NCBI GenBank assembly: GCA_900169975.1
Contig: LT827124.1
Location: forward strand, 124,001-188,000
DNA length: 64,000 nucleotides
Source: Pseudoflavonifractor sp. Marseille-P3106
GTDB lineage: Bacteria; Bacillota; Clostridia; Oscillospirales; Oscillospiraceae
Direction: 5' to 3'
Under the pieces are notes generated by a model that ran no database searches, was not told the DNA's origin, and saw only the letters and a program-made list of their open reading frames with translations. Shown piece by piece: positions 1 through 64,000 of the stretch. The translations under genes and the position numbers were made by a program. How positions within the stretch are numbered: the stretch's first letter is position 1; each line of letters opens with the position of its first letter.

Positions 1-273
1 AGCGCCTGGGAGGGAAACATCGGTCTGTGCGGACACAACCGGGGCTCCAGCCACAACATCGGCGCAATCAAGGATCTGGAAATTGGCGATACCATTCGGT
101 ATCAGACCAGCCTGGGGACAAGGACCTATGCGGTGAGTTCGGTCAAGATCATAGACTGGACTGACTGGAGCTATTTGAACAGCACCTCAGACAACCGGAT
201 CACGATTATCACCTGCTTGGCCAATCAGCCTACCAAACGGGTTTGTGTTCAGGGGATCGAAATAAGTTCATAA
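1..273 (+). CDS. Class D-like sortase, C-terminal part (5' end outside window)
   Basis: The 90 visible residues contain the two sortase active-site signatures in the right order. The catalytic His is in GHNRG (residues 11-15 of the fragment). The catalytic Cys is in ITCLANQPTKR, with the conserved Arg nine residues after the Cys. Sortases are membrane-bound transpeptidases that link surface proteins with an LPXTG-like signal to the cell wall. The likely client is the Cna-B repeat protein encoded at 1954-7158, which ends in LPKTG. The GHNRG form and the TWSYLN-like spacing resemble class D rather than class B enzymes; this assignment is from memory of the family. The start lies before base 1. 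Confidence 0.8.
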   Translation, partial: SAWEGNIGLCGHNRGSSHNIGAIKDLEIGDTIRYQTSLGTRTYAVSSVKIIDWTDWSYLNSTSDNRITIITCLANQPTKRVCVQGIEISS

Positions 274-457
274 AATTTTTATCGAATATTTCCTTGGCGC
301 TTTCATTGGGAATTATGTGAAAATAGCAAAATCGCAGAACATATTTATTGACTTTCGTTTTATCGGTAAAGGCGTTTCAAAAAAACCTTTGACAAGTCCC
401 GATTTTCGCCTTATTTTGGTCTTGTAAGGACGCTCCAACGAGAAAAGGGGGATTGTC

Positions 458-667
458 ATGGTTAAGGAGTTTCCGAAAGGAAAAGAGTGGCTGCTGGACA
501 ATTCCGCGCTCCGGGTCAGTCTGGACATGACCTTTGATGTCCCTGAAGAGATTGCGGAGCAGTTAGAATTGTGGGGTCTTAATATCTTTGAAACTTGCGA
601 ATATGATCCCACATGCCGGCGGCTAAAAATGAGCGCCAGCACGACGCTATATCGAAAGGGGGCATAA
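458..667 (+). CDS. Small hypothetical protein (69 aa)
   Basis: This short ORF starts at an ATG preceded by a strong AAAAGGGGG-type ribosome-binding site about 6 bases upstream. It ends 4 bases before the next gene, so the two are probably cotranscribed. The protein is soluble, acidic and without a signal peptide, and has two Cys in its last third (TCEYDPTCRR). I recognise no domain. A conserved small protein of the conjugative element is the best description. Its function is unknown. Confidence 0.55.
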   Translation: MVKEFPKGKEWLLDNSALRVSLDMTFDVPEEIAEQLELWGLNIFETCEYDPTCRRLKMSASTTLYRKGA

Positions 668-671
668 TGGA

Positions 672-1811
672 ATGAAACAAAAACGCCTTTTACCGTTGTT
701 CCTTTGTCTGTGCCTGCTGTTTGTACTGCCGGTTAAGGTAAGCGCCGCAGACAACAGCGAGCAGGAAACCTCCGCAGCCTATCTCCGTGAGCAGGGGATC
801 ATGGTCGGTGACGGCAATGGCGAGATGAACCTGGACTCTGGACTGACCCGGGCCCAGCTGGCCACAGTCCTGACCCGCCTGCATGGAAACCCAGAGCATG
901 TGCAGGTCGATCAGGCATTCTATACCGGACAATGTAAATTCCCGGATGTGCCGGAGTGGGCCAGGCTCTATGTTGGTTACTGCTATGCCAACGGCCTGAT
1001 GGTCGGCTATGATACCGGGGCCTTTGGCGCCGACGATGGAGTGACACCTGCGGCCGCCTGCACTGTTGTTCTGAGATATATGGACCTGCCGGACACCGAA
1101 TGGGACTACTCTACCGCCTGCCAGACGGCATTGGACTTTGGGCTGACTTCGGTGGAAGTTGCTGTTAAAGCTGAAGTCACCCGCGGTGATTTGGCGGTCA
1201 TGCTCTACCGGGCACTGGGTAATACTGATGCCTCCAGCGAGCATCAGGGGGAAACCCTGAGCAGGAATGCAGACGGCTCCATCAACCCGCCCGCCGACGG
1301 CTCTCAGTATATCCCTCAAGTGGGCGATGTGATCCGCTGCGATGACGGCACCAACTATACCATCACTGATGTAAGCCGGTGGGACAAGAACATGTTTGCC
1401 TCCGGCCCAATCGGTCCCTTGCCGGAGCCAACCTGTGACTGGAGCTTGCTCGAACAGCCAGAATTACCGAAAGTGGAGGTGAGACATTTCCAAAACCAGA
1501 CTGGCGATCATCTCCGTATCCTCAATCTCTATGAAACCAGGCGGATGCTTTACACACTTTACAATGCTATTGGGGATAGCTCAACCACCTGGGAAAATGG
1601 AGCGCCCAAACTCACCTCAAAAGGAAACCAACTCGTTCACATCAACCTTGGCTTTTCAGAAGATCTCGCGTACCAAATGTTCTGGCCCTGGCGAGAAAGT
1701 GAGATTATAAAGGTGTTTAATGGAATACCTGGTACCTATTCTATGCAGGCCTGGGATGTCTACAAGGACGGTCAATTCCTACACACCGAATACCAGATTC
1801 GTATAAACTGA
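672..1811 (+). CDS. Secreted SLH-domain-like protein
   Basis: Residues 1-25 form a typical signal peptide: a KQKR basic start, a Leu-rich core and an Ala-X-Ala end (VSAADN). After this come two or three S-layer-homology-like segments with 'LTRAQLATVLTRLHG', 'FPDVPEWARLYVGYCYANGLMVGY' and 'VTRGDLAVMLYRALG' signatures (about residues 33-185). SLH segments bind secondary cell-wall polymers, so the protein is probably held on the cell surface. The C-terminal half (about 210-379) matches nothing I recognise. It lies between the sortase and the Cna-B adhesin genes and is followed by a hairpin terminator. A role in mating-pair contact is inferred. Confidence 0.7.
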   Translation: MKQKRLLPLFLCLCLLFVLPVKVSAADNSEQETSAAYLREQGIMVGDGNGEMNLDSGLTRAQLATVLTRLHGNPEHVQVDQAFYTGQCKFPDVPEWARLYVGYCYANGLMVGYDTGAFGADDGVTPAAACTVVLRYMDLPDTEWDYSTACQTALDFGLTSVEVAVKAEVTRGDLAVMLYRALGNTDASSEHQGETLSRNADGSINPPADGSQYIPQVGDVIRCDDGTNYTITDVSRWDKNMFASGPIGPLPEPTCDWSLLEQPELPKVEVRHFQNQTGDHLRILNLYETRRMLYTLYNAIGDSSTTWENGAPKLTSKGNQLVHINLGFSEDLAYQMFWPWRESEIIKVFNGIPGTYSMQAWDVYKDGQFLHTEYQIRIN

Positions 1812-1816
1812 TTTGG

Positions 1817-1860
1817 AAAGAAAGGCAGCGTGCCACTCGGCACACTGTCTTTCTTTTTGC
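1817..1860 (+). terminator. Rho-independent terminator after SLH gene
   Basis: An inverted repeat AAAGAAAGGCAG...CTGTCTTTCTTT, with GTGCC/GGCAC near the loop, is followed by a T-rich tract. It directly follows the SLH-like gene and precedes the adhesin gene, so the adhesin probably has its own promoter or depends on read-through. Confidence 0.7.
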
Positions 1861-1953
1861 CCATTTTGCATTCCCTACAATTCAATCAAGCCCAATCAAG
1901 GGGGGATGCACCTATGGGTAGGGGCGTCCTCCCGATTTTTATGGAGGTCGCTC

Positions 1954-4900
1954 ATGAAAAAAAGACTGATTTCGATGCTCCTGGCTCTCCTTGCGGTCAT
2001 GGGGCTCCTGCCAACCGCCGCTTTTGCTGCGTCCACCCCAGAGGAAGCCTTGGGGGAAGTTCAGATTTACAATGGCGGGGTTGAAATGTCTTATCTGTCC
2101 ATCAATGGGCGGATCAGATCCCAAATTTACACCTATTACAATTATGATAACGGGAGCGGGAGCACTCGGGAGATTCCCGCTTACTGTGTCAACCCGAACA
2201 CGCTGGGGGTCCCTCAGACCGTGGGAGTCGGTGAGAGTATTGAATATCTCGCCGATGAAAAAGCCAGCGATCCCAAGGTTGTCGGTATCGTGGCCAACGG
2301 CTATCCCACGCGAAGCCTGGCCGAGCTGGGACTGGAAAACAAATATCAGGGCTACTACGCAACTAAAATGGCCCTGTGGTGTTATCTTCTCAGCAACTGG
2401 GACATCAACAACCTCAAGGTCAATCCCAACCTGACCGGCGTAGAACTTCAAAGAGCACAGAAGATTTTGGCTGCGGCAAAGGACATTTACGCCCGTGGTA
2501 CGGCCTGGAATGAAATGCTCTCCCCTGAAGTGACCTGTACCCCAGACCGGGATACCGCCTATGAGGTCACCATTGACGGAAAGCAGTACAAGCAACAGGT
2601 CTTTACTTTCTGGTCTAAAACCTGGGTATGCGATTACTCCGTCAATGTCGCGTTTTCTGTGCCGGACGATGTACCTGATGGGACCCGCATCGTGGACATG
2701 AATAATCAGGATATTACCACGATCACCACTGAGGGTACAGGCGACGGCTATGCCGGCAAATTCAAAATCCTATATCCTCTGGAAAGTGTGCAGGGCAAGA
2801 CCGGCAGCGTCCAGTTGTCTTTCAACACAAATGTCTATAAGTACGCTGTATTTTTTGCGATATGTCAAGAGAAAGATGAATATGGCGAACTCCAGAATTA
2901 TGTGGTAGATACTGACCCCACTACAACAATGCAGTTGTCCGCATACAGCAACTACTCGGACGGTACGACCATCGAGTATGAAACCGGATTGCGCATCATC
3001 AAGTATGAGACCGGCACCGAGATTCCAATTAGTGGGGCACTGTTCGAGGTCATCGGCCCCGACGGTGATTCCGTAGGTACTTTTGTGACCAACGGGGACG
3101 GCCGCATCGAAATTCCGCTTAAAAAGAGCGGGAATTATACCGTAGTTGAACGGGAAGCTCCACAGCATTATATGATCAGCGAGGAGCCTGCCCAGAATGT
3201 CACCGTCGTCTACGATGAAGTAGCCGAGGTGACATTTTTTAATGACCCCTACGGTACTCTGCGTATTGAGAAAAAATCCAATACCGGCATGAACCTGCCG
3301 GGGGCAGTCATCACAGTCGAGCATATTGAGTCGGGACAGACCTTTACCGCTACGACATCAAGTGCAGGCGTTGCTATTTTCGATGCGATTCCCTTGGGCG
3401 CATACCGGATTCAGGAGAAGACTGCTCCGGTGGGCTGGCAGTTGGATGATACCGTCTACACCGCCACGGTGGTGGCCGGTGAGACCACCACAATCCCTAT
3501 CATCAACGAGGAGTTACCGGGATTGCGGATCATCAAATATGATCGAAAAAATATGGTCGCCATGCCCAATGTCACTTTCGCTGTTTATCGGGATGGCGAA
3601 TTTTTAGGCAATTTCAAGACGGATCAATTTGGTGAAATCTTGATTGCCGATGCAGAGCCAGGTACTTACCGGGCGTTTGAGGTAGATACCGGCGATGAGG
3701 GGCACATTCTGGACACCACCCCCCAGGAGGTAGAGCTCCACGCTGGAGACGGCATTAAAGAGCTGATGTTTTTCAACGACATGAAGCCGGGATTAAAGCT
3801 CATCAAGGTGGATTCCGACGATCCCTCCAAGGTAATCCCCAACGCTGTATTCGAGATCAAATCGGTGGAGGGGACCTATGGCCCCCAGGAGTTCCGGACT
3901 GACCAGAGCGGAGAAATCGACCTGTCTATGCTCCCTGCCGGCTCCTATGTGGTAACTGAAAAATCCTGTGATGGCTACATCATCGATGAGGCCCAGCGCA
4001 TCATTGAGCTGAAGCCAAATGAAGACGCCCAATTCGTTTTTACCAACCATGTCAAGCCCTCCCTCCAGCTTATCAAACTGAGCAGCGATGGCTCCCGGCT
4101 GGCCGGGGTGACTTTCCGCATCGCCAGGATTGAGGACGGCAGCCACTACCTGGACCGCACCACCAATTCCAATGGCGAGATCCTGATTTCCGATCTGGAG
4201 CCTGGCGTTTATTCCGTCCGCGAATTGTCCTCTGTGCAGGACCACATCCCGGACGATACCGAGCACCATGTAGAACTGTTCCCGGGCCAGACCAGTACGA
4301 TCACTCTGACCAACGACAAGCGCCCCAACCTCTATATCCATAAAACCGGCGCCGACACCGGGGAGCCTATTGAGCATACGGTCTATTTGGTGAAAGGTGC
4401 GGACGGCCACTCTATCGCGGAAGTGGAGACGGACGAGAACGGCGTCGCCGTGGTGGAGAACTTGCTGCCCGGCGTCGTGGAGATCATCGAAAAGTCGGTC
4501 CCGGAGCCCTACCTGCTGGCCGAGGAGTCTCAGATGGTGACGCTGCTCCCCAACCGGGATCGGGATGTCTATTTCCAAAATTATAAGCGCCCGACCATCG
4601 AGATCATCAAGGAAAATTCCATCACACATGATCGAATCGAAAATGTGCCGTTCCAGGTCTGGTATGCCTCCAACAACACCGCTACCGGAGAGTACAACGA
4701 CCTGGGCGTTTTCTACACCGATGAAGAGGGCCGTATCGTGCTCTCCGACCCGGACCTCTCTCTTCGTGACGGTTGGTTTCGGGTAAAGGAGCTGGAGCCT
4801 GCACCGGGCTTTGCTCTGGCGGACCCGGACACACAGGAGGCCTTTATCGCCGCTGGTGAGGGCCATACATTCCGCTTCCTCAACAGACCGCTCTCAGCTA

Positions 4901-7158
4901 TTTCCGTATGGAAATATGACAGTGAGACCGGGGCCGCTATTGAGGGGGCTGTGTTCCAGGTCCGGTATCTCTCCGGCAACACCTCCGGCACCGGCGGCAC
5001 GGTCATCGGCACTTACCGAACTTCGGTGAACGGCTCTTTCACCGTCACGGGCTGCAAGGCCGGCACTTACATTATCGAAGAGCTCTCCAGTGACGGCTCT
5101 CATGTGATCGACACCCCGCCCCAAACAGTGTACCTCTCCGGCAAAGATCAGGAGGTTGTTCAGGTCTATTTTAACAACAGCCCCAAGGGCTCGCTGCTTA
5201 TCAAAAAGGTGTCCAGTGCCGACAATTCCCCGATTTCTGATGTTCAGTTCTTTGTGACTGAGAGCGACGGGACCGTGGTGGGCGACAGCAACGGCTACTT
5301 CGTGACCGATTCCGCGGGGACCATCCTCATTGAGGGCATCGACCCTGGCACCACACTCGTGGTCAAAGAAACCCGGGCGAAAGATGGTTTCATCCTGGAT
5401 GACACACCCCAGACGGCCCAAATCCAAGCCGGGCAAACGGTTACCCTCGAATTTCGCAATCAACCCACAGGACAACTCATTATCCACAAACTCTCTGGCA
5501 ATGACAAGAAAACGCCGCTTGAAGGGGTACAATTCAAAATCACATACTCTGACGGAAGTTTTGTGGATGCCGACAGCGGGCAGCTCTCCAGCAATGGCCT
5601 GTACTGGACCAACTCGGAAGGTCAGATTATTCTTTCCGGCCTCACAGGCACAGTGGTGGTAACGGAGGTGGAAAGCATCCCGGGCTATACGATTGACCCC
5701 AATACGCAGTCCCAAACCGTGGTGATCAATCCCAATGACACGCAGGAGCTGTATTTTTACAACAATCCCATAGGCGGAATTGAAATTATCAAGGTCAACG
5801 CGAGCAAGACCTCCGAAAGAATTCCCGATACCACTTTTGAGATCCGCCGCATGGATGATGCCTTGGTAGATACCATCACTACCGATAAAAACGGCAGGGC
5901 CTACCTTGCCCTGGAGGACGGCTCTTATTACGCGATTGAGATCGAGGCCAACCCGGATTTCGTGCTGGACGACACCCCGCACTATTTTGAAGTTAAAGAC
6001 GGGAAAGTGACCACTCTGCGGGTCACCAACGCCGCCGCATCTGGAATCCTGATCCACAAGGTGGATACCAGCGGAGAAGGTATCTATGGCGTCAAGTTCT
6101 TACTCTACGACGAGGACCGCAATCCCATCGGTGAGTTCACCAGCGACGATGACGGCTATGTTTATATCACCGCTGATGATCTCCCGGATGGTGCCAATAC
6201 CAGCGGACGCTTTTATCTGAGAGAGCTGGAGGCGGCCGAGGGCTACATCTTGGATAAGGAATATAAGACCGTCTATGTGCGTCCGGGCCGCACGGCGGAA
6301 ATTGAGTGGGTCAACGAAGCCATCACAGGTCAAATTCAGATCTACAAATACGCCGCCGAAGCAAACTCCGTCACAGGCGTTCCGGCCGGGACTCCCCTCC
6401 AGGGAGCAGTCTATGAAATCATCAATGAGCGCAGCGGCCGGGTGGTGGACTATATCACTACCGATGCCCGGGGTGTTGCGGCCTCCAAACCCCTGCCTTT
6501 GACACGCTATAAAATCCGGGAAGTCACCGCGCCTGCCTATTTCCAGCTTGATCCTACCGTCCACGATGTCACACTGGAGTATGCGGGGCAGATCATCAAA
6601 ATCGCGGCCTATGACAAGCCGGCCAATCTGAAGGTCACTGTCACCAAGACCGGCAACAAGCAACTTCTGGCCGGAGATTCCATGCGCTATGACCTTACCG
6701 TGGCGAACAATTCCAATGTGCCGCTGGAGAACTTCTACCTCCACGACCGCTTCCCCACCGACTGCGCCACAGCCAAGACCATCACAACCGGCACCTATAA
6801 CACCCGTCTCAACTACCAGATCACCTATAAGACCAATTACAATGACTACCGGGTGCTTGCTACCAACCTGCTCAGCACCAACAATTATGCCTTTGACCTT
6901 TCCGCCATCTCGCTGATGCAGGACGAGGTGGTCACGGATGTGCGTCTGGAGTTCGGCAAGGTGCCGGCTGGCTTTGCTTCTGTGGTAAAGCCTACCGTTA
7001 CCATCCAGACCAGCGCCAACCTTGCCAATGGCTATCAGGTGGTCAACCGGGCCGACGCGGGTGGCCAATATATGAGCCAGTGGGAGACCGGACGCGCCGC
7101 ATGGATCACCCTGATCGTCAAGCTCAATCAGCCCAATCTCCCCAAAACCGGCTATTGA
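1954..7158 (+). CDS. SpaA/Cna-B repeat surface protein ending in LPKTGY
   Basis: The chosen ATG at 1954 follows GGAGG by 8 bases and gives a clean signal peptide (MKKRLISMLLALLAVMGLLP, then AAFA). An upstream in-frame extension lacks a signal and is rejected. Residues about 70-150 resemble a thioester-type domain: Cys78 in AYCVNPN and an ATKMALW block, where the usual Gln of TQxA is Lys138. From about residue 345 onward there are 13 SpaA/Cna-B-like modules of about 85-110 residues, each opening with an (I/L)IxK motif and ending near a YxxxE(xxAP)-type block. A DUF11-like domain follows (about 1560-1730). Cna-B modules usually form Lys-Asn isopeptide bonds and stalks. The protein stops at LPKTGY with no membrane span or basic tail. 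It is likely a surface adhesin for conjugation, and its anchoring is unclear. Confidence 0.85.
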   Translation: MKKRLISMLLALLAVMGLLPTAAFAASTPEEALGEVQIYNGGVEMSYLSINGRIRSQIYTYYNYDNGSGSTREIPAYCVNPNTLGVPQTVGVGESIEYLADEKASDPKVVGIVANGYPTRSLAELGLENKYQGYYATKMALWCYLLSNWDINNLKVNPNLTGVELQRAQKILAAAKDIYARGTAWNEMLSPEVTCTPDRDTAYEVTIDGKQYKQQVFTFWSKTWVCDYSVNVAFSVPDDVPDGTRIVDMNNQDITTITTEGTGDGYAGKFKILYPLESVQGKTGSVQLSFNTNVYKYAVFFAICQEKDEYGELQNYVVDTDPTTTMQLSAYSNYSDGTTIEYETGLRIIKYETGTEIPISGALFEVIGPDGDSVGTFVTNGDGRIEIPLKKSGNYTVVEREAPQHYMISEEPAQNVTVVYDEVAEVTFFNDPYGTLRIEKKSNTGMNLPGAVITVEHIESGQTFTATTSSAGVAIFDAIPLGAYRIQEKTAPVGWQLDDTVYTATVVAGETTTIPIINEELPGLRIIKYDRKNMVAMPNVTFAVYRDGEFLGNFKTDQFGEILIADAEPGTYRAFEVDTGDEGHILDTTPQEVELHAGDGIKELMFFNDMKPGLKLIKVDSDDPSKVIPNAVFEIKSVEGTYGPQEFRTDQSGEIDLSMLPAGSYVVTEKSCDGYIIDEAQRIIELKPNEDAQFVFTNHVKPSLQLIKLSSDGSRLAGVTFRIARIEDGSHYLDRTTNSNGEILISDLEPGVYSVRELSSVQDHIPDDTEHHVELFPGQTSTITLTNDKRPNLYIHKTGADTGEPIEHTVYLVKGADGHSIAEVETDENGVAVVENLLPGVVEIIEKSVPEPYLLAEESQMVTLLPNRDRDVYFQNYKRPTIEIIKENSITHDRIENVPFQVWYASNNTATGEYNDLGVFYTDEEGRIVLSDPDLSLRDGWFRVKELEPAPGFALADPDTQEAFIAAGEGHTFRFLNRPLSAISVWKYDSETGAAIEGAVFQVRYLSGNTSGTGGTVIGTYRTSVNGSFTVTGCKAGTYIIEELSSDGSHVIDTPPQTVYLSGKDQEVVQVYFNNSPKGSLLIKKVSSADNSPISDVQFFVTESDGTVVGDSNGYFVTDSAGTILIEGIDPGTTLVVKETRAKDGFILDDTPQTAQIQAGQTVTLEFRNQPTGQLIIHKLSGNDKKTPLEGVQFKITYSDGSFVDADSGQLSSNGLYWTNSEGQIILSGLTGTVVVTEVESIPGYTIDPNTQSQTVVINPNDTQELYFYNNPIGGIEIIKVNASKTSERIPDTTFEIRRMDDALVDTITTDKNGRAYLALEDGSYYAIEIEANPDFVLDDTPHYFEVKDGKVTTLRVTNAAASGILIHKVDTSGEGIYGVKFLLYDEDRNPIGEFTSDDDGYVYITADDLPDGANTSGRFYLRELEAAEGYILDKEYKTVYVRPGRTAEIEWVNEAITGQIQIYKYAAEANSVTGVPAGTPLQGAVYEIINERSGRVVDYITTDARGVAASKPLPLTRYKIREVTAPAYFQLDPTVHDVTLEYAGQIIKIAAYDKPANLKVTVTKTGNKQLLAGDSMRYDLTVANNSNVPLENFYLHDRFPTDCATAKTITTGTYNTRLNYQITYKTNYNDYRVLATNLLSTNNYAFDLSAISLMQDEVVTDVRLEFGKVPAGFASVVKPTVTIQTSANLANGYQVVNRADAGGQYMSQWETGRAAWITLIVKLNQPNLPKTGY

Positions 7159-7164
7159 CATGAT

Positions 7165-7199
7165 GGATAGGGGCGGCATTCTGTGTGCCGTCCCTATCC
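7165..7199 (+). terminator. Hairpin after Cna-B repeat gene
   Basis: GGATAGGGGCGGCA pairs with TGCCGTCCCTATCC across a 7-base loop with one mismatch. There is no T-run, so it may stabilise the mRNA 3' end or only partly terminate. Confidence 0.45.
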
Positions 7200-7218
7200 C
7201 CTGAACGGAGGTAAACAG

Positions 7219-7581
7219 ATGACCTATTCTTCCTACCTGAATGATAAAGAACTCCGTGCGGCTGCGGATCGTTATACGGAGATGTATGGAGGACAATTTG
7301 AATGTGCCGATACAGGAGATGTCCTCCTTTATCGGAAGAACGAAGGAGACACATATATTTCGGTGAAAGCTGATTATCCGGTCCCGCTTTTTACCAAGCG
7401 GCTTCGGCAGGCCACCATGCACAAATACACAGTCAATTTACTGACGCTCTGGTGGATGCCTATTGATGAACAGGACCTGCAAGATATTCCCGGCTTCTAT
7501 CGAAGGCTGTTCCAAGAGAGTGAGTGCAGCCCGGCCTCGGGCTTCGCAATGGAGTCTCCCCTAAGCCGGACGCCTAAATAA
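7219..7581 (+). CDS. Hypothetical protein of the conjugative element (120 aa)
   Basis: The ATG at 7219 follows CGGAGGTAA by 5 bases, which decides against an earlier in-frame start. The protein is soluble, with no signal peptide or membrane span, and is rich in aromatic and charged residues (YTEMYGGQFECADTGDVLLY near the middle). I do not recognise a domain. It lies between the adhesin and the membrane channel genes and is followed by a terminator hairpin. A cytoplasmic accessory role is possible but unproven. Confidence 0.55.
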   Translation: MTYSSYLNDKELRAAADRYTEMYGGQFECADTGDVLLYRKNEGDTYISVKADYPVPLFTKRLRQATMHKYTVNLLTLWWMPIDEQDLQDIPGFYRRLFQESECSPASGFAMESPLSRTPK

Positions 7582-7602
7582 TCAAAAACAACCGTCAATC
7601 AT

Positions 7603-7655
7603 GGACTGTGTGGGCAATTACCTCGGGAACGAGGGCGCTTACACAGTCCCTTTTT
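7603..7655 (+). terminator. Branched terminator hairpin inside the conjugation operon
   Basis: Outer arms GGACTGTGT and ACACAGTCC enclose an inner CCTC/GAGG stem and are followed by CTTTTT. It lies upstream of the pilin-like gene and could set the expression of the downstream channel genes. Confidence 0.6.
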
Positions 7656-7677
7656 ATGCTCCGAGGAGGGATGCCCT

Positions 7678-8040
7678 ATGAAAAATCTTCTGGTCCGTCT
7701 CGGGCCTAAAGCCCCCCGCTATTATGTTCAGATAATGGCGTTTATTTTGATTGTGACCTATATGATTACGCCAGCTCTGGCCGTAGAGGATATGTGGACG
7801 GCCGCAAACCGTATCATCGTCGATGTCTATAACAAGATTGCCGGGATCAGCACCGTGCTGGCCGGCCTGATGTCTGCCGTTGCTGTGATTGGAGCCAAAG
7901 TTTCCAATAACCAGCATAAAACCGATCAGGCATGGGACTGGCTCAAGCGTATCTGGATCGCTTGGGCCATCATTAACGGAATGGGCGCCTTCCTGGCCTA
8001 TGTCCGGCCTCTTTTTGACGGCCTGGCCACCATTCAGTAA
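7678..8040 (+). CDS. Small pilin-like membrane protein (VirB2/TrbC-like topology)
   Basis: The ATG follows GGAGGGATGCCCT. The 120-residue protein has a signal-like or membrane segment (about 18-36, ending TPALAVED), then two further hydrophobic segments (about 56-74 and 90-112) separated by a short basic loop. This is the size and topology of VirB2/TrbC pilins and of the small membrane proteins found just before trbL in Tn1549-like elements. It lies immediately before the TrbL-like gene in the same frame. The assignment rests on topology and place, not on a diagnostic motif. Confidence 0.55.
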   Translation: MKNLLVRLGPKAPRYYVQIMAFILIVTYMITPALAVEDMWTAANRIIVDVYNKIAGISTVLAGLMSAVAVIGAKVSNNQHKTDQAWDWLKRIWIAWAIINGMGAFLAYVRPLFDGLATIQ

Positions 8041-8067
8041 ACCTCTCAGCCATACGCCGGTTGGGAG

Positions 8068-10362
8068 GTGGTTTTTATTCTTGAAGGAATTTTTAAGGGC
8101 TTTGTTCAGTGGGTTTACAGCCTGTGCCTTGAGATGGTCCAGTATATCGCAAATTCTCTTCTGGAAGTTTTTCAGATGGATCTCAGCTATTTCCGTCAGG
8201 TGGCTCCGGTCACAGACGATATTTTGAGTATCGTGATTGCCGTTGGGTGGGCGCTGCTTCTGGGCAATCTGGTCTTTCAAGCGATGAAGAGCATGGTCAT
8301 CGGTTTGGGCTTTGAAGGTGAGGACCCCAAACTGCTGTTTACCCGGACTTTCGTGTTTGCCTTTTTGCTTCTGGTGAGTCAGCAAATTTGTGAAATCGGC
8401 CTCGGCATCTCATCGCAGGTGATTGCGTTGCTTCAGGTTCCCACCAGCGTCACCATTACCATCCCGGATGAAAATAATTTTACGATTGGAGCTTCTTGGC
8501 TCCTGATCATCATTGTTGGCATTGTCGTGATGTGGCAGTTTGTCAAGCTGTGCTTCGAGGTGGCGGAACGGTATGTCGTAACGGCTATTCTCGTTCTCAT
8601 GGCCCCGCTTGCCTTTGGCATGGGCGGGTCCAAAAATACGGAGGACATTTTCAAGGGCTGGTGCCGGATGTTCGGCTCCATGTGCGTGATGATGATTATG
8701 AATGTCATATTCCTGAAGCTGCTGATTTCGGCTTTGGGGTATGTACCAAGCGGGGTTGCCGTCCTGCCCTGGATGCTTCTGATCGTAGGTATCGCCAGGG
8801 TTGCCCGCAAGATAGACGGCATCATCGCCCGCATGGGGCTTAACCCCGCCCTCACCGGCGATGGGCTCGGCCGCGGGCTTCCAGGCATGGTGGCTTATGC
8901 GGTTGTCAAGGGGATCGGAAGCTCCATCGCAAAAGCCGCCGGAAATTCCGTTGGAAATAAAAGTCGGAAAGGCGGCAGTTCCGGCGGAAGCTCTTCGGAG
9001 CCGCGTACCAATCCGCGCACACCCCCGCCGCCTCCGTCTGGCGGAAGTCCTGGCGGCGCTGGCGCCTCGCCTGGAGCTGCCAGCGCAGGACAACAGGCAG
9101 GAACACAGACGGACCCCCGTTCTCCTTCTGCTCAAGGCGGAGTGTATGCTTCCAAACAGACTGTGCAGGGCGTCTCCCCCAAGATGGATGAAGCCCCGCC
9201 AGAGGGCAGCCATGCAGCGGGGGTTGAACAACCGGCCGCTGAACACAAGGGCGGTAAGACGCCGACGATCCATACACATGGGGCACGACGCAGTTCTGTT
9301 CCCCCGGAGGCAAGGGGGACCCGTGCCTCTACTCCCTATACCGCCGCCTCTGTCCGGACAGGCGGGGTGAGCGGCGAGTCCTCCAAGGGGACGCTGGGCC
9401 GCACTGCCGGACCCCAGGATGGGACGCGCCGGCCGCCCGGCACTCCCTCGTATGACCAGGGAGACAGTAAGCGGCCCGATAGAGCAGGCGTAACCCGCAG
9501 GTCGGCCGTAACGCCTGGGACGGCTGCCGTGGCCGGTCCTGAACGCACGACGCACACCTCCAGCACTCGTGAAACCATGCGGGAGCGCCCGCCGCTTCAG
9601 CAGGACCGGACTCCGAAGATCCCGACGCCTCCTGGTGTCGCTGGAGGTGAAAAATCAGAGCCCCGCCCGCCGGTTGCTCCGGCAGGAACTGCTTCTCACG
9701 GTGCAGATACCGTGTCTCGTGTAGGCGGTAGCGCATCTGCTACAACGGAGAAATCCGCGGCCCGTCCCCCGGTTGGGAGTCAGAGGCCGCGTGAGGGCGG
9801 CGCTTCCACCCCCGGAACGGCAGGAACACGGCCGCCTATTGGTGGTCGTCAATCTCACGGTGGTGAAGTATCTTCCTCCAGTATGGCAGGAACGGGCACT
9901 CCCGCCGGGAGCAGTACCGTGTCTGGAGTGGTATCACCTTTCGTCGGTATGGCAGGAAGGCATACCGCCTCCCCCATCCCCCATGCCTCCCCGGGCGGCG
10001 AAGGTGTTTTGTCGGATATGGCAGGAAGTCCCCGCCCCACAGCAGGCAGCTCCCGGAGCAGCCGTGCCGCGCCCCCGCCCGGAACAGCAGGAACGGTATC
10101 CGCTGCCGGGCATGAGGCACATTCCGTTACAAGCGGCGCTTCTCCGTCCGGAACGGCAGGAACGCGCAGGCCCGGCGGGACTGGGAGGACCCCGGCAAAG
10201 GCGCAGACGCCTCCCGCCGCAACGGCAGGGACGGCTCCGCAAAGAGCCGACGCCCCTCCAGGTGTAAACCACGGCACCAGGCGTATGAAAGGCGCTATGC
10301 CGCCGACACCGGGCGGAACGGGAAAGTCTCCAAAAACCAGGAAGAAAAGGAGTGAGCCATGA
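8068..10362 (+). CDS. TrbL/VirB6-like conjugation channel protein with long repetitive tail
   Basis: Residues 1-300 hold about six membrane segments (for example VIAVGWALLLGNLVF and WLLIIIVGIVVMWQFV), the layout of VirB6/TrbL-like inner channel proteins of Gram-positive type IV secretion systems. The remaining 460 residues are a Pro/Gly/Ser/Thr-rich, probably disordered cytoplasmic tail with repeated PGTAGT-like units. The only conventional start, GTG 8068, overlaps its own GGGAGG ribosome-binding site; an ATT at 8077 has better spacing, so the true start is uncertain. The stop overlaps the next ATG by 4 bases. It probably works with PrgI, VirB4 and VirD4. Confidence 0.8.
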   Translation: MVFILEGIFKGFVQWVYSLCLEMVQYIANSLLEVFQMDLSYFRQVAPVTDDILSIVIAVGWALLLGNLVFQAMKSMVIGLGFEGEDPKLLFTRTFVFAFLLLVSQQICEIGLGISSQVIALLQVPTSVTITIPDENNFTIGASWLLIIIVGIVVMWQFVKLCFEVAERYVVTAILVLMAPLAFGMGGSKNTEDIFKGWCRMFGSMCVMMIMNVIFLKLLISALGYVPSGVAVLPWMLLIVGIARVARKIDGIIARMGLNPALTGDGLGRGLPGMVAYAVVKGIGSSIAKAAGNSVGNKSRKGGSSGGSSSEPRTNPRTPPPPPSGGSPGGAGASPGAASAGQQAGTQTDPRSPSAQGGVYASKQTVQGVSPKMDEAPPEGSHAAGVEQPAAEHKGGKTPTIHTHGARRSSVPPEARGTRASTPYTAASVRTGGVSGESSKGTLGRTAGPQDGTRRPPGTPSYDQGDSKRPDRAGVTRRSAVTPGTAAVAGPERTTHTSSTRETMRERPPLQQDRTPKIPTPPGVAGGEKSEPRPPVAPAGTASHGADTVSRVGGSASATTEKSAARPPVGSQRPREGGASTPGTAGTRPPIGGRQSHGGEVSSSSMAGTGTPAGSSTVSGVVSPFVGMAGRHTASPIPHASPGGEGVLSDMAGSPRPTAGSSRSSRAAPPPGTAGTVSAAGHEAHSVTSGASPSGTAGTRRPGGTGRTPAKAQTPPAATAGTAPQRADAPPGVNHGTRRMKGAMPPTPGGTGKSPKTRKKRSEP
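9681..10232 (+). repeat. In-frame minisatellite of 66-69 bp in the trbL-like gene
   Basis: The word GGCAGGAAC or a close variant starts at 9681, 9819, 9885, 9951, 10020, 10086, 10155 and 10224. The last seven are spaced 66, 66, 69, 66, 69 and 69 bp, all multiples of three. Each unit encodes a 22-23-residue repeat with an (M/T)AG(T/S) core. The copies are diverged. Confidence 0.75.
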
Positions 10363-11603
10363 GCAATCAATCTTCGGCGGGCCAGAAAGCGGCCCGGGCG
10401 GCTTCCGCCGCTGTAAATATTGCACGGGGAGCGGCCGCAGGCGGCGTCTATGGCGCCGCCGTGGAGGCCGCCAAATCATTTTTGCCGGAGCTGATCCGGC
10501 TTTTCGTCATCCTCCTGTGCGTTGTGCTTCTGGTTCCTATGCTCGTTTTCACAGCACTTCCCAACATTCTTTTCGGCTACTCCAGCTCTACCGACCAGGA
10601 AATCATCGACTTCACCGCGTCTGCTCAGGAGCTTGACGGGATATATCAAAATCTGGACAATTACCAGCAGCCTGCGGTTTTGCGCCTGGTGAACAGTATT
10701 CTCCCGCGCTTCTGGTCCGATGGAGAGCCTTTGTATGATGATTATGGCGTGGATCAGGACCTGGGGTACATGAACAAATACTGGCTGATGGCGATTGGCT
10801 CAGTCCGGTATAAACAAGACCTTTACACTATGGATGAAAGCGCCATTGAGGACATGATGTATGACCGCCTGACCTACTCTACCTCTCTGATCGACCGCAT
10901 CCTGAACATCTTTGTCCGTGATTTGACGCCCGAGGAGTACATGGACAAGCTGAATTTTACCCAGGAGGAGCGGGACTGGGCGGCGCTGCTCTATTCCATG
11001 CTGGCGGAGGATCAAAACCTGTCCTACGGGGACAGCGACGGTGACGGCTACTACAACACGGACTACGGCGACATCACCTTTTCTGACGCGGAAACACCGG
11101 TCGTCTACTATAATCAGACGGATTCCCGCTGGGGAAATAAGATGTACGGCAAGTCCGGCACCATCGGGGAGGCCGGCTGCGGTCCCACCGCCCTGGCGAT
11201 TGCCGTGGCCTCGCTGACAAGCAATCAGGTGACGCCCTACGATGTGGCCCAGTGGTCTGTGGAAAATGGGTACCGCTGTGAGGGAAACGGAAGCTACCAC
11301 AGCCTGATTCCAAATGGGGGCGCGCATTATGGGCTGACCGTTACCGGGGTCGGGAACGACAGTAAAAGACTGGTGGATGCGCTCAAGAATGGAAAGCTCG
11401 TGATCGCCATTATGTCCAAGGGTCATTTCACCAGCTCCGGCCATTTTATCGTTCTCCGGGGCGTGACCGAGGGTGGAAAGATCCTGGTGGCAGATCCGGC
11501 CAGCGTAAAACGGAGCAATCAGGAATGGGAGCTTGGAATCATCCTCAATGAGGCGTCCCGCCGCGCTGGCTCAGGAGGCCCTTTCTGGGTCATGTCCGCT
11601 TAG
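10359..11603 (+). CDS. Membrane-anchored C39-like cysteine peptidase of the conjugation system
   Basis: A transmembrane segment (about residues 45-70) follows a basic, Ala-rich cytoplasmic start. The C-terminal part (about 245-414) is a Peptidase_C39_2-like domain with Cys274 in EAGCGPTALA, His362 in SSGHFIVLRG and Asp379 in VADPAS, giving a full catalytic triad. The middle region (80-240) is unassigned. In Gram-positive conjugation systems, membrane-bound cell-wall or peptide hydrolases take the VirB1 place and open the wall for the channel. Here the C39 fold suggests peptide-bond cleavage. The gene starts inside the trbL stop (ATGA), so the two are translationally coupled. Confidence 0.75.
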   Translation: MSNQSSAGQKAARAASAAVNIARGAAAGGVYGAAVEAAKSFLPELIRLFVILLCVVLLVPMLVFTALPNILFGYSSSTDQEIIDFTASAQELDGIYQNLDNYQQPAVLRLVNSILPRFWSDGEPLYDDYGVDQDLGYMNKYWLMAIGSVRYKQDLYTMDESAIEDMMYDRLTYSTSLIDRILNIFVRDLTPEEYMDKLNFTQEERDWAALLYSMLAEDQNLSYGDSDGDGYYNTDYGDITFSDAETPVVYYNQTDSRWGNKMYGKSGTIGEAGCGPTALAIAVASLTSNQVTPYDVAQWSVENGYRCEGNGSYHSLIPNGGAHYGLTVTGVGNDSKRLVDALKNGKLVIAIMSKGHFTSSGHFIVLRGVTEGGKILVADPASVKRSNQEWELGIILNEASRRAGSGGPFWVMSA

Positions 11604-11612
11604 GTGGCTCTT

Positions 11613-11891
11613 ATGGCAGAACAAAATATGTGCCGAATGACACAGCTCCGTCTGCGTTACGGTATTTCTCAGGCAGACCTGGCAAATGCGGCCGGTGTTT
11701 CCAGACAGCTGATCAGCCTGATTGAACTTGACACGGCCAGTCAGAGCAAGGGCCATGAGGCCTTGATCCGGCGGGCCTTTTCCGCTGTCATCGCTTCCCG
11801 GCGGGCGGCGCTTGACGGGCTGGCGCACGAGTTAGATGCTGCCCCGTGGCTATTTTCGATGTCCAAGGAGGACGACGAGCATGGATTCTGA
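11613..11891 (+). CDS. XRE-family helix-turn-helix regulator
   Basis: The ATG at 11613 follows TAGGTGG at good spacing; a GTG at 11604 is too close. Residues about 12-55 match the XRE/Cro fold: LRLRYGISQADLANAAGVSR then QLISLIELDT. The remaining residues form a helical tail. The gene overlaps prgI by 11 bases. It may tune expression of the conjugation genes. Confidence 0.75.
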   Translation: MAEQNMCRMTQLRLRYGISQADLANAAGVSRQLISLIELDTASQSKGHEALIRRAFSAVIASRRAALDGLAHELDAAPWLFSMSKEDDEHGF

Positions 11892-12234
11892 AACCTATTA
11901 CATCCCAGTCAACTATACCGATGCGGGAAAGCTGTTCGGGCTCTTCGAGATCCGAAACGCAATCGAGTCGGTTGTCCTGGGCCTGCCGGTCCTGGGTCTT
12001 TGCACCGCGCTGCTGCCTTTTACGATCACATGGAAGATCATTGTGACGCTGTGCCTGCTGGTGCCGACCGTGGGATTTGCGCTGATTGGCCTGAAGGACG
12101 ACAGCTTGACCCGTTATTTGAAAACCTGGTGGACCTGGCGTCGGCGGCGCCGGGTCCTGACCTATCGTGGAGAGGTGAATGCCCATGAATTTGAAAAACG
12201 CTATCTTCGGTGGTTCCGTCACGGGAATCAGTGA
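11881..12234 (+). CDS. PrgI-family (VirB3-like) membrane protein
   Basis: The ATG follows AAGGAGGACGACGAGC. The 117-residue protein has the PrgI layout: a polar N-terminus (YYIPVNYTDAGKLFGLFEIRN), two adjacent membrane segments (about 30-47 and 50-68), then a basic helix with WWTWRRRRRVL. PrgI proteins are short inner-membrane partners of VirB4, encoded just before it, as here (56-base overlap with virB4). It is the VirB3 equivalent of the mating channel. Confidence 0.8.
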   Translation: MDSETYYIPVNYTDAGKLFGLFEIRNAIESVVLGLPVLGLCTALLPFTITWKIIVTLCLLVPTVGFALIGLKDDSLTRYLKTWWTWRRRRRVLTYRGEVNAHEFEKRYLRWFRHGNQ

Positions 12235-14779
12235 CCGCAGCGGAGCCTATGACGGGAGCATCCAGGCCTGGCTCCCCATCAAGGATATTGTCCAGGGGGT
12301 CGTCGTCACCCGGGACAAACGCTTTGTCAAGATATTAGAGCTACTTCCCGTCAACTTCTACACCATGTCCAGCATGGATAAGAGCGCCGCCATAGAGGAC
12401 TTTGCCGCCTATCTGAAAATCGCGCCAGCCAATCTTCAAATCAATGTCCTGACCCAGCCCTTTGACCTGGATGGCTACCTAAAGCTGCTCAGGGGCTATC
12501 TGGAGCGGGAGACCAATGAACAGTGCCGCTTGATGCTGGAGGAGAGCATGGACTATGTTCCTCAGCTGGTGGAGCGGGAAGCTCTTACCCACCGCTTTTT
12601 CCTGTCCTTTTCCTATGACCCGTCCATGAAGGCCCCGGATCACACACCGGAGGCCATTGCCGCGGTGCTCAACGAAAAGGCGGAGGTAGCCCGGAGATAT
12701 TTGGACCGGTGCGGAGTGGCTGTTTTAGAGCCGGAATATGCGGACAATTTTATTTTGGAACTGTTCTACAAGCTCATCAATAAACACACCTCCCAGCATC
12801 TTCGTCTCCCGGACGGGGTATTCGATATGCTGGGGATGGTACATGGCGTCTACGATGAAGAAGCACTGAAGGCGCTGGACACGGCGGCCGCGGAAAGCGC
12901 CGGGAAAAAGAAACGGAAATGGTTTTCCCGAAAGGAGGCATCCCCGCTCTCCCGTCTGGAGGCCGGAGCCACCACCATTCCGGATCTGATCGCGCCGCCC
13001 GACATAGATACGCACCATCCCGATTATCTGCTGATCGACGGGGTATGCCACGCCTATCTCTACATCAGCGGCTATGGCTACTCGACCGTTGTAGGCAAAG
13101 GCTGGCTCACCCCCCTGATTGAAGCCGGGGAGGGAGTCAGCCTGAGTTTTTACTTGGTCAAACAGCCCCGGGAAAAGACGGTCAACGCCATCGGCCAGAC
13201 AACCATGATCAACCGCTCCCGGATGAGGGATGTGGGTGATACCCGTCAGGATTTTGAGGAACTGGGGGACGCCATCGGCGCCGGACTGTACCTGAAGGAG
13301 GGAATGAACAGAGAAGGCCAGGATTTTTACTATATGCACACCTTGATTGAGGTCATCGCAGACGACCCGGACACCCTGGAGCAGCGGGTAACGGCGGTAG
13401 AGACCCTGTGCGTAGCCTCCGATATGCTGGCCAAGCGGTGCGAGTACAAGCATGAGGCGGCATTCTTGTCGTTTCTTCCGCTGTTGATCTCAGACCCGGA
13501 TATTGAACGGAAAAGCCGCCGGAACGCCTTGACCTCCGGTGTGGCCGCCTCGTTTCCCTTTGCTTCCTTTGAGCTGAGCGACCAAAAGGGTATCTTTCTG
13601 GGCCTAAACCTCTACAACCGCTCTCCGGTATTCATCGACTTGTACGATGACTACAAATACACCAACGGCAACTTTGCCGCGTTCGGCAACAGCGGAGCGG
13701 GCAAGTCCACCCTGCTTCAGAGCATCGGCAAGCGGCTTCGGGAGCAGCAGCGGAAGGTGATCTACATTGTCCCCGAAAAGGGCCATGAGTACCGTCCCCT
13801 GTGCGAGGCGGTGGGCGGCCAGTTTATCAAGCTGGGGCCGTCCTCCCCAGATTGTATCGGCCTGATGGACATTCGCCGTCTGAAAGCCTCTCCCTACGCG
13901 GCTCAGAATGGCGGTACCCAGCGCCGGGAGTCCCTGCTGGCGGAGAAAGTCTCCTGGCTCTCCGTATGGTATTCTCTCCAGAAGCGCAATTTGTCGGAGG
14001 AGGACATGAACTACATCGACGCCTCTCTGATTGAGTGCTACGGCCGCCGGGGGATCACCTTTGACAATGCCAGCCTGTTTGAGGAGGACGGCGTGACCAT
14101 CAAGGAGATGCCCGTTATCCAGGAGTGGTACGACATCCTGCGGGAGAAGCAGGAAACCAAGCACCTGTCAGTAATCCTGACCCGCTATGTATCCGGGTCG
14201 GCCGCCTCCATGGGTGGGCATACCAATGTGGACACGGAAAACCCCTACATTGTGATCGACCTGACTGATATTCCCGATGACCTTCAGTTGGCGACTGTGT
14301 ACGCGGCCACCGGCTTTGCTACCGACATCACCGTGCAGAATGGGGATGTGGGAACGGCCCTGCTCTCCGACGAGCTGTGGAAGCTCCTGGGGGCGAACTC
14401 CAATCCTCTGGCCGCCGACTACACCATGCGCATGGTAAAGTTGATCCGCTCTCAAGGAGGGGTTGCGGGCGTCACATCCCAGGGCATGGCCGATATGATG
14501 GCGCTGGACGGAGGCAAGTATGGGAAAGGTATTTTGGACAGCTGCCGGATCAAATTCATCATGCAGATGGAAGATCAAGAGGCAAGGCTGGTGCAGAACA
14601 TCCTCAATCTGACCGAGGAGGAGACGAAGATGATTACCCGCTTCCGCCGGGGGGAAGGTCTGCTCTGTATTGGTCATAACCATGTCCCCATCGCCGTCCA
14701 TGTGTCCCCCAGGGAATATGAGGCCATTACCACCTCGCCCACTGACCTGCGAGCAAGGCAACAAGCAAGGGTGGAATAG
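12179..14779 (+). CDS. virB4: VirB4/TraE-family conjugation ATPase
   Basis: The 866-residue protein has the VirB4 N-terminal domain (about 1-440) followed by a RecA-like ATPase domain. Walker A is GNSGAGKST (residues 503-511), followed by VIYIVPEKGHEY. Later motifs include VIDLTDIPDD and GGVAGVTSQG near the Walker B and sensor region. VirB4 powers assembly of the type IV secretion channel at the inner face of the membrane. Two start codons (12179 and 12185) follow GGAGAGGTGA; the first is used here. A strong terminator follows. No frameshift or missing motif was seen. Confidence 0.92.
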   Translation: MPMNLKNAIFGGSVTGISDRSGAYDGSIQAWLPIKDIVQGVVVTRDKRFVKILELLPVNFYTMSSMDKSAAIEDFAAYLKIAPANLQINVLTQPFDLDGYLKLLRGYLERETNEQCRLMLEESMDYVPQLVEREALTHRFFLSFSYDPSMKAPDHTPEAIAAVLNEKAEVARRYLDRCGVAVLEPEYADNFILELFYKLINKHTSQHLRLPDGVFDMLGMVHGVYDEEALKALDTAAAESAGKKKRKWFSRKEASPLSRLEAGATTIPDLIAPPDIDTHHPDYLLIDGVCHAYLYISGYGYSTVVGKGWLTPLIEAGEGVSLSFYLVKQPREKTVNAIGQTTMINRSRMRDVGDTRQDFEELGDAIGAGLYLKEGMNREGQDFYYMHTLIEVIADDPDTLEQRVTAVETLCVASDMLAKRCEYKHEAAFLSFLPLLISDPDIERKSRRNALTSGVAASFPFASFELSDQKGIFLGLNLYNRSPVFIDLYDDYKYTNGNFAAFGNSGAGKSTLLQSIGKRLREQQRKVIYIVPEKGHEYRPLCEAVGGQFIKLGPSSPDCIGLMDIRRLKASPYAAQNGGTQRRESLLAEKVSWLSVWYSLQKRNLSEEDMNYIDASLIECYGRRGITFDNASLFEEDGVTIKEMPVIQEWYDILREKQETKHLSVILTRYVSGSAASMGGHTNVDTENPYIVIDLTDIPDDLQLATVYAATGFATDITVQNGDVGTALLSDELWKLLGANSNPLAADYTMRMVKLIRSQGGVAGVTSQGMADMMALDGGKYGKGILDSCRIKFIMQMEDQEARLVQNILNLTEEETKMITRFRRGEGLLCIGHNHVPIAVHVSPREYEAITTSPTDLRARQQARVE

Positions 14780-14795
14780 TTCTCTCATGGCAAGA

Positions 14796-14833
14796 AAATG
14801 CCGGTAAAACGATAGCGTTTTACCGGCATTTCT
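14796..14833. terminator. Bidirectional terminator between virB4 and a minus-strand gene
   Basis: A perfect 15-bp stem, AATGCCGGTAAAACG / CGTTTTACCGGCATT with a 4-base loop, is flanked by A-rich and T-rich tracts. It can end both the virB4 transcript and the convergent gene at 14842-15207. Confidence 0.85.
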
Positions 14834-14841
14834 CTACTGCT

Positions 14842-15207
14842 TTAAGTGCTCCCTTGCTCGTTCAGCCAATTCTCCATAAGCTGTTCCTTTTTCAAATACT
14901 GCTGAACAAGGGCGGAAAAGTCGTTGTCAAGTTCAGCTTTAAGATAAGAGCGGATTCTATGATCGAGCGTTTCTTTATCCATCTTGGCTTGACCAAAATT
15001 GAGCCCGACCAAAAATTCCCGCGCCCCATAGCTGCCGACGGAGAAAAACAACTCCAGGAAGTAATAGTCATCCTGTTTGCGGAAATCGGGGTTTTTACTA
15101 CACTCGGCGTATAAGTAAATGCGCTCCTCAAACGCTTTGGAGGATAGTGAAAAATGGGTGGAATAGAATTCATCGTCTATGATGTCGATAGTGTATGGCT
15201 CGTTCAT
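14842..15207 (-). CDS. Hypothetical protein, antisense-oriented inside the ICE (121 aa)
   Basis: This is the only minus-strand gene in the conjugation region. It is bounded by a shared terminator on one side and a divergent region (15208-15297, with a TATAAT on the minus strand) on the other. The protein is soluble and acidic, with many aromatic residues (DDYYFLELFFSVGSYGAREF) and a helical, charged C-terminus. I recognise no domain. Its own promoter and orientation suggest a separately controlled cargo or accessory gene of the element. Confidence 0.55.
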   Translation of the reverse strand: MNEPYTIDIIDDEFYSTHFSLSSKAFEERIYLYAECSKNPDFRKQDDYYFLELFFSVGSYGAREFLVGLNFGQAKMDKETLDHRIRSYLKAELDNDFSALVQQYLKKEQLMENWLNEQGST

Positions 15208-15297
15208 ATCGTATCCCCTGTTCGCATTTATTCCCTAATGTAATTTTACTGCTCATATTATACTCATTTTCCTAAGAAAGTAAAGGAGATGGCATCA

Positions 15298-15957
15298 ATG
15301 CTTGAGAAAAAAGATCATGTAAAGCGGATACAAGAAATCACCTTTGAAGCCTACAAATCCAGCGGCCGGATCGCCGCGCTTCTGGACCAGAATACAGGCC
15401 CCTCGGAACAGTTGTCTGAGGAACTGGAGCGGGTGGCAGCTCAAATAGAGCATGGGGCGATAGAACTCCGCAACCTTTGCGCCCGCTATCAGGCGCCGCT
15501 TCCTCCGGTAGGGCAAAAGCCCGCGCTGGAGCCGTTGAACATCGCCGGCCGTGCGGAGTGTAACGAATTTGGCTGGCTTCATATCCAACTGAACGCGCTG
15601 CTTCCCAACTGCCGCTTTGCAAGCCCCCTGTGGATCACAGACACCATAACCAGGCTCCTGGACCGACTGGAGCGGCGAAACGGCAAGCTGCCTCTTTTGG
15701 AGGAGGCCCTGCTGATGATCGACGAACACTGCGACATCGCCGCCCGGCAGGTCTACGACCAGGATAATAAAGCGTGGAAGGCAATCTCAAACGCGCTCAA
15801 GGGCCGGGTCGTCGCTGACGATGACCAGTACAGCCTGGGGGTATGCCTGCTGTCCAGACGCTCGTCGGAAGCGGAGTGCCACATCTATGTGCTCCCTGTT
15901 CAGGACGCGGGAGACTTTTTCTTCCTGCGCTCCGACCAATACCCCTTTTCCCGTTGA
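15298..15957 (+). CDS. Conserved ICE protein, DUF6100-like (219 aa)
   Basis: The ATG at 15298 lies 9 bases after AAAGGAG; the ATG at 15289 is too close and rejected. The N-terminal 65 residues are helical (KRIQEITFEAYKSSGRIAAL), and the rest is mixed. Similar genes of about this size lie between virB4 and virD4 in Tn1549-like elements of gut Clostridia and are listed as DUF6100; this link is from memory and only moderately sure. No catalytic motif was seen. Confidence 0.5.
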   Translation: MLEKKDHVKRIQEITFEAYKSSGRIAALLDQNTGPSEQLSEELERVAAQIEHGAIELRNLCARYQAPLPPVGQKPALEPLNIAGRAECNEFGWLHIQLNALLPNCRFASPLWITDTITRLLDRLERRNGKLPLLEEALLMIDEHCDIAARQVYDQDNKAWKAISNALKGRVVADDDQYSLGVCLLSRRSSEAECHIYVLPVQDAGDFFFLRSDQYPFSR

Positions 15958-15993
15958 CCTCCGGCTACACCGGACCGCACGGCGGGCGTACAA

Positions 15994-16155
15994 CATCGGT
16001 TACAGCGGCGGGCAAATCCCCGCCTTAGCCCGTTACATACAGCATACGATTTTAGACCGGACCATCGGGGCGTCCCACAGCAGGATGTAACCGATGGTCC
16101 GGGCAGTTTTTTGCCGTCTGCTCTGGCTTTTTGTACGGCGCTTCATCCGTTACAT
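15994..16155. repeat. Short repeated element with C(A/C)TC(C/G)GTTACA words and hairpins
   Basis: The noncoding gap holds CATCGGTTACA at 15994-16004, CCGTTACAT at 16030-16038, the inverted form GATGTAACCGATGG at 16084-16097, and CATCCGTTACAT at 16144-16155. A 6-bp hairpin GGCGGG/CCCGCC (16007-16024) lies between the first two. Iterated and inverted words like these can be protein-binding sites, for example of an origin or operator. This is an inference. Confidence 0.4.
16057..16112 (+). terminator. Terminator-like hairpin upstream of the 371-aa ICE gene
   Basis: CCGGACCATCGG (16057-16068) pairs perfectly with CCGATGGTCCGG (16091-16102) across 22 bases. A TTTTTT run follows at 16107-16112. 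Confidence 0.65.
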
Positions 16156-16224
16156 TGAAAATTTGTAGATGTCCTATGCCACCTACCGATACAAACAGAC
16201 CTCAAATCTGAGAGGAGGGCTACC

Positions 16225-17340
16225 ATGCTCTATGACCGCAGGGATTTTGGCCTGCTCCGTCTGGCCGGGACCTATCAATGGCTCCCCCTGGCCCCGCTGC
16301 GGGCCCTTTCCTCCCTGAAACACCTCTACCGTGAGGCGGAGCTTCTGTCCACGCTGGGACTGTTGAGCTTTTCCCGCAGCAATCAATACCTGATGCCCTC
16401 CCCGGAGGGTTATCAATTCTTGGCCTCTATGGAAATCGACTGCCACGCCCCCACCAAACGCCCTTACGCGCAAAGCTCCGCCCTACGACGGCGGTTAGAG
16501 GTGGGGACCGTCCTGCTCACCTGCCTGGGGGCAGGAATTGAGCCGGCCTATGACAAAGTAGACCGCTTAAAACGCCAACCGGTTTTTCTCCCCGCTTTCG
16601 CCCTGCGCGGCGGGGACGGCAATCTGATGAACGCCGCCAGCTGTGTCGGCTTCGGCCACTGGGGAAACCACGCTTATCTCCTCCAATATGTCAGCCGGCA
16701 AAATCCCGGCTTTTTTATGAACAATGAGCTGTCCCATCTCTATAACCTGGCAAGCGTGTTCAGTGAGCGCCTGGACACGCCCCAGGCCCTTCTTTTGGCC
16801 GGAGAGAGCTATCGGTCCATTTATGAAATGCTCTCCAACCAGACCCCATCGGGACGGAACGGGAAAAAGGGCTTTACCGATTACAGCCAGGCATATCCCC
16901 GGCTTGGTATTCCGGTGTCCCTGGTTTCCTGTGACGATACCGGGGCCATGCAGCTGGCGATCATGCGCCAGATGGATTACCGCACCCGGATTGCGCAGGC
17001 TGCCTTTGGAGCCCGGTGGAAGCCGGAGGACGACCGCCTCCCGGAAGCGGACGGCCATGTGGACGGCAATCCCCTGGTGATCGCGGTGGACATGGACCTG
17101 CGCCGCTTGGAGCGGGTCTGCCGCGACGCGTGCCAACAGGGACGGCGTGAAATCCTTGTGGCCGCCCTGGAGGGCCAGATGTCCGGCCTGCTCTTGGACC
17201 AATTTCCGCGTAGGGCGCCGGTCCGGGCCCTGCGTATCAATACCCAGGTGCTTGCGGCGGCTTTCGGAGAAAACTTTTCCGCAGGCGATCCCTGGCCGAA
17301 TGAGCCGCTTCGCTGGAAAGGCGGGCTGATCCATGTTTAG
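16225..17340 (+). CDS. Conserved ICE protein of unknown function (371 aa)
   Basis: The ATG follows GAGAGGAGGGCTACC. The first 85 residues resemble a winged-helix arrangement (LRLAGTYQWLPLAPLRALSS, then a PSPEGYQFLASM block). The rest is a mixed fold with a possible catalytic-looking but unassigned VIAVDMDLRRLERVC segment. There is no membrane span or nucleotide-binding motif. It overlaps virD4 by 8 bases, so it is coupled to the coupling-protein gene. A DNA-binding accessory protein for transfer or plasmid-like replication is a reasonable guess but unproven. Confidence 0.5.
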   Translation: MLYDRRDFGLLRLAGTYQWLPLAPLRALSSLKHLYREAELLSTLGLLSFSRSNQYLMPSPEGYQFLASMEIDCHAPTKRPYAQSSALRRRLEVGTVLLTCLGAGIEPAYDKVDRLKRQPVFLPAFALRGGDGNLMNAASCVGFGHWGNHAYLLQYVSRQNPGFFMNNELSHLYNLASVFSERLDTPQALLLAGESYRSIYEMLSNQTPSGRNGKKGFTDYSQAYPRLGIPVSLVSCDDTGAMQLAIMRQMDYRTRIAQAAFGARWKPEDDRLPEADGHVDGNPLVIAVDMDLRRLERVCRDACQQGRREILVAALEGQMSGLLLDQFPRRAPVRALRINTQVLAAAFGENFSAGDPWPNEPLRWKGGLIHV

Positions 17341-19507
17341 GCTGTCAGATAAACTGGCCCGCCTGGAGGACCGCATTTCGGGGCGATGGGGAAAGAAGCT
17401 GGACCGTTTTTTCGACCGCCGCAAGGGAAAGTGGAAGTTTTATATCCCGCTGGGGCTGTTCTGCTGGTACTTTTACGGAATGCTCATCAACTCCGTCCAC
17501 CTGGGGATCAAATCTACTTTCAACGCGACCGGCGATCCGGTGGGCTCCATTTGGGTCGTCAACCCATTCCGCAATCTGCTGGCCGTCTTTACCCCCACAG
17601 GCCTGGGCGTCACGGCAGTCGGCTTTATCCTTTTTTGTCTCATCACCAAAAAGGGCTACATCTGGTTTTCCGGCTACAAGTTTATCCGGGACAAACGCGG
17701 CTTTGACATTCTTCCCGATGGCACACACGGTACCTCCGGCTTCATGTCCAAGAAAGAACAGGAGAAGATTTTGCTGACGGGCCCCATCTCGGAGCTGTCC
17801 GGGACGCTTCTCGGCAAGCTGAAGGATGATCCGGACGATGATGACAAGTACGCTGAGTATGTGACTCTGCGCCCCAATAGCGGCCTGACGGAGCACATCA
17901 TGGTGTACGGCGCCACCGGCGCGGGCAAGACCCGTGGCCTTGTGAAGCCCTTTATTCTTCAATGCGCTGCTAAACGGAGCACGCAGGAGAGCCTGATCTG
18001 TGTAGATCCGAAGGGAGAGGTCTACGAGAGTATGTCCTCTTTTCTCCGGGAACAGGGTTATGAGGTCCGGATGTTCAACCTTCTGGACATGGAAAACAGT
18101 GATGCCTGGAACTGCCTGAGCGGGATTGAGAAGGACAAAGACCTGGTGCAGTCCATCGCGGAGGTCATCATCAAGAATACCTCCAACGCCAACGAGCGGC
18201 AGGACTTTTGGGAAAAGGCGGAGCTCAATCTGCTCATGGCTCTGATGCACTATGTCGCAACCCAGACCATCCCCGGCACCACGGAACTGCTCCCGATTCA
18301 GCAGCGGTCTCTCGGGGCCATTTACCGGATGCTCTCCAACGAGTCCTTTGGGGATCTGGAGCGGCGCTTTGAGGCGCTGCCCAAAGGTCACCCGGCGCTG
18401 GCGCCCTATGGTATTTTCAAGCTGGCCAACCGGCAGATCTGGGGCAACATCGCCATTGGATTGGGCAACCGCCTGTCTGTGTTCCAAAACCCTTTGGTGG
18501 ACAAAATCACCTCCTACAACGAGATCGACCTGACGCTTCCCGGGCAAAAGCCCTGCGCCTACTTCTGCTGTATCTCCGCGCAGGACTCCTCTCTGGAGTT
18601 TTTGAGCTCCCTGTTCTTTTCCCAGCTCTTCGCCCGTCTCATTGAGTACGGCCGGCGTCACGGCAAGCATGGGCGGCTACCCATGACGGTCAATGTATGC
18701 CTGGAGGAGTTTTGCAACATCGGGAAACTTCCGGACTTCAAGCGGGTGCTCAACTTCTGCCGCGGCTCCGGGATCTTCTGTCAGCTCATTGTGCAGTCTA
18801 TTCCCCAGCTCCAGGACCGCTACCCCAAAACGGAGTGGGAGGAGCTGATCGGCTGTACGGATATTCAGATCTGCCTTGGATGCAACGATGTGGACACGGC
18901 GACCTACATCTCAAAAAAGTGCGGCATGGTCACTATCAAGGTGGAGAACAACCAAATGCCACTTTTGCCGTTGTTTTCTCCGGTTTATAGCTCCACCCGT
19001 CCATACAGCCAGACCAAGAGCAACACCCAGCGGGCCCTCATGCTCCCGGATGAAATCATGCGCATGGACAATCAGGAGAGTCTGGTACTTCTCCGAGGTC
19101 AAAAACCGCTGAAGCTCTACAAGATCACGCCGGACGAACACCCCAGCTTCCAGCGTCTGCACGATGTTAAGGTATCAGACTACACCCCTGAATGGCGCCG
19201 CCAGGAGGAGTTGGCCAAGGCCGAAAGGAAGGCCCGGGCCAAGTCCCGGCCAGCGCCGTCCGCGCCGGAGGCCGGTCCTCCGCCCGCTCAGCCGGCAAAT
19301 ACGGCGCCGGCAACCCCTGGCCAAAAAGAAGCCGGCGGGGAGACGGCTCCTCACAAGGAGCGGGATCAGATCCTCCGGCAGGAATACGACTATGGACTTC
19401 TGGACCCGGAATTGGATCGTGTCTCCTCCCAGTCGCCGGACACTGAGGCCCCCTATGGCGCCTTTGACCTGATCGAAACATCCCCGGATGAAGTGGGCGG
19501 GCCATAA
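17333..19507 (+). CDS. virD4: VirD4/TraG-family type IV coupling protein
   Basis: Two N-terminal membrane segments (about residues 36-60 and 80-105) anchor a cytoplasmic ATPase. Walker A is GATGAGKTRG (193-202), and a Walker B-like VCLEEFCNIG lies near residue 455. The type IV coupling protein brings the relaxase-DNA complex to the channel. The last 80 residues are Pro/Ala-rich and probably disordered. The start overlaps the previous stop (ATGTTTAG). This is the VirD4 type usual in Tn1549-like elements. The relaxase partner is not in the window. Confidence 0.92.
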   Translation: MFRLSDKLARLEDRISGRWGKKLDRFFDRRKGKWKFYIPLGLFCWYFYGMLINSVHLGIKSTFNATGDPVGSIWVVNPFRNLLAVFTPTGLGVTAVGFILFCLITKKGYIWFSGYKFIRDKRGFDILPDGTHGTSGFMSKKEQEKILLTGPISELSGTLLGKLKDDPDDDDKYAEYVTLRPNSGLTEHIMVYGATGAGKTRGLVKPFILQCAAKRSTQESLICVDPKGEVYESMSSFLREQGYEVRMFNLLDMENSDAWNCLSGIEKDKDLVQSIAEVIIKNTSNANERQDFWEKAELNLLMALMHYVATQTIPGTTELLPIQQRSLGAIYRMLSNESFGDLERRFEALPKGHPALAPYGIFKLANRQIWGNIAIGLGNRLSVFQNPLVDKITSYNEIDLTLPGQKPCAYFCCISAQDSSLEFLSSLFFSQLFARLIEYGRRHGKHGRLPMTVNVCLEEFCNIGKLPDFKRVLNFCRGSGIFCQLIVQSIPQLQDRYPKTEWEELIGCTDIQICLGCNDVDTATYISKKCGMVTIKVENNQMPLLPLFSPVYSSTRPYSQTKSNTQRALMLPDEIMRMDNQESLVLLRGQKPLKLYKITPDEHPSFQRLHDVKVSDYTPEWRRQEELAKAERKARAKSRPAPSAPEAGPPPAQPANTAPATPGQKEAGGETAPHKERDQILRQEYDYGLLDPELDRVSSQSPDTEAPYGAFDLIETSPDEVGGP

Positions 19508-19570
19508 GCCGTTCCATGTCCCTACGCCGCTGACAATCAACAAACTTGTGTAAAAAAGGAGATGGTCCCA

Positions 19571-20749
19571 ATGAAGGCAGCACCAATAACGAAAAAGCCG
19601 TCTTTCCCACTGATGAAGCAGGGGGACATTCAGAATATCTACCATTTGCAGATGCCCCGCTGGCTGTTTACCGATCCCCGATACATAGGGCTCTCACTGG
19701 AGGCTAAGGTGACCTACACCTTTTTACTCAACCGCTTCCAGCTCTCCCGGCTCAACGGCTGGCTCAATGACGACGGAGAGGTGTTCATCATCTACACCCG
19801 CCGCTCTCTGTCCAGCGAAATGCAGGTGAGCTATCACAAAATCATTGAGGCGATGAAAGAACTGTCCTCCGCCGGCCTGATCTGGGAGCGCCGGTGCGGC
19901 CGCGGAGACGCCAATCAGATTTACCTTGCCCTGGTGGAGCACCGGGAGACGGCAGGCGGCAGCGCCCCCTTTGTACCTCCGGAACATGAGGCCGCCGGAG
20001 GGGAGCAGCCGGTACCCGCTGGTGGGTCGGCTTTGGAGACAGGGCCATCCGGCAAGGGGCGTACTCCACCGGAGCCGCACGAGGCACAGGCCCCTCCCGC
20101 CTCCCCAAGAAGTGCGGGATCGGAACTTCTTGTCCCCGCTCAGCCGGAGCAGCGAGGCACTGCGGCCGGTTTAGAAGTCCCAGGCCCGAACTTCTTGAAG
20201 TCTCAATCCGGAACTTCAAGAGATTCGGAAACGGAACTTCCAGAAGTTGACCAGCGGGACTCCAGTTATATTGACTTAAATCATACTGATGGGATTCATA
20301 CTGAATTCAGTCTGTCCTGCCCGTCCGGCGCCGGAGACCGGATGGACGGACTGGGGCCATGGTGGAGAAACCTGTCCGAGCAGGAACAGCTTGCGCAGAT
20401 TCTGGAGAACTGTTCCCTGTGGGTCTTTGACCCGGAAACGGCAAAGGTGTTTGAAAATGCCATTGAGCGGCTGTTTTATACCCAGGAATATCGGATCGGG
20501 AAGGCTGTCCTGCCCCAGGCCAATGTGCGCTCCCGCCTGTGGGATCTGGACAGCACCATCCTCCAGTCCGTGGAGGGGAAGCTCCGGCAAAACCAGCGCA
20601 ATGTCAAGAACTCGACCGCCTATACCATGGCGGTCATTTTTAACGCCATCTGCGAATCGCAAAGCGATCTTCTGCTTGACCCCTATCTCAACAGCATAGG
20701 CGGAGCCCCGGCAGGGAGTGAGAAAGGCGGTGAAAATCAATGCTTTTGA
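19571..20749 (+). CDS. repA: RepA-type replication initiator (RepA_N plus DUF6017-like)
   Basis: The ATG at 19571 is 9 bases after AAAAAAGGAG; the ATG at 19562 abuts it. Residues about 20-125 match RepA_N winged-helix initiators (FPLMKQGDIQNIYHLQMPRW, then LSLEAKVTYTFLLNRF and SYHKIIEAMKELSSAGLI). A Pro/Ala/Gly-rich linker follows (130-255). The C-terminal helical domain (about 270-380) carries WDLDSTILQSVEGKL and NSTAYTMAVIFNAI, the pattern of DUF6017. Such proteins start plasmid-like replication of the circular element. It overlaps the next gene by 10 bases. Confidence 0.8.
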   Translation: MKAAPITKKPSFPLMKQGDIQNIYHLQMPRWLFTDPRYIGLSLEAKVTYTFLLNRFQLSRLNGWLNDDGEVFIIYTRRSLSSEMQVSYHKIIEAMKELSSAGLIWERRCGRGDANQIYLALVEHRETAGGSAPFVPPEHEAAGGEQPVPAGGSALETGPSGKGRTPPEPHEAQAPPASPRSAGSELLVPAQPEQRGTAAGLEVPGPNFLKSQSGTSRDSETELPEVDQRDSSYIDLNHTDGIHTEFSLSCPSGAGDRMDGLGPWWRNLSEQEQLAQILENCSLWVFDPETAKVFENAIERLFYTQEYRIGKAVLPQANVRSRLWDLDSTILQSVEGKLRQNQRNVKNSTAYTMAVIFNAICESQSDLLLDPYLNSIGGAPAGSEKGGENQCF

Positions 20750-21294
20750 CAAATGACCAGCGGTTTCTCCTCGACATCCTGCGGGAGGTCCGCTATATGC
20801 GGCTGGATCAGATTCTTCCGCTTATGCGCCTCCGCGATCCAGCCAAAGCCAAGTCCCACTGTGAGGCGATACTGCGCTATCTGCGCTATGCGGGAGAACT
20901 GGTCCCCGTGGGAGACGATCTCGTATGTCTGGCGGAGTTCCGGGGGCAGGAGGCAGACCCCGAGATGCTGTGCGCGCTGGACATTTTGCTGTCTCTCGCC
21001 GTAGGCCCGCCGCTTCAGCTCACCAGCCGGAGGCCGCCTTATAAGCTCTGCTTCCTGCTGGAGCGGGGAAGGGAGAGTGGGAAAATCGACGCATTCGCGG
21101 TCCTGCCGGTGGAGCCGGGACGGGAACAGCTTGTCAGCATCCTTTTGGCGCAGCAGTCTCAGGATGTGACCGTGCTTTTGTCCCTGTCCGATTTGGAACA
21201 GCACCGGCTTTTACATATCAATCAGCGGCACTACTTCGTCATCCGGAAGGAGGGTCGCCTGCGGTTCTTTAAGGGAGGTGAGGCCAGCCAATGA
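20740..21294 (+). CDS. DUF5697-like ICE protein (184 aa)
   Basis: The N-terminal 75 residues form a winged-helix-like unit (LTNDQRFLLDILREVRYMRL, then LRYLRYAGELVPVGDDLVCL). The C-terminal part is an alpha/beta segment ending HYFVIRKEGRLRFFKGGE. Size, place after repA and sequence feel match the DUF5697 family of gut Firmicutes elements; this is from memory. It is likely a DNA-binding accessory factor, not proven. Confidence 0.55.
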   Translation: MLLTNDQRFLLDILREVRYMRLDQILPLMRLRDPAKAKSHCEAILRYLRYAGELVPVGDDLVCLAEFRGQEADPEMLCALDILLSLAVGPPLQLTSRRPPYKLCFLLERGRESGKIDAFAVLPVEPGREQLVSILLAQQSQDVTVLLSLSDLEQHRLLHINQRHYFVIRKEGRLRFFKGGEASQ

Positions 21295-21342
21295 CAGCCG
21301 CAGTAAGCGAACAACTTAGCCCAATCAGAAAGGAGCCAGACT

Positions 21343-22920
21343 ATGAGCTACACAGAGCATGATGAGACCATGGACAGCCGCAGCTTGGACGGTATCACAG
21401 CTTCAGGCGCTGCGGAATCTTCACCCGTGGGCGTTTCTCAGGAAGCGCCCGGTGTGGAGAGGGCAGATCCCGCCGGAGACAGGACAGAAGGCATAGCCCC
21501 CGTCCTGGAGGCTGGCACCGAGGAGGAGGCGACCGCCCCCGCAGCCCAGGCGGAGGGAGGCGGGCTGGACCCGCCTGAAGCTCCCTTGCCTTCCGGTGAA
21601 AGCGAGCAGACCGGCGAGGCTGGTCCGGAAACACCGGTCGAAGAAAAGCCAAAACGCAAGCGGGTTTCCCGCAAAAAGGCGGCGGATTCCCCGGAAGATA
21701 CATCCGGCGGCGAGGCCGCTGGGGAGGCCGCCCAGGCGTCTGAGGAGGAAGATACCTCCAGCGGCGCCTCGGATGATTTGAGCGCCCAGGGAGGCGATAC
21801 GCCGGAGCATGACGATGACGAGGATCTGGAGACGGATGCCTTTGTCCTGAGTGATGGTGGAGAAGAGATGCCGCCCACCCCATTGGAGGGTACAGGTGAT
21901 GATGATACGGCAGACGCCCCAATGGAAGGTCCCGAGCCCGCGCCGTCTCCCAAGGCACGGCCGGCGCGGCGTACAGCGTCAGCGGCAAAGACGGCCAACA
22001 GGCCTAAAAAGGAATTTACCAGCAGGCCGTTGAAAGATAAGCCCACGCTGCTCTCCCTGGATCTGAACAAGCTGGACGAGGACCTGTCCGAAGAGGAGCG
22101 GAATGAATGGAATGCCATCTATGCATCCTACCGTTCCAAGTCCATTCTCACCGGGCGGATCATGGGCATCGACACCCATTCCTTTACTGTCCGCAACCGG
22201 AAGACAAGGCAAACCGAGCGGCGCAAGATGCTGTGCGCCGTTATCATCAACTACCGGGTCAAGGTGCTGATTCCGGAAACCGAAGTGTGGTACCCAGGCC
22301 AGGAGCGGCCGCCCTATGTACTTCGCAACATGAGCGGCGCGGAGACCGACTATATCATCCTGGATGTAGACCGCGAGGGCGGTGTGGCCATTGGCTCACG
22401 CCGAATGGCGCTGGCCGCCCAGAGGCACTTTTTCGATACCATCAAAGGAGGGCGGAGCATTGGCGAGAAGCTGACCTGCCGCGTTCTGGCTGTGGGCCCC
22501 AGGCGGTGCCTGGTGGAGTGTGGAGGCAGGGATATGAGCCTAAGCCAGAAGGACCTCACTTACATCGCTACACCTGATCTCCGGACGCGGTATCATCCCG
22601 GGCAGACTTTGAACTGTGTTCTGAAGGAGTACGACCGCAGAGAGGGGCAGTTCTGGGTTTCAGTAAAGGATACAGTGGACAACCCCTTTTTTGGAGCGCT
22701 CCGAAGGCACCCTATCGGAAGCCGCCGGCAGGCGGTCATCTCCGGCAAATACGGCGGCGGCGTGTTCTGCACGCTCTCCGACGAAACGGTATGTCTCTGC
22801 CACTACTCCACACTGCACTCAGACCTGGATTTCCATGTGGGGGACACGGTCATTCTGGCAATCAAGCAGTTTGATTATGAACGCAGCCTGATCTATGGCC
22901 GCATCCTCTCCAAGTGGTGA
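21343..22920 (+). CDS. S1-like RNA-binding protein with long acidic disordered N-terminus
   Basis: Residues 1-215 are very rich in Glu, Asp, Ala, Pro and Gly, with a basic patch KPKRKRVSRKKAA near 100; this part is almost surely disordered. From about 255 to 525 there are three or so OB-fold/S1-like units: GRIMGIDTHSFTVRNR, LTCRVLAVGPRRCLVECGGR and AVISGKYGGGVFCTLSDE, each followed by a VGD- or PGQ-type block. S1 domains bind RNA or single-stranded DNA. It is the next-to-last gene of the element-like run. A role in binding single-stranded transfer DNA or in translation of element genes is possible. Confidence 0.55.
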   Translation: MSYTEHDETMDSRSLDGITASGAAESSPVGVSQEAPGVERADPAGDRTEGIAPVLEAGTEEEATAPAAQAEGGGLDPPEAPLPSGESEQTGEAGPETPVEEKPKRKRVSRKKAADSPEDTSGGEAAGEAAQASEEEDTSSGASDDLSAQGGDTPEHDDDEDLETDAFVLSDGGEEMPPTPLEGTGDDDTADAPMEGPEPAPSPKARPARRTASAAKTANRPKKEFTSRPLKDKPTLLSLDLNKLDEDLSEEERNEWNAIYASYRSKSILTGRIMGIDTHSFTVRNRKTRQTERRKMLCAVIINYRVKVLIPETEVWYPGQERPPYVLRNMSGAETDYIILDVDREGGVAIGSRRMALAAQRHFFDTIKGGRSIGEKLTCRVLAVGPRRCLVECGGRDMSLSQKDLTYIATPDLRTRYHPGQTLNCVLKEYDRREGQFWVSVKDTVDNPFFGALRRHPIGSRRQAVISGKYGGGVFCTLSDETVCLCHYSTLHSDLDFHVGDTVILAIKQFDYERSLIYGRILSKW

Positions 22921-22925
22921 GTAGA

Positions 22926-23102
22926 ATGGCAGATGAAAAGTGTCTCCTGGAAGATCTCCAGGAGCTTGTAGGCTGTCTCTATCTCTCGGATCTGAGACTG
23001 CTGTGCAGCCGTGAGCGCGTTCGTCAGGCCCTGAAACAGCTCAAAGCGGAGGATTATCCCCCGGCCCAGTGGCAGGATGCAGCTCATTATCTGATGTCCT
23101 AA
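22926..23102 (+). CDS. Small hypothetical ICE protein (58 aa)
   Basis: This 58-residue helical protein (LLEDLQELVGCLYLSDLRLL) starts 5 bases after the S1-like gene. No strong ribosome-binding site is seen, and GTG codons at 22914 and 22917 are alternatives within the previous coding end. It has no known domain. It is the last plus-strand gene of the conjugation run. Confidence 0.45.
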   Translation: MADEKCLLEDLQELVGCLYLSDLRLLCSRERVRQALKQLKAEDYPPAQWQDAAHYLMS

Positions 23103-23326
23103 GGTGCAGCCAAGCCCTGCCGTCTTATACACTGATATGAGAAAAGCGAATGCCCGCAGGCCTTCTTTAGGATGTGTCCTGCGGGCATTCCACTTGCAAT
23201 ATTGATAAAGTAAAATGGTAAATTTCGTTTCAGGCCCCACATCGCCCACCCAGTATTGATTGTTTCTTTATCCTTCTCTGAAATACATAGGGGCTACGAT
23301 CCGTTTCAGAAAACCTTAAGCGCCGC
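23103..23326. other. Intergenic stretch at the probable ICE edge
   Basis: No ORF with a good start was found. It holds an inverted repeat GAATGCCCGCAGG (23148-23160) / CCTGCGGGCATTC (23178-23190), a 13-bp perfect stem without a T-run. The stem may end the conjugation transcript. The change from ICE genes to the peroxiredoxin operon happens here or further right. No attachment-site repeat could be shown because the other element end is not in the window. Confidence 0.4.
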
Positions 23327-23355
23327 TTGACGCATCTCTCTGAAAGTTGTATAAT
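23327..23355 (+). promoter_or_regulatory. Sigma-70 promoter of the ahpC operon
   Basis: TTGACG (23327-23332), a 17-base spacer and TATAAT (23350-23355). The predicted start near 23362 lies just before the metal-regulator box at 23364. Confidence 0.8.
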
Positions 23356-23363
23356 TTTATGTG

Positions 23364-23379
23364 GTTAGTCATCGCTAAC
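23364..23379. promoter_or_regulatory. DtxR-type operator box 1 (ahpC operon)
   Basis: GTTAGTCATCGCTAAC has perfect GTTAG/CTAAC arms around 6 bases and sits over the predicted transcription start. It is one of eight such palindromes in the window. Confidence 0.75.
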
Positions 23380-23407
23380 CGGCGAAATTATGAATGGAGG
23401 TATTCCT

Positions 23408-23971
23408 ATGTCCCTGATTCAAAAAGAAATTGCCGATTTCTCCGTCCAGTGCTATCAGAATAACGCCTTCCGCACCGCTACCAAGGCGGATGTACTGGGA
23501 AAGTGGAGCGTGTTTTTCTTCTATCCCGCCGACTTCACCTTTGTGTGCCCCACGGAGCTGGAGGACCTGGCAAACCTCTACGATAAATTCCAGGCCATCG
23601 GCTGCGAAGTTTACTCCGTTTCCTGCGATACCCACTTTGTCCATAAGGCGTGGCATGACGCCTCCGAGCGCATCCAGAAGATCCAGTATCCCATGCTGGC
23701 TGATCCCACACATTGTCTGGCAAAGGATTTTGAGGTCTACATCGAAGCCGACGGCGTGGCGGAGCGGGGCAGCTTCATTGTCAACCCCGAGGGGAAAATC
23801 GTGGCCTATGAGGTCAACGCCGGCAATGTGGGCCGGAACGCCGACGAACTGCTGCGGAAGGTACAGGCGTGCCAGTTCGTGGCGGAGCACGGAGACGAGG
23901 TATGCCCTGCGAAGTGGCAGCCTGGCGCCGAGACTCTGAAGCCCAGTCTGGATCTGGTGGGGCAGCTTTAA
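23408..23971 (+). CDS. ahpC: AhpC-type peroxiredoxin
   Basis: The ATG follows TGGAGG by 7 bases and gives 187 residues, the usual AhpC length. The peroxidatic Cys47 is in FTFVCPTELEDL and the resolving Cys166 is in EVCPAKW, so this is a typical 2-Cys enzyme. It reduces hydrogen peroxide and alkyl hydroperoxides in the cytoplasm. Its partner reductase is encoded 3 bases downstream. A consensus promoter and a DtxR-type box precede it, which ties peroxide defence to metal (iron) status; PerR control is an alternative not supported by a visible PerR box. Confidence 0.93.
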   Translation: MSLIQKEIADFSVQCYQNNAFRTATKADVLGKWSVFFFYPADFTFVCPTELEDLANLYDKFQAIGCEVYSVSCDTHFVHKAWHDASERIQKIQYPMLADPTHCLAKDFEVYIEADGVAERGSFIVNPEGKIVAYEVNAGNVGRNADELLRKVQACQFVAEHGDEVCPAKWQPGAETLKPSLDLVGQL

Positions 23972-23974
23972 GCC

Positions 23975-25594
23975 ATGGAGCAGACGGCAAATTTCTACGA
24001 TGTCGTGGTCATCGGCGGCGGTCCAGCGGGACTCACTGCCGCCCTCTACCTGGCCCGTGCCCGCTACCGGGTAGTGGTCGTGGAGAAGGACCACTTCGGC
24101 GGGCAGATCACCATTACCTCGGAAGTGGTGAACTATCCCGGCGTGGGCAGGACCAGTGGGACGGAGCTTACCGAGACCATGCGGAAGCAGGCGGAGGGCT
24201 TCGGCGCTGAATTTCTGCTGGCCGAGGTCACCGGGCTGGAGCTCTCCGGTGACATAAAGACCGTACGCACCGGCCGGGGCGATTTGAGGTGCTTCGGTGT
24301 CCTCCTGGCCACCGGCGCCCATCCCCGCATGGTGGGCTTCCAGGGGGAGGAGCAGTTCCGTGGGCGGGGCGTGGCCTACTGCGCCACCTGCGACGGAGAG
24401 TTCTTCACCGGGAAAGATGTCTTTGTGGTGGGCGGCGGCTTTGCTGCGGCGGAGGAGAGCGTGTTCCTGACCAAGTACGCCCGCCAGGTGACCATTCTCA
24501 TCCGGGGAGACGACTTCACCTGCGCCCAGGCAACAGCGGATGCAGCCAGAAACCACGAGAAGATCACCGTTCTCACCAACACAGAGGTGGAGGAGGTGTC
24601 CGGCGACACTTCTCTCCGCTATCTCCGGTACCGGAATACCAAAACCGGTCAAGTGACCAAGCACCATGCGGCGGACGGAGAGACCTTCGGCGTGTTCGTT
24701 TTTGCCGGTTATGAGCCGGCCACGGAGCTGGTGCGCGGCCTGGCTGAATTGAATGACCAGGGCTATATCCTCACAGACCGGAGCCAAAAGACAACTGCGG
24801 ACGGCCTGTACGCCGCAGGAGATGTATGTGTCAAGCCTCTGCGCCAGGTGGTTACCGCCGTGGGAGACGGCGCCCTTGCCGCCACGGAGCTGGAACACCT
24901 GTGCGCCGCCATGCAGGAAAAGACCGGCATCCATCCCAAAGCTCCGGTGAGCCGGGCAGAAGAAACAGCGGTATCCACCGAAACAAACAGCACACTTTTT
25001 ACGGGGGGCATGCTGGCCCAGCTCCATACGGTATTTGCCCGGATGGCCGCTCCACTGGTCCTGCGGCTGTATCTGGACGAAACGCCTCTTTCGGCTGAGT
25101 TGAAGCAGTATATGGAGGAACTGGCGGCGCAGAGCAGTAAGCTCACAGCAGAGATAGGAACAGCCGAAGAGATGGAGCACCTGCCCTGTGTCCGGGTCTG
25201 CCGGCCGGATGGGAGCTGGACAGGCCTCGCTTTCCATGGGGTCCCCGGCGGCCACGAGTTCACCTCCTTCGTCCTGGGCCTCTACAATGCCGCCGGGCCG
25301 GGGCAGGCTCTGGACGAAGATACAAGAGCAGCGATTCAGTCGGTCCAGAAGCCTATCAAATTAGAGATTCTGGTCTCCCTCTCCTGTACCATGTGCCCGG
25401 AACTGGTGACGGCGGCCCAGCGGATCGCCGCGGAAAATCCGCACATCACCGCCCAGGTCTATGACCTGAACCACTTCCCAGACCTGCGGGAGAGGTATCA
25501 GGTGATGAGCGTCCCCTGCCTGGTCATCAATGATGGGGCGCAGGTATCCTTCGGAAAGAAAAACATCCGGCAGTTGTTAGAACTCTTAACATAG
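23975..25594 (+). CDS. AhpF-like thioredoxin-reductase fused to a C-terminal redox domain
   Basis: Residues 1-310 are a thioredoxin-reductase-type flavoprotein: FAD motif VVIGGGPAGL (11-20), active disulfide CATC (Cys136, Cys139), and a second dinucleotide motif in FVVGGGFAAAE. Residues about 335-539 form a tandem thioredoxin-like module with a CTMC pair (Cys471, Cys474), like the N-terminal domain of AhpF. In enteric AhpF that module comes first; here it comes last. The enzyme probably passes NAD(P)H electrons to the AhpC encoded just upstream. A terminator follows. Confidence 0.85.
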   Translation: MEQTANFYDVVVIGGGPAGLTAALYLARARYRVVVVEKDHFGGQITITSEVVNYPGVGRTSGTELTETMRKQAEGFGAEFLLAEVTGLELSGDIKTVRTGRGDLRCFGVLLATGAHPRMVGFQGEEQFRGRGVAYCATCDGEFFTGKDVFVVGGGFAAAEESVFLTKYARQVTILIRGDDFTCAQATADAARNHEKITVLTNTEVEEVSGDTSLRYLRYRNTKTGQVTKHHAADGETFGVFVFAGYEPATELVRGLAELNDQGYILTDRSQKTTADGLYAAGDVCVKPLRQVVTAVGDGALAATELEHLCAAMQEKTGIHPKAPVSRAEETAVSTETNSTLFTGGMLAQLHTVFARMAAPLVLRLYLDETPLSAELKQYMEELAAQSSKLTAEIGTAEEMEHLPCVRVCRPDGSWTGLAFHGVPGGHEFTSFVLGLYNAAGPGQALDEDTRAAIQSVQKPIKLEILVSLSCTMCPELVTAAQRIAAENPHITAQVYDLNHFPDLRERYQVMSVPCLVINDGAQVSFGKKNIRQLLELLT

Positions 25595-25597
25595 CAA

Positions 25598-25640
25598 GGA
25601 AGCCGCGTTGCGGGCCGTTTGGTCTACAACGCGGCTTTCC
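25598..25640 (+). terminator. Terminator of the ahpC operon
   Basis: GGAAGCCGCGTTG pairs with CAACGCGGCTTTCC across about 16 bases. It directly follows the reductase stop. Confidence 0.65.
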
Positions 25641-25654
25641 TCTGCAAAAAATGC

Positions 25655-25683
25655 TTGTAGCGCGGAGCCTTTTGGAGTATTCT
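25655..25683 (+). promoter_or_regulatory. Promoter of the methyltransferase gene
   Basis: TTGTAG (25655-25660), a 17-base spacer and TATTCT (25678-25683). The operator box at 25687 starts 3 bases after the -10. Confidence 0.6.
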
Positions 25684-25686
25684 TTA

Positions 25687-25702
25687 GTTACCAAGAACTA
25701 AC
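25687..25702. promoter_or_regulatory. DtxR-type operator box 2 (methyltransferase), one mismatch
   Basis: GTTACCAAGAACTAAC differs from GTTAG-N6-CTAAC at one arm position. It sits just after the -10, like the boxes at 23364 and 61745. Confidence 0.55.
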
Positions 25703-25722
25703 TCCAAAAGAGGCATATTGCT

Positions 25723-26334
25723 ATGAGGAAATCAGATCTGGACTTCTGGCAGGGAATGGCCGCACATTACAGCAAATTCATGCGGCGCTCCGCACCGATA
25801 TATGCGGAAATCTGCAATCACATTCGTCCGCATCTCACCCGGGATATGAATGTATTGGAACTGGCCTGTGGCACAGGCCAGCTGTCCTTTCCCTTGTCTC
25901 CGTATGTCCGGTTGTGGGAGGCCACCGATGCCTCTTCCAAAATGATTGCGGAGGCGAAGAAACAGACCGGATCTTCCCGGCTTCATTTCTCGGTACAGGA
26001 TGCTTCCCGGTTGCCGTATGCCTCGGAAACCTTTGACGCGGTGGTAATCGCCAATGCCCTGCATATCTTACCGGAGCCGGAAAAGGTTTTGCGGGAAGCT
26101 CGGAGAGTCCTAAAGCCGGGTGGGTGGCTATTCGCTCCTACTTTTATCCACGCTGGGGGGAAACTTGCCAGCCTGCGGACCTGGGGTATGGAGCGGACCG
26201 GCTTTCGCGTCTACCACTTATGGAACGCCGGGGAATTCATTGCTTATCTTTCGTCTCACGATTTCTGGGTGACGGAACACACTCTGCTCGGGGGGCGTGT
26301 ACTGCCTTTGTGCTATGTGGCGGGCAGGAAGTAA
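25723..26334 (+). CDS. Class I SAM-dependent methyltransferase
   Basis: The 203-residue protein has the SAM-binding glycine motif VLELACGTGQ (about 46-55), an acidic loop (ATDASSKMI), a motif IV-like AVVIANALHIL and the RVLKPGG post-motif typical of UbiE/Methyltransf_11 enzymes. The substrate cannot be read from the sequence. A variant DtxR-type box and its own promoter place it in the putative metal regulon. A second, unrelated methyltransferase at 41280-41897 is also next to such a box. A hairpin at 26351-26391 follows. Confidence 0.8.
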   Translation: MRKSDLDFWQGMAAHYSKFMRRSAPIYAEICNHIRPHLTRDMNVLELACGTGQLSFPLSPYVRLWEATDASSKMIAEAKKQTGSSRLHFSVQDASRLPYASETFDAVVIANALHILPEPEKVLREARRVLKPGGWLFAPTFIHAGGKLASLRTWGMERTGFRVYHLWNAGEFIAYLSSHDFWVTEHTLLGGRVLPLCYVAGRK

Positions 26335-26350
26335 CTGCCCAGAATGGGTC

Positions 26351-26391
26351 GAAGGCGGGCCATCGGCGCTGTATGACGGTGGCCCGCCTTC
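26351..26391 (+). terminator. Hairpin after methyltransferase gene
   Basis: GAAGGCGGGCCA (26351-26362) pairs with TGGCCCGCCTTC (26380-26391). The T-tract is poor, so termination may be partial. Confidence 0.55.
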
Positions 26392-26493
26392 TGATAATCA
26401 ATGAATGCGGACTTTTTGTGTAGAGGGCAAATACAAACAGCAAATAATAGGGACAGTCGTTTGGAACTATAAATTTTCACTCCAAACTTCATG

Positions 26494-26522
26494 TTGACAT
26501 ATTTCCAGACGGCCATTATAAT
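26494..26522 (+). promoter_or_regulatory. Consensus promoter of the type III antitoxin RNA
   Basis: TTGACA (26494-26499), a 17-base spacer and TATAAT (26517-26522). Both hexamers are perfect, as expected for an antitoxin RNA made in excess over the toxin mRNA. Confidence 0.85.
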
Positions 26523-26550
26523 AATAGTAGCAGGGATGGTTTCTGCATGA

Positions 26551-26656
26551 GACGAGTGACGGTTCTGACTCGTCGGTAAAATAAAAATTGACCGAGCGAA
26601 GATGTTGAGTGACGGTACTGACTCAACGGTAAAATAAAAATTGACCGAAAGAAGCC
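26551..26656 (+). repeat. Two tandem 53-nt antitoxin repeats
   Basis: Unit 1 runs 26551-26603 and unit 2 runs 26604-26656. They are nearly identical in the loop and the A-rich tail but differ by paired changes in the stem. Confidence 0.85.
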
Positions 26657-26661
26657 ATCCG

Positions 26662-26690
26662 GCGGGGAGGGATCGCCCTCCCCGCTTTTC
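26662..26690 (+). terminator. Attenuating terminator between antitoxin RNA and toxin gene
   Basis: A perfect 10-bp stem GCGGGGAGGG/CCCTCCCCGC with an ATCG loop is followed by TTTTCTTTT. In type III loci, rare read-through here yields toxin mRNA. Confidence 0.9.
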
Positions 26691-26710
26691 TTTTGTTATG
26701 GGGGCGAAAA

Positions 26711-27199
26711 ATGGAGTATATTGCGGAGATCCACAGCCTATCAGCAAAATTTTTTACAGATTACCCCCACAGTCAGTATCCGGAGATTGCCGTAAAGAAA
26801 AACAGGCCATACTCCTGTCTATTGATCGAATACATGGACGACCTGTTCATCTGCATTCCTTTTCGTTCCCATATCCGCCACCCCCATGCTTATCATTTCA
26901 AAAGCTCCGCCAGATCTCAGCGCAGCCAGTCCGGCCTTGACTACACAAAGTCCATTTTAATCAAGGATAATGCGTACATAGATGCCACTGTACCGGCACT
27001 CGTCGATCAGGACGAATATAAAGAAACGATGGTCAACTTGCCGCGTATCGTACAGGAGGTTTTTTCGTATATTTCGGATTACAGGGATGATCTGAATGAG
27101 GTCCGCAAACTTCACCCAAGGGAGTGGCAGCGACGCTATGGCCGGTCTACTCTACCATACTTTGAAAGTTTTCTACGAAATACAAGCGCCAGCGAATGA
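26711..27199 (+). CDS. Type III toxin, CptN/TenpN-like endoribonuclease
   Basis: The ATG at 26711 lies 12 bases after the T-tract of the antitoxin terminator; no strong ribosome-binding site is visible, fitting low expression. The 162-residue protein has the features I associate with CptIN/TenpIN toxins: RPYSCLLIEYMDDLFICIPF, a RSHIRHPHAYHF strand, GLDYTKSILIKDNAYID, and a helical C-terminus ending STLPYFESFL. These toxins cut RNA and are held inactive by the RNA repeats encoded upstream. The complete promoter-repeat-terminator-toxin order strongly supports the call; the exact subfamily is less sure. A strong terminator follows. Confidence 0.8.
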   Translation: MEYIAEIHSLSAKFFTDYPHSQYPEIAVKKNRPYSCLLIEYMDDLFICIPFRSHIRHPHAYHFKSSARSQRSQSGLDYTKSILIKDNAYIDATVPALVDQDEYKETMVNLPRIVQEVFSYISDYRDDLNEVRKLHPREWQRRYGRSTLPYFESFLRNTSASE

Positions 27200-27238
27200 A
27201 AACCGCCCCTCTGAGCAAATGCTCGGAGGGGCGGTTTT
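27199..27238. terminator. Bidirectional terminator between toxin gene and HU gene
   Basis: AAACCGCCCCTC pairs with GAGGGGCGGTTTT, with GAGC/GCTC nearer the loop. Flanking A- and T-tracts let it serve both convergent genes. Confidence 0.85.
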
Positions 27239-27288
27239 GTGCTTCACACTTATATTCAGGTTGGTGCTGCATTGTGGCGTCTGCTTCT

Positions 27289-27561
27289 TTATTTAATTGC
27301 GTCCTTCAATACCTTGCCAGCCTTAAAGACTGGCATCTTCCCGGCTGGGATCACAATGGGCTCGTTGGTCTTGGGATTCCGGCCGGTACGCTCGGCGCGC
27401 TCTTTCACTTCAAAGCTGCCGAAGCCAGTGAGCTGGACCTTATCTCCCGCGCACAACGCTTTCTCAACCTGGGAGAGAAATGCGTTCAAGACTTTCTCCG
27501 TATCCGCTTTGGAGACTCCGCTCTCCTCGGCCATACCAGCAATCAGTTCTCCCTTGTTCAT
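27289..27561 (-). CDS. hup: HU-family DNA-binding protein
   Basis: The 90-residue protein matches HU along its whole length: MNKGELIAGMAEESGVSKAD, VQLTGFGSFEVKERAERTGRNP and PAGKMPVFKAGKVLKDAI, including the Pro at the tip of the beta-arm region. HU is a dimeric nucleoid protein that bends DNA. The ATG follows an AAAGGAA site. It appears to be monocistronic and convergent with the toxin gene. Confidence 0.95.
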   Translation of the reverse strand: MNKGELIAGMAEESGVSKADTEKVLNAFLSQVEKALCAGDKVQLTGFGSFEVKERAERTGRNPKTNEPIVIPAGKMPVFKAGKVLKDAIK

Positions 27562-27696
27562 AAAGCAAATTCCTTTCTCTTTCTATTGATTTGGATAAGC
27601 ACTCTTTACATGATAACCGCATCGGCAGCTTACCACAGCGGTGAATGCTCAAGGCAAAGCAGCTGAGGGAGGAACGCCCCCCAGCCGCAGCCGCGG

Positions 27697-27903
27697 TCAG
27701 CACATGTCTCGCACCCACTCCCGGACCTCTTCCAAAGTCAGCTCGAAGCGGCCGCCTGCCGCAACCGCATTCCCGGACATATCCACGATCATATAGCCGC
27801 CAAGGTTGTCCGAGCTGATGGGCGCACGGGACTTCCGCATCCTGTAGCCAGCCGCCTTCAGCACACGGCGGAGCGATTGCTCCGGAGAGCCTTCTGTACG
27901 CAT
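27697..27903 (-). CDS. Small conserved hypothetical protein (68 aa)
   Basis: The ATG at 27903 follows GGGAGGTATTTCA; a longer in-frame start lacks a ribosome-binding site. A minus-strand promoter (TTGCAT at 27999-27994, 18-base spacer, TATAAT at 27975-27970) precedes it. The protein has an RRVLKAAGYRMRKSR helix followed by a short hairpin-like GGYMIVDMSGNAVAAGGRFE. I know no assigned function; a small DNA- or RNA-binding protein is possible. Confidence 0.6.
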   Translation of the reverse strand: MRTEGSPEQSLRRVLKAAGYRMRKSRAPISSDNLGGYMIVDMSGNAVAAGGRFELTLEEVREWVRDMC

Positions 27904-28038
27904 TGAAATACCTCCCAATTTGATATTCCGAGCCAAACCACGCCGCGCTCCAATCGCTTTCCTGCTGGTATTATAGCAGGGAAGTCATGGAAAATGCAAC
28001 TGCACGGATCATTTTACTTCTCTCTTTGGAGGTATCAT

Positions 28039-28647
28039 TTATCCCAACGAAATAAAAGAGCTGAGGGCCAGCGCAATTTCCTTTATCTCTTGTCTGCTGG
28101 TATTGACGCAGAGATCGTAATTTAACCGGTCTCCCCATTTCTTCCCTGTATAATATTCGTAGTATTTCCGCCGGTTTTTATCAACGGAAATCACCTTTTG
28201 CTTCATTTCTTCCAACGAATACACTTCTTCTGCCGTGCGCCGCTCCATGCACCGGGCGATCCTATGTTCCAATTCGGCATAGACAAATATGCGAAACGGT
28301 CGAACATCCTCTAAAATGTGGTCACCGCAGCGGCCGACAATCACACAGCTTGACCTTTTTGCCATTTCACGGATGATCCTGTTCTGCTCCAGCATAACAG
28401 CCTGTCTCTGCTCATAAATCGGATTCGACAATGGATAAAGACTGCGGCCAATATGGATGGGGAAGGCGGGAATGGGCTTTTGCTCGATGACCTGCTCGAT
28501 ATATCGCTCAGCCAGATCGGTGCGCCTGGAGATCTCAGTAATAATCTCCTGGTCATAATAGGCGATATTCAGCAGCTCCGACAGTCTGCGTCCAAGCTCC
28601 CGCCCGCCGCTTCCAAATTCCCTGCTGATGGTAATAAGCGTGTTCAT
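28039..28647 (-). CDS. Cytidylate kinase-like family protein
   Basis: The N-terminus carries ITISREFGSGGRELGRRLSE, the P-loop form of the cytidylate-kinase-like (AAA_26) family, followed by YYDQEII. A CVIVGRCGDHIL block and the RRKYYEYYTGKKWGD segment are also typical. The family is found widely in Clostridia, but its real substrate is mostly untested. The gene overlaps the MATE gene stop by 4 bases, so it is in the MATE operon behind the attenuator at 30004-30055. Confidence 0.85.
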   Translation of the reverse strand: MNTLITISREFGSGGRELGRRLSELLNIAYYDQEIITEISRRTDLAERYIEQVIEQKPIPAFPIHIGRSLYPLSNPIYEQRQAVMLEQNRIIREMAKRSSCVIVGRCGDHILEDVRPFRIFVYAELEHRIARCMERRTAEEVYSLEEMKQKVISVDKNRRKYYEYYTGKKWGDRLNYDLCVNTSRQEIKEIALALSSFISLG

Positions 28648-29987
28648 AACCTTTGCCCCTTTTCAAAAGATAATTTTTTTGTGTATTTTACAATGGTATG
28701 CGCCGCATACACAGCGACTGCCAGCTCTGTAACCGGCATGGCAAGCCAAATAGAATCGGCTCCCGCTACGGCGGGGAGGACCATGATCAGAATACCGCTG
28801 ATGATAAAGCCTCTGGCAACAGACACGATAAATGCCGCTTTCGGCTTCATCAGCGCCTGAAAGTAATAAGTAGAAAAAATGTTGAGCGGCAGTAAAATAA
28901 AGGAAAGTCCATAGCAGCGGATGATTGCGGGGGCCATCTCCAATATTTCCGTTGTCGGCTTCATGAAAATATAAATATACAGGTTCGGACAAATCAAGCT
29001 AAGGGCCGTCCAGAAAACGCTGAATACCGCGACCGTATAGAGCGCATACCGCAGGACATCCTTGATCCTCTGCCCATACCTTGCGCCAAAATTGATGGAG
29101 ATAATTGGCTGTGACGCCTGCCCAACGCTGTACGCGCAGCACTGGACAAAGGTACTCACATTCACAATCGGGCCATAGATCGCCAGCGCGCTTGTGCCTA
29201 AATACTTCATGATCTGCCGGTTAAACAGGACGGTCAAAATTCCCATCGCAACATCAATGAAGAAGGTAGAGAAGCCTGTCACGGATATTTCCTTCAACTT
29301 AGAAAAAATTCTGGCTGGCTTTTGAAAGGCCAGTGTATTTTTCTTTGACCAGAAGTGGGACAGCATGACGAAGAACGAGATGCCGGAGCCTATCGCCGTG
29401 GCAAGCCCCGCGCCGTAAATCCCCATGTCAAAGGTAAATACAAAGATATAGTCGCCAAAAACATTGAACAGGCCGCCGGCCAAGACACCTGCTGTTGCCA
29501 GCCCGGGATTGCCGTCATTTCTCAAAAATGCAGCCAGCATCTGGTTGAACAGGAAAAACGGCACAACGACTTTAATCGGTTCCAGATAGGTCTGCGCCAG
29601 AGAAAGCAGATTGATGTCCGCACCGAAAAACAGCAGGATCGGCTTTTCAAAGAACAAAATTGCCAGCCACGCTATCACCGACAATACGGCGGCGCCGATC
29701 ACCGCCGTTGTAAAATATTCATTTTCAACTTTACCTTTGCGCTCCGTTTGCCCCCGAAGGGTACTAAAGATAACGGAGCCGCCAATCCCCATTAACAGGC
29801 CCAGGCTGTAAATGATGTTCCAAATCGGAGCGACAACAGCTAAAGCGGCCGTACCATCCGGTCCCTGATATTGCCCCACCATCGCCATGTCCACGATAGA
29901 GTAGACCGATGTGATCATGGCGCTGCCAAAGGCGGCGGACAGATACTTGAAGTAGATTGGTCGGATTTTCCCGGTTAATAAGTCCAT
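28644..29987 (-). CDS. MATE-family efflux transporter
   Basis: The ATG at 29987 follows GGGAGGGAAAGA. The 447-residue protein has 12 hydrophobic segments and typical MATE phrases: SVYSIVDMAMVGQYQGPDGTAA near the N-terminus and NFGARYGQRIKDVLRYA in the middle loop. MATE proteins export cationic drugs or metabolites using Na+ or H+ gradients. A strong promoter and a leader with a terminator/antiterminator pair precede it, so expression is probably controlled by attenuation. It is upstream of the cytidylate-kinase-like gene. Confidence 0.9.
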   Translation of the reverse strand: MDLLTGKIRPIYFKYLSAAFGSAMITSVYSIVDMAMVGQYQGPDGTAALAVVAPIWNIIYSLGLLMGIGGSVIFSTLRGQTERKGKVENEYFTTAVIGAAVLSVIAWLAILFFEKPILLFFGADINLLSLAQTYLEPIKVVVPFFLFNQMLAAFLRNDGNPGLATAGVLAGGLFNVFGDYIFVFTFDMGIYGAGLATAIGSGISFFVMLSHFWSKKNTLAFQKPARIFSKLKEISVTGFSTFFIDVAMGILTVLFNRQIMKYLGTSALAIYGPIVNVSTFVQCCAYSVGQASQPIISINFGARYGQRIKDVLRYALYTVAVFSVFWTALSLICPNLYIYIFMKPTTEILEMAPAIIRCYGLSFILLPLNIFSTYYFQALMKPKAAFIVSVARGFIISGILIMVLPAVAGADSIWLAMPVTELAVAVYAAHTIVKYTKKLSFEKGQRL

Positions 29988-30003
29988 TTCTTTCCCTCCC
30001 TGC

Positions 30004-30055
30004 AAAATAAAAAGGCCGGATAAGAAAGCCGCACATAACGGTTTTCTTATCCGGC
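30004..30055 (-). terminator. Leader terminator of the MATE operon (attenuator)
   Basis: On the minus strand GCCGGATAAGAAA (30055-30043) pairs perfectly with TTTCTTATCCGGC (30027-30015) and is followed by a U-rich tract (30013-30004). A second copy of the 5' arm, GGCCGGATAAGA (30113-30102), lies upstream and can compete for the same 3' arm. Confidence 0.8.
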
Positions 30056-30101
30056 ACTCTCATACGCAAGAGTAACCCTCCGGCAAACCGCCTGTTCGGT
30101 A

Positions 30102-30113
30102 TCTTATCCGGCC
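30102..30113 (-). promoter_or_regulatory. Alternative (antiterminator) arm in the MATE leader
   Basis: GGCCGGATAAGA repeats the terminator's 5' arm 58 bases upstream. Pairing of this copy with the terminator's 3' arm would change the terminator geometry. The leader (about 30143-29988) also has CGGAGG and ACCG/CGGT pairings and a short start-codon frame at 30063 overlapping the terminator. Confidence 0.55.
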
Positions 30114-30149
30114 TTATCCCTACGATGATAAGTCCTCCGACGGTGGCCC

Positions 30150-30177
30150 ATTATACCATATTCAAAATCATTGTCAA
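30150..30177 (-). promoter_or_regulatory. Promoter of the MATE operon
   Basis: On the minus strand TTGACA (30177-30172), a 16-base spacer and TATAAT (30155-30150). The predicted leader is about 155 bases long. Confidence 0.8.
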
Positions 30178-30207
30178 GCAATATGTTCGGATTTATGGTG
30201 TCCGCTT

Positions 30208-30639
30208 TTATCCGTAAGATAACTGTCCATCTCCGCCCATGAGAGCGGTCATTTCCTCGATTTTTTCCAATGGGAACGGTGGTTGGGAGAGTGGTTTCAT
30301 CGCAATCGACATCAGCTTCATGGGATTATCGTCGGCCGCCACCCGGTTTGAACTTAAATGCCCGCATCTCCTGCATCGGTGGATGATCGCCCACTCGCCA
30401 TTTTTTCTGACCCAAACGCCCACCGGGTCCATGATCCCTCCGCAGTCTGCTTCCCGATCTCCAGGCTCAATGTCCAAATGCAGACTGCTGAGACAGTTTG
30501 GGCAATGATTGCGGTGGTCGCTTCCCGCTCCGGTGGGCACGACTAATCTGCCGCATACCTTACAGGTGAAGCTGTCGCTGCACCCATGTGTTTTATAGTA
30601 CCCTTTTTCATACTGCTTGCGCTTATTTTCTCTGTTCAT
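30208..30639 (-). CDS. RNHCP-domain protein
   Basis: The name-giving DHRNHCPNCLSSLHLD motif is present near residues 42-57, with a zinc-ribbon-like FTCKVCG before it and HRCRRCGHLSSNR after it. The four CxxC pairs suggest zinc binding. RNHCP proteins are small and of unknown function, often annotated as RNA-associated. The ATG follows an AGGAGC-type site. It is not clearly in an operon with the MarR gene, which ends 33 bases upstream. Confidence 0.85.
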   Translation of the reverse strand: MNRENKRKQYEKGYYKTHGCSDSFTCKVCGRLVVPTGAGSDHRNHCPNCLSSLHLDIEPGDREADCGGIMDPVGVWVRKNGEWAIIHRCRRCGHLSSNRVAADDNPMKLMSIAMKPLSQPPFPLEKIEEMTALMGGDGQLSYG

Positions 30640-30671
30640 AACTGCTCCTTGATGGGCGAGGACAGATACGA

Positions 30672-31103
30672 TTACAGATCTTCATGCAGGTATTTTTTGA
30701 ACGAGTCCCGGTACTTTTGTGTGAATAGAAGATACCGCTCTTGCTCATCGACTGTCCATTCGCTCCATATCTTATTTTCAATCTGGAATAGTGGGCGGAC
30801 TTTTTGAGCAGAAAAATCCCGCCCCTTTTCGGTCAAACAGACCAATGTATTCCGGCCTTCCCCCTGCTTCAGATAGGCAAGCCCATCCCGCTCCAATTTG
30901 CGGATCGCCGAGTTGATCGTTTGCCGGCTGATCCCTGTCAGTCTGAATATGTCGCTTTGAAGGCATTGTCCTTCCTGCTCGCAAAGGACATACAGAATAT
31001 CCAAGACAGTATCAGAAACGCCTATTTTTACAGCTGCTTCATGATATAGGGAAGTGATCTCCGCAGACAGATAGGCATATTTTCTTGCACTTTCGCAGTT
31101 CAT
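30672..31103 (-). CDS. MarR-family transcriptional regulator
   Basis: AAGGAGG lies 5 bases before the ATG at 31103, which decides against longer starts. The 143-residue protein has the MarR winged helix: LQSDIFRLTGISRQTINSAI (about 57-76), then RKLERDGLAYLKQGEGRN and the wing LVCLTEKGRD. Upstream lies TCCGTTTTCGGA, a palindrome that could be its operator. MarR proteins often control nearby exporters, here perhaps the MATE operon, though that has its own promoter and attenuator. Confidence 0.85.
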   Translation of the reverse strand: MNCESARKYAYLSAEITSLYHEAAVKIGVSDTVLDILYVLCEQEGQCLQSDIFRLTGISRQTINSAIRKLERDGLAYLKQGEGRNTLVCLTEKGRDFSAQKVRPLFQIENKIWSEWTVDEQERYLLFTQKYRDSFKKYLHEDL

Positions 31104-31137
31104 CACGGCCTCCTTAATATCCGATTTCATATATATT

Positions 31138-31153
31138 ATATCCGTTTTCGGAC
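31138..31153. promoter_or_regulatory. Palindrome upstream of marR-like gene, possible operator
   Basis: ATATCCGTTTTCGGACAT contains TCCG/CGGA arms around TTTT and lies about 35 bases before the marR-like start. Autoregulation by MarR proteins from such sites is common. Confidence 0.4.
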
Positions 31154-31329
31154 ATATGTCAATAGGAAATTCAAACCTTCTCAATCTGATTTGATTAGGC
31201 AGCAGCATAGAACATCATAGTCAATATAGTGGCTGCTATCAATCTTTTTAGGTGTATAAAATTACAGATGCACAGGTCATTTTAGAAACGCCCGCCCCGT
31301 GTACCCAATAAGAGAGCATTCAGCAATCA

Positions 31330-31368
31330 AAAACGCGGTGCGGACATTCTGATCCTGCACCGCGTTTT
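31330..31368. terminator. Terminator of the YbtPQ-like ABC operon
   Basis: AAAACGCGGTGC (31330-31341) pairs perfectly with GCACCGCGTTTT (31357-31368). It lies just after the minus-strand ABC gene and can also act on the plus strand. Confidence 0.85.
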
Positions 31369-31384
31369 CAATTTTGCTATACGC

Positions 31385-33115
31385 TCAGAGTGTCCAGCGG
31401 CTGGACTCCGTCCGCTCGGAGACGAAATCCCGGTAGATGCCCGCCTGCCGGATCAGTTCGTCGTGGGTACCCTTTTGGACGACGCGGCCCTGGTCCACCA
31501 CCAGGATCTGGTCCGCGCCCCGCACCGTCTTGAGCCGGTGGGCGATCATCAGCACGGTCTTCTCCCGCGTCAGGGCCTCCATAGCCTTTTGGAGCTGGTC
31601 CTCATTCTCGGGGTCCACATTGGCCGTGGCCTCATCGAAGATGACGATGGGCGCGTCCTTCAAGAGACACCGGGCGATGGAGATGCGCTGCTTCTCTCCG
31701 CCGGAGAGCGTGGCTCCTCCCTCGCCAATTACCGTATTATATCCATCCGGCAGGGCGGAGATAAAGTCGTGGCAGCACGCCTTTTTAGCGGCCTCCACCA
31801 CCTGCTTATGGGTAGCGCCCGGGCAGCCGAACTTGATGTTGTTCTCCACCGTGTCGGCAAAGAGGTACACCCGCTGGAACACCATGCTCACCTGCTCCAT
31901 GAGGGACTCCAGCGTGTACTCCCGCACATCCCGGCCGCCGATGGTCACACGGCCGCCGTCCACATCCCAAAACCGGGCGATCAGGTTGCAGAGGGTGGTC
32001 TTGCCGGAGCCGGAGGGCCCCACAATGGCGGTGGTGGTCCGGTCCGGGATGATCAGTGACACATCCTTGAGGATGGGGCGGCTTCCATAGGAGAAGTTCA
32101 CATGGTCGAATACAATCTCGTGGCTCTCCGGACGGATGGCCGTGCCACGCTGGTCCATCTCCGGGATGTCGTCTACCTGGTTGGCGTGGTCGATGGAACT
32201 GCCCACCAGACGCAGGGCGGACACGCCGCTGCCCGCGGACTGGATCTGGGAGAAGATCAGGAAAGAGACGATGACCGCCATCAGCGCATTGGCGAGGGAC
32301 ATAGCTCCCGTCAGGCACAGCCCCACCGACGCCGCCAGAATTAGAACGCTGAACAGGTGGAGGACCATCTCCTGGCCCCAGATATAGGGAGTAAACAGCT
32401 TCTCCACCGCCAGATTGTTCGCCCGGCTGTCCTCCAGCGCCTGCCGCACCCGCTTGTCGCCCTTTCCGGTCAGGTTAAAGGACTTGATGACGCTCATGCC
32501 CTGGAGCTGCTCCAGCACTGCCTCCACCAGCCGGGCCTCGTCCCGCTGGCGCTTGGGGGCAATCTTGGCGGACTGCTTCTCCATTCCGGAGAGGAGGGCC
32601 AGATACACCAGCATCCCCGCCAGGGCCAGCAGGCCGATCCGCCAGTCCCAGAACAGGACGCACAGCAGCATGACGGCGGAATTGATCAGGCCGCCCAGGA
32701 TACCGACCAGCACCATGGGGCCGGTACTCTCCACCTCGTCCAGAACGGTGGTGGTGATGCCGGTGAGTTCTCCCAAGCTCTGGTCGTTGAAATAGCCCAT
32801 GGGGACCCGCTTGAGCTTGTCGCCAATGGAAATGCGCTTGTTCGCCACCATGAAGTAGCCGGCGTGGGTCTGCTGGAGCTGGCTGAAGCGGTTGAGGACC
32901 GCCCGGCCCAGAATGCTGGCCAGCAGAAGCCCCAGCGCCTGCCAGGCCGGGGCGGAGTCTGTGGAGCCGCCCACCAGGGCCAGCACCACCACATAGATGG
33001 CCGCGATCTGGAACATATGGAACACCGCGTAAAAGAAACCTAAAATCATGGACTTCCGGATATTGTCCTGCTCCTCTCCGGCAAAGTCCCAGATTTTTTT
33101 CAAAACACCGATCAT
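31385..33115 (-). CDS. ABC transporter, fused membrane and ATPase domains (YbtQ-like half)
   Basis: The ATG at 33115 follows GGAGGGAGAGCAGGC and overlaps the partner gene's stop (ATGA). Residues 1-310 hold six membrane segments and about 330-576 the ATPase, with Walker A GPSGSGKTT, signature LSGGEKQR, Walker B IVIFDEAT and the H-loop AHR. The heterodimer partner is the gene just upstream. This exporter-type fold is shared with YbtP/YbtQ and IrtA/IrtB, which import metal-siderophore complexes. A DtxR-type box before the operon favours a metallophore role over drug export. Confidence 0.85.
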   Translation of the reverse strand: MIGVLKKIWDFAGEEQDNIRKSMILGFFYAVFHMFQIAAIYVVVLALVGGSTDSAPAWQALGLLLASILGRAVLNRFSQLQQTHAGYFMVANKRISIGDKLKRVPMGYFNDQSLGELTGITTTVLDEVESTGPMVLVGILGGLINSAVMLLCVLFWDWRIGLLALAGMLVYLALLSGMEKQSAKIAPKRQRDEARLVEAVLEQLQGMSVIKSFNLTGKGDKRVRQALEDSRANNLAVEKLFTPYIWGQEMVLHLFSVLILAASVGLCLTGAMSLANALMAVIVSFLIFSQIQSAGSGVSALRLVGSSIDHANQVDDIPEMDQRGTAIRPESHEIVFDHVNFSYGSRPILKDVSLIIPDRTTTAIVGPSGSGKTTLCNLIARFWDVDGGRVTIGGRDVREYTLESLMEQVSMVFQRVYLFADTVENNIKFGCPGATHKQVVEAAKKACCHDFISALPDGYNTVIGEGGATLSGGEKQRISIARCLLKDAPIVIFDEATANVDPENEDQLQKAMEALTREKTVLMIAHRLKTVRGADQILVVDQGRVVQKGTHDELIRQAGIYRDFVSERTESSRWTL

Positions 33116-34854
33116 GCCTGCTCTCCCTCCTTTGCGCCCATATGCGCCCGCCACATCTCCTGATACAGCGGGCAGTTCTTCAAAAGTTCCCCGTGGGTGC
33201 CCACATCCTGGCTGCGGCCGCCATTGACTACCACGATCTGATCCGCGCCGGTGATGGTGCTGAGGCGGTGGGCGATGACCAGTACGGTCTTTCCCGCCAC
33301 CAGCTTGCCCACGGCCTGCTGGACCACGGCCTCGTTCTCGGGGTCTATGTAGGCAGTCGCCTCGTCCAGCACCACAATGGGCGCGTCCTTGAGCATGGCC
33401 CGGGCGATGGCGATACGCTGGCGCTCGCCGCCGGACAGATGGGCGCCGCCTCCGCCCACCACCGTGTCATAGCCGTGTTCCAGACTGCGGATAAAGGCGT
33501 CACACCCGGCGGCTTTTGCCACGGCCTCCACCTCTGCGTCGGTGGCCGCCGGGCGGCCCATGCGGATGTTCTCCCGGATGCTCTCGTCAAAGAGGTAGTT
33601 GTCCTGGGAGACAAAGGCCACCTGGTCGTAGAGTTGCTTCAGCGGGACCCGATTCAAGTCCTGCCCGCCCAGGGTGATGGCGCCGGAGGTCACATCCCAA
33701 AAGCCGGCGATCAGCTTGGCGATGGTGGACTTGCCCGATCCGGAGGGCCCCACAAAGGCGGTCATGGTCCCGGCGGGGATGGTGAGAGATACATCGTGGA
33801 GCACTTCCTTGTCCGCGTGGTAGCCGAAGGACACATGGGAGAGCTGGATGCCCCGCCCCTGGAACTCCGCTGGCGTTTCCCCGTGGTCCTGCTCCGCTCC
33901 GTTCAAAATGGCGTCCACCGAGCCCACAATGGTGCCCACCTTGGCGAGACTGTCCACAAAGTCCATGGCGGCCAGCAGGGGCCCGGCAATGCCCAGGGGC
34001 AGGACGATGGTGGTGATAAAGGTCTCGATGGGCAAACTCCCTCCGGTATAGAGGAGCCAGCCCACCGGCAGAATGGTGATCATGGTGGTGGGCGAGATGG
34101 CACGGGCCAAAGAGACCGGCATCTGGCAGCTCTTCATCCAGTGGTAGAAGTAGGAGGCGTTGGCCTTTACGCTGTCGGAGAAGCGGGCATAGGACTGCTT
34201 GCCCTGGTTAAACGCCTTGATGACCTCAATGCCGCCGATGTACTCCACAATGGCGCTGTTCATGGCTTGGGTGGTTTTGACCGAGCCCTCGTACTGCTTG
34301 CCGTAGCCGGCCATGACCGCCATCATGAAAGCCATGCCCACCGGGATGGACACCAGACTCAAAAGGGCCATCCGCCAGTCCAGCACGAACAGATAGATCA
34401 AGATGCACACCGGTCCCAGCACATTGGCGGTCATCTCCGGCAGAAGATGGGCCAGAGGCCGCTCCATGCTCTCCACCTGATCTACGATGACCTGCTTCAT
34501 CTGGCCGCTGGAGGTGTCCAGAATCGTACCCAGAGGCATCTTTGGCAGTTTCTCCAGCACTTTCTCCCGGATAGATTTCAGGATAGCAAAGGTGGCCTTG
34601 TGGGATTGGGATAGAGCCAGGGAATACAGGGTGGCCCGGAGCAAAAAGCCCACGAGCGCCACTGCGCACCAGGTCAGGTAGAACGAGGATTCCTGGTTTC
34701 CAGACAATAGGCCGAGAATGATCTGAGCCACGGCAAAGTAGGGGAGCATCCCAAACAGTACCCCCACCACAGCGGACAGGACCGCCCGCTTCAGGCCGCC
34801 CTGTTGTCCCTCTCCCAGCTCCCACAGACGGAGCATGGGACTTTGTTGTTTCAT
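33112..34854 (-). CDS. ABC transporter, fused membrane and ATPase domains (YbtP-like half)
   Basis: The start follows AAGGAGGAATTTATC. It has six membrane segments (about 20-310) and an ATPase domain with Walker A GPSGSGKST, signature LSGGERQR, Walker B IVVLDEAT and AHR. All catalytic motifs are intact. With the next gene it forms a heterodimeric transporter. Its promoter region carries a perfect DtxR-type box (34874-34889), and a TetR gene lies directly upstream in the same direction. In Yersinia and in the Streptococcus equi equibactin locus, such pairs import metal-siderophore; this parallel is an inference. Confidence 0.85.
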   Translation of the reverse strand: MKQQSPMLRLWELGEGQQGGLKRAVLSAVVGVLFGMLPYFAVAQIILGLLSGNQESSFYLTWCAVALVGFLLRATLYSLALSQSHKATFAILKSIREKVLEKLPKMPLGTILDTSSGQMKQVIVDQVESMERPLAHLLPEMTANVLGPVCILIYLFVLDWRMALLSLVSIPVGMAFMMAVMAGYGKQYEGSVKTTQAMNSAIVEYIGGIEVIKAFNQGKQSYARFSDSVKANASYFYHWMKSCQMPVSLARAISPTTMITILPVGWLLYTGGSLPIETFITTIVLPLGIAGPLLAAMDFVDSLAKVGTIVGSVDAILNGAEQDHGETPAEFQGRGIQLSHVSFGYHADKEVLHDVSLTIPAGTMTAFVGPSGSGKSTIAKLIAGFWDVTSGAITLGGQDLNRVPLKQLYDQVAFVSQDNYLFDESIRENIRMGRPAATDAEVEAVAKAAGCDAFIRSLEHGYDTVVGGGGAHLSGGERQRIAIARAMLKDAPIVVLDEATAYIDPENEAVVQQAVGKLVAGKTVLVIAHRLSTITGADQIVVVNGGRSQDVGTHGELLKNCPLYQEMWRAHMGAKEGEQA

Positions 34855-34873
34855 GATAAATTCCTCCTTTTTA

Positions 34874-34889
34874 GTTAGTGATCGCTAAC
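34874..34889. promoter_or_regulatory. DtxR-type operator box 3 (YbtPQ-like operon)
   Basis: GTTAGTGATCGCTAAC has perfect arms and lies 20 bases before the first ABC start. Confidence 0.75.
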
Positions 34890-34933
34890 TTTTGCGCAAA
34901 TGGGAGGGCTGCACCCAAAGGCACAGCCTCTTG

Positions 34934-35563
34934 TCAGGGCTGAGGGTCAAACACGGTGGAGAATCCCGCCATGTGGTAGCGGTTGAGCATCTTGACATAG
35001 CGGTGGGCGGCGGCACGGTCCATGTTGTGCCGCACCACCTCAAACATGCCGTTGAAGTAGGCGGTGACGATGATATGGATGAACTCCTCCGTCACCAGAC
35101 CGGACTTGACGCTCTCACAGCCGATGACCTCCATGTACTTGTAGGTGTACTCGACCTCGATGTCCACCAGCTCGTCCAGGAAGCAGGAAAACCGGGTGCC
35201 GTGGGCCCCGTCCAGCAACAGGCGGAACACATCAAAGTGGTCGTAGATGTAGTCCAGCATCTCCTCCTGGTGGCGGGCGGTGTACTGTCCCATATCCGCA
35301 CGCTGTTCCTCCTCACTGAGCTGGTGAAAATCCTCCTGCACCCTGCGGAACATAGCCTTGAACTGATCCACCACCGGCTCCGCAATGGCCCGGAACAGCC
35401 CCTCCTTATCCCCGAAGCGGGTATAGATAGAGCCGGTGCTGGTTTCCGCCGCCTGAGCTATGGTGCGCAGAGAAGCGTCCAGAAACCCCTTGGACAAAAA
35501 CTCCTCCTTGGCACACTCCAGCACCTTGTCATAGACACCCGCCTTTTGTTTTGCCACTGTCAT
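34934..35563 (-). CDS. TetR/AcrR-family regulator
   Basis: Residues about 8-60 form the TetR helix-turn-helix: VYDKVLECAKEEFLSKGFLD, ASLRTIAQAAETSTGSIYTR, FGDKEGLFRAI. The rest is a helical ligand-binding domain. GAGGAGG abuts the ATG at 35563, so a GTG at 35557 with better spacing may be the real start. It lies just upstream of the YbtPQ-like pair, which it may control with the DtxR-type box. Repeated TGAAAC words upstream (35580-35602) could be its operator. Confidence 0.85.
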   Translation of the reverse strand: MTVAKQKAGVYDKVLECAKEEFLSKGFLDASLRTIAQAAETSTGSIYTRFGDKEGLFRAIAEPVVDQFKAMFRRVQEDFHQLSEEEQRADMGQYTARHQEEMLDYIYDHFDVFRLLLDGAHGTRFSCFLDELVDIEVEYTYKYMEVIGCESVKSGLVTEEFIHIIVTAYFNGMFEVVRHNMDRAAAHRYVKMLNRYHMAGFSTVFDPQP

Positions 35564-35606
35564 TCCTCCTCGTATAATAAGTTTCAAAGTTAATAGTTTC
35601 AGGTAT

Positions 35607-35867
35607 CAGCAGGCTTTGAGGTGCCCGTGATACAATAGCTGTAGGACAGCAGGGTCAAGTTCTGAGTCCTCCGGTTGAGCCGTAAGGCTACTTCACTGAA
35701 AGTCTGTTCCCCTGAACCGGAAGTTAGCTGCAAACTCATTGGCTGTTTGCCTGGGACAAGACCGCCCTTTCAGCAGTGAGGGCTATCGCATTGGTCTGCC
35801 CAGGAATGATTCTGATAAGCGAGGGTGCCAGATGCTCCGGTTATCATGGGTATCTCAAAGCCTGCTG
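35607..35867 (+). ncRNA. Structured RNA of the IS110 element (bridge RNA candidate)
   Basis: The stretch before the IS110 transposase has no ORF. Its ends, 35607-35631 and 35843-35867, can pair over 25 bp. The only three non-Watson-Crick positions are G-U pairs on the plus-strand RNA (A-C on the other strand), so the signal is at RNA level. IS110 elements are known to encode a bridge (seek) RNA in the noncoding end next to the transposase gene, which guides target and donor choice. No other feature explains this 336-base gap. Confidence 0.6.
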
Positions 35868-35899
35868 GCCTGAAATCTCCATGCGGGGAGGTGAAAATT

Positions 35900-37126
35900 G
35901 TGAATCCACTATTCGTTGGCATTGATGTGAGCAGCAAGAACAATGTGGCCTACCTGATGAAACCGGACGGCAGCAAACACTCCAGCTTCTCCGTGCAGAA
36001 TAACCTTGGCGGTGCTAAACTGTTATCAGAGAGAATCGTATCGGCACTTGGCTCCATGCAGCTTGAGCGTGTGGTGATTGGCCTGGAGGCCACCTCCATC
36101 TACGGGGACAGCCTAGTCTATGCTCTTCGTGAGGATGGCCGCTTGGGGCGGTTTCAGAGGAAAATCCATGTTCTAAATCCAAAGCAGGTGCGGAAATTCA
36201 AGGAAGCCTATTCTGACCTGCCAAAGAACGACTGGGTGGACGCCTTTGTGATTGCCGACCATCTCCGTTTCGGCAGAATCAACAGGGAGGTCTACATGGA
36301 CGATTACCGCTACAAAGCCCTGCAAACCCTTACCAGAGCCAGATTTGATGTCATCCAAAACTTGACCCGGGAGAAGCAGCGGTTCGCCAACTACTTATTC
36401 CTCAAATGCTCCGGCATGGCCCAGGACAAAGACATTCAGAACACCAGCGCCACCACCATCGCACTCATGGAACACTTTGAAACCGTGGATGACTTGGCGA
36501 ATGCCGACCTGGAGGAACTGACTGCCTTTATTACTGAAACAGGCCGTGGCAAATTTGCTGACCCGGATGCTACCGCCAAGGCAGTTCGGGCTGCAGCCAA
36601 AGGCTCCTATCGGCTGCCCAAAACAGTAAACGACACTGTAAACCAAGCAATGGCTGTTTCTATTGCCTCCATGCGCGCCTTGAAAGGGCAGGTCAAAGTA
36701 TTAGATAAGGCCATTGAACAGCAGTTTGAAATCATTCCGAACACTTTGACCTCCATCCCCGGTATTGGCAAGGTCTACTCCGCCGGTATCATTGCTGAGA
36801 TTGGTGATATCCACCGTTTTGATTCCCAAGCCTCGGTTGCCAAATACGCCGGCCTTGTCTGGAACAGGAGCCAGTCTGGCGACTTCGAGGCCGAACACTC
36901 CAGAATGATTAAATCCGGCAACCGCTATCTCCGCTACTACCTGCTGGAAGCCGCCAACTCCGTGAGAAGATGCGACTCCGAGTTCCGGCGTTACTATGAC
37001 CTCAAATTCAAAGAGGTCAACAAGTACCAGCATAAACGCGCACTCGCTTTAACTGCCAGAAAACTGGTCCGGTTGGTCTTTCGGCTGCTAAAGGACAACC
37101 GCCTGTATATCCCGCCGGAGGGCTGA
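35900..37126 (+). CDS. IS110-family transposase
   Basis: GTG 35900 follows GGGGAGGTGAAAATT; a longer frame from 35825 would run through the structured RNA region and is rejected. The N-terminal DEDD domain opens with FVGIDVSSKNNVAYL and has an IGLEATSIYG block and KNDWVDAFVIADHL. The C-terminal Transposase_20 domain has LTSIPGIGKVYSAGIIAEIG, KYAGLVWNRSQSG and GNRYLRYYLLEAAN. Both halves look intact at 408 residues. IS110 enzymes recombine with the help of a bridge RNA. Confidence 0.92.
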   Translation: MNPLFVGIDVSSKNNVAYLMKPDGSKHSSFSVQNNLGGAKLLSERIVSALGSMQLERVVIGLEATSIYGDSLVYALREDGRLGRFQRKIHVLNPKQVRKFKEAYSDLPKNDWVDAFVIADHLRFGRINREVYMDDYRYKALQTLTRARFDVIQNLTREKQRFANYLFLKCSGMAQDKDIQNTSATTIALMEHFETVDDLANADLEELTAFITETGRGKFADPDATAKAVRAAAKGSYRLPKTVNDTVNQAMAVSIASMRALKGQVKVLDKAIEQQFEIIPNTLTSIPGIGKVYSAGIIAEIGDIHRFDSQASVAKYAGLVWNRSQSGDFEAEHSRMIKSGNRYLRYYLLEAANSVRRCDSEFRRYYDLKFKEVNKYQHKRALALTARKLVRLVFRLLKDNRLYIPPEG

Positions 37127-37370
37127 GAGCGCAGCTTGCCACTCTGACTCATAGGCCCTGTTTCAAAATTTCTCAGGGACAGGGCTTTGGTTGGTGTTGC
37201 CTTTTTGCTGTCTACACAGTGCTTTTTACTCTGTTTCGCTTAAAATTTTCTTGCATCACCTACTTGACTTCATACCATTGGACTTTTTCAAAACACCGTT
37301 TTATAACGATGTTTTGAATATAGCACTATGGTTTGTATTTGTCAAGAGGAGAGCTCAGAATAAGAGAGCG
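37127..37370. other. Noncoding stretch after the IS110 transposase
   Basis: No ORF with a good start was found. GCCCTGT/ACAGGGC (about 37152-37179) forms a small hairpin, and TTCAAAACA (37287-37295) is mirrored by TGTTTTGAA (37310-37318). The true right end of the IS may lie here. Confidence 0.35.
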
Positions 37371-37404
37371 AAAGACCCCGCAGACCGAATCTGCGGGGTC
37401 TTTT
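37371..37404. terminator. Bidirectional terminator
   Basis: AAAGACCCCGCAGA pairs perfectly with TCTGCGGGGTCTTT around CCGAA. It ends the minus-strand pair and could also stop transcripts from the IS. Confidence 0.85.
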
Positions 37405-37408
37405 CATG

Positions 37409-38026
37409 TCATTCTATTTCTGTGGCCTCTTGAATAGTTGGATAGATCACCTGCCACGCCGGGAGAAAGTTCAGTTGGGCCAGTGCGTTGCGGAAGGCCC
37501 TTGATAATGGGTCTACAAATTCCCTTTGGCTGTGAAGCAGCTCCACGATATAAAGCTCCCATGTGTAGTGGGGGCCCCGCTGCTTTTTCCGTAACAGATA
37601 ATATGCCCTCTCTGCTCGGAACATCAGAAACTCTACGATTGAGGTGTAGTTCTCGAAGGAATAGAGCTTTGCCATATGGAGCATCCCGGCGCTGTCATAA
37701 CGCGTTACGGGAAAGTCCACTTCCGCTTCCTCCAATGTAAAGTCAAATGCGGAGGCAGGGAACGCAATCACGGTGTTGAGCAGCACCCTTTGTGCCGCCA
37801 GGACCAATGACTTTTCTCGCCGCAAAAAGGCGATATATTCCTCCCATGTGAGGTCGGCCCAAAACCCGTCCACATCGCTTTCTTTTTTCCAGGTGAACAG
37901 CGCGTCCTCCACCCGGTAGGTTAAATAGGTCAGGTACCCATATGTTGTTTCTTCATCATACAGCTTTGCATACATGCCGGTGCGAAGGATTTGCTCTACC
38001 AGTTCTTTATTTTGATCCCAGTTCAT
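37409..38026 (-). CDS. Hypothetical protein (205 aa), second gene of an orphan pair
   Basis: The ATG at 38026 follows CAGGTGGAACA. The protein is soluble and rich in aromatic and acidic residues (TYGYLTYLTYRVEDALFTWK). I recognise no domain and see no signal peptide or catalytic motif. It is cotranscribed with the 294-residue gene upstream and ends at a strong terminator. The pair sits between an IS110 and two small regulators, a typical place for accessory genes. Confidence 0.55.
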   Translation of the reverse strand: MNWDQNKELVEQILRTGMYAKLYDEETTYGYLTYLTYRVEDALFTWKKESDVDGFWADLTWEEYIAFLRREKSLVLAAQRVLLNTVIAFPASAFDFTLEEAEVDFPVTRYDSAGMLHMAKLYSFENYTSIVEFLMFRAERAYYLLRKKQRGPHYTWELYIVELLHSQREFVDPLSRAFRNALAQLNFLPAWQVIYPTIQEATEIE

Positions 38027-38058
38027 TGTTCCACCTGATCCGTCCATTTGTAGCCCCA

Positions 38059-38943
38059 TTAGAAATTCAGGAAATCAAGCCCGGCGGCTTTTGACATTGC
38101 AATTACCTTGTTCGGGTTGTTCTGCAATTCCACCTCCGTCCCAAGCGCGTTCATCAGCAGGCCGAAGGTATCGTGCATCCCCATCTGATTCTGTATATTG
38201 TATGTGGCGGCGTACTCCGGGAAATGGGCCCAGATATAGTTCATCAATGCGGGGTAGTCGATTAGGCCGCCAGCCCTTAACTCCTCGTACTGCCCCCATA
38301 GTTCAAACAAGGCGAGGCTGCTGGCCCGCTTGGAAAAGAACAGATACCCCAAGGTGTTGTCAATTCCTTCCCGCACATCCTCTTCGGTCTGCTCCGATTG
38401 CTTTAATACGGTTTCTGAGAAGTCGCAGTTCCAAATAGGATAGCAGACAGCGAGGACTTCCTCTCCTGTGCCTGTTTCGATCCAGAAGATCCCGTTCATC
38501 AGCGGCTTGTAGCGTGCAGTGCGGCCCCGCGGTGTGGCAAGGGGCGCTGGGTAAGGTCCAAAGTATTCCGGATGATACTCCATATTGTAAAAAGCAATAT
38601 CACGAAGCGAGGTCTGTCCGTCTGCATATATTCCGTGCCGGACCTGGTACCGGTAGATCTCATACTCAATGATTTTATATCCCCGCCGCTCTTCCGCAAA
38701 CGAATAGAGCAGCACACGGGAGTCCTCTTCAGGCATCCTCCCATATGCCATAGCCTCTTTTGATATGGCTGGCGAGGATTTTTCCACCACATAGTATTCA
38801 TCTGCCAAAAACTTGCCGTCCTGTTTTCTGGCTGCGATATAGTAGACGCCAGGACACTCCTGGCTTGCCCTTACGATTTCACCAACTGTGTCGTCCAAAC
38901 AGAACGGTAGCCTCTCCGGGGGCGATTCTTTTTCTCTATCCAT
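38059..38943 (-). CDS. Hypothetical protein (294 aa), first gene of an orphan pair
   Basis: The start at 38943 follows GGGAAAAGAGAGAAAC; an earlier ATG at 38979 has no better site. The protein is soluble, with many Tyr and Glu residues (YKIIEYEIYRYQVRHGIYAD). The C-terminus has a helical segment ending KVIAMSKAAGLDFLNF. No domain was recognised. The gene is divergent from the XRE gene at 39086 and cotranscribed with the gene downstream. A paired accessory function is likely but unknown. Confidence 0.55.
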   Translation of the reverse strand: MDREKESPPERLPFCLDDTVGEIVRASQECPGVYYIAARKQDGKFLADEYYVVEKSSPAISKEAMAYGRMPEEDSRVLLYSFAEERRGYKIIEYEIYRYQVRHGIYADGQTSLRDIAFYNMEYHPEYFGPYPAPLATPRGRTARYKPLMNGIFWIETGTGEEVLAVCYPIWNCDFSETVLKQSEQTEEDVREGIDNTLGYLFFSKRASSLALFELWGQYEELRAGGLIDYPALMNYIWAHFPEYAATYNIQNQMGMHDTFGLLMNALGTEVELQNNPNKVIAMSKAAGLDFLNF

Positions 38944-39085
38944 GCGTTTCTCTCTTTTCCCGTGTGGCATTTTACCCAATTACAACACCAATAAAGTGCT
39001 ACTGCATAAAAAAGCACACCATCCGTACCCTAATGTCACACCACAAAAGTGTACCATGGGGAAAATGGTGGTGGAGGAATCGTAT

Positions 39086-39406
39086 ATGGAGATGGACTTT
39101 ATCAGAAACCGTATTACAGAATTACGGGTAAAAAAGGGAGTTTCCGAGTACCAGTTAAGTTATGATTTAGGGCATAGCAAGAACTATATTCATAACATTG
39201 TCACCGGGTATTCCCAGCCATCTGTGAAAGAATTGCTCTATTTGATTGACACGCTCGGTATCACGCCCCGTTTGTTTTTCGATGAGGAAGCGGAATATCG
39301 AAATCCAATTTTGGTGCAGGAGATCATAGATGGCATCAAGTCGATGAACGATCAGGATTTAGAAGCTGTTTTGTTGATGGTCAGGCGCTTGAATGAGAAG
39401 AATTAA
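39086..39406 (+). CDS. XRE-family helix-turn-helix regulator (106 aa)
   Basis: GGAGGA lies 7 bases before the ATG at 39086. Residues about 8-62 form an XRE domain: RITELRVKKGVSEYQLSYDL, GHSKNYIHNIVTGYSQPS. The C-terminus has a DDE-poor helical tail (DGIKSMNDQDLEAVLLMVRR). It is divergent from the orphan gene pair and may repress it. No metal or ligand site is visible. Confidence 0.8.
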   Translation: MEMDFIRNRITELRVKKGVSEYQLSYDLGHSKNYIHNIVTGYSQPSVKELLYLIDTLGITPRLFFDEEAEYRNPILVQEIIDGIKSMNDQDLEAVLLMVRRLNEKN

Positions 39407-39498
39407 CAGGCATGAAATTGTGTAATTAAGATATTATACCCGAGATAACGGGAATATTCAAGAGGCAGCATGTCAAATATAATAGAAATCACAAAGGG

Positions 39499-39714
39499 GT
39501 GGTTTCTATTATTACTTACGACCCGCTCTGGAACACTATGCGTCGAAAGGGAATTACAACTTACTCTTTAATAAAGGACTATTCCTTCAGCAAGGGGACA
39601 TTGGATTCTTTGAAGCAAAACCGAAATATTTCAACCGCAACGCTGAATGACCTTTGCAACATTCTTTCTTGCAGGGTCGAAGATGTTCTTCGTCACATTC
39701 CAGATAAAAAATAA
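39499..39714 (+). CDS. Small XRE/Cro-type regulator (YozG-like, 71 aa)
   Basis: The domain is complete: LWNTMRRKGITTYSLIKDYS, FSKGTLDSLKQNRNIS, ATLNDLCNILSCRVEDVL, the pattern of short Cro/C1-type regulators of gut Firmicutes. The only standard start (GTG 39499) overlaps the AAAGGGG site; an ATT at 39508 has better spacing. Its terminator has been split by the IS3 element that follows. Confidence 0.75.
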   Translation: MVSIITYDPLWNTMRRKGITTYSLIKDYSFSKGTLDSLKQNRNISTATLNDLCNILSCRVEDVLRHIPDKK

Positions 39715-39725
39715 ACGGCGCTTTG
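39713..39725 (+). terminator. Left arm of a terminator split by IS3
   Basis: AAACGGCGCTTTG pairs perfectly with CAAAGCGCCGTTT at 41211-41223, which is followed by T-rich DNA. The IS3 element lies in what was the hairpin loop. Confidence 0.75.
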
Positions 39726-39779
39726 AGGGCATTACCGCTCTGATATGTACCCAGAATTCTGGACACATAAAAAATTGAA

Positions 39780-40586
39780 TTAGGTGCACATGGATGCCTC
39801 TCTGAATTTTGTAGGAGGCATCCATTTTGTTTTCTCTTGGATTCTTTCGTTGTTGTAGTAATTTATGTAGCCGTCAACAGCCTTGGCAAATGTTTCAAAA
39901 GAGGAATACTCTTTTTCATGCCCGTAGAACATCTCGTTTTTCATCCGTCCAAAGAAGGTCTCCATGATGCAATTGTCGTAACAGTTGCCCTTCCTTGACA
40001 TGGATTGAATGATTTTGTGATCTTTAAGTGCCTGCCTGAAGTACACGTGCTGGTACTGCCACCCTTGATCAGAGTGAAAGATCAGGCCATCTACAGAGGG
40101 AAACTTCGTAAAGGCGCCGGCCAACATTCTCTGGATCTGTTCCATATTGGCACTTTGAGATAAATCATAAGAAATGATTTCGTTTGTGTTCATGTCGAGT
40201 ATGGGAGAGAGATAACACTTCCCCCACGAAAAACCGAACTGAGATACATCGGTAGTCCATTTTTGCATAGGAGCTGTCGTGCTGAAATCCCGGTCAAGGA
40301 TATTCTCAGCAACCTTGCCGACCTCTCCCTTGTAGGAATGATACTTTTCCTTTGGGCGCTTTCCTGCCAACCCCATAGTGTGCATAAGCCGTTGTACCCG
40401 CTTATGATTGACCTTGTGGCCGCGCTTTATCAGTTCCTGATATACTCTTCGCACACCGTAGCGGCCTTTATGCTGTGAGAAAATGTCTTTGATTTCATCT
40501 GCCAAGCAATGGTTTCGAACAGCAACTTGATCGGCCTTGCTCAACTCAAAATAATAGGTAGACCGTGCCATCTGCATAGATTTCAA
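39780..40586 (-). CDS. IS3-family transposase OrfB (DDE integrase domain)
   Basis: HTH_21-like start (KDIFSQHKGRYGVRRVYQEL region) is followed by the rve-type core with the DDE triad in WTTDVSQF, IFHSDQGWQY and ETFFGRMKNEMF. The C-terminus has YINYYNNERIQEKTKWMPP, usual for IS3. Its frame is open upstream to an A5 run (40607-40611) inside the end of orfA, where frameshifting could give an OrfAB fusion. Length 268 residues. Confidence 0.92.
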   Translation of the reverse strand: MKSMQMARSTYYFELSKADQVAVRNHCLADEIKDIFSQHKGRYGVRRVYQELIKRGHKVNHKRVQRLMHTMGLAGKRPKEKYHSYKGEVGKVAENILDRDFSTTAPMQKWTTDVSQFGFSWGKCYLSPILDMNTNEIISYDLSQSANMEQIQRMLAGAFTKFPSVDGLIFHSDQGWQYQHVYFRQALKDHKIIQSMSRKGNCYDNCIMETFFGRMKNEMFYGHEKEYSSFETFAKAVDGYINYYNNERIQEKTKWMPPTKFREASMCT

Positions 40587-40593
40587 CAGATAT

Positions 40594-41157
40594 TCAATTG
40601 GTATCCTTTTTCACGCAGCTCTTTGATGATCGCTGCTTTCTCGCCTTGAGTTGCGCTGCGTGCCTCTCTTCTCTCAAGGCGATCTCTTTTTTTATAACTT
40701 CATTCTCCTCCTTTATATACTCGTTTTCTGCCCGAAGCCGGATCAATTCTTCTCGTTCGGATTCATTCAGTGGCCTTGCTTCTTCCTTTTTCATTTGGGG
40801 TACCCCTTTACTTGGACGACCTTTTTTCATTTCTACCAGGCCATTATACCCCTTTGTTTTATAGTTTTGAACCCATTGATACAATAGTCTATCTTGAATA
40901 CCGGCCTCGATTGCCACTGACACACAGGATTTTCCGGACATTACTTGGGATACTAGTTCCAGCCGTTCTTCTGGTGTCCAGTTCCTGTTGAAATTTTTGT
41001 GTTTCAGTGCTTCTGGACCGCGGCTATCCTCTGCTCTTACCCATAGTCTCACTTTATCCCGAAAGGATTTATCGCTAACACCTTCCGGCGTTTCTGGCCA
41101 TTTTCCTTCTCGATACAGTTCTACACATTTCCTTTTGTACTCATACGTGTACCGCAT
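40594..41157 (-). CDS. IS3-family transposase OrfA (helix-turn-helix, coiled coil)
   Basis: The ATG at 41157 lies just inside the terminal repeat after a GGGGGG site. Two helix-turn-helix segments (YKRKCVELYREGKWPETPEG; PEERLELVSQVMSGKSCVSV) are followed by a coiled coil ENEYIKEENEVIKKEIALRE. It binds the element ends and helps OrfB. Length 187 residues; no defect seen. Confidence 0.88.
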   Translation of the reverse strand: MRYTYEYKRKCVELYREGKWPETPEGVSDKSFRDKVRLWVRAEDSRGPEALKHKNFNRNWTPEERLELVSQVMSGKSCVSVAIEAGIQDRLLYQWVQNYKTKGYNGLVEMKKGRPSKGVPQMKKEEARPLNESEREELIRLRAENEYIKEENEVIKKEIALREERHAAQLKARKQRSSKSCVKKDTN

Positions 41158-41210
41158 AATAATACCCCCCCTACTGGGTGTCCAGTAAAGGGGGTACATA
41201 TCACTCACAC

Positions 41211-41228
41211 CAAAGCGCCGTTTTTATT
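41211..41228 (+). terminator. Right arm and T-tract of the IS3-split terminator
   Basis: CAAAGCGCCGTTTTTATTTT mirrors the left arm at 39713-39725. Before insertion the hairpin loop would have been about 20 bases. Confidence 0.75.
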
Positions 41229-41279
41229 TTGTATCTGCCTGCTGGCCTTGTCTTAGCCTGCTTTATGTGTGGTCCATAC

Positions 41280-41897
41280 CTATGGCTTTTGGGCTGTGAC
41301 ACACAGCCAGTTCCGATCCTCTCTCTGATGGATCTCGACTTGAATAAATCCCGCTGCCCAGAGCAACTCGAAGAGCCGTTCGCCGGTGTAGATGGTCATG
41401 CCGCCGATGATGTCACACCATTTCTCCTGTTTGGGGTCTTCTCCGTTTGACTCGTTGCAGACAAGAAAACTTCCGCCGGGTTTCAGCACTCGGAACACCT
41501 GCTGAAAGGCCTCCTCCAAATTGGGCCAGAAGTAAATGGTTTCAAATGCCGTGACCTGCTCAAAGGAGTCATCTGCAAAAGGCAGTTCCTGCACATCCCC
41601 CTGGATTACCTGGCACCGTCCCTCTGCGATGGCTCGGCAATTTACAGCGCTCGCTTTTTTCACGCTGACGGAGGAGTAATCCAGACCCACGGCTGTGCCG
41701 TCTGGACACAGCTTCAGCAGGACGGCCAGATTGGCTCCACCGCCGCAGCCAAGGTCCAGTATGGTGGCTCCTGCTTTCAGTCTCAGGAAGCTCCGCCCCC
41801 AGCGGGCCACTGGAGCGTGTCCCCAGTTCATCATGGCGACCATCAGCCTCCCACCCAAGCCCTCCGGCTTTCGGGTGTTGGTAAAAAATCCGCCCAC
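41280..41897 (-). CDS. Class I SAM-dependent methyltransferase
   Basis: SAM motif ILDLGCGGGAN (about 46-56), GLDYSSVSV, QGDVQELPF and the RVLKPGGSFLV post-motif identify a Methyltransf_11-type enzyme. The C-terminal segment resembles small-molecule methyltransferases. It lies downstream of the alpha/beta hydrolase gene, with 24 bases between, so the two form an operon behind a DtxR-type box. The substrate is unknown; modification of a metallophore or of a lipid is possible. Confidence 0.82.
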   Translation of the reverse strand: MGGFFTNTRKPEGLGGRLMVAMMNWGHAPVARWGRSFLRLKAGATILDLGCGGGANLAVLLKLCPDGTAVGLDYSSVSVKKASAVNCRAIAEGRCQVIQGDVQELPFADDSFEQVTAFETIYFWPNLEEAFQQVFRVLKPGGSFLVCNESNGEDPKQEKWCDIIGGMTIYTGERLFELLWAAGFIQVEIHQREDRNWLCVTAQKP

Positions 41898-41921
41898 TGC
41901 TATCCCTCCTGAATAACCTGC

Positions 41922-42716
41922 TCATACCTTGTCTTGCTGGAGTAATTCCTCCATCAGTCTGTCCGTGATTGCGGGGGATGCGTGCTCTTCCCCCTCCAGT
42001 TTGATAATGCGGGCATGAGGAAGTTCTTTGGCAGTCTCCTCCATGGCACTGTAAGGCACCTCGGAATCGGCTGTTCCATGAAGCAATACAACCGGACACC
42101 GCACCTCAGACAGCTTAAATCCCCAAGGTGCTTCCTGGAGCTTGGCTTCCTGACCGATATTCCGGAGATCACTACCCATAGAGTCCCGAAAATCCCGACT
42201 CTGCAAGGCCGCCTCGGGAAAGAGGGGAAGATAACTGTCATATAAAGCCTGCCCCGCCTCTTGCCGTGACATACCGCGGAACGCACGATAAAGCGCCGCA
42301 TCCTGAGCCGGATATTGCGCCAGAACATTTGGGAAGCAGACCGCAGGTATGCCGCTGTTGATATAGAGCGTGCCAATTCGGTCAGGATAGAGGGCCGCCA
42401 GACTATACGCATAAGGCGCGCCGGCGGAGATACCCACGATGTCAAAGCTCCAGAGTTCCAAGTGATCCCAAAATTCAGCCAGCAGCCGGCCCCAGTCGGC
42501 TACGCAGTCCATATCGAAATAGTCGGAGGCTCCATAACCAGGGCGGGCAAGAGCGATTACCCTCACGGGCAGTCCGCAAAGAGACTCCTCCATTCCCTCT
42601 GAACATATGCTTCCCACCAAGCCGTGAAACAAGAGTACCGGATTGCCCGTTGATGTCCCGTATTCCGCATAGGACAGGCTTGCACCATTTGGAAGCTGAA
42701 AAGAGCCTAAACGCAT
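41922..42716 (-). CDS. Alpha/beta hydrolase
   Basis: The ATG at 42716 follows GGAGG by 6 bases; a longer frame lacks a site. The protein (264 residues) has LLFHGLVGS (oxyanion region), the nucleophile elbow GISAGAPYA (Ser in G-X-S-X-G), VVLLHGTADSEV with the acidic residue, and a late His in GEEHASPA. A cytoplasmic esterase or hydrolase is expected. Its operon is preceded by a DtxR-type box, and a siderophore-esterase-like role is possible but speculative. Confidence 0.82.
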   Translation of the reverse strand: MRLGSFQLPNGASLSYAEYGTSTGNPVLLFHGLVGSICSEGMEESLCGLPVRVIALARPGYGASDYFDMDCVADWGRLLAEFWDHLELWSFDIVGISAGAPYAYSLAALYPDRIGTLYINSGIPAVCFPNVLAQYPAQDAALYRAFRGMSRQEAGQALYDSYLPLFPEAALQSRDFRDSMGSDLRNIGQEAKLQEAPWGFKLSEVRCPVVLLHGTADSEVPYSAMEETAKELPHARIIKLEGEEHASPAITDRLMEELLQQDKV

Positions 42717-42760
42717 ATCGTTCCTCCATTTCCCTGATTGTAAATTAGCGTTCCTATATA

Positions 42761-42776
42761 GTTTGCCGCCGCTAAC
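42761..42776. promoter_or_regulatory. DtxR-type operator box 4 (hydrolase-methyltransferase)
   Basis: Minus-strand GTTAGCGGCGGCAAAC matches GTTAG-N6-CTAAC at 9 of 10 arm bases. A TATATA lies directly downstream (42756-42751) and an extra half-site ATTAGCG at 42744-42750. Confidence 0.55.
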
Positions 42777-42849
42777 CGAAGTATAACACGCAAGCTGTGG
42801 AGCGTCAATCACATACCTTTCCTTTTTATCAGCTACAAATCTCTGCCTA

Positions 42850-42893
42850 TACAAAAAACGCAGTTACCCATAGAGGATAACTGCATTTTTTCG
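42850..42893 (-). terminator. Terminator after winged-helix gene, copy 1
   Basis: AAAAACGCAGTTA...TAACTGCATTTTT forms a stem with flanking A/T tracts. The same hairpin, with a compensated loop, follows copy 2 at 52410-52450. Confidence 0.8.
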
Positions 42894-42904
42894 GAAAAGG
42901 CTTC

Positions 42905-43321
42905 TCAGGTTATGGGAGACAGCTCGAACTTATAGCCGCTGTGGGGGACGGTACGGATCGGGTTGCCCAGTCCCATCTTCCGGCGGAGCTGGCTGATGAT
43001 ATTGACCACGGTCGCGCCGCAGTCCTCCGGAAACTCATGCCACACAGCCTCGTAGATCTGTTCCTGCGTGAAAATCCAGCCGGGGTGCCGGGCCAGGTAG
43101 GCCAGCGTGAAGAACTCCAGGTGCGTAAGGTGGAGAGGCTGGCCCCGCCACTTTACTGTCTGCTTGCGCAGGTGCAGCTCCAGGCCGGGAAAGGTGAGGG
43201 TGTGCTTCGTAGCGGGCGGCTCCACGATTTCGATTCCAGGCTCTTCCGCCAGGAAGTCCTTGATCCTATCCAGAATTTGTTGCTCGCCATTGGTGACGGA
43301 TAAAATCAGTAATTTTCCCAC
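42905..43321 (-). CDS. PhoB-type winged-helix DNA-binding protein without receiver, copy 1
   Basis: Residues about 45-135 form an OmpR/PhoB C-terminal winged helix (LTHLEFFTLAYLARHPGWIF, QEQIYEAVWHE, VNIISQLRRKMG, IRTVPHSGYKFE). The first 40 residues are too short for a receiver domain. It is 138 residues long, in a gene order winged helix after dtxR, both here and in copy 2 (52469-52879). It may be a small co-regulator of the metal regulon. In this copy the upstream dtxR-like gene is broken. Confidence 0.75.
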   Translation of the reverse strand: MGKLLILSVTNGEQQILDRIKDFLAEEPGIEIVEPPATKHTLTFPGLELHLRKQTVKWRGQPLHLTHLEFFTLAYLARHPGWIFTQEQIYEAVWHEFPEDCGATVVNIISQLRRKMGLGNPIRTVPHSGYKFELSPIT

Positions 43322-43355
43322 GCGGGGTCCTCCCTTTCTTCTGACTGCTTACCGG

Positions 43356-43559
43356 TCATTCCGGCTCCACCGCCCCTTTTAACAATTCAAAGGACCGCTG
43401 GCTGATGGTGTGCTCCATCCGGCAGGCCTCCCGTTCCGCGGTCTGGGGATCGACCCCGGCCGCAATAAGCCGCCGGGTAAAGAAGCAGTGTTTTTCATAG
43501 GTCTGCTCGGCTACCTCTCGGCCTATATCGGTCAAGCGCAGAGAGAAGTCCTCATCCAT
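43356..43559 (-). pseudogene. Truncated dtxR/mntR-like gene (N-terminal DNA-binding part lost)
   Basis: The 67 remaining codons match residues 55-121 of the intact protein encoded at 52914-53279 with only a few changes. The helix-turn-helix is missing. The residue-matched metal ligands (His78, Cys100, Glu103, His104 of the intact copy) remain. The break coincides with the end of the direct repeat. If translated from its first ATG it could only give a dimerisation-like fragment. Confidence 0.85.
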
Positions 43560-43580
43560 GCCACGATAGTATTAGGGCAA

Positions 43581-44918
43581 TCATGAATTTGAGCTGTCCT
43601 TCATCTTGATACGGATCGTCTGCCGCGATCCCAGCATGGAACAGACCGCTCTTGTCGTTTGGTCGAGAGTGAGGGCAATCCATGCTCCGTATAATCCAAG
43701 ACCAAGTTCGTAAACCAGGAAGAAGGTAAGGATCGGCCGCACCACTGCGATGCTGATAAGAGAATAGAGGGCCACAAAACTGGTATGCCCCAAGCCACGG
43801 AGCAGACCCGCATGGACCATAGCCCATGCCTCCGGAATATTGACAGCAGCCACAAAGATCATGATCTCACAGCCCAGAGCCAGGTCGTTGCCCTCCAGAT
43901 GGTAGAACTGAAGCAAGGGTGACCGGAGCAGCAAATAGAGCAGCGTGGCCGCACCCCCAGTCCAAAGCGCCGCCCGGCGGGATACGGCCCCGATCCGTTT
44001 CAGGTTGCACGTTCTTCCAGATCCCAACGCCTGGCCGGCCTGAACCAGGCTGGCCTTCCCAAGCCCTTGGGAGAAGCTATAGTAAATGTCGCACAGGCTC
44101 CCACAGATGTTGTGGACGCTTAGCGCCGCTGTGCCCAGGTCTGCTACCAGGCGTGAAAATGTGAACATCCCAAACCGTTCCGCTGCCTGCTCCAGGAATG
44201 TGCCCGTGGCAAGGGGGGCCAGGGAGCAGAGGTATTCCCGTTCCGGCAGCCAGGCCCCTCTGCCCCGCAGAGTGGCCGGATGCCGCCGCCGTAAGAAAAG
44301 CGCCAGCGTATAGACCAGCGTGGCGCCAGCACCGATAGCAGTTCCCAGCCCAGCGCCGAAAACTCCCAATTGCGGGAATGGGCCCAGACCGTAAATCAGC
44401 AGCGCATTGAACACGACATTGACTCCGTTGCCTAGCACATTGGACACAAGCACGCTTTTGGTATCGCCAAGCCCCGCCAAGATGCCGTGAAGGACAATAG
44501 CCGGACCGGAGAGCGCCAGACTCACCAGGGTGGGAAAGGCATACTGCAACCCCAAGTTGATATAGTCATCCTGTGCACCGGCCAGTCGTAGAAGCGGGCC
44601 AGCTCCAATCCAGGTCCCGACCAGGAGCAGCATCGAGAGACCGCACCCCAGCATGAGCGAAGCGCGGGAACAGGAGGTCAGGGACTCATCCGGATGCTTG
44701 CCGCGCCGGCGGGCAACATAGGCGCTCAGTGCAACAGAGTAGGAGCGGGTTACGCAGAGGATCACCATACGGGGCTGGGAAAAAATACTGACCGCCGCCA
44801 CCGCTGTGTTTCCCAGAGCGGAAACCATCAGCAGGTCGGCGGCGGTGAGCAGCATCAGCAACAGGCCCTCTGCCGCGGCGGGCCAGGCCAGCCGCCAGAA
44901 TTCCTTACGGATGGCCAT
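43581..44918 (-). CDS. MATE-family exporter of the Nik-like operon
   Basis: This 445-residue protein has 12 hydrophobic segments and MATE features (LLMLLTAADLLMVSALGNTA, GLGTAIGAGATLVYTL, ILAGLGDTKSVLVSNVLGNG). It overlaps the aspartoacylase-like gene by 14 bases and so belongs to the seven-gene Nik-like operon. MATE proteins export organic cations; here a role in exporting a metal-free chelator or a by-product is possible. It is the last gene and ends 20 bases from the broken dtxR copy. Confidence 0.85.
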   Translation of the reverse strand: MAIRKEFWRLAWPAAAEGLLLMLLTAADLLMVSALGNTAVAAVSIFSQPRMVILCVTRSYSVALSAYVARRRGKHPDESLTSCSRASLMLGCGLSMLLLVGTWIGAGPLLRLAGAQDDYINLGLQYAFPTLVSLALSGPAIVLHGILAGLGDTKSVLVSNVLGNGVNVVFNALLIYGLGPFPQLGVFGAGLGTAIGAGATLVYTLALFLRRRHPATLRGRGAWLPEREYLCSLAPLATGTFLEQAAERFGMFTFSRLVADLGTAALSVHNICGSLCDIYYSFSQGLGKASLVQAGQALGSGRTCNLKRIGAVSRRAALWTGGAATLLYLLLRSPLLQFYHLEGNDLALGCEIMIFVAAVNIPEAWAMVHAGLLRGLGHTSFVALYSLISIAVVRPILTFFLVYELGLGLYGAWIALTLDQTTRAVCSMLGSRQTIRIKMKDSSNS

Positions 44919-45837
44919 ATGCGATCAGCGGATCTCCCGCCCGGACGCCCAAGGCGATTGTGTAGTAAAGGACAATGCCGTCAAACTCGGCCCGAACCTC
45001 TTGTAAGCGGCAACCAGACAGTGCCTCCAGGTGTCCGAGCAGTTCTCCCCTTCGGACCCGTTGGTCTAAACCTACTGCCGGATACCAAAATCCCTCCGAC
45101 TCAGCTTCTGCATAGAAGGTTTCTGTGATCTCCAGCTGATCCCGCGGCGGGTTCCCTCCGGGCATAATCTCCAGATGGCGCAACAGGGAGCGGACGTCCT
45201 CACAGCAGGCGTCCACCTCCTGTTCAGACCAAAGCCCCTGCCCGCCCCTCTCAATCAGCAGTGCGGGAATGTCTCTTTGCACCGCCCAGCTGTAAAGCCC
45301 GTTCTTGGCGGTGGAGCGGACCCGGTAGGGTACCGTCAGGACCTTGGCGGCATCCAGTGAGACTTGGTTGACCATTTTCTTCCCTGCTGCCGGGAAGAAC
45401 ACCAATGGATGAAGCGTTTCGCTGCAGTCTCCGCTGTGGAGATCTGCCAGCAGATCGGCTTCCGGGTATAAAGCCGCCTCCAGGGCAAAGGCCAATCGAG
45501 CGGAAAGGGGGCCCGCAGAGTTGCCGGGGAAGGCTCGGTTCAAATTGACGCCGTCCTCCGGCACCACCTGTTTGGCTCCGGCATAAAAAGCACTGGGATT
45601 TGCCAGCGGCAGTAGGATGACGTTCCCCGACAGCCTCGCCGGATCCAGGTCCGCCGCCAGACGGCGCAGGGCCTGAATTCCCACATACTCGCAGCCGTGG
45701 ACCCCTGCCGTGACCACCAGCGTCTTGCCCGGGGCGGCACCGCACAGGCAGAGCGCATTCAGGGACGGAGCATCCGGTACCGGGAGCGGTACGTTTTTTC
45801 GCTCACCAGGCAAAAGTGTTATCCCACAAAAAATCAT
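44905..45837 (-). CDS. Succinylglutamate desuccinylase/aspartoacylase-family enzyme
   Basis: The zinc site is visible: His and Glu in AGVHGCEYVGIQ (about residues 44-55), the second His in LLADLHSGDCSE (about 130-141), and a likely catalytic Glu in ALLIERGGQGLW (about 195-200). An N-terminal MIFCGITLLPGERKNVPLPV lead-in and a C-terminal lipoyl-like/barrel part (VDQRVRRGELLGHLEA) follow the usual layout. These enzymes split N-acyl amino acids. It is translationally coupled to both neighbours (4- and 14-base overlaps) in a metal-type ABC operon, suggesting it cleaves an imported acylated ligand. That is an inference. Confidence 0.82.
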   Translation of the reverse strand: MIFCGITLLPGERKNVPLPVPDAPSLNALCLCGAAPGKTLVVTAGVHGCEYVGIQALRRLAADLDPARLSGNVILLPLANPSAFYAGAKQVVPEDGVNLNRAFPGNSAGPLSARLAFALEAALYPEADLLADLHSGDCSETLHPLVFFPAAGKKMVNQVSLDAAKVLTVPYRVRSTAKNGLYSWAVQRDIPALLIERGGQGLWSEQEVDACCEDVRSLLRHLEIMPGGNPPRDQLEITETFYAEAESEGFWYPAVGLDQRVRRGELLGHLEALSGCRLQEVRAEFDGIVLYYTIALGVRAGDPLIAYGHP

Positions 45838-46643
45838 ACGTCCACCTCCGAAGTCTCGGTGTCAAATACCACAATGGACTCCAGCAACCGCCGGGCGTAC
45901 TCATCCTTAGTCTCGCTGATGCGGCTGACGGGCAAATATTCTGTTACACGGCCCTGATAGAGGAACAGCACATCGTCACAGAGATATGTGATCGAGGTCA
46001 GGTCGTGGGTGATAAATACATAGGTCAGCCCCAGCTTTTCCTTCAGATCCCGCAGCAGATCCATTACCTGGACCTGGGTATGCGCATCCAGGGAGGAGAT
46101 CGCCTCATCAAAGAGGATGACCTCTGGCTTACAGGCCACTGCCCTGGCGATGCACACCCGCTGAAGCTGGCCGCCGGAGAGCTCGTGGGGAAATCTGCCC
46201 GCAAAATCAGCAGGGAGTCCCACCAGTTCCAGAAGGGCGGCCATTTCCTTCTTTCGCTCCAGCCGGCCCCCCTCCCGGCGCTCCCGGACGGTCAGGCCCT
46301 CGCCGATGATGTCTTTGACACGGAAACGGGGATTGGCAGAGGTTGTGTAGTCTTGAAATACCACACTGAGCTTGTTCTGCAGGTTCCGCCGGCCCGCTCG
46401 GGAGGCGTAGACCGATACGCCGTCCAGAATCGCCTCGCCGCTGTCCGGTTTCAGAAGCCCGCAAAGCACCCGGCCCATAGTGGATTTTCCGCTGCCGGAC
46501 TCTCCCAAAATACCGAGGCAGGTCCCTCTTTTTACGTTCAGGGACACATCAAAGAGCACCTGCTGACGGGTATGTCCGAACACCTTGTCCTGACGCTCGC
46601 TTCGGAAACTGACGCAGATATTTTTCAGTTCAAGCATAGACAC
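45834..46643 (-). CDS. ABC transporter ATPase (NikE/DppF type)
   Basis: Walker A GESGSGKST, signature LSGGQLQRVCIARA, Walker B VILFDEAISSLD and the H-loop FITHDL are intact. The protein (269 residues) is the second ATPase of the Opp/Nik family. It overlaps the first ATPase gene by 14 bases. It energises import with the partner ATPase at 46630-47463. Confidence 0.88.
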   Translation of the reverse strand: MSMLELKNICVSFRSERQDKVFGHTRQQVLFDVSLNVKRGTCLGILGESGSGKSTMGRVLCGLLKPDSGEAILDGVSVYASRAGRRNLQNKLSVVFQDYTTSANPRFRVKDIIGEGLTVRERREGGRLERKKEMAALLELVGLPADFAGRFPHELSGGQLQRVCIARAVACKPEVILFDEAISSLDAHTQVQVMDLLRDLKEKLGLTYVFITHDLTSITYLCDDVLFLYQGRVTEYLPVSRISETKDEYARRLLESIVVFDTETSEVDV

Positions 46644-47463
46644 GCTCCTTTCCTCCCAGCACCTGGCTGTATCGGCGCATCACATCCGTCCGCTTTTCCA
46701 CCAGCAGCTTGGTATAGGAATCGGTTGCATGGTGAAGAATGTGTTGGAAATCGCCTTGGTCCACCACAAGCCCCTGATTGAGGACTACGATCCGGTCTGC
46801 CACACGGGAAATCGCATTCAAGTCATGGGAGATAAAGACCATCGCTGTCTGGTGTTCCTGCTTGATCCGCAGCAATTCGTCCAGGATCTCAAATTGAGTG
46901 ATGGCGTCAATAGCTGTGGTAGGTTCGTCCGCGATCAGAAGGGACGGCTTCATAGAGGTCGCAATGCCAATCATAATCCGTTGAAGCATTCCGCCGGAGA
47001 GCTGATGCGGGTACTTCTCCAACACCTCCTCCGGATTACGAATCCGCATTTTCTCCAGCATCTCCAGAGAACGCTGGCGGATATCCGCCTTGCTCCAATC
47101 ATTGTGGGCCGCAAAGGTTTCGGCAATCTGGGCTCCGATCCGGTAGAGAGGATCAAAACAGGTCATCGGGTTTTGAAGGATGATGCCTACCTGACCGCCT
47201 CTTAGACGGCGCAGTTCTTCATCACTTCTCCCCAGCAGCTCCTCTCCCTGGAATTTGGCACTTCCAAGCACGTGGAAGCTATGATCCAAAAGGCCCATCG
47301 CCGCTTTCATAGACATGGATTTTCCACTTCCGGACTCCCCAAGGATTCCAAGGCACTCCCCAGGATATACCGAGAAGGAAACTCCCTTCACCAACTCCAC
47401 CCCCTGATGCCGGTGTGTGCAGAGCAGAACATGGAGATCTTGCAATTCCAGAACCGGGGTCAT
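46630..47463 (-). CDS. ABC transporter ATPase (NikD/DppD type)
   Basis: Walker A GESGSGKSM, a typical FDPLYRIGAQIAE segment, signature LSGGMLQR, Walker B LLIADEPTTAID and FISHDL are present. The gene (277 residues) overlaps the permease gene by 4 bases. It is the first ATPase of the Opp/Nik-like importer. Confidence 0.88.
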   Translation of the reverse strand: MTPVLELQDLHVLLCTHRHQGVELVKGVSFSVYPGECLGILGESGSGKSMSMKAAMGLLDHSFHVLGSAKFQGEELLGRSDEELRRLRGGQVGIILQNPMTCFDPLYRIGAQIAETFAAHNDWSKADIRQRSLEMLEKMRIRNPEEVLEKYPHQLSGGMLQRIMIGIATSMKPSLLIADEPTTAIDAITQFEILDELLRIKQEHQTAMVFISHDLNAISRVADRIVVLNQGLVVDQGDFQHILHHATDSYTKLLVEKRTDVMRRYSQVLGGKERVYA

Positions 47464-48284
47464 TTTTCCACCTCCTTGGGGTCCAGCACATCCCGCAGGG
47501 CGTCGCCCATCAGATTAAAGCAGCACACCAGAACCACGATGGCAATACCAGGCGCGATCATCTGGGTTGGATTACTGGTAAGTACATCCTTCGCCTCGTT
47601 GAGCATGGCTCCCCATTCCGGGGTTGGGGCCTGCACGCCCAGCCCCAGGAAGGACAGGGTAGAGATATTGATAATGGCCCAGCCCACATCCAGAGAGGCC
47701 AGCACCGCAAGATCAGAGGTAATAGACGGCAGAAGGTGTCGGAACAGGATGAACCGCTCCGGCATTCCCACGCACCGGGAGAACTGAACAAAGTTCCGGT
47801 CCCGGTACTGCATGACACCGGTTCGGATCATGCGGGCATACCACGCCCATTTGATGAACACATTGGCAATGATGACATTTTGGACATTGATCCCCAGAAG
47901 GCCCACCACGGCGAACACCATGATCTGGCTGGGGAAGGAAAGCATCACGTCCACCACCCGCATGATGACCTCTTCCACCACGCCCCGGAAGTAGCCGGCC
48001 ATAACGCCCAGCAGCGCGCCCAGTGCGATGGTCCCCAGCATGGTCAGAAGGGCAAGTCCCAGCGTTGGCCGGATGCCGTAAATCAGGCGGGAGAGGACGC
48101 ACCTGCCCAGATGGTCTGTGCCCAATGGGTACTCCAGGCTATACGGCGCGAATTTGTTGAGGATATCCGTAACATAGGGATCATGCGGCGCCAGGAGCGG
48201 GGCAAGAATGCCGATCAGCGCGATCAGGAGGACGAAAGCCACCGTCACCACAGCGGCACGGTTGTGCAGAAAGCGTTTTCCCAT
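47460..48284 (-). CDS. ABC permease (NikC/DppC type)
   Basis: Six membrane segments with the N-terminal OppC-like helix. The cytoplasmic coupling motif lies in ASLDVGWAIINISTLSFLGLG, followed by PTPEWGAMLNEAKD, which is diagnostic of DppC/NikC. DPYVTDILNKFAPYS and YPLGTDHLGRCVLSRLIYG are also typical. It pairs with the NikB-like permease encoded 4 bases upstream. Confidence 0.88.
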   Translation of the reverse strand: MGKRFLHNRAAVVTVAFVLLIALIGILAPLLAPHDPYVTDILNKFAPYSLEYPLGTDHLGRCVLSRLIYGIRPTLGLALLTMLGTIALGALLGVMAGYFRGVVEEVIMRVVDVMLSFPSQIMVFAVVGLLGINVQNVIIANVFIKWAWYARMIRTGVMQYRDRNFVQFSRCVGMPERFILFRHLLPSITSDLAVLASLDVGWAIINISTLSFLGLGVQAPTPEWGAMLNEAKDVLTSNPTQMIAPGIAIVVLVCCFNLMGDALRDVLDPKEVEK

Positions 48285-48287
48285 GGC

Positions 48288-49226
48288 TCAGCTCTCCTTT
48301 CTCAGTCTGGGGTCGGACACGGTCTGAAGGATGTCGAACACCAGATTGAATACCACGAACAATACGCCGATGAACAGCACATAAGTCTGGATGACCGGCA
48401 GATCACGATTGAAGATGGAACTGATGCACAGCGTCCCCAGCCCCGGCCAGGAAAACACGTTCTCCACCACGATGGTGCCGGCAATCATCTGGGGGATGCT
48501 CATACCCATGGCCACGATGCAGGTGTGCATGGAATTTTTGAGCACATGTTTCACCCAGATGGAGCGCTGGGGCAGGCCGCGGACATTGGCGTAGAGCACA
48601 TAATCCTGCTTCATATTCTCCAGCATATTATTGCGGATGAGCCGGATATAGGTAGAGATGTAACTGAGCGCCACGGTAAAGGCAGGCAGTATCATATGCT
48701 GCCAGGTACCGTTTCCGTTGGTCGGCAGCAGACCCAGCTTGACGCTGATCCCCCACATCAGGAGCAGCCCAACCCAATAGGCAGGCATGGCCGTGGAGAT
48801 AAAGACCAGGCCCCGCATAATCTTATCAAACCAGCCATCCTTGTACACAGCGCAGAGGAAGCCGATAGGGATGCTCAGCAGCAGCACGATCACAAACGAG
48901 GCCGCCGCCAACTGCAGCGTGGCGGGCAGGCAGCGGGCCAGTTCTCCGGCGACTGTGCGGGCGGGATTGACATAGCTGATGCCGAAATCCCCCTGGAGAC
49001 AGCCCAGGACCCAGTCAAAATACCGCACCAGAAAAGGTTTGTTCAGACCCAGCGCCTCCTCCATCTCCGCAATCGCCTCATCAGTGATAATGGGCGTCTG
49101 CTGGATTCGGAGGACGACCTCCGCCGGATTTGAGGGGATCAGGTTGATGAACACAAAACAGACAAAGGAAATCGCCAGCAGCAGGGGGATTGCCATCAGC
49201 AGCCGGCGGATTACATAGCGCTTCAT
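48288..49226 (-). CDS. ABC permease (NikB/DppB type)
   Basis: The ATG at 49226 follows AAAGGGGC; a longer frame lacks a site. KRYVIRRLLMAIPLLLAISF opens a DppB/NikB-type permease; YVLYANVRGLPQRSIWVKHV and WPGLGTLCISSIFNRDLPVI are hallmark segments. It has 312 residues and six membrane spans. It forms the channel with the NikC-like protein. Confidence 0.88.
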   Translation of the reverse strand: MKRYVIRRLLMAIPLLLAISFVCFVFINLIPSNPAEVVLRIQQTPIITDEAIAEMEEALGLNKPFLVRYFDWVLGCLQGDFGISYVNPARTVAGELARCLPATLQLAAASFVIVLLLSIPIGFLCAVYKDGWFDKIMRGLVFISTAMPAYWVGLLLMWGISVKLGLLPTNGNGTWQHMILPAFTVALSYISTYIRLIRNNMLENMKQDYVLYANVRGLPQRSIWVKHVLKNSMHTCIVAMGMSIPQMIAGTIVVENVFSWPGLGTLCISSIFNRDLPVIQTYVLFIGVLFVVFNLVFDILQTVSDPRLRKES

Positions 49227-49359
49227 AGATGCCCCTTTCTTTTTTGCATAGTTGCAAAACTTAAACTCTATTTTGCGGAGCCCGCGCACGCGTGCTTCTT
49301 ACGTGCTTCGCACCTGTGGAAAGTGTGAACACCCCCGCGAGCGAAGGCAATTCAGCACA

Positions 49360-49383
49360 AGGGCCGCCTCCAAAGAAGCGGCC
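49360..49383 (-). terminator. Intercistronic hairpin between SBP and permease genes
   Basis: GGGCCGC/GCGGCCC with a 10-base loop lies 17 bases after the binding-protein stop and has no U-run. Such stems usually raise the binding-protein to permease ratio by stabilising or partly terminating the transcript. The rest of the 173-base gap holds no ORF. Confidence 0.55.
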
Positions 49384-49399
49384 CCGATGCCATCAACGA

Positions 49400-51013
49400 T
49401 TACTCGAAGTACATGCTTGCGAAATCCACATCATACTGGTCGGTGCCGAAGTGGACCCCCTTCAGTTCCGAGGTATAAAGGGCTTTGTTGGTTTCGTAGG
49501 TCAGGGGAATGTAGACAGCATCCTCATGGAGCCGGGTCAGAACAAAGTCATACAGTTCCTGACGTTCTGCCTCATCGGTGGAGGTGAGGATATCCGTGAT
49601 GGCCTGATCAATCTCTGCCTTGTCCTCCAGTCCCTGCTGTGCGGCATAGTCTCCATACACTGGGGCCCTCATAGCGGCCAGAGAGGACTGGGGATCATAA
49701 GGCATACCCCAGCAGATGTTGAACACCATATCAAAATTACCGGCCTTCATATTGTCACGATAGGACTGTTCTTCCTCGCCGTGGATGTTCAGGGAGATGC
49801 CCAGTTTCAAATACTCACTCTGAAGATACTCAGAAATGGTCTTCTCAGTAACGCTGTCGCTATTGTAGAGGAGGTCCAGTTCCAGTTTCTGCCCATTCTT
49901 GGAGCGGCCCCCGTCGCTTCCCATAACCCAGCCGGCCTCGTCCAGAAGGCGGGCCGCTTCCTCGGTGTCGTAGGCATAGGGCTCCAAATCCACATCACAG
50001 TAGGGAACGGTTGGGGAATAAAGGGTATCCGCTGCCGGTTCCAGGCCGTAGAAAATACCCTCGGAGATGGCCTGCCGGTTTGTGGCGTGCTGGAGCGCCT
50101 TTCGCACCGCTGTGTCTCCCAAAATATCGTGGGTGGTGTTCAGCACAATATGCCGGGTGGAGGTGGGGTCAGACAGGCTTACGGTGAACCGGTCACTGTC
50201 CACATACTGGCTGATGGCATCAGCGTCCAGCATGTTCTTGCCGAAAATCAGGTCGATCTCCTCATTCTCCAGGGCCATAATGCGCGTCTGGTTGTCGGGG
50301 ATGACCTTGACGGTGATCTTCTGAATTGCGGGCGCCTCACCCCAATAATTCTCGTTGCGCTCAAAAACGGCGTACTCGTCAGTGACAAAGTCCGTGAGCA
50401 CATAGGGGCCTGTCCCGATATAGCCGTTGACACCGTTCATCGTGCTGCCGTCGATCATGCAGTTAGGGGAAATCATTGCGAACGGACGGATGCAAGCCAG
50501 CTCGGTGAGCATGGGGTAGTACGGCTCGCTCATCTCAATGACGAAGGTATCCTCGTCCGGAGCGGACACACCGACCAGCAGATTCATCATCTCCAGCCAG
50601 GTGTGGCGCTCACGGTTCTCCAAGATGGCGTTGAAGTTGGCCAGAATGGCGTTGGCGTCGCAGGGCGTTCCATCGGAGAAGGTTACGCCGTCCCGGATAT
50701 TGAAGGTATAAATCCGGCCGTCATCGCTGATGGTCCAGTCTTCCGCCAGACAGCCCACATAGCCGTCTTCCGTATTGCTCACCAGGGTGTCGTAAAGGAT
50801 GCTCTGGGCGTACATCTCACCGGCGTACAGGTGAGGGTTCAGATCCCGGATATCCCGGTAGTTGACAAATATCAGCTCATCCCGCGTACCCGTTTCACTG
50901 TCTGCGTCGGACGAGCTTCCGCTTGGAGCCGCTTCGCCCCCTTGTCCGCAGCCGGCGAGCGCCGTCAACAGCAGGGCGCTGCTCAACAGCACAGAAAAAA
51001 TCCTTCTTTTCAT
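49400..51013 (-). CDS. NikA-like solute-binding lipoprotein (nickel or metallophore)
   Basis: A lipoprotein signal ends at LTALAGC (Cys21), followed by a Ser/Gly/Asp linker. The mature SBP_bac_5 domain follows NikA closely: ILYDTLVSNTEDGYVG, WTISDDGRIYTFNIRDGVTF, RERHTWLEMMNLLVGV, NGYIGTGPYVLTDF, FERNENYWGEAP, and ISEYLQSEYLKLGIS near the end. NikA/CntA proteins bind nickel-chelator or opine-type metallophore complexes on the cell surface. The five-gene transporter plus a DtxR-type box ahead of the upstream LysR gene supports a metal role. Peptide binding is the alternative. Confidence 0.85.
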   Translation of the reverse strand: MKRRIFSVLLSSALLLTALAGCGQGGEAAPSGSSSDADSETGTRDELIFVNYRDIRDLNPHLYAGEMYAQSILYDTLVSNTEDGYVGCLAEDWTISDDGRIYTFNIRDGVTFSDGTPCDANAILANFNAILENRERHTWLEMMNLLVGVSAPDEDTFVIEMSEPYYPMLTELACIRPFAMISPNCMIDGSTMNGVNGYIGTGPYVLTDFVTDEYAVFERNENYWGEAPAIQKITVKVIPDNQTRIMALENEEIDLIFGKNMLDADAISQYVDSDRFTVSLSDPTSTRHIVLNTTHDILGDTAVRKALQHATNRQAISEGIFYGLEPAADTLYSPTVPYCDVDLEPYAYDTEEAARLLDEAGWVMGSDGGRSKNGQKLELDLLYNSDSVTEKTISEYLQSEYLKLGISLNIHGEEEQSYRDNMKAGNFDMVFNICWGMPYDPQSSLAAMRAPVYGDYAAQQGLEDKAEIDQAITDILTSTDEAERQELYDFVLTRLHEDAVYIPLTYETNKALYTSELKGVHFGTDQYDVDFASMYFE

Positions 51014-51132
51014 AAAAGCCTCCAGTCCTAAATATTACAGTCTTGCGCTATGGTTTTTCATTTTACAGCAGTTAGCCAAGACTTACCAGAGGCCAATTTT
51101 TCATGGAACCCCATAACAATTTGTTATGCCTT

Positions 51133-52035
51133 TTACAGCATTTCTCCAAAGCGCTCTGTCAGCCAGGAGGCCTGCGGCGAGAGCGGACGCTCCGGGTCCC
51201 GCACATAGCCGATTTGAAGAAACGGCTCGCATCCGTTGATGGCCAGCGGTTTGATGTCATATTGCTCATAGGGGCGGTGCATAAAATTCAGGCCCAGACT
51301 GCAAACATCCGTATGGAGCAGGAAATTGATGATCGAGTGGTCGCTGTCGCTGTATATCACGTGCTTCATAACGCTTTGGTCAATGACCCCCATGCTCACC
51401 GTTTCAAGATGATGTTCCATAGAAAAGAAATCCCGTACTCCACGCATGAATTTCAGATTTGGAAGATCTGAAAAGTCCACACTGTCCGCATGATACAGTG
51501 GGTGCTGAGGTCCTACGTAGACACAGATGCTCTTTTCACTCTGCGGAATAAACTCCAATTTCTTGTGGAGAAGAATGTGCTGAAATGTAGGCACCTGCTT
51601 TTGCGCCACATATACGATTCCAACTTCAGAAATTCCTTGGTGGACATGGTCGGTGATCTCCTCCACGGTGCCCTCGTGGTGCTCAATATGGATTCCAGAC
51701 CCCCAGGTTTTGTAAAAGTCTACCAAAAGGCGGGACACCATGTTGCTGGGATATGCCGACAGCCGCAGACCGTTCTGCTCATCCGGCACGGCCAGAGAGG
51801 AGATCGTAGCCGTTGCTCTCAGAATCAGCTTCGCATACTCCAGCACGTTCTTTCCATAAACCGTAGGCTGTACGCCTTTCCCGCTCCGGACCAAAAGGGG
51901 CCGCCCCAGTTCATGCTCTAAGGTTCGGATGGTTTTGCTGACATTTGGCTGCGTGGTGTACATACAAGCCGCCGCTTGCGAAAGGCTTCCGCGTTCGCAG
52001 GCAGTCACAAAGCTCTCCAGTTGTTTTATTTCCAT
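51133..52035 (-). CDS. LysR-family regulator of the Nik-like operon
   Basis: The ATG at 52035 follows GGGGGACAGATCA. The LysR helix-turn-helix is MEIKQLESFVTACERGSLSQ, AAACMYTTQPNVSKTIRTLE, HELGRPLLVR. The effector domain follows to residue 300. It lies directly upstream of and in the same direction as the Nik-like operon. A DtxR-type box is 22 bases before its start, so metal control may act through this gene. The effector is unknown. Confidence 0.88.
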   Translation of the reverse strand: MEIKQLESFVTACERGSLSQAAACMYTTQPNVSKTIRTLEHELGRPLLVRSGKGVQPTVYGKNVLEYAKLILRATATISSLAVPDEQNGLRLSAYPSNMVSRLLVDFYKTWGSGIHIEHHEGTVEEITDHVHQGISEVGIVYVAQKQVPTFQHILLHKKLEFIPQSEKSICVYVGPQHPLYHADSVDFSDLPNLKFMRGVRDFFSMEHHLETVSMGVIDQSVMKHVIYSDSDHSIINFLLHTDVCSLGLNFMHRPYEQYDIKPLAINGCEPFLQIGYVRDPERPLSPQASWLTERFGEML

Positions 52036-52057
52036 TGATCTGTCCCCCATGCCATCG

Positions 52058-52073
52058 GTTTGCTATTGCTAAC
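52058..52073. promoter_or_regulatory. DtxR-type operator box 5 (lysR/Nik-like operon)
   Basis: Minus-strand GTTAGCAATAGCAAAC matches the consensus at 9 of 10 arm bases and has the same outer mismatch as box 4. Confidence 0.6.
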
Positions 52074-52386
52074 CACAATATACTACATCTGGCGCTTGCG
52101 GACAACAAATATATTCTCATTCAGGATGTCATGCACTTGGAAGTGATAGAAATGTCCGGTACAATTTATTCTGGTGAACCACAGGCTGGGTTCCTTTTGA
52201 ATGGCTGATTGCCAATATAGTCAAGCAACAGTCTAAGCAGTCGGTCCTCCGCTTTCCGTTTGCAGAAAATGCAATCAGGGCATTCTTGCGACGAAGGATA
52301 ACTGGATCAGGAACCTGTTTTCTGGTCTGCTGCATATCTTTGAAACGAGCTTTATCAGGCTATGCTCTGAATTTTTACTGCATGGA
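52074..52386. other. Gene-free stretch between lysR and the second direct repeat
   Basis: Nothing with a good start or codon pattern was found, and no repeat or strong hairpin was seen. It probably holds the lysR promoter and decayed DNA left of the repeat. Confidence 0.4.
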
Positions 52387-52409
52387 ATCAGTTACAAATC
52401 TCTGCCTGC

Positions 52410-52453
52410 ACAAAAAACGCAGTTACCCATCAAGGATAACTGCGTTTTTTCGG
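52410..52453 (-). terminator. Terminator after winged-helix gene, copy 2
   Basis: AAAAAACGCAGTTA...TAACTGCGTTTTTT stem with flanking A/T tracts ends the ECF-dtxR-winged-helix operon. Confidence 0.8.
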
Positions 52454-52468
52454 AAAAGGCTTCTCAGG

Positions 52469-52879
52469 TTATGGAGGCAGCTCAAACTTATAGCCGCTGT
52501 GGGGGACGGTACGGATCGGATTTCCCGGTCCCATCTTCCGGCGGAGCTGGCTGATGATATTGACCACGGCCGCGCCGCAGTCCTCCGGGAACTCATGCCA
52601 TACGGCCTCATAGATCTGTTCCTGCGTGAAGACCCAGCCGGGATGTCGGGCCAGATACGCCAGCGTGAAGAACTCCAGGTGCGTAAGGTGGAGAGGCTGG
52701 CCCCGCCACTTTACCGTCTGCTTGCGTAGGTGGAGTTCCAGGCCGAGAAAGGTGAGGATATGCTTCGTGGCGGGCGGCTCCACAATCTCGATTCCAGGCT
52801 CTTCCGCCAGGAAGTCCTTGATCCTATCCAGAATTTGTTCCTCGCCATTGGTGACGGATAAAATCAGTAATTTCCCCAC
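52469..52879 (-). CDS. PhoB-type winged-helix DNA-binding protein without receiver, copy 2
   Basis: 136 residues, almost the same as the copy at 42905-43321 over the whole winged helix (LTHLEFFTLAYLARHPGWVF, VNIISQLRRKMGPG, RTVPHSGYKFE). It follows the intact dtxR-like gene by 34 bases and is the last gene of the S-T-A-dtxR operon. An orphan winged helix coupled to a metal regulator suggests a co-regulator or a truncated response regulator. No phospho-receiver is present. Confidence 0.78.
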   Translation of the reverse strand: MGKLLILSVTNGEEQILDRIKDFLAEEPGIEIVEPPATKHILTFLGLELHLRKQTVKWRGQPLHLTHLEFFTLAYLARHPGWVFTQEQIYEAVWHEFPEDCGAAVVNIISQLRRKMGPGNPIRTVPHSGYKFELPP

Positions 52880-52913
52880 GCGGGGTCCTCCCTTTCTTCT
52901 GACTGCTTACCGG

Positions 52914-53279
52914 TCATTCCGGCTCTACCGCTCCTTTCAGTAATTCAAACGACTTCTGGCTGATGGTGTGCTCCATCCGGCAGGCCTCCCGTTCCGCGGT
53001 CTGGGGATCGACCCCGGCCGCGACAAGCTGGCGAGTAAAGAAGCAGTGTTTCTCATAGGTCTGCTCGGCTACCTCCCGGCCTATATCAGTCAAGTGCAGG
53101 GAGAAGTCTTCATCCATCGTCAGGAAGCCGCCTTTTTTCAAGGTCGTCACCGCATGACACACGCTGGGCTTGGACACCTCCATGTGCCGGGCCACATCCA
53201 CGGAGCGCACCATGCCCTTTTCCTTTTGGAGCACCAGCACGGCCTCCAGGTAGTCCTCGCCCGACGCGTGAAGTTTCAT
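52914..53279 (-). CDS. DtxR/MntR-family metal-dependent repressor
   Basis: 121 residues with an N-terminal winged helix (SVDVARHMEVSKPSVCHAVT about 26-45) and a dimerisation/metal domain; the third DtxR domain is absent. Ligands align one-to-one with MntR: Asp9, Glu12, His78, Glu103, His104. The MntR Glu99 position is Cys100, in EACRMEH, which matches the DtxR Cys102 site. Known MntR/DtxR work links this position to iron versus manganese choice, so an iron response is likely. It is co-encoded with the ECF ATPase (8 bases upstream) behind box 6 and is the best candidate to bind all eight boxes. Confidence 0.88.
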   Translation of the reverse strand: MKLHASGEDYLEAVLVLQKEKGMVRSVDVARHMEVSKPSVCHAVTTLKKGGFLTMDEDFSLHLTDIGREVAEQTYEKHCFFTRQLVAAGVDPQTAEREACRMEHTISQKSFELLKGAVEPE

Positions 53280-53287
53280 TTTGCCTC

Positions 53288-54784
53288 CTATCCCATCTCG
53301 TTCAGAAAAAAGCGCAACAGGCGTTCCCTGCCCTCCGGCTCGCAGAGGGAGTAGCTTTCCTGAATCTTACCGTGCTCCATGTGGATAACAAACTTACAGC
53401 ACCGCAAAATAAATTCCGGGTCGTGCGTCACCACAACCGCAGTTCTTCCTTGTTCTGTAATTCTGTTCACCACCTCCGCCACCTGCCGCATGTGAAACAG
53501 GTCCAGCCCGCTGGTGGGCTCATCAAATACGATCAGCGGCCGTTCTGATGCAATCGCGGAGGCGACGGCCACCCGCTGCTTTTGTCCCCCGGACAGCCCC
53601 ATGGGATGTCGCTCCCGATATGGGAGCAGGTCCATCTCAGCCAGCACAGCTTCCGCTTTTGCACGGTCCTCTGTTCTCATGCTCAGACATATTTCATCCA
53701 ACACGCTTTCTGTGAAAAGCTGGTGGTTTACGTCCTGCATCACCATATAACAGAGCTTCAGCCGCTCTTTTCTGGAATAAATCCTGCCCTGTTCCTGCAC
53801 AGTGCCGCCGCACCGCTTTTCCAGCCCGCACAGGCAGCGGGACAGGGTGGATTTTCCCGCTCCGTTATGCCCAATGATTGCGGTTGCACCGCAAAAGGGG
53901 AATTCCACCTCGTCAATGTGCAGGGTTTCCGGCTGATGCTTATAGGCAAAGGAGAACTGCCGGATTTTCCATTCGGAGTCCCCGGTCCGGCCGTGAGGCA
54001 GCGCTATCCCCTTTAGGTCGTTCAGGTCCAGTGGGCGCAGGCCCATTTGCTCCCGTCGCTCTGCGGGCAGGCTTTGGAATTCTGCGGCGGTATAGTCGCC
54101 TCGGATCTCTCCATCTTTCATATAGAGGACACGGTCGGCCAGATCTCGCAGGTAGTAGAGCCTGTGTTCCGAAATAACGATGGTTTTTCCCTGGGCCTTT
54201 AGGCGCATGAGCAGTTTTCGGAAATCCGCAATCGCGTAGGCGTCCAGATTGGAGGACGGCTCATCCAGGACATAAATATCCGGGTCGATGGCAGCCGCCG
54301 ACCCACAAGCGATTTTCTGCTTCTCCCCGCCGGAGAGGGAGAAGATGCTCCGGTCAAGCAGGGATTCCAGCCTCAGCTGCTCCGCCACCAGGCGGACCCG
54401 CTCACGGACAGCCTTCTCGGGCAATCCGTGATTTTCCGGGCCAAAGGCCAGCTCGCTGGTCGTATCCACATTGAAAAACTGGGAGCGTGGATTTTGGAAC
54501 ACAGAGCCTACCATTTGGGAAATCTCAAAGAGCGACAGATCGCGGGTATCTTTCCCGCCCAGATAGACCGAGCCTGTAAAAGTTCCCTCGTGGTAATGGG
54601 GGATCAGTCCGTTCAGCAGACGGGTCAAGGTCGTCTTGCCGCAGCCGGAGGCCCCGCAGAGAAGAACAAAGGAGCCGTCCTCAATCGTACAGGTGATATG
54701 CTTCAGCGCCCCTTCCGTCAGACATTCCCCATCCACAGGGCCGCTTGCCGGATAGGAAAACGACACATCTCTGCACGCAATCAT
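53288..54784 (-). CDS. ECF transporter double ATPase (EcfA-EcfA' fusion), cassette 1
   Basis: Two ATPase domains lie in one chain. Domain 1: GASGCGKTT, LSGGEKQK, VLDEPSSNLD. Domain 2: GHNGAGKST, LSGGQKQR, VFDEPTSGLD. Both are complete. The start 54784 follows AAGGGGG and is 6 bases from the T-gene stop. It powers the S and T proteins encoded upstream. The dtxR-like gene follows by 8 bases. Confidence 0.9.
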   Translation of the reverse strand: MIACRDVSFSYPASGPVDGECLTEGALKHITCTIEDGSFVLLCGASGCGKTTLTRLLNGLIPHYHEGTFTGSVYLGGKDTRDLSLFEISQMVGSVFQNPRSQFFNVDTTSELAFGPENHGLPEKAVRERVRLVAEQLRLESLLDRSIFSLSGGEKQKIACGSAAAIDPDIYVLDEPSSNLDAYAIADFRKLLMRLKAQGKTIVISEHRLYYLRDLADRVLYMKDGEIRGDYTAAEFQSLPAERREQMGLRPLDLNDLKGIALPHGRTGDSEWKIRQFSFAYKHQPETLHIDEVEFPFCGATAIIGHNGAGKSTLSRCLCGLEKRCGGTVQEQGRIYSRKERLKLCYMVMQDVNHQLFTESVLDEICLSMRTEDRAKAEAVLAEMDLLPYRERHPMGLSGGQKQRVAVASAIASERPLIVFDEPTSGLDLFHMRQVAEVVNRITEQGRTAVVVTHDPEFILRCCKFVIHMEHGKIQESYSLCEPEGRERLLRFFLNEMG

Positions 54785-54789
54785 GGCAT

Positions 54790-55527
54790 TCACCCCCTTG
54801 CAGCCCACACATAGACTTGCGCGGCAAATGCCCCAAGGCAGATCAGGAGCAACACAATGTCCTGTGCGCGAAACCAGATTTTACAGATGTTGGTCCGCTT
54901 GACCGGTCCGCCCAGACCGCGGGTCAGTGCCGCCGCACTCAACTCTTCTCCAATCTTGACAGAGCAGATCATCATGGGAACCATGCGGTATTCCAGAATA
55001 GAGCCGGCCTTTCCACCGCCAAAGCGGACGCCGCGCATCCGCATGGCGTCCCCAATGGCGCTCCATTCTTCTGCAACCGTCGGGAAAAAGCGGAACATGA
55101 CCGACATGGGGATTGTGATCTGCTGCGGCAGGTGAAGCCGCTCCATAGCGGCCACGAATTCGCTGACGGTTGTGGTCGTGACTACGAAGTACCCCATGAC
55201 AATTCCCGGCGTAAACCGGAGGAACAGCCCCACAATGGCAACCGCGATAAAATTTGCAACCCCGGTCAGATAGGATAGTCCAAACAGTTCCAAGCAGAGG
55301 CTTCCCCCAAAAATCAGGAGATAGAGGACAGCGCCTTTCCATTTTCCTGCCGAGAGCAGAAGCAGCAGGGGGATCGCCGCCAGCACGATGATGTAATACT
55401 GCATGACGCCTTCATACGAGCCGCCCAAAATGAAAACGGCTATGGTGGTCAGCACCGCCAATTTTGTGCGAGGATCTAAAACAATCCCACTGTGGTTTTT
55501 CTGACTGGCAAGAAGTTCGCGGCTCAT
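54790..55527 (-). CDS. ECF transporter T component, cassette 1
   Basis: About six membrane segments. The two coupling motifs of EcfT proteins are visible: AMRMRGVRFGG (about 170) and AAALTRGLGGP (about 207). LDPRTKLAVL near the N-terminus is also typical. It overlaps the S-component gene by 4 bases and links the substrate-binding S protein to the ATPase. Confidence 0.88.
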   Translation of the reverse strand: MSRELLASQKNHSGIVLDPRTKLAVLTTIAVFILGGSYEGVMQYYIIVLAAIPLLLLLSAGKWKGAVLYLLIFGGSLCLELFGLSYLTGVANFIAVAIVGLFLRFTPGIVMGYFVVTTTTVSEFVAAMERLHLPQQITIPMSVMFRFFPTVAEEWSAIGDAMRMRGVRFGGGKAGSILEYRMVPMMICSVKIGEELSAAALTRGLGGPVKRTNICKIWFRAQDIVLLLICLGAFAAQVYVWAARG

Positions 55528-56105
55528 GATACAATGCCCGCCCGTTCAAAGTGCTTTTTGAAAAGTTTGCGCCCAATCAGGCCGCCCACCAGTCCGCTGA
55601 CAAAGGCCGCCGCCAGAAGCACCGGCAAAATCCAGTCCGGCATATAGGCCATGAGCGTATCTGCATATTCCTGTCCATAGCCGGGAAGGAGATTTTGATA
55701 GTAAGCATCCCGTGTCACAACAATAGGGATGAACGCGCCGATCACCCACATGGAGAAAACGCCGTGGATCAGGACTTCGCGCTTGGCGTTTTTGTAGCCG
55801 CAGCCCTTCATCATGAAATCAGAGATCAATCCAAAAATCAGGCCGGTGGGGATGCACCAGTAGCCCATTCCGGTGAGCAGCATAATGACGCCGAGCAACA
55901 GGCCGCAGATGGTCAGCATACCAAACTTTTTAATTTTGGAGAAAAACAGCATCATGGGGATGCCGCCGACCAGCGGAACGATCACACTGATGAGCGGGAT
56001 GAAAATAGGGATAAAGCCAATAGACGCCGCGGCAAAGATCACGATAAAGTAGATCGCCGTAAAAATACCGATGTTGATCAAGTCTTTCCCTTGAAGCCTG
56101 TTCAT
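55524..56105 (-). CDS. ECF transporter S component, MptD/Trep_Strep-like, cassette 1
   Basis: 193 residues with five or six hydrophobic segments. KDLINIGIFTAIYFIVIFAA and GGIPMMLFFSKIKKFGMLTI match the MptD (Trep_Strep) type of substrate-binding membrane proteins. The operon order is S-T-A-dtxR-winged helix, under box 6. MptD-type systems co-occur with heme or siderophore genes in Firmicutes, so an iron-complex substrate is likely but unproven. Confidence 0.82.
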   Translation of the reverse strand: MNRLQGKDLINIGIFTAIYFIVIFAAASIGFIPIFIPLISVIVPLVGGIPMMLFFSKIKKFGMLTICGLLLGVIMLLTGMGYWCIPTGLIFGLISDFMMKGCGYKNAKREVLIHGVFSMWVIGAFIPIVVTRDAYYQNLLPGYGQEYADTLMAYMPDWILPVLLAAAFVSGLVGGLIGRKLFKKHFERAGIVS

Positions 56106-56137
56106 TGAGAATCCTCCTACACATAATTGATTTTCGG

Positions 56138-56153
56138 ATTAGACAACGCTAAC
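56138..56153. promoter_or_regulatory. DtxR-type operator box 6 (ECF cassette 1)
   Basis: ATTAGACAACGCTAAC matches 9 of 10 arm bases. It lies 32 bases before the S gene and between it and the divergent AraC gene (start 56318), so it could control both. Confidence 0.65.
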
Positions 56154-56317
56154 CGTCGTAATAGTAGCACAGATCAAATCACGCTTCTATGCACATACCG
56201 ACAGTTTAGGCCCGAATAGCAAGGAGTTTTCTCTTTCCTGTTGTTTGATGATTGACCTCTAAAAGGGGCCGCCCTATAATAAACTCAATCATTTTGCTGC
56301 GAAAGGGGGAAAATTTG

Positions 56318-57292
56318 TTGCGCGACATGATGGAAAGTATCCTGAAAAACAGCGATACTGTTTTGGGCGTAGAGTGGAAAAGCGGCCCAAATAGCAGCGA
56401 ACTTCTTTTGGAGCAGGAGGACGGCCGCGGGAGGATGGTCTTCCACCCGCTCTTTCCGGGGGTAACCCTGGCGTTTATTCAGGTAAGCGCCTCAAATTGG
56501 CCGGAGTCCGAGGCAAATGCCGAGCTGCGGCCCCTGCTGATCAATTACTGCGTTGCAGGAAGAAGTGAGCTTCTTCTGGATGACGGAGCCTACATATACC
56601 TGAAGGAAAATGATTTTGCCGTCAGTGAGCAGACTGCCCAGGACGGCTATATTTTCCCAACCAGGCTCTATCAGGGCATTAAAATCTATTTTGATATAGA
56701 GCAGCTCTCTCAGAACGCCCAGGAACTGATGTCCGCCTTTGAGCTGGATTTTACTCTGCTGCGTGAGAACTATTGCCGCAGGCAAAAGACCTATATCAAC
56801 GAGGCGGACAGCACACTTACCGCTATTTTCCGCAAACTCTGGGCACTGTCGGAGCAGCCGTCTCTATTTTATCTGCGCATCTATACGCTGGAACTGATTT
56901 ACGAACTACTCCATACAGAGCCGCGCCCTTCAAAAACCTGCGGCTTTTATACGGAACTTCAGGTGGGGATCGCCAAAAAAGCAGAACAAATCCTCACCGC
57001 AGATCTCCGGAAACATATCCCCGTGCGTCTGCTGGCGGAAAAATTCTCCGTTGGGGAAACCAGTTTGAAAAACTACTTCCGTGGGGTGTACGGCCAGAAC
57101 ATCTCCACCTATCTGCGGGAGGTCCGTATGAAAGCCGCCGCTGAATTTTTAGCGAACACCAGCCGCCCCATTGCAGAAATCGCGGAGCAGGTTGGCTATT
57201 CCAATCAGGGAAAGTTTGCAGCGGTATTCAAGAAGCAATTCGGCATGTCCCCGTTGGAGTACCGGCGCGCACAGAAGCTGGCCACACTTTAG
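56318..57292 (+). CDS. AraC-family regulator, cassette 1
   Basis: AAAGGGGGA lies 7 bases before TTG 56318; the ATG at 56327 is the alternative. Residues 1-210 are an effector-binding part with a cupin-like LLINYCVAGRSELLLDDG. The last 100 residues are two AraC helix-turn-helix motifs: PVRLLAEKFSVGETSLKNYF and IAEIAEQVGYSNQGKFAAVF, ending FKKQFGMSPLEYRR. It is divergent from the ECF operon. YbtA of the yersiniabactin system is the known type of AraC that senses a siderophore; an equivalent role is inferred. Confidence 0.85.
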   Translation: MRDMMESILKNSDTVLGVEWKSGPNSSELLLEQEDGRGRMVFHPLFPGVTLAFIQVSASNWPESEANAELRPLLINYCVAGRSELLLDDGAYIYLKENDFAVSEQTAQDGYIFPTRLYQGIKIYFDIEQLSQNAQELMSAFELDFTLLRENYCRRQKTYINEADSTLTAIFRKLWALSEQPSLFYLRIYTLELIYELLHTEPRPSKTCGFYTELQVGIAKKAEQILTADLRKHIPVRLLAEKFSVGETSLKNYFRGVYGQNISTYLREVRMKAAAEFLANTSRPIAEIAEQVGYSNQGKFAAVFKKQFGMSPLEYRRAQKLATL

Positions 57293-58755
57293 GCGCCGCT
57301 TCCCATAAAATAAGCACAGACCCTTGAAAGGCCGCCCGCATCCATAGGGTATTGGCCAGCAATGTTTCCCTGGGCGAAATGGATGATGTCCGTGCAGCAG
57401 TCCAGCAGCAGTTCCAGATCGTGTGTGATCACATAAACAGTGACACCTTCCGTGCTGAGCTGCCGCAAAACAGCGGCGACCTCTTTCATGTGCCGGTAAT
57501 CAAGGCCGCTGGTGGGTTCGTCAAAGAAGAGAATAGACCGCTTTGATGCAATGGCAGATGCGATGGCCACCCTCTGTTTCTGCCCGCCGGAAAGCGACAT
57601 AGGGTGCCTGTCTCTGAACAGGAGGAGATCCAGCCGGGTCAGGATTTCCTCTGCCTGTTTTGTATCCGGCTCCTCCATGCTGATCAACACTTCGTCCAGG
57701 ACTGTTTCTGTAAAGAGCTGATGGTTTACCTCCTGCATGACCATATAGCAGGTGTTCAGCCGATCTTTCGAACGGTATCGCCTGCCGTTCCAGATTACCT
57801 CGCCGCATCGCTTCTCCAGCCCACAGAAGCACCGTGAAAAGGTGGACTTGCCAGCCCCGTTATTGCCAATGATGCCTACAATGCGGCCGGCCGGAATAGT
57901 ACAATCCTGTATGTGCAGGATTGACGATCCGTGGGGATACGCAAAGCGGAACTGCTTCAGCTCCAGTTCCGTCCCTGTGCATTGCGGTGTTTGCGGCGGT
58001 TGTAATTGTTCCAGGGCGAAAGTGCGCAGCCCAATTTCCGTCCGGGCTTGCTCCGACAGGCCATTAAATTCCTCCGCAGTATATTCCCGTGTGATTTTGC
58101 CGCCCTTCATATAAATAAAACGATCCGCCAGACCACGGAGATAATAGAGCCTGTGTTCCGATACGATGATGGTTTTCCCTTGGCTTTTCCAGAAAGCCAG
58201 GGTTTTCCGCAGGTCGGAAATGGATGCCGCATCCAGATTGGAGGATGGCTCATCCAGTACCAGTACCTCCGGCTCCATGATCGACACGCCGGCGCAGGCA
58301 ACTTTTTGTTTCTCTCCTCCGGAGAGGTGGAAGATATTCCGGTCCATCAGCTTTTCCAATCGGAAATCACAGACCGTCCTCTCCAGCCGCGCCCGGATTG
58401 TTTCTGCAGGCTGGCCCAGATTTTCACAGCCAAAGGTGATCTCGCTGGTTGTATCTACATTAAAAAACTGGGAACGCGGGTTTTGGAACACGCTGCCCAC
58501 GATTTTCGCCGTATCATAGAGCGGTTGTTTTGACACTTCAGCCCCGTTGACCCACACGCCGCCGCTCATCTTCCCTTCGTAATAATGGGGGATCAGGCCG
58601 TTGATCAGGCGTGTGATCGTGGTTTTTCCGCAGCCGCTCTCGCCGCAGAGCACAGCAAACTCACCGCGCTTGATCTGAAGCTCAATGTCCCGAACACCAC
58701 CGGTATGCTCCGTTTCTTCTCCATAAGAGAAGGTCACATGGTCAATCTGAATCAT
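57289..58755 (-). CDS. ECF transporter double ATPase, cassette 2
   Basis: The ATG at 58755 follows GGAGGTGTCAGAGG and overlaps the T gene (ATGA). Two full ATPase domains: GESGCGKTT, LSGGEKQK, VLDEPSSNLD; and GNNGAGKST, LSGGQKQR, FFDEPTSGLD. It has 488 residues and is a clear paralog of the cassette 1 ATPase. Its end overlaps the end of the convergent AraC gene by 4 bases. Confidence 0.9.
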   Translation of the reverse strand: MIQIDHVTFSYGEETEHTGGVRDIELQIKRGEFAVLCGESGCGKTTITRLINGLIPHYYEGKMSGGVWVNGAEVSKQPLYDTAKIVGSVFQNPRSQFFNVDTTSEITFGCENLGQPAETIRARLERTVCDFRLEKLMDRNIFHLSGGEKQKVACAGVSIMEPEVLVLDEPSSNLDAASISDLRKTLAFWKSQGKTIIVSEHRLYYLRGLADRFIYMKGGKITREYTAEEFNGLSEQARTEIGLRTFALEQLQPPQTPQCTGTELELKQFRFAYPHGSSILHIQDCTIPAGRIVGIIGNNGAGKSTFSRCFCGLEKRCGEVIWNGRRYRSKDRLNTCYMVMQEVNHQLFTETVLDEVLISMEEPDTKQAEEILTRLDLLLFRDRHPMSLSGGQKQRVAIASAIASKRSILFFDEPTSGLDYRHMKEVAAVLRQLSTEGVTVYVITHDLELLLDCCTDIIHFAQGNIAGQYPMDAGGLSRVCAYFMGSGA

Positions 58756-59510
58756 CCTCTGACACCTCCCCAAAAAGCGATCTGCGGCTGGAGCAGAAAC
58801 AGAGCGAAGCAGGCGACGCAGAACAGCGCTGCCATAAGATCCTGTGCATGAAACCCAATCCGGCACAAATTGGTACGCCTTCCCGGAGCTCCAAGGCCCC
58901 GCGTTAAGGCGGCAGCGGAAAGTTCATCCCCGATTTTGACCACGGATACAATAAGCGGTACCAGCCGGTACTCGACCATCAGGAACGGGTTCTTTCCTCC
59001 GAAGCGTATCCCGCGCATCTTCATAGCGTCCCGGATGGCCTGATACTCCTCGCTGACGGTAGGAAAGAAGCGGAAAATCACCGACAGCGGGATCACGATC
59101 TTCTCCGTCAGGTGCATCCGCTCCATGGCGCCAATGAATTCGCTCACCGATGTGGACGCAATCAGATAGGCACCCATCATGATACCGGGTGCAAAGCGGG
59201 TCATGATGGATGTGACCGCCAACAGAACAAAGGAGGGGAGCCCGCTTGCCCAAATCAGCGCCACCCGCTCCAGCGCAAAGCAGGCCGCGTACAAAATCAG
59301 GTACTTTGCCGCCGTCTGAAAGCGTCGCTCGGAGAGGATCAGGATAAATGGGACAAGGCTCAAAAGCGGCTTTACCAAGTTCATGATCCCTTCATTGCTG
59401 GTACTGAACATCAGGGTGGTGATGGTCAGCAGGAGAAGCAGCTTGGTGCGCGGGTCCAGCTGGATGCCTTTCTTGCTTCCTGTTACTATGGGGTATGACG
59501 CGCTGCTCAT
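58752..59510 (-). CDS. ECF transporter T component, cassette 2
   Basis: 252 residues, about six membrane spans, with LDPRTKLLLLLTI, AMKMRGIRFGG and AAALTRGLGAP, the same EcfT motifs as cassette 1. The start overlaps the S-gene stop as TAATG, so translation is coupled. A longer frame was rejected. Confidence 0.88.
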   Translation of the reverse strand: MSSASYPIVTGSKKGIQLDPRTKLLLLLTITTLMFSTSNEGIMNLVKPLLSLVPFILILSERRFQTAAKYLILYAACFALERVALIWASGLPSFVLLAVTSIMTRFAPGIMMGAYLIASTSVSEFIGAMERMHLTEKIVIPLSVIFRFFPTVSEEYQAIRDAMKMRGIRFGGKNPFLMVEYRLVPLIVSVVKIGDELSAAALTRGLGAPGRRTNLCRIGFHAQDLMAALFCVACFALFLLQPQIAFWGGVRG

Positions 59511-60094
59511 TACGCAATGCCCGCCTTGGCAAAGTGCTTTTTCAAGAGGGCCTTGCCCAGCAGTCCACCGGAAATGGCGAACACAAAGATTCCTGCAATT
59601 ACCAGGATTATGCTCCACATCGGCATGACAGCCATTACCTGATCCGCATATTCCTCTCCGAAGCTGGCCGCAAAACTCGCCCAGGAGTCTTCCACCATAA
59701 AGTACATGGGGATATAGGTACCCACCATCCAGAGGCTGAACACCGCATACCCCAGCAGGCTCTTCTTGGCGCTCTTATAGCCGCCGGATTTCAAAATCAA
59801 ATCACCCAGCAGTCCAAAAACAGCCCCCAGGGGGACGCCCCAGAAGCCCATGCCGGTCAACCCCATCAGCAGGCCGCTCAAAATGCCCATAATGGTGACC
59901 ATCCCGAACTTTTTCACCCTTGTCAGGAACAGCATAAATGGGATGCCGGTGATCAGCGCCCAAAGCGCCCCCAGGACGGGAAGGAAAATTGGTACAAACC
60001 CGATGGGAATTGCGACACAGCAGCCGATGACAAAATACAGTACTGTGAACAGCCCAAGGTTGATCAAATCTTTTGCCTGAATCTTGTTGTTCAT
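59510..60094 (-). CDS. ECF transporter S component, MptD/Trep_Strep-like, cassette 2
   Basis: The ATG at 60094 follows GGAGGTGTTTCTT. 194 residues, with KDLINLGLFTVLYFVIGCCV and GIPFMLFLTRVKKFGMVTI, paralogous to cassette 1. Ligand choice may differ from cassette 1 because the loops differ. It is under box 7. Confidence 0.82.
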   Translation of the reverse strand: MNNKIQAKDLINLGLFTVLYFVIGCCVAIPIGFVPIFLPVLGALWALITGIPFMLFLTRVKKFGMVTIMGILSGLLMGLTGMGFWGVPLGAVFGLLGDLILKSGGYKSAKKSLLGYAVFSLWMVGTYIPMYFMVEDSWASFAASFGEEYADQVMAVMPMWSIILVIAGIFVFAISGGLLGKALLKKHFAKAGIA

Positions 60095-60118
60095 AAGAAA
60101 CACCTCCGCATTCATTGG

Positions 60119-60134
60119 TTAGCTCATTCTAACC
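60119..60134. promoter_or_regulatory. DtxR-type operator box 7 (ECF cassette 2)
   Basis: GTTAGCTCATTCTAAC has perfect arms. It lies 24 bases before the S gene; TATTCT on the minus strand (about 60149-60144) is a possible -10. Confidence 0.75.
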
Positions 60135-60292
60135 CCGTCATAGAATACCATACCCGGACTGGCGTTTCTACAACTGAACAGCTTTTTAGCTCCAATCAAC
60201 ATCGAGTTTTAAATTGACGAGCCAGACTCTTCACGCCTATAATATAGCAAAAAGCAATTCTTTTCTTGCGGAGCCAAGAGGAGGACTCACCC

Positions 60293-61300
60293 ATGAACAT
60301 TGATGAGATTATCCGAAAATGCGTCGAAGTTCCCGGAATATCTATCGAACGGGGAGAATACAGCGCGGGGCTTTTTCTAAATGAGAAGGACGGAAAAGGC
60401 TTTGTAACATTTTTTCCGCTATTCCCGGGACTGACACTGGCTTATATTTCAGTAAACGCTCCGCTCTGGACAGCACCGGATTTGCGAGGAGAGGGCTCTG
60501 ATGAAAAAGGCCCGCTGCTTCTGAACTACTGCGTAACTGGGCGCTGTGAGATCATTCTGAATAACGGAAATTTTGTGTATGTGACGGATGGGGATCTGTC
60601 TCTGACAGAACATTTTGCTCAAAGGCAGTATGTCTATCCACGCCGCATCTACGAGGGGCTGGAGTTCTTCGCAGAGCTTGATACGCTTGCGGCGCAGAGC
60701 GTATGGCTTCTGGAGGAATTCGGGCTTGACTTTCACTGCGTTGTGGAGCGGTACTGCCGGAATGGAAGCACCTACATCTCCAAGGCTGTCCCCGACGCGG
60801 AAGAATTGCTGAAAAAACTATGGTCACTGTATCATGAGCCTATGCCCTTTGCTGTAATGCAGATGAAGATCTATTCCCTGGCGCTGTTTTCTCTGCTGAT
60901 GGAGCAGACGGAAATCCCTCTGTCCCAGGTCTGCGCCTATTTTACGGAAACGCAGGTGAGTATTGCAAAGCAGGTCGAACAGATTATCACAGCCGACCTG
61001 CGGCAGCATCATCCGGCCTGGGAACTGGCCGCGAGGTTTTCTATCAGTGAAACCAGTATGAAGAATTATTTTCGCGGTGTCTTCGGGCAAAACATATCGG
61101 CGTATCTTCGGGAGCTCCGAATGAGAAAAGCCTCGGAATTGCTGACGGGCAGCCGGCTTTCGGTATCTGAGGTGACGGAACAGGTCGGATACATCAACCA
61201 GAGCAAATTCGCCGCGGCATTCAAGAAGCAATTCGGCATATCCCCGTTAGAGTATCGGCGCAGGAGGCACTTGGAGCGCCTTAGCCATGAGAAACTTTGA
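60293..61300 (+). CDS. AraC-family regulator, cassette 2
   Basis: The ATG at 60293 follows AAGAGGAGGACTCACC. 335 residues, paralog of the AraC protein at 56318: LLLNYCVTGRCEIILNNG, ARFSISETSMKNYF, VSEVTEQVGYINQSKFAAAF, FKKQFGISPLEYRR. It is divergent from ECF cassette 2. Having one AraC per cassette suggests each transporter answers its own ligand. Confidence 0.85.
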   Translation: MNIDEIIRKCVEVPGISIERGEYSAGLFLNEKDGKGFVTFFPLFPGLTLAYISVNAPLWTAPDLRGEGSDEKGPLLLNYCVTGRCEIILNNGNFVYVTDGDLSLTEHFAQRQYVYPRRIYEGLEFFAELDTLAAQSVWLLEEFGLDFHCVVERYCRNGSTYISKAVPDAEELLKKLWSLYHEPMPFAVMQMKIYSLALFSLLMEQTEIPLSQVCAYFTETQVSIAKQVEQIITADLRQHHPAWELAARFSISETSMKNYFRGVFGQNISAYLRELRMRKASELLTGSRLSVSEVTEQVGYINQSKFAAAFKKQFGISPLEYRRRRHLERLSHEKL

Positions 61301-61391
61301 CGGACAGAACACACAAATATCTCAAGATTTTACAGCATCCAACTTGCCCGGCTCCAAAAATCAATGTTATAATATCCGGGAGGTGGTGTCT

Positions 61392-61679
61392 GTGGAATTA
61401 AACTTTGAAGGCGTAGTTGTTGGCGTGATGTCCCTTGTGATCATTGGAGCGTTCCATCCTCTGGTGATCTGGTTTGAGTATCACTTCACGCAGAGTATCT
61501 GGCCAGTATTTTTGATCGCGGGCCTGCTCTGCCTGATCGCCGCGCTTTTCATCCAGGGCCTTTTCTCTGTCCTTCTGGGGCTGCTGGGTGTTGCCTGCAT
61601 ATGGAGCATCCGGGAACTGAAGGAGCAGGCCCGCAGGGTGGAGCGGGGCTGGTTTCCAAAAAATCCAAAGCGGAAATAG
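61392..61679 (+). CDS. DUF4491-family membrane protein (95 aa)
   Basis: GTG 61392 follows GGGAGGTGG; the longer frame runs into the AraC gene and is rejected. VELNFEGVVVGVMSLVIIGA, FHPLVIWFEYHFTQSIWPVF and the C-terminal RRVERGWFPKNPKRK are the DUF4491 pattern. It has three membrane segments. Function is unknown. It lies between the AraC gene and the box 8 promoter. Confidence 0.8.
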   Translation: MELNFEGVVVGVMSLVIIGAFHPLVIWFEYHFTQSIWPVFLIAGLLCLIAALFIQGLFSVLLGLLGVACIWSIRELKEQARRVERGWFPKNPKRK

Positions 61680-61706
61680 GCAGGGGGCCTGCCTATTTCC
61701 ATCCTC

Positions 61707-61735
61707 TTGACAGAGTGCGTATGGTTTTATATAAT
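61707..61735 (+). promoter_or_regulatory. Consensus promoter of the micropeptide-ZIP operon
   Basis: TTGACA (61707-61712), a 17-base spacer and TATAAT (61730-61735), both perfect. Box 8 starts 9 bases after the -10. Confidence 0.85.
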
Positions 61736-61744
61736 TATCCCGCG

Positions 61745-61760
61745 GTTAGCAATGACTAAC
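61745..61760. promoter_or_regulatory. DtxR-type operator box 8 (micropeptide-ZIP operon)
   Basis: GTTAGCAATGACTAAC with perfect arms, extended to CGCGGTTAG/CTAACCGCG (61741-61764). It sits at the predicted transcription start. Confidence 0.8.
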
Positions 61761-61814
61761 CGCGAAGTACATCCTATTATGCAAGCAAAATTATGATAGA
61801 AAAGAGGACAGATT

Positions 61815-61979
61815 ATGTTCAATCACCTGGAATCCCTGGGAACGCAGGAAAGCCCCGTCAAAGTCGATCTTCTGCACCTGGACCCTACAGACCCGGACGG
61901 CGGATGCTGCTGCAGGAAAAACAACGGCGAACATTGCTGTGGGCGGCACAGCCACACGCAGGAGCAAACGGAACGCTAA
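61815..61979 (+). CDS. Cys/His-rich micropeptide, putative metal-binding (54 aa)
   Basis: An ATG at 61815 lies 6 bases after AAGAGGA and opens a 54-codon frame ending TAA at 61979. The first 28 residues are ordinary (SPVKVDLLHLD near the middle). The end is dense in metal ligands: GGCCCRKNNGEHCCGRHSH gives Cys31-33, His40, Cys41-42, His45 and His47. It is the first gene after a perfect promoter and box 8 and lies 15 bases before the ZIP transporter gene. A metal buffer, chaperone or sensor peptide is the natural guess. I know no named family for it. Confidence 0.65.
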   Translation: MFNHLESLGTQESPVKVDLLHLDPTDPDGGCCCRKNNGEHCCGRHSHTQEQTER

Positions 61980-61994
61980 GGCCGGTGTGATTCC

Positions 61995-62777
61995 ATGCAA
62001 ACATCGGTTATTTATGGTCTGCTGATCCCTTTTGTGGGCACCTCGCTGGGGTCCGCCTGCGTCTTTTTCCTGAAGAAAGGTTTGGGGGATCGGGTGCAGC
62101 GGGGGCTGACCGGCTTCGCCTCCGGCGTCATGGTGGCCGCGTCGATCTGGAGCCTGCTGATCCCCGCCATGGATCAGTCCGCCGGGGCAGGGACCTGGGC
62201 CTTCCTGCCGGCGGTCATTGGCTTTTGGGTTGGTATTCTCTTTCTGCTGGGGTTGGATCATCTGATCCCTCACCTCCACCAAAAGAGTTCCCGCGCGGAA
62301 GGGCCCCATACGCAGCTGCGGCGCTCCACCATGATGGTACTGGCGGTTACCCTCCATAACATCCCGGAAGGAATGGCAGTCGGTGTGGTCTATGCGGGCT
62401 ATCTGGCCGGAGACGGTCAAATCACCATGATGGGCGCTCTGGCCTTATCTCTGGGCATCGCCATTCAGAACTTCCCCGAGGGAGCGATTATCTCCATGCC
62501 CCTGCGCGCGGAGGGAATGAGCAAGCCCTGGGCTTTCGCAGGAGGCGTACTTTCCGGGGCGGTAGAACCGCTGGGCGCCCTGCTGACGATTCTGGCCTCA
62601 GGGCTGGTGGTTCCGGCTCTTCCATATCTTCTGAGTTTTGCCGCCGGCGCTATGATCTATGTGGTGGTGGAAGAATTAATCCCTGAGATGTCCCAGGGAG
62701 AGCACTCAGATGTGGGCGCGCTGACCTTTGCTTTGGGCTTCACCCTGATGATGGCCCTTGATGTGGCACTGGGATAG
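61995..62777 (+). CDS. ZIP-family metal transporter (ZupT-like)
   Basis: 260 residues with eight hydrophobic segments. The two metal-site motifs are intact: TLHNIPEGMAVGV (about 114-126) and IQNFPEGAII (about 157-166). SKPWAFAGGVLSGAVEPLGA is also typical. ZIP proteins bring zinc, iron or manganese into the cytoplasm. It is in an operon with the Cys/His-rich micropeptide under box 8, so low-metal derepression is expected. A strong terminator follows. Confidence 0.92.
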   Translation: MQTSVIYGLLIPFVGTSLGSACVFFLKKGLGDRVQRGLTGFASGVMVAASIWSLLIPAMDQSAGAGTWAFLPAVIGFWVGILFLLGLDHLIPHLHQKSSRAEGPHTQLRRSTMMVLAVTLHNIPEGMAVGVVYAGYLAGDGQITMMGALALSLGIAIQNFPEGAIISMPLRAEGMSKPWAFAGGVLSGAVEPLGALLTILASGLVVPALPYLLSFAAGAMIYVVVEELIPEMSQGEHSDVGALTFALGFTLMMALDVALG

Positions 62778-62794
62778 AGACTCCCGCATAACAT

Positions 62795-62833
62795 GGAAGC
62801 GGAAGGGGGTACCCCCTTCCGCTTCCGTGTTTT
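62795..62833. terminator. Terminator of the micropeptide-ZIP operon
   Basis: A near-perfect palindrome GGAAGCGGAAGGGGGT/ACCCCCTTCCGCTTCC is followed by GTGTTTTTC. It also lies at the end of the convergent ABC operon. Confidence 0.85.
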
Positions 62834-62849
62834 TCACAGTATATTAAAC

Positions 62850-63788
62850 CTAGGATTGCTTCTTGATTCGCTGAATCGGGTCGGTTGCTGTTGGAAGTTT
62901 ATTACAGTACAGGCCATAGAAATCGTCCCGGGCGAGGGTGTCCAGCCACACCGCGGAGGGGCAGCAGACCCGCTCGCCCTCTTGGCTGCTGTGCAGTTGG
63001 GTGCAGGCCGGAAAGAGGATCAGATCCCCGTTGGACACATAGAAATCGCACAGCTCCCGGCACAAGATCTCCTCTGCCACCCGCCGGGCCGCCCACTCGG
63101 GGGCAGAGGTCCGCGCGCACAGATAGGACGGGATCAGCACCGGCCCCTCTTGGGGCGTGCGGAGGAAGGTGCTCTGCCCATCCGCCCGCAGTGCGTAGAG
63201 AGAGGGCACCAGGGCGGTACGGGCCTGTCCCTGGCGCACAGTTTGAAATGCTCCGATGGGCATATCCGTTACAAAGCTGCGGTCCAGCAGGCCGGAGGCT
63301 GCCTCCCGGCCCCATGTTTCCCAGACAACCTTTACTACCGTCTTGACGGCAGAGTTGTTGATCCCGCCGAAGGCCAGCCCGTCCCAGTCCGGCAGCCGCA
63401 TCTGCTCGCATATCCCCAGCTCGCGGGTATAGTAGACCAGAGGGATGGCCGCCGCGGGCAGGAGTTTGTCGCCCCGCCGCACGGCGTCCAGAGCAGGACT
63501 TTCCCGCAGGGAGACCCAATCTGCCGCCGGGTACAGCTCCGGTTCCATCTTGGAAAAAATGGCCCGATCCTCGAACACCTCCAGATCCGCCGAAACGATG
63601 AGGTCTGGGAGCACCGCATCCGGCCGGGCCAGATACTCCGACATATGCTCCGGGTATCCCAAGCCGAAAAAACGAACCTCCAGCTCAATGTCTTCCCGGT
63701 GCAGCCGCCCGGCCAGCTCCTGCAAAAACGCCTTTTCCTGGCGGTGCAGGACGCAGATGTGGTTCCAATAAAGCAGAATGTGTGTCAT
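62850..63788 (-). CDS. Binding-protein-like protein without signal peptide, in an ABC operon
   Basis: 312 residues with the look of a periplasmic-binding-protein fold (ILLYWNHICVLHRQEKAF, LIVSADLEVFEDRA, KLLPAAAIPLVYYTRELGI, PEWAARRVAEEILCRELCDF). There is no signal peptide or lipobox; the protein begins MTHILLYWNH. It overlaps the ABC ATPase gene by 4 bases (ATGA). A cytoplasmic ligand-sensing or metal-chaperone form is possible, or the start is misjudged. I cannot name its family. Confidence 0.6.
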   Translation of the reverse strand: MTHILLYWNHICVLHRQEKAFLQELAGRLHREDIELEVRFFGLGYPEHMSEYLARPDAVLPDLIVSADLEVFEDRAIFSKMEPELYPAADWVSLRESPALDAVRRGDKLLPAAAIPLVYYTRELGICEQMRLPDWDGLAFGGINNSAVKTVVKVVWETWGREAASGLLDRSFVTDMPIGAFQTVRQGQARTALVPSLYALRADGQSTFLRTPQEGPVLIPSYLCARTSAPEWAARRVAEEILCRELCDFYVSNGDLILFPACTQLHSSQEGERVCCPSAVWLDTLARDDFYGLYCNKLPTATDPIQRIKKQS

Positions 63789-64000
63789 GCCAGATGATCT
63801 CCTCTCCGAAGCGATGCCTGATAGGTTTGTTGCCGGCGGTACAGCTCGCCTAATTCCATATAGAGTGCGGCCTCCTGTGGGCTGCGCTCCACCACTGCAG
63901 CCACCGCGCCGCCCCCCATGACGATGCGCCGCCGGGACATCAAGGCGGTGTGCGGGTCATGGGTGACCACCAGCACCAACTTGTCATGACGCTGAAGCAG
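63785..64000 (-). CDS. ABC transporter ATPase, C-terminal part (5' end outside window)
   Basis: The 71 visible residues include the H-loop LVLVVTHDPHTALMSRRR and a short helical tail (ALYMELGELYRRQQTYQASL). Walker A, signature and Walker B would lie beyond base 64000. The stop overlaps the start of the binding-protein-like gene, so the two are one operon. Confidence 0.75.
   Translation of the reverse strand: MLQRHDKLVLVVTHDPHTALMSRRRIVMGGGAVAAVVERSPQEAALYMELGELYRRQQTYQASLRRGDHLA

Follow-up and report, generated by a model that had tools for sequence, protein, structure and literature searches.

Introduction

In Streptococcus equi, EqbA (ICESe2) is a DtxR-like protein that lacks the SH3 domain, carries Cys104 and binds DNA with Fe2+, Zn2+ or Mn2+. 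According to the available part of the paper describing it, the metal-dependent binding requires a DNA region with a 36-bp palindrome containing GTTAGATGTATCTAAC, and deletion of eqbA raised eqbE 13-fold, with signs of iron overload (PMC3672683). As far as the accessible sources describe them, IdeR can occupy a half site, consisting of two CCTAA repeats with a 4-bp spacer, as one dimer, and PgMntR of Porphyromonas gingivalis, which has the same four metal ligands as those predicted below, binds Mn as well as Fe (PMC4805248). In the parts of two reviews that were available, one describes the SH3-less DtxR members so far reported as not Fe2+-responsive in vivo, and the other assigns manganese to DtxR and iron to Fur in low-GC Gram-positives.

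The DNA analyzed here carries repeated copies of the palindrome GTTAG-N6-CTAAC, hereafter the box. The type of repressor proposed for it is already known. A previous report of this motif or regulon was not found in the literature examined, which included a minority of the subscription literature and was searched with four TTAG-N6-CTAA spellings, and the examined text of a Clostridium thermocellum DAP-seq paper contains neither GTTAG nor CTAAC.

Results

The window, i.e., the whole 64-kb stretch of DNA analyzed, contains nine boxes at one mismatch or fewer, four of which are exact. The eight boxes listed in the initial annotation were all present in the rescan, each with 0–1 arm mismatches, although the one placed at 60119 starts at 60118, and a ninth box at 51071 (GTTAGCCAAGACTTAC) had been overlooked. 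Since the latter is situated about 57 bp upstream of the NikA-like ORF (49400-51013, minus strand), lysR and the Nik-like operon have one box each, and the box at 52058, which had been assigned to both, belongs to lysR. The boxes and their neighbors are as follows.

23364..23379: box, exact; begins at +1 of the predicted ahpC promoter TTGACG-17-TATAAT
23390..25594, plus strand: ahpC (AhpC-TSA) and ahpF-like gene (Pyr_redox_2 and Thioredoxin_3), by domain matches
25687..25702: box, one mismatch; precedes the methyltransferase gene
25723..26334, plus strand: Methyltransf_11 protein; no NCBIfam cut-off reached
31385..34854, minus strand: pair of fused ABC proteins (ABC_membrane and ABC_tran); "YbtPQ-like" is a label only
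34874..34889: box, exact; 20 nt ahead of the ybtP-like ATG
34934-35587, minus strand: TetR-type gene, upstream of the box at 34874
41280..42854, minus strand: alpha/beta hydrolase (start likely near 42716) and methyltransferase
42761..42776: box, one mismatch; at −4 to +11 of the predicted promoter TTGACG-17-TATACT
46630..51013, minus strand: NikA/CntA-like binding protein, two permeases, ATPase
51071..51086: box, one mismatch; before the NikA-like gene
51133..52050, minus strand: LysR-type regulator
52058..52073: box, one mismatch; precedes lysR
52914..53279, minus strand: 121-aa DtxR-family protein (HTH and metal/dimer domain), candidate regulator; downstream in ECF unit 1
53288..56105, minus strand: ECF cassette 1, with Trep_Strep (MptD family) S component, CbiQ-type protein, double ATPase
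56138..56153: box, one mismatch; flanked by ECF cassette 1 and an araC gene
57289..60115, minus strand: ECF cassette 2, with Trep_Strep, CbiQ-type protein, double ATPase
60118..60133: box, exact; flanked by ECF cassette 2 and an araC gene
61745..61760: box, exact; at +2 to +17 of the predicted promoter TTGACA-17-TATAAT
61815..61979, plus strand: 54-aa Cys/His-rich ORF, ahead of the ZIP gene
61995..62777, plus strand: ZIP-family metal transporter

The NikA-like protein scores 585.8 bits with TIGR02294 (cut-off 393) and 518.3 bits with the CntA model (cut-off 800). Relatives of the Methyltransf_11 protein, about 61–62% identical, likewise have a box in two genomes (G010 and G036). The box at 42761, described as standing in front of the hydrolase-methyltransferase pair, falls inside the long TTG-start ORF 41922-42854 (minus strand), yet it is upstream of the likelier start, where GGAGG is followed by ATG at codon 47 of that ORF. 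The 54-aa micropeptide ahead of the ZIP gene has no credible match in the sequences compared, two other ZIP leaders included; it was therefore dropped as a conserved part of the mechanism and is left out of the proposal below.

The spacing of the two arms is the property that distinguishes the boxes from chance. In the window, exact words occur four times at spacer 6 and not once at all 30 other spacers combined, and at one mismatch or fewer there are nine at spacer 6 against a mean of 0.23 (maximum 2) per other spacer. Across the whole genome, 17 of the 24 exact words GTTAG-Nk-CTAAC (k from 0 to 30) have k = 6. In the surroundings of 80 named dtxR loci, spacer 6 accounts for 53 of 56 exact words of spacer 0–30; with one mismatch allowed there are 67 at spacer 6, and excesses appear also at spacers 2 (14) and 10 (17). 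The genome holds 27 boxes at one mismatch or fewer (consensus RGTTAGYNNNNRCTAACY), and 19 of them lie within a single 116-kb stretch. According to script-made gene calls, 26 are outside genes and one is inside. The view of a compact regulon of at least eight units is supported as to the regulon and too narrow as to its extent, which is genome-wide.

Functionless palindromes, arising by chance or derived from repeats, would agree with the window count at two mismatches, 12 against 12.96 expected, and with the reversed control word, which is commoner than the box word in the genome at one mismatch or fewer (42 against 27) and as an exact word over all spacers (55 against 24), although the control word differs from the box word in composition. 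At spacer 6, however, the exact reversed word occurs once and the box word 17 times. The rejection of this explanation, whose probability is practically negligible, rests on the spacer controls in the window, the whole genome and the named dtxR loci; the two-mismatch scan and the reversed word at one mismatch do not provide it. The varied spacer sequences, the location outside genes and the box kept before ZIP orthologues at different promoter places also speak against it: in two other genomes, ZIP genes 72–73% identical keep a box at differing places in the promoter.

A −10 element directly before the box had been proposed at three sites. This is found at 23364 and 61745, where the box lies 8 and 9 bp behind TTGACG/TTGACA-17-TATAAT, and not at 25687, where the top-scoring promoter does not surpass those obtained from shuffled DNA. 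For 8 of 29 box-gene pairs, the promoter beats 98% of shuffles, and the box there starts at −4 to +6.

Elsewhere in the genome, further boxes precede feoA-feoA-feoB, a DUF3793-flavodoxin unit and a dtxR gene, so that FeoA/FeoB, DUF3793 and flavodoxin are among the box-bearing targets. Several boxes adjoin araC, crp, lysR or tetR genes, and the box-rich island adjoins conjugation genes. Genes that have the box in front of them in other genera include dtxR, feoA/feoB, DUF3793, ybtP-like and ZIP genes. In a hand count of 80 distinct exact boxes from other genomes, which were not a random draw, 21 face a feoA/feoB-like ORF and 15 a dtxR-like ORF. Of the 14 Trep_Strep genes with at least 180 bp upstream at 80 named loci, six have a box at one mismatch or fewer no farther than about 250 bp away, compared with 0.04 expected from block-shuffled DNA, and eight have none.

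The 121-aa protein encoded at 52914, which had been correctly placed within a boxed unit, matches PF01325 (41.6 bits) and PF02742 (39.8 bits), both above cut-off, and ends after the dimerization domain without a C-terminal SH3-like domain. The genome encodes six full-length short DtxR candidates including this one, and the predicted primary metal ligands, E8-D9, C100, E103 and H104, are invariant in all six. Several ECF and ABC cassettes hold their own dtxR copy.

The same short DtxR could act at the same operator by sensing Mn(II) or Zn(II) in vivo, with iron import under mixed control; this is rather improbable. It agrees with the Asp at the Met10 position (DtxR numbering), where D9 and C100 align with D8 and E99 of MntR, with MntR as the closest solved structure (E 7.8e-20, against 3.5e-15 for DtxR), with the ZIP gene among the targets and with the dual binding described in the available part of PMC4805248. 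The best NCBIfam matches are also MntR models, although the MntR/DtxR equivalogs stay below cut-off, at 78.4 (153), 60.3 (138), 44 (290) and 33.9 (350) bits. In contrast, the Cys that the protein shares with DtxR and EqbA at the 102 position, the FeoA-FeoA-FeoB and DUF3793-flavodoxin targets, and a separate MntR-like gene at C20:34360, located beside a second feoB with no box nearby, argue against it.

The box is linked to the short DtxR across genomes. An exact box is present in 64 of 66 relatives with a short DtxR (at least 100 bits) and in 4 of 13 without (p 1.7e-7); the control word occurs in 36 of 66 and 6 of 13 (p 0.76). In the class, with thresholds set by the analyst and genomes that are not independent, the numbers are 79 of 89 with a short DtxR (at least 90 bits) and 22 of 67 without (p 3.5e-13), and the control word has no link (p 1). 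Fourteen families include genomes with and without the short DtxR; box frequency is higher with DtxR in 11 of them, lower in 2 and tied in 1. Exceptions occur on both sides. G055 and G064, both 97% complete, have 7 and 5 exact boxes and no PF01325 match above cut-off; in G175, which has 11 boxes, no short DtxR reaches 90 bits; and the 67 class genomes without one hold 44 box words against 129 control words. Conversely, an exact box is absent from the relatives G001 and G044, which have the protein, and from seven genomes of the class whose short DtxR is strong (at least 130 bits). A box lies near the dtxR gene in only 9 of 29 dtxR loci of relatives.

If the box belonged to another regulator, of the Fur family or the AraC, Crp or LysR type, and merely traveled with these genes, the adjoining araC, crp, lysR or tetR genes and the boxed genomes in which no short DtxR was found would be explained. 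This is very unlikely in view of the class-wide co-occurrence, the same core in the EqbA operator region (PMC3672683, available part) and a feoAB box where no araC/crp/lysR/fur-type neighbor was seen.

Discussion

The boxes have a fixed spacing, are clustered, lie at promoter positions, are conserved before iron genes elsewhere and co-occur with the short DtxR. Binding, repression and the metal are inferred from the sequences, and each of the six short DtxR copies is a candidate for the protein that acts. The box very probably serves as an operator for a single dimer of a short DtxR-family repressor of the EqbA kind, which lacks SH3, and the metal sensed is most likely iron. The DtxR-type metal regulon suspected at the outset is favored by the core in the EqbA operator region, the co-occurrence and the iron genes in other genera. 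The three Fur-family genes in the genome count against a DtxR/iron reading, and the ZIP, NikA-like and heavy-metal P-type ATPase targets, which could suit other metals, count against one of iron only.

In the proposed mechanism, Fe(II) most likely fills the D9/C100/E103/H104 site, and a single dimer would then occupy the two TTAG/CTAA half-sites. Because many of the boxes coincide with predicted transcription starts, the bound dimer would block RNA polymerase. When iron falls, feoAAB ferrous import, flavodoxin and the siderophore- or metallophore-type importers would be switched on together, jointly with at least two ECF systems, the ZIP transporter and ahpCF. Since several ECF and ABC cassettes hold their own dtxR copy, negative feedback would result.

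The operator very probably ties a mobile-looking metal-uptake cluster to core iron genes. If this is true, the iron regulons of many gut anaerobes, for which such a description was not found in the literature examined, can be predicted from one DNA word, and iron is the likely context of the uncharacterized Trep_Strep/MptD ECF systems, fused ABC pairs and NMT1-type ABC units. It would also be an example of a mobile island that is connected to a host regulon through a common operator. At somewhat less than an even chance, SH3-less DtxR proteins on one-dimer operators govern iron uptake in a large part of the class, with conjugative iron islands that bear private dtxR copies and the same operator joining the core regulon, so that a new island would at once come under the host repressor, and host genes under that of the island; this would contrast with the textbook division in which Fur serves iron in low-GC Gram-positives.

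Comparison with known systems

MntR of Bacillus subtilis is likewise a two-domain DtxR-family protein without SH3, and it has Glu99 where the short DtxR has Cys100. Its operator word differs from the GTTAG-N6-CTAAC box.

The DtxR/IdeR iron box TTAGGTTAGSCTAACCTAA, in the parts of PMC7762939, PMC10317159 and PMC8464063 available, shares the one-dimer TTAG-N6-CTAA register, which is also that of the IdeR half site, and DtxR/IdeR represses at the promoter in a metal-dependent manner, as proposed here. The classical three-domain protein, however, has an SH3 domain, and two interleaved dimers occupy its 19-bp box. An interleaved second-dimer half-site at offset 5 was found in none of 93 boxes of relatives at up to 2 of 8 mismatches, and the two-dimer IdeR box was rejected. 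PgMntR shares the hybrid Asp/Cys/Glu/His primary site and differs in its twin FeoA domains; its feoB1 promoter was not bound in the experiments covered by the accessible text of PMC4805248.

EqbA has Asn at the Met10 position, where D9 stands here, and its operator is described in the available part of PMC3672683 for one NRPS locus, compared with 27 candidate boxes here; core-genome targets and several dtxR copies are further differences. The likenesses, within the same part of PMC3672683, extend from the protein to the locus: an SH3-less DtxR-type protein whose primary metal site contains Cys, an iron-uptake locus with fused ABC proteins that was compared there to YbtPQ, a location on a conjugative element, of which the island beside conjugation genes is reminiscent, and an operator region that holds exactly GTTAG-N6-CTAAC, the core of the 17 exact boxes in the present genome.

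Frequency and Spacing of the Box

The initial annotation listed eight copies of the palindrome GTTAG-N6-CTAAC in the window, and the scan confirmed and exceeded this number, with nine copies, of which four are exact and the others differ by a single arm mismatch. At two mismatches, the 12 copies found versus 12.96 expected in the window correspond to the chance level. The reality of the box rests on a spacer control, which was taken as the clean test because the half-words are unchanged and only the spacer is varied. In the window, the exact words number four at a spacer of 6 and zero over 30 other spacers, and at one mismatch nine copies have a spacer of 6 versus a mean of 0.23 at the other spacers. 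Over the whole genome (3.12 Mb), a spacer of 6 is seen in 17 of the 24 exact words with spacers of 0–30. A second control, the box word read backwards, is reported alongside: in the genome it is commoner than the box at one mismatch (42 versus 27) and than the exact box word over all spacers (55 versus 24), and rarer at spacer 6 without mismatch (1 versus 17). Two exact GTTAGCACTC-N9-GAGTGCTAAC words at C18:63610 and C18:456155, on the contig of the window, resemble CIRCE elements, the sites of the heat-shock repressor HrcA.

Genomic Distribution and Mobile Setting

The box units of the proposed metal regulon stand, and they are not confined to the window, since 27 boxes were found genome-wide at one mismatch. 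Nineteen of these are located within C18:147364-263078 (115.7 kb, 3.7% of the genome; p ~1e-21 if uniform), a stretch (the island below) covering the window from 23364 onward and running past its end. Genes were called with a crude script that missed some; by these calls, C2:4768 is the sole one of the 27 boxes within a gene. The box at window position 42761 falls within a longer ORF, but the likelier start is downstream of the box.

Boxes on other contigs and box units of the island outside the window
C1:9001/9068: two boxes, flanked by a DUF3793-flavodoxin unit on one side and a FabA-like/LuxE unit on the other
C15:170113/170629: two boxes in a feoA-feoA-feoB unit
C19:293939-294557: three boxes around a dtxR gene adjoining a Fur-family gene
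C2:4768: one box within a called gene
Island: CobW-like unit
Island: two Crp-type regulators with NMT1-type ABC units
Island: 1287-aa BcrAD/DUF2229 protein
Island: heavy-metal P-type ATPase unit
Island: three further Trep_Strep genes (for two, the adjoining CbiQ-type gene, double ATPase or dtxR was scanned)

At C18:189-200 kb (L025:4573-8436, 1402-4508 and 8562-11794), the activase-like BcrAD/DUF2229 protein lies with a pair of Crp-type regulators and two NMT1-type ABC units; every unit of this group carries boxes, and the BcrAD and Crp pair is kept with its box in another genome, G036.

Immediately left of the boxes, the window encodes TraG-like, T4SS coupling and RepA_N proteins, and transposases are interspersed among the box units. 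Eisenbergiella tayi shares a 4.6-kb stretch, containing one ECF gene with its box, at 95% identity, and Enterocloster alcoholdehydrogenati shares two stretches (2.4 and 2.0 kb) at 91–92% identity. Boxes are also clustered in genomes G010 and G036, where 10/15 and 10/13 of the exact boxes lie within about 32 kb each. Two features of this setting were observed in the window:

1954-7158 (+): surface-type protein of 1734 aa that carries 12 SpaA domains as well as a thioester domain, adjoining conjugation genes
35572-37287: 1.7 kb with an IS110-type transposase, separating the Enterocloster-matching stretches, which are adjacent in locus L150

Motif and Promoter Position

The consensus from 17 exact boxes of this genome and 93 distinct exact boxes of relatives is RGTTAGYNNNNRCTAACY. 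An interleaved second half-site pair at offset 5 occurs in none of the 93 at up to 2 of 8 mismatches, and the smallest mismatch value among the genome's own boxes is 3. A predicted sigma-70-type promoter beating 98% of block shuffles was found for 8 of the 29 box-gene pairs tested (ahpC, hydrolase, ZIP, two crp genes, an NMT1 unit, a Trep_Strep gene and feoA), and in all eight the box starts at −4 to +6 of the predicted transcription start; the remaining 21 pairs have no outstanding promoter.

Of the 28 distinct pairs of boxes lying no more than 150 bp apart in the sequences examined, 10 have a start-to-start distance of 34–36 bp (L052, L061, L066, L083, L106, L107, L127, L215 and the genome's own C19:294506/294542 are listed), and some adjoin dtxR, feoA or DUF3793.

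Candidate Regulators

The genome encodes six full-length short DtxR copies: the island carries four, and the other two lie on C15, between tRNA-like sequence, and on C19; a separate MntR-like protein is encoded on C20. The related features in the window are as follows:

52914-53279 (-): 121-aa protein that has both domains of the DtxR family but lacks an SH3 domain
43356-43559 (-): 67-aa C-terminal DtxR fragment, metal/dimerisation half only, adjoining a Trans_reg_C gene; it looks like a cassette remnant
42905-43321 and 52469-52879: proteins of 136–138 aa that have an OmpR-type DNA-binding domain but lack a receiver

The OmpR-type proteins and those at L027:6891-7301 and L028:18399-18815 are near-identical by eye and adjoin dtxR copies or the remnant; the domain was scanned in three of the four, and that at 52469 was judged by sequence.

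All six short copies share E8-D9, C100, E103 and H104, with Cys as in DtxR and Asp as found in MntR. The base-contacting Gln43 of DtxR is presumably replaced by His, Arg or Tyr.

Co-occurrence of the Box and Short DtxR

Among 79 relatives, an exact box is present in 64 of the 66 genomes whose short DtxR scores at least 100 bits versus 4 of the 13 without one (p 1.7e-7), and the control word in 36/66 and 6/13. Among 156 class genomes, the box is present in 79 of 89 with a short DtxR (at least 90 bits) versus 22 of 67 without (p 3.5e-13), and the control word shows no link (p 1); boxes and control words sum to 332 versus 171 with DtxR, and to 44 versus 129 without. The genomes are not independent and the bit cut-offs were chosen by us; at a 130-bit cut-off the class value is 4.2e-12. 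Removal of the three class genomes also among the relatives leaves 77/87 versus 22/66, and the result stands. In 14 families containing both kinds of genome, boxes are more numerous with DtxR in 11, fewer in two and equal in one. Exceptions are G055 (7 boxes) and G064 (5 boxes), with no PF01325 match over the cut-off, and, as otherwise listed, G008, G009 and G175 (11 boxes); conversely, G001, G044 and, at 130 bits, seven class genomes have a short DtxR and no exact box.

Targets in Other Genomes

The 80 distinct exact boxes compared, from 30 site loci of relatives and chosen regions of four genomes (G010, G013, G028 and G036), are not a random sample, and the facing ORFs were tallied by us with two genes possible per box. 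These ORFs are feoA/feoB-like in 21 cases, dtxR-like in 15 and DUF3793-like in six; eight boxes face an ORF closest to the window's fused ABC proteins, two a ZIP 72–73% identical and two a methyltransferase 61–62% identical. No facing ORF lies within 350 bp of 15 boxes, eight are inside crude ORFs, and some of the rest face ORFs without a match. Of 29 dtxR genes of relatives, 9 have a box no more than 300 bp upstream or a short way downstream, and 20 have none. In the best 80 of 559 named dtxR loci, mostly of Lachnospiraceae and Oscillospiraceae as judged from their titles, the spacer is 6 in 53 of 56 exact words, in 33 of the 80 loci. Both ZIP orthologues retain the box, but its place differs: one has it between −35 and −10, the second behind −10. 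One further ORF lies beside the ZIP gene of the window:

61815-61979 (+): Cys/His-rich ORF of 54 aa lying between the box and the ZIP gene; two other ZIP leaders gave no credible match

Metal and Comparison with Known Systems

For the putative box-binding repressor, iron is the favoured metal in view of feoAAB, flavodoxin and the precedent of EqbA. The MntR-like Asp of the short copies and three Fur-family genes in the genome speak against iron. So do two reviews: according to one, SH3-less DtxR members so far reported are not Fe2+-responsive in vivo, and according to the second, low-GC Gram-positives use DtxR for manganese and Fur for iron. PgMntR, whose four metal ligands are those of the six copies, binds both Mn and Fe (PMC4805248).

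In openly licensed papers, no report was found of a regulon this large or of the operator class-wide. The switch itself belongs to a known kind. EqbA of Streptococcus equi ICESe2 is an SH3-less DtxR-like repressor with Cys104, and the operator proposed for it is an imperfect palindrome of 36 bp within the eqbB promoter that contains GTTAGATGTATCTAAC, which is GTTAG-N6-CTAAC, the same as the window box (PMC3672683). Its binding requires the palindrome region and is increased by Fe2+ and Zn2+ and less completely by Mn2+; eqbA deletion raises eqbE 13-fold with signs of iron overload (PMC3672683). Two dimers of IdeR bind its 19-bp box through repeats 1+3 and 2+4, and a single dimer can occupy a half site made up of two CCTAA repeats separated by 4 bp (PMC7762939, PMC10317159, PMC8464063); this one-dimer half site has the same register as the box described here.
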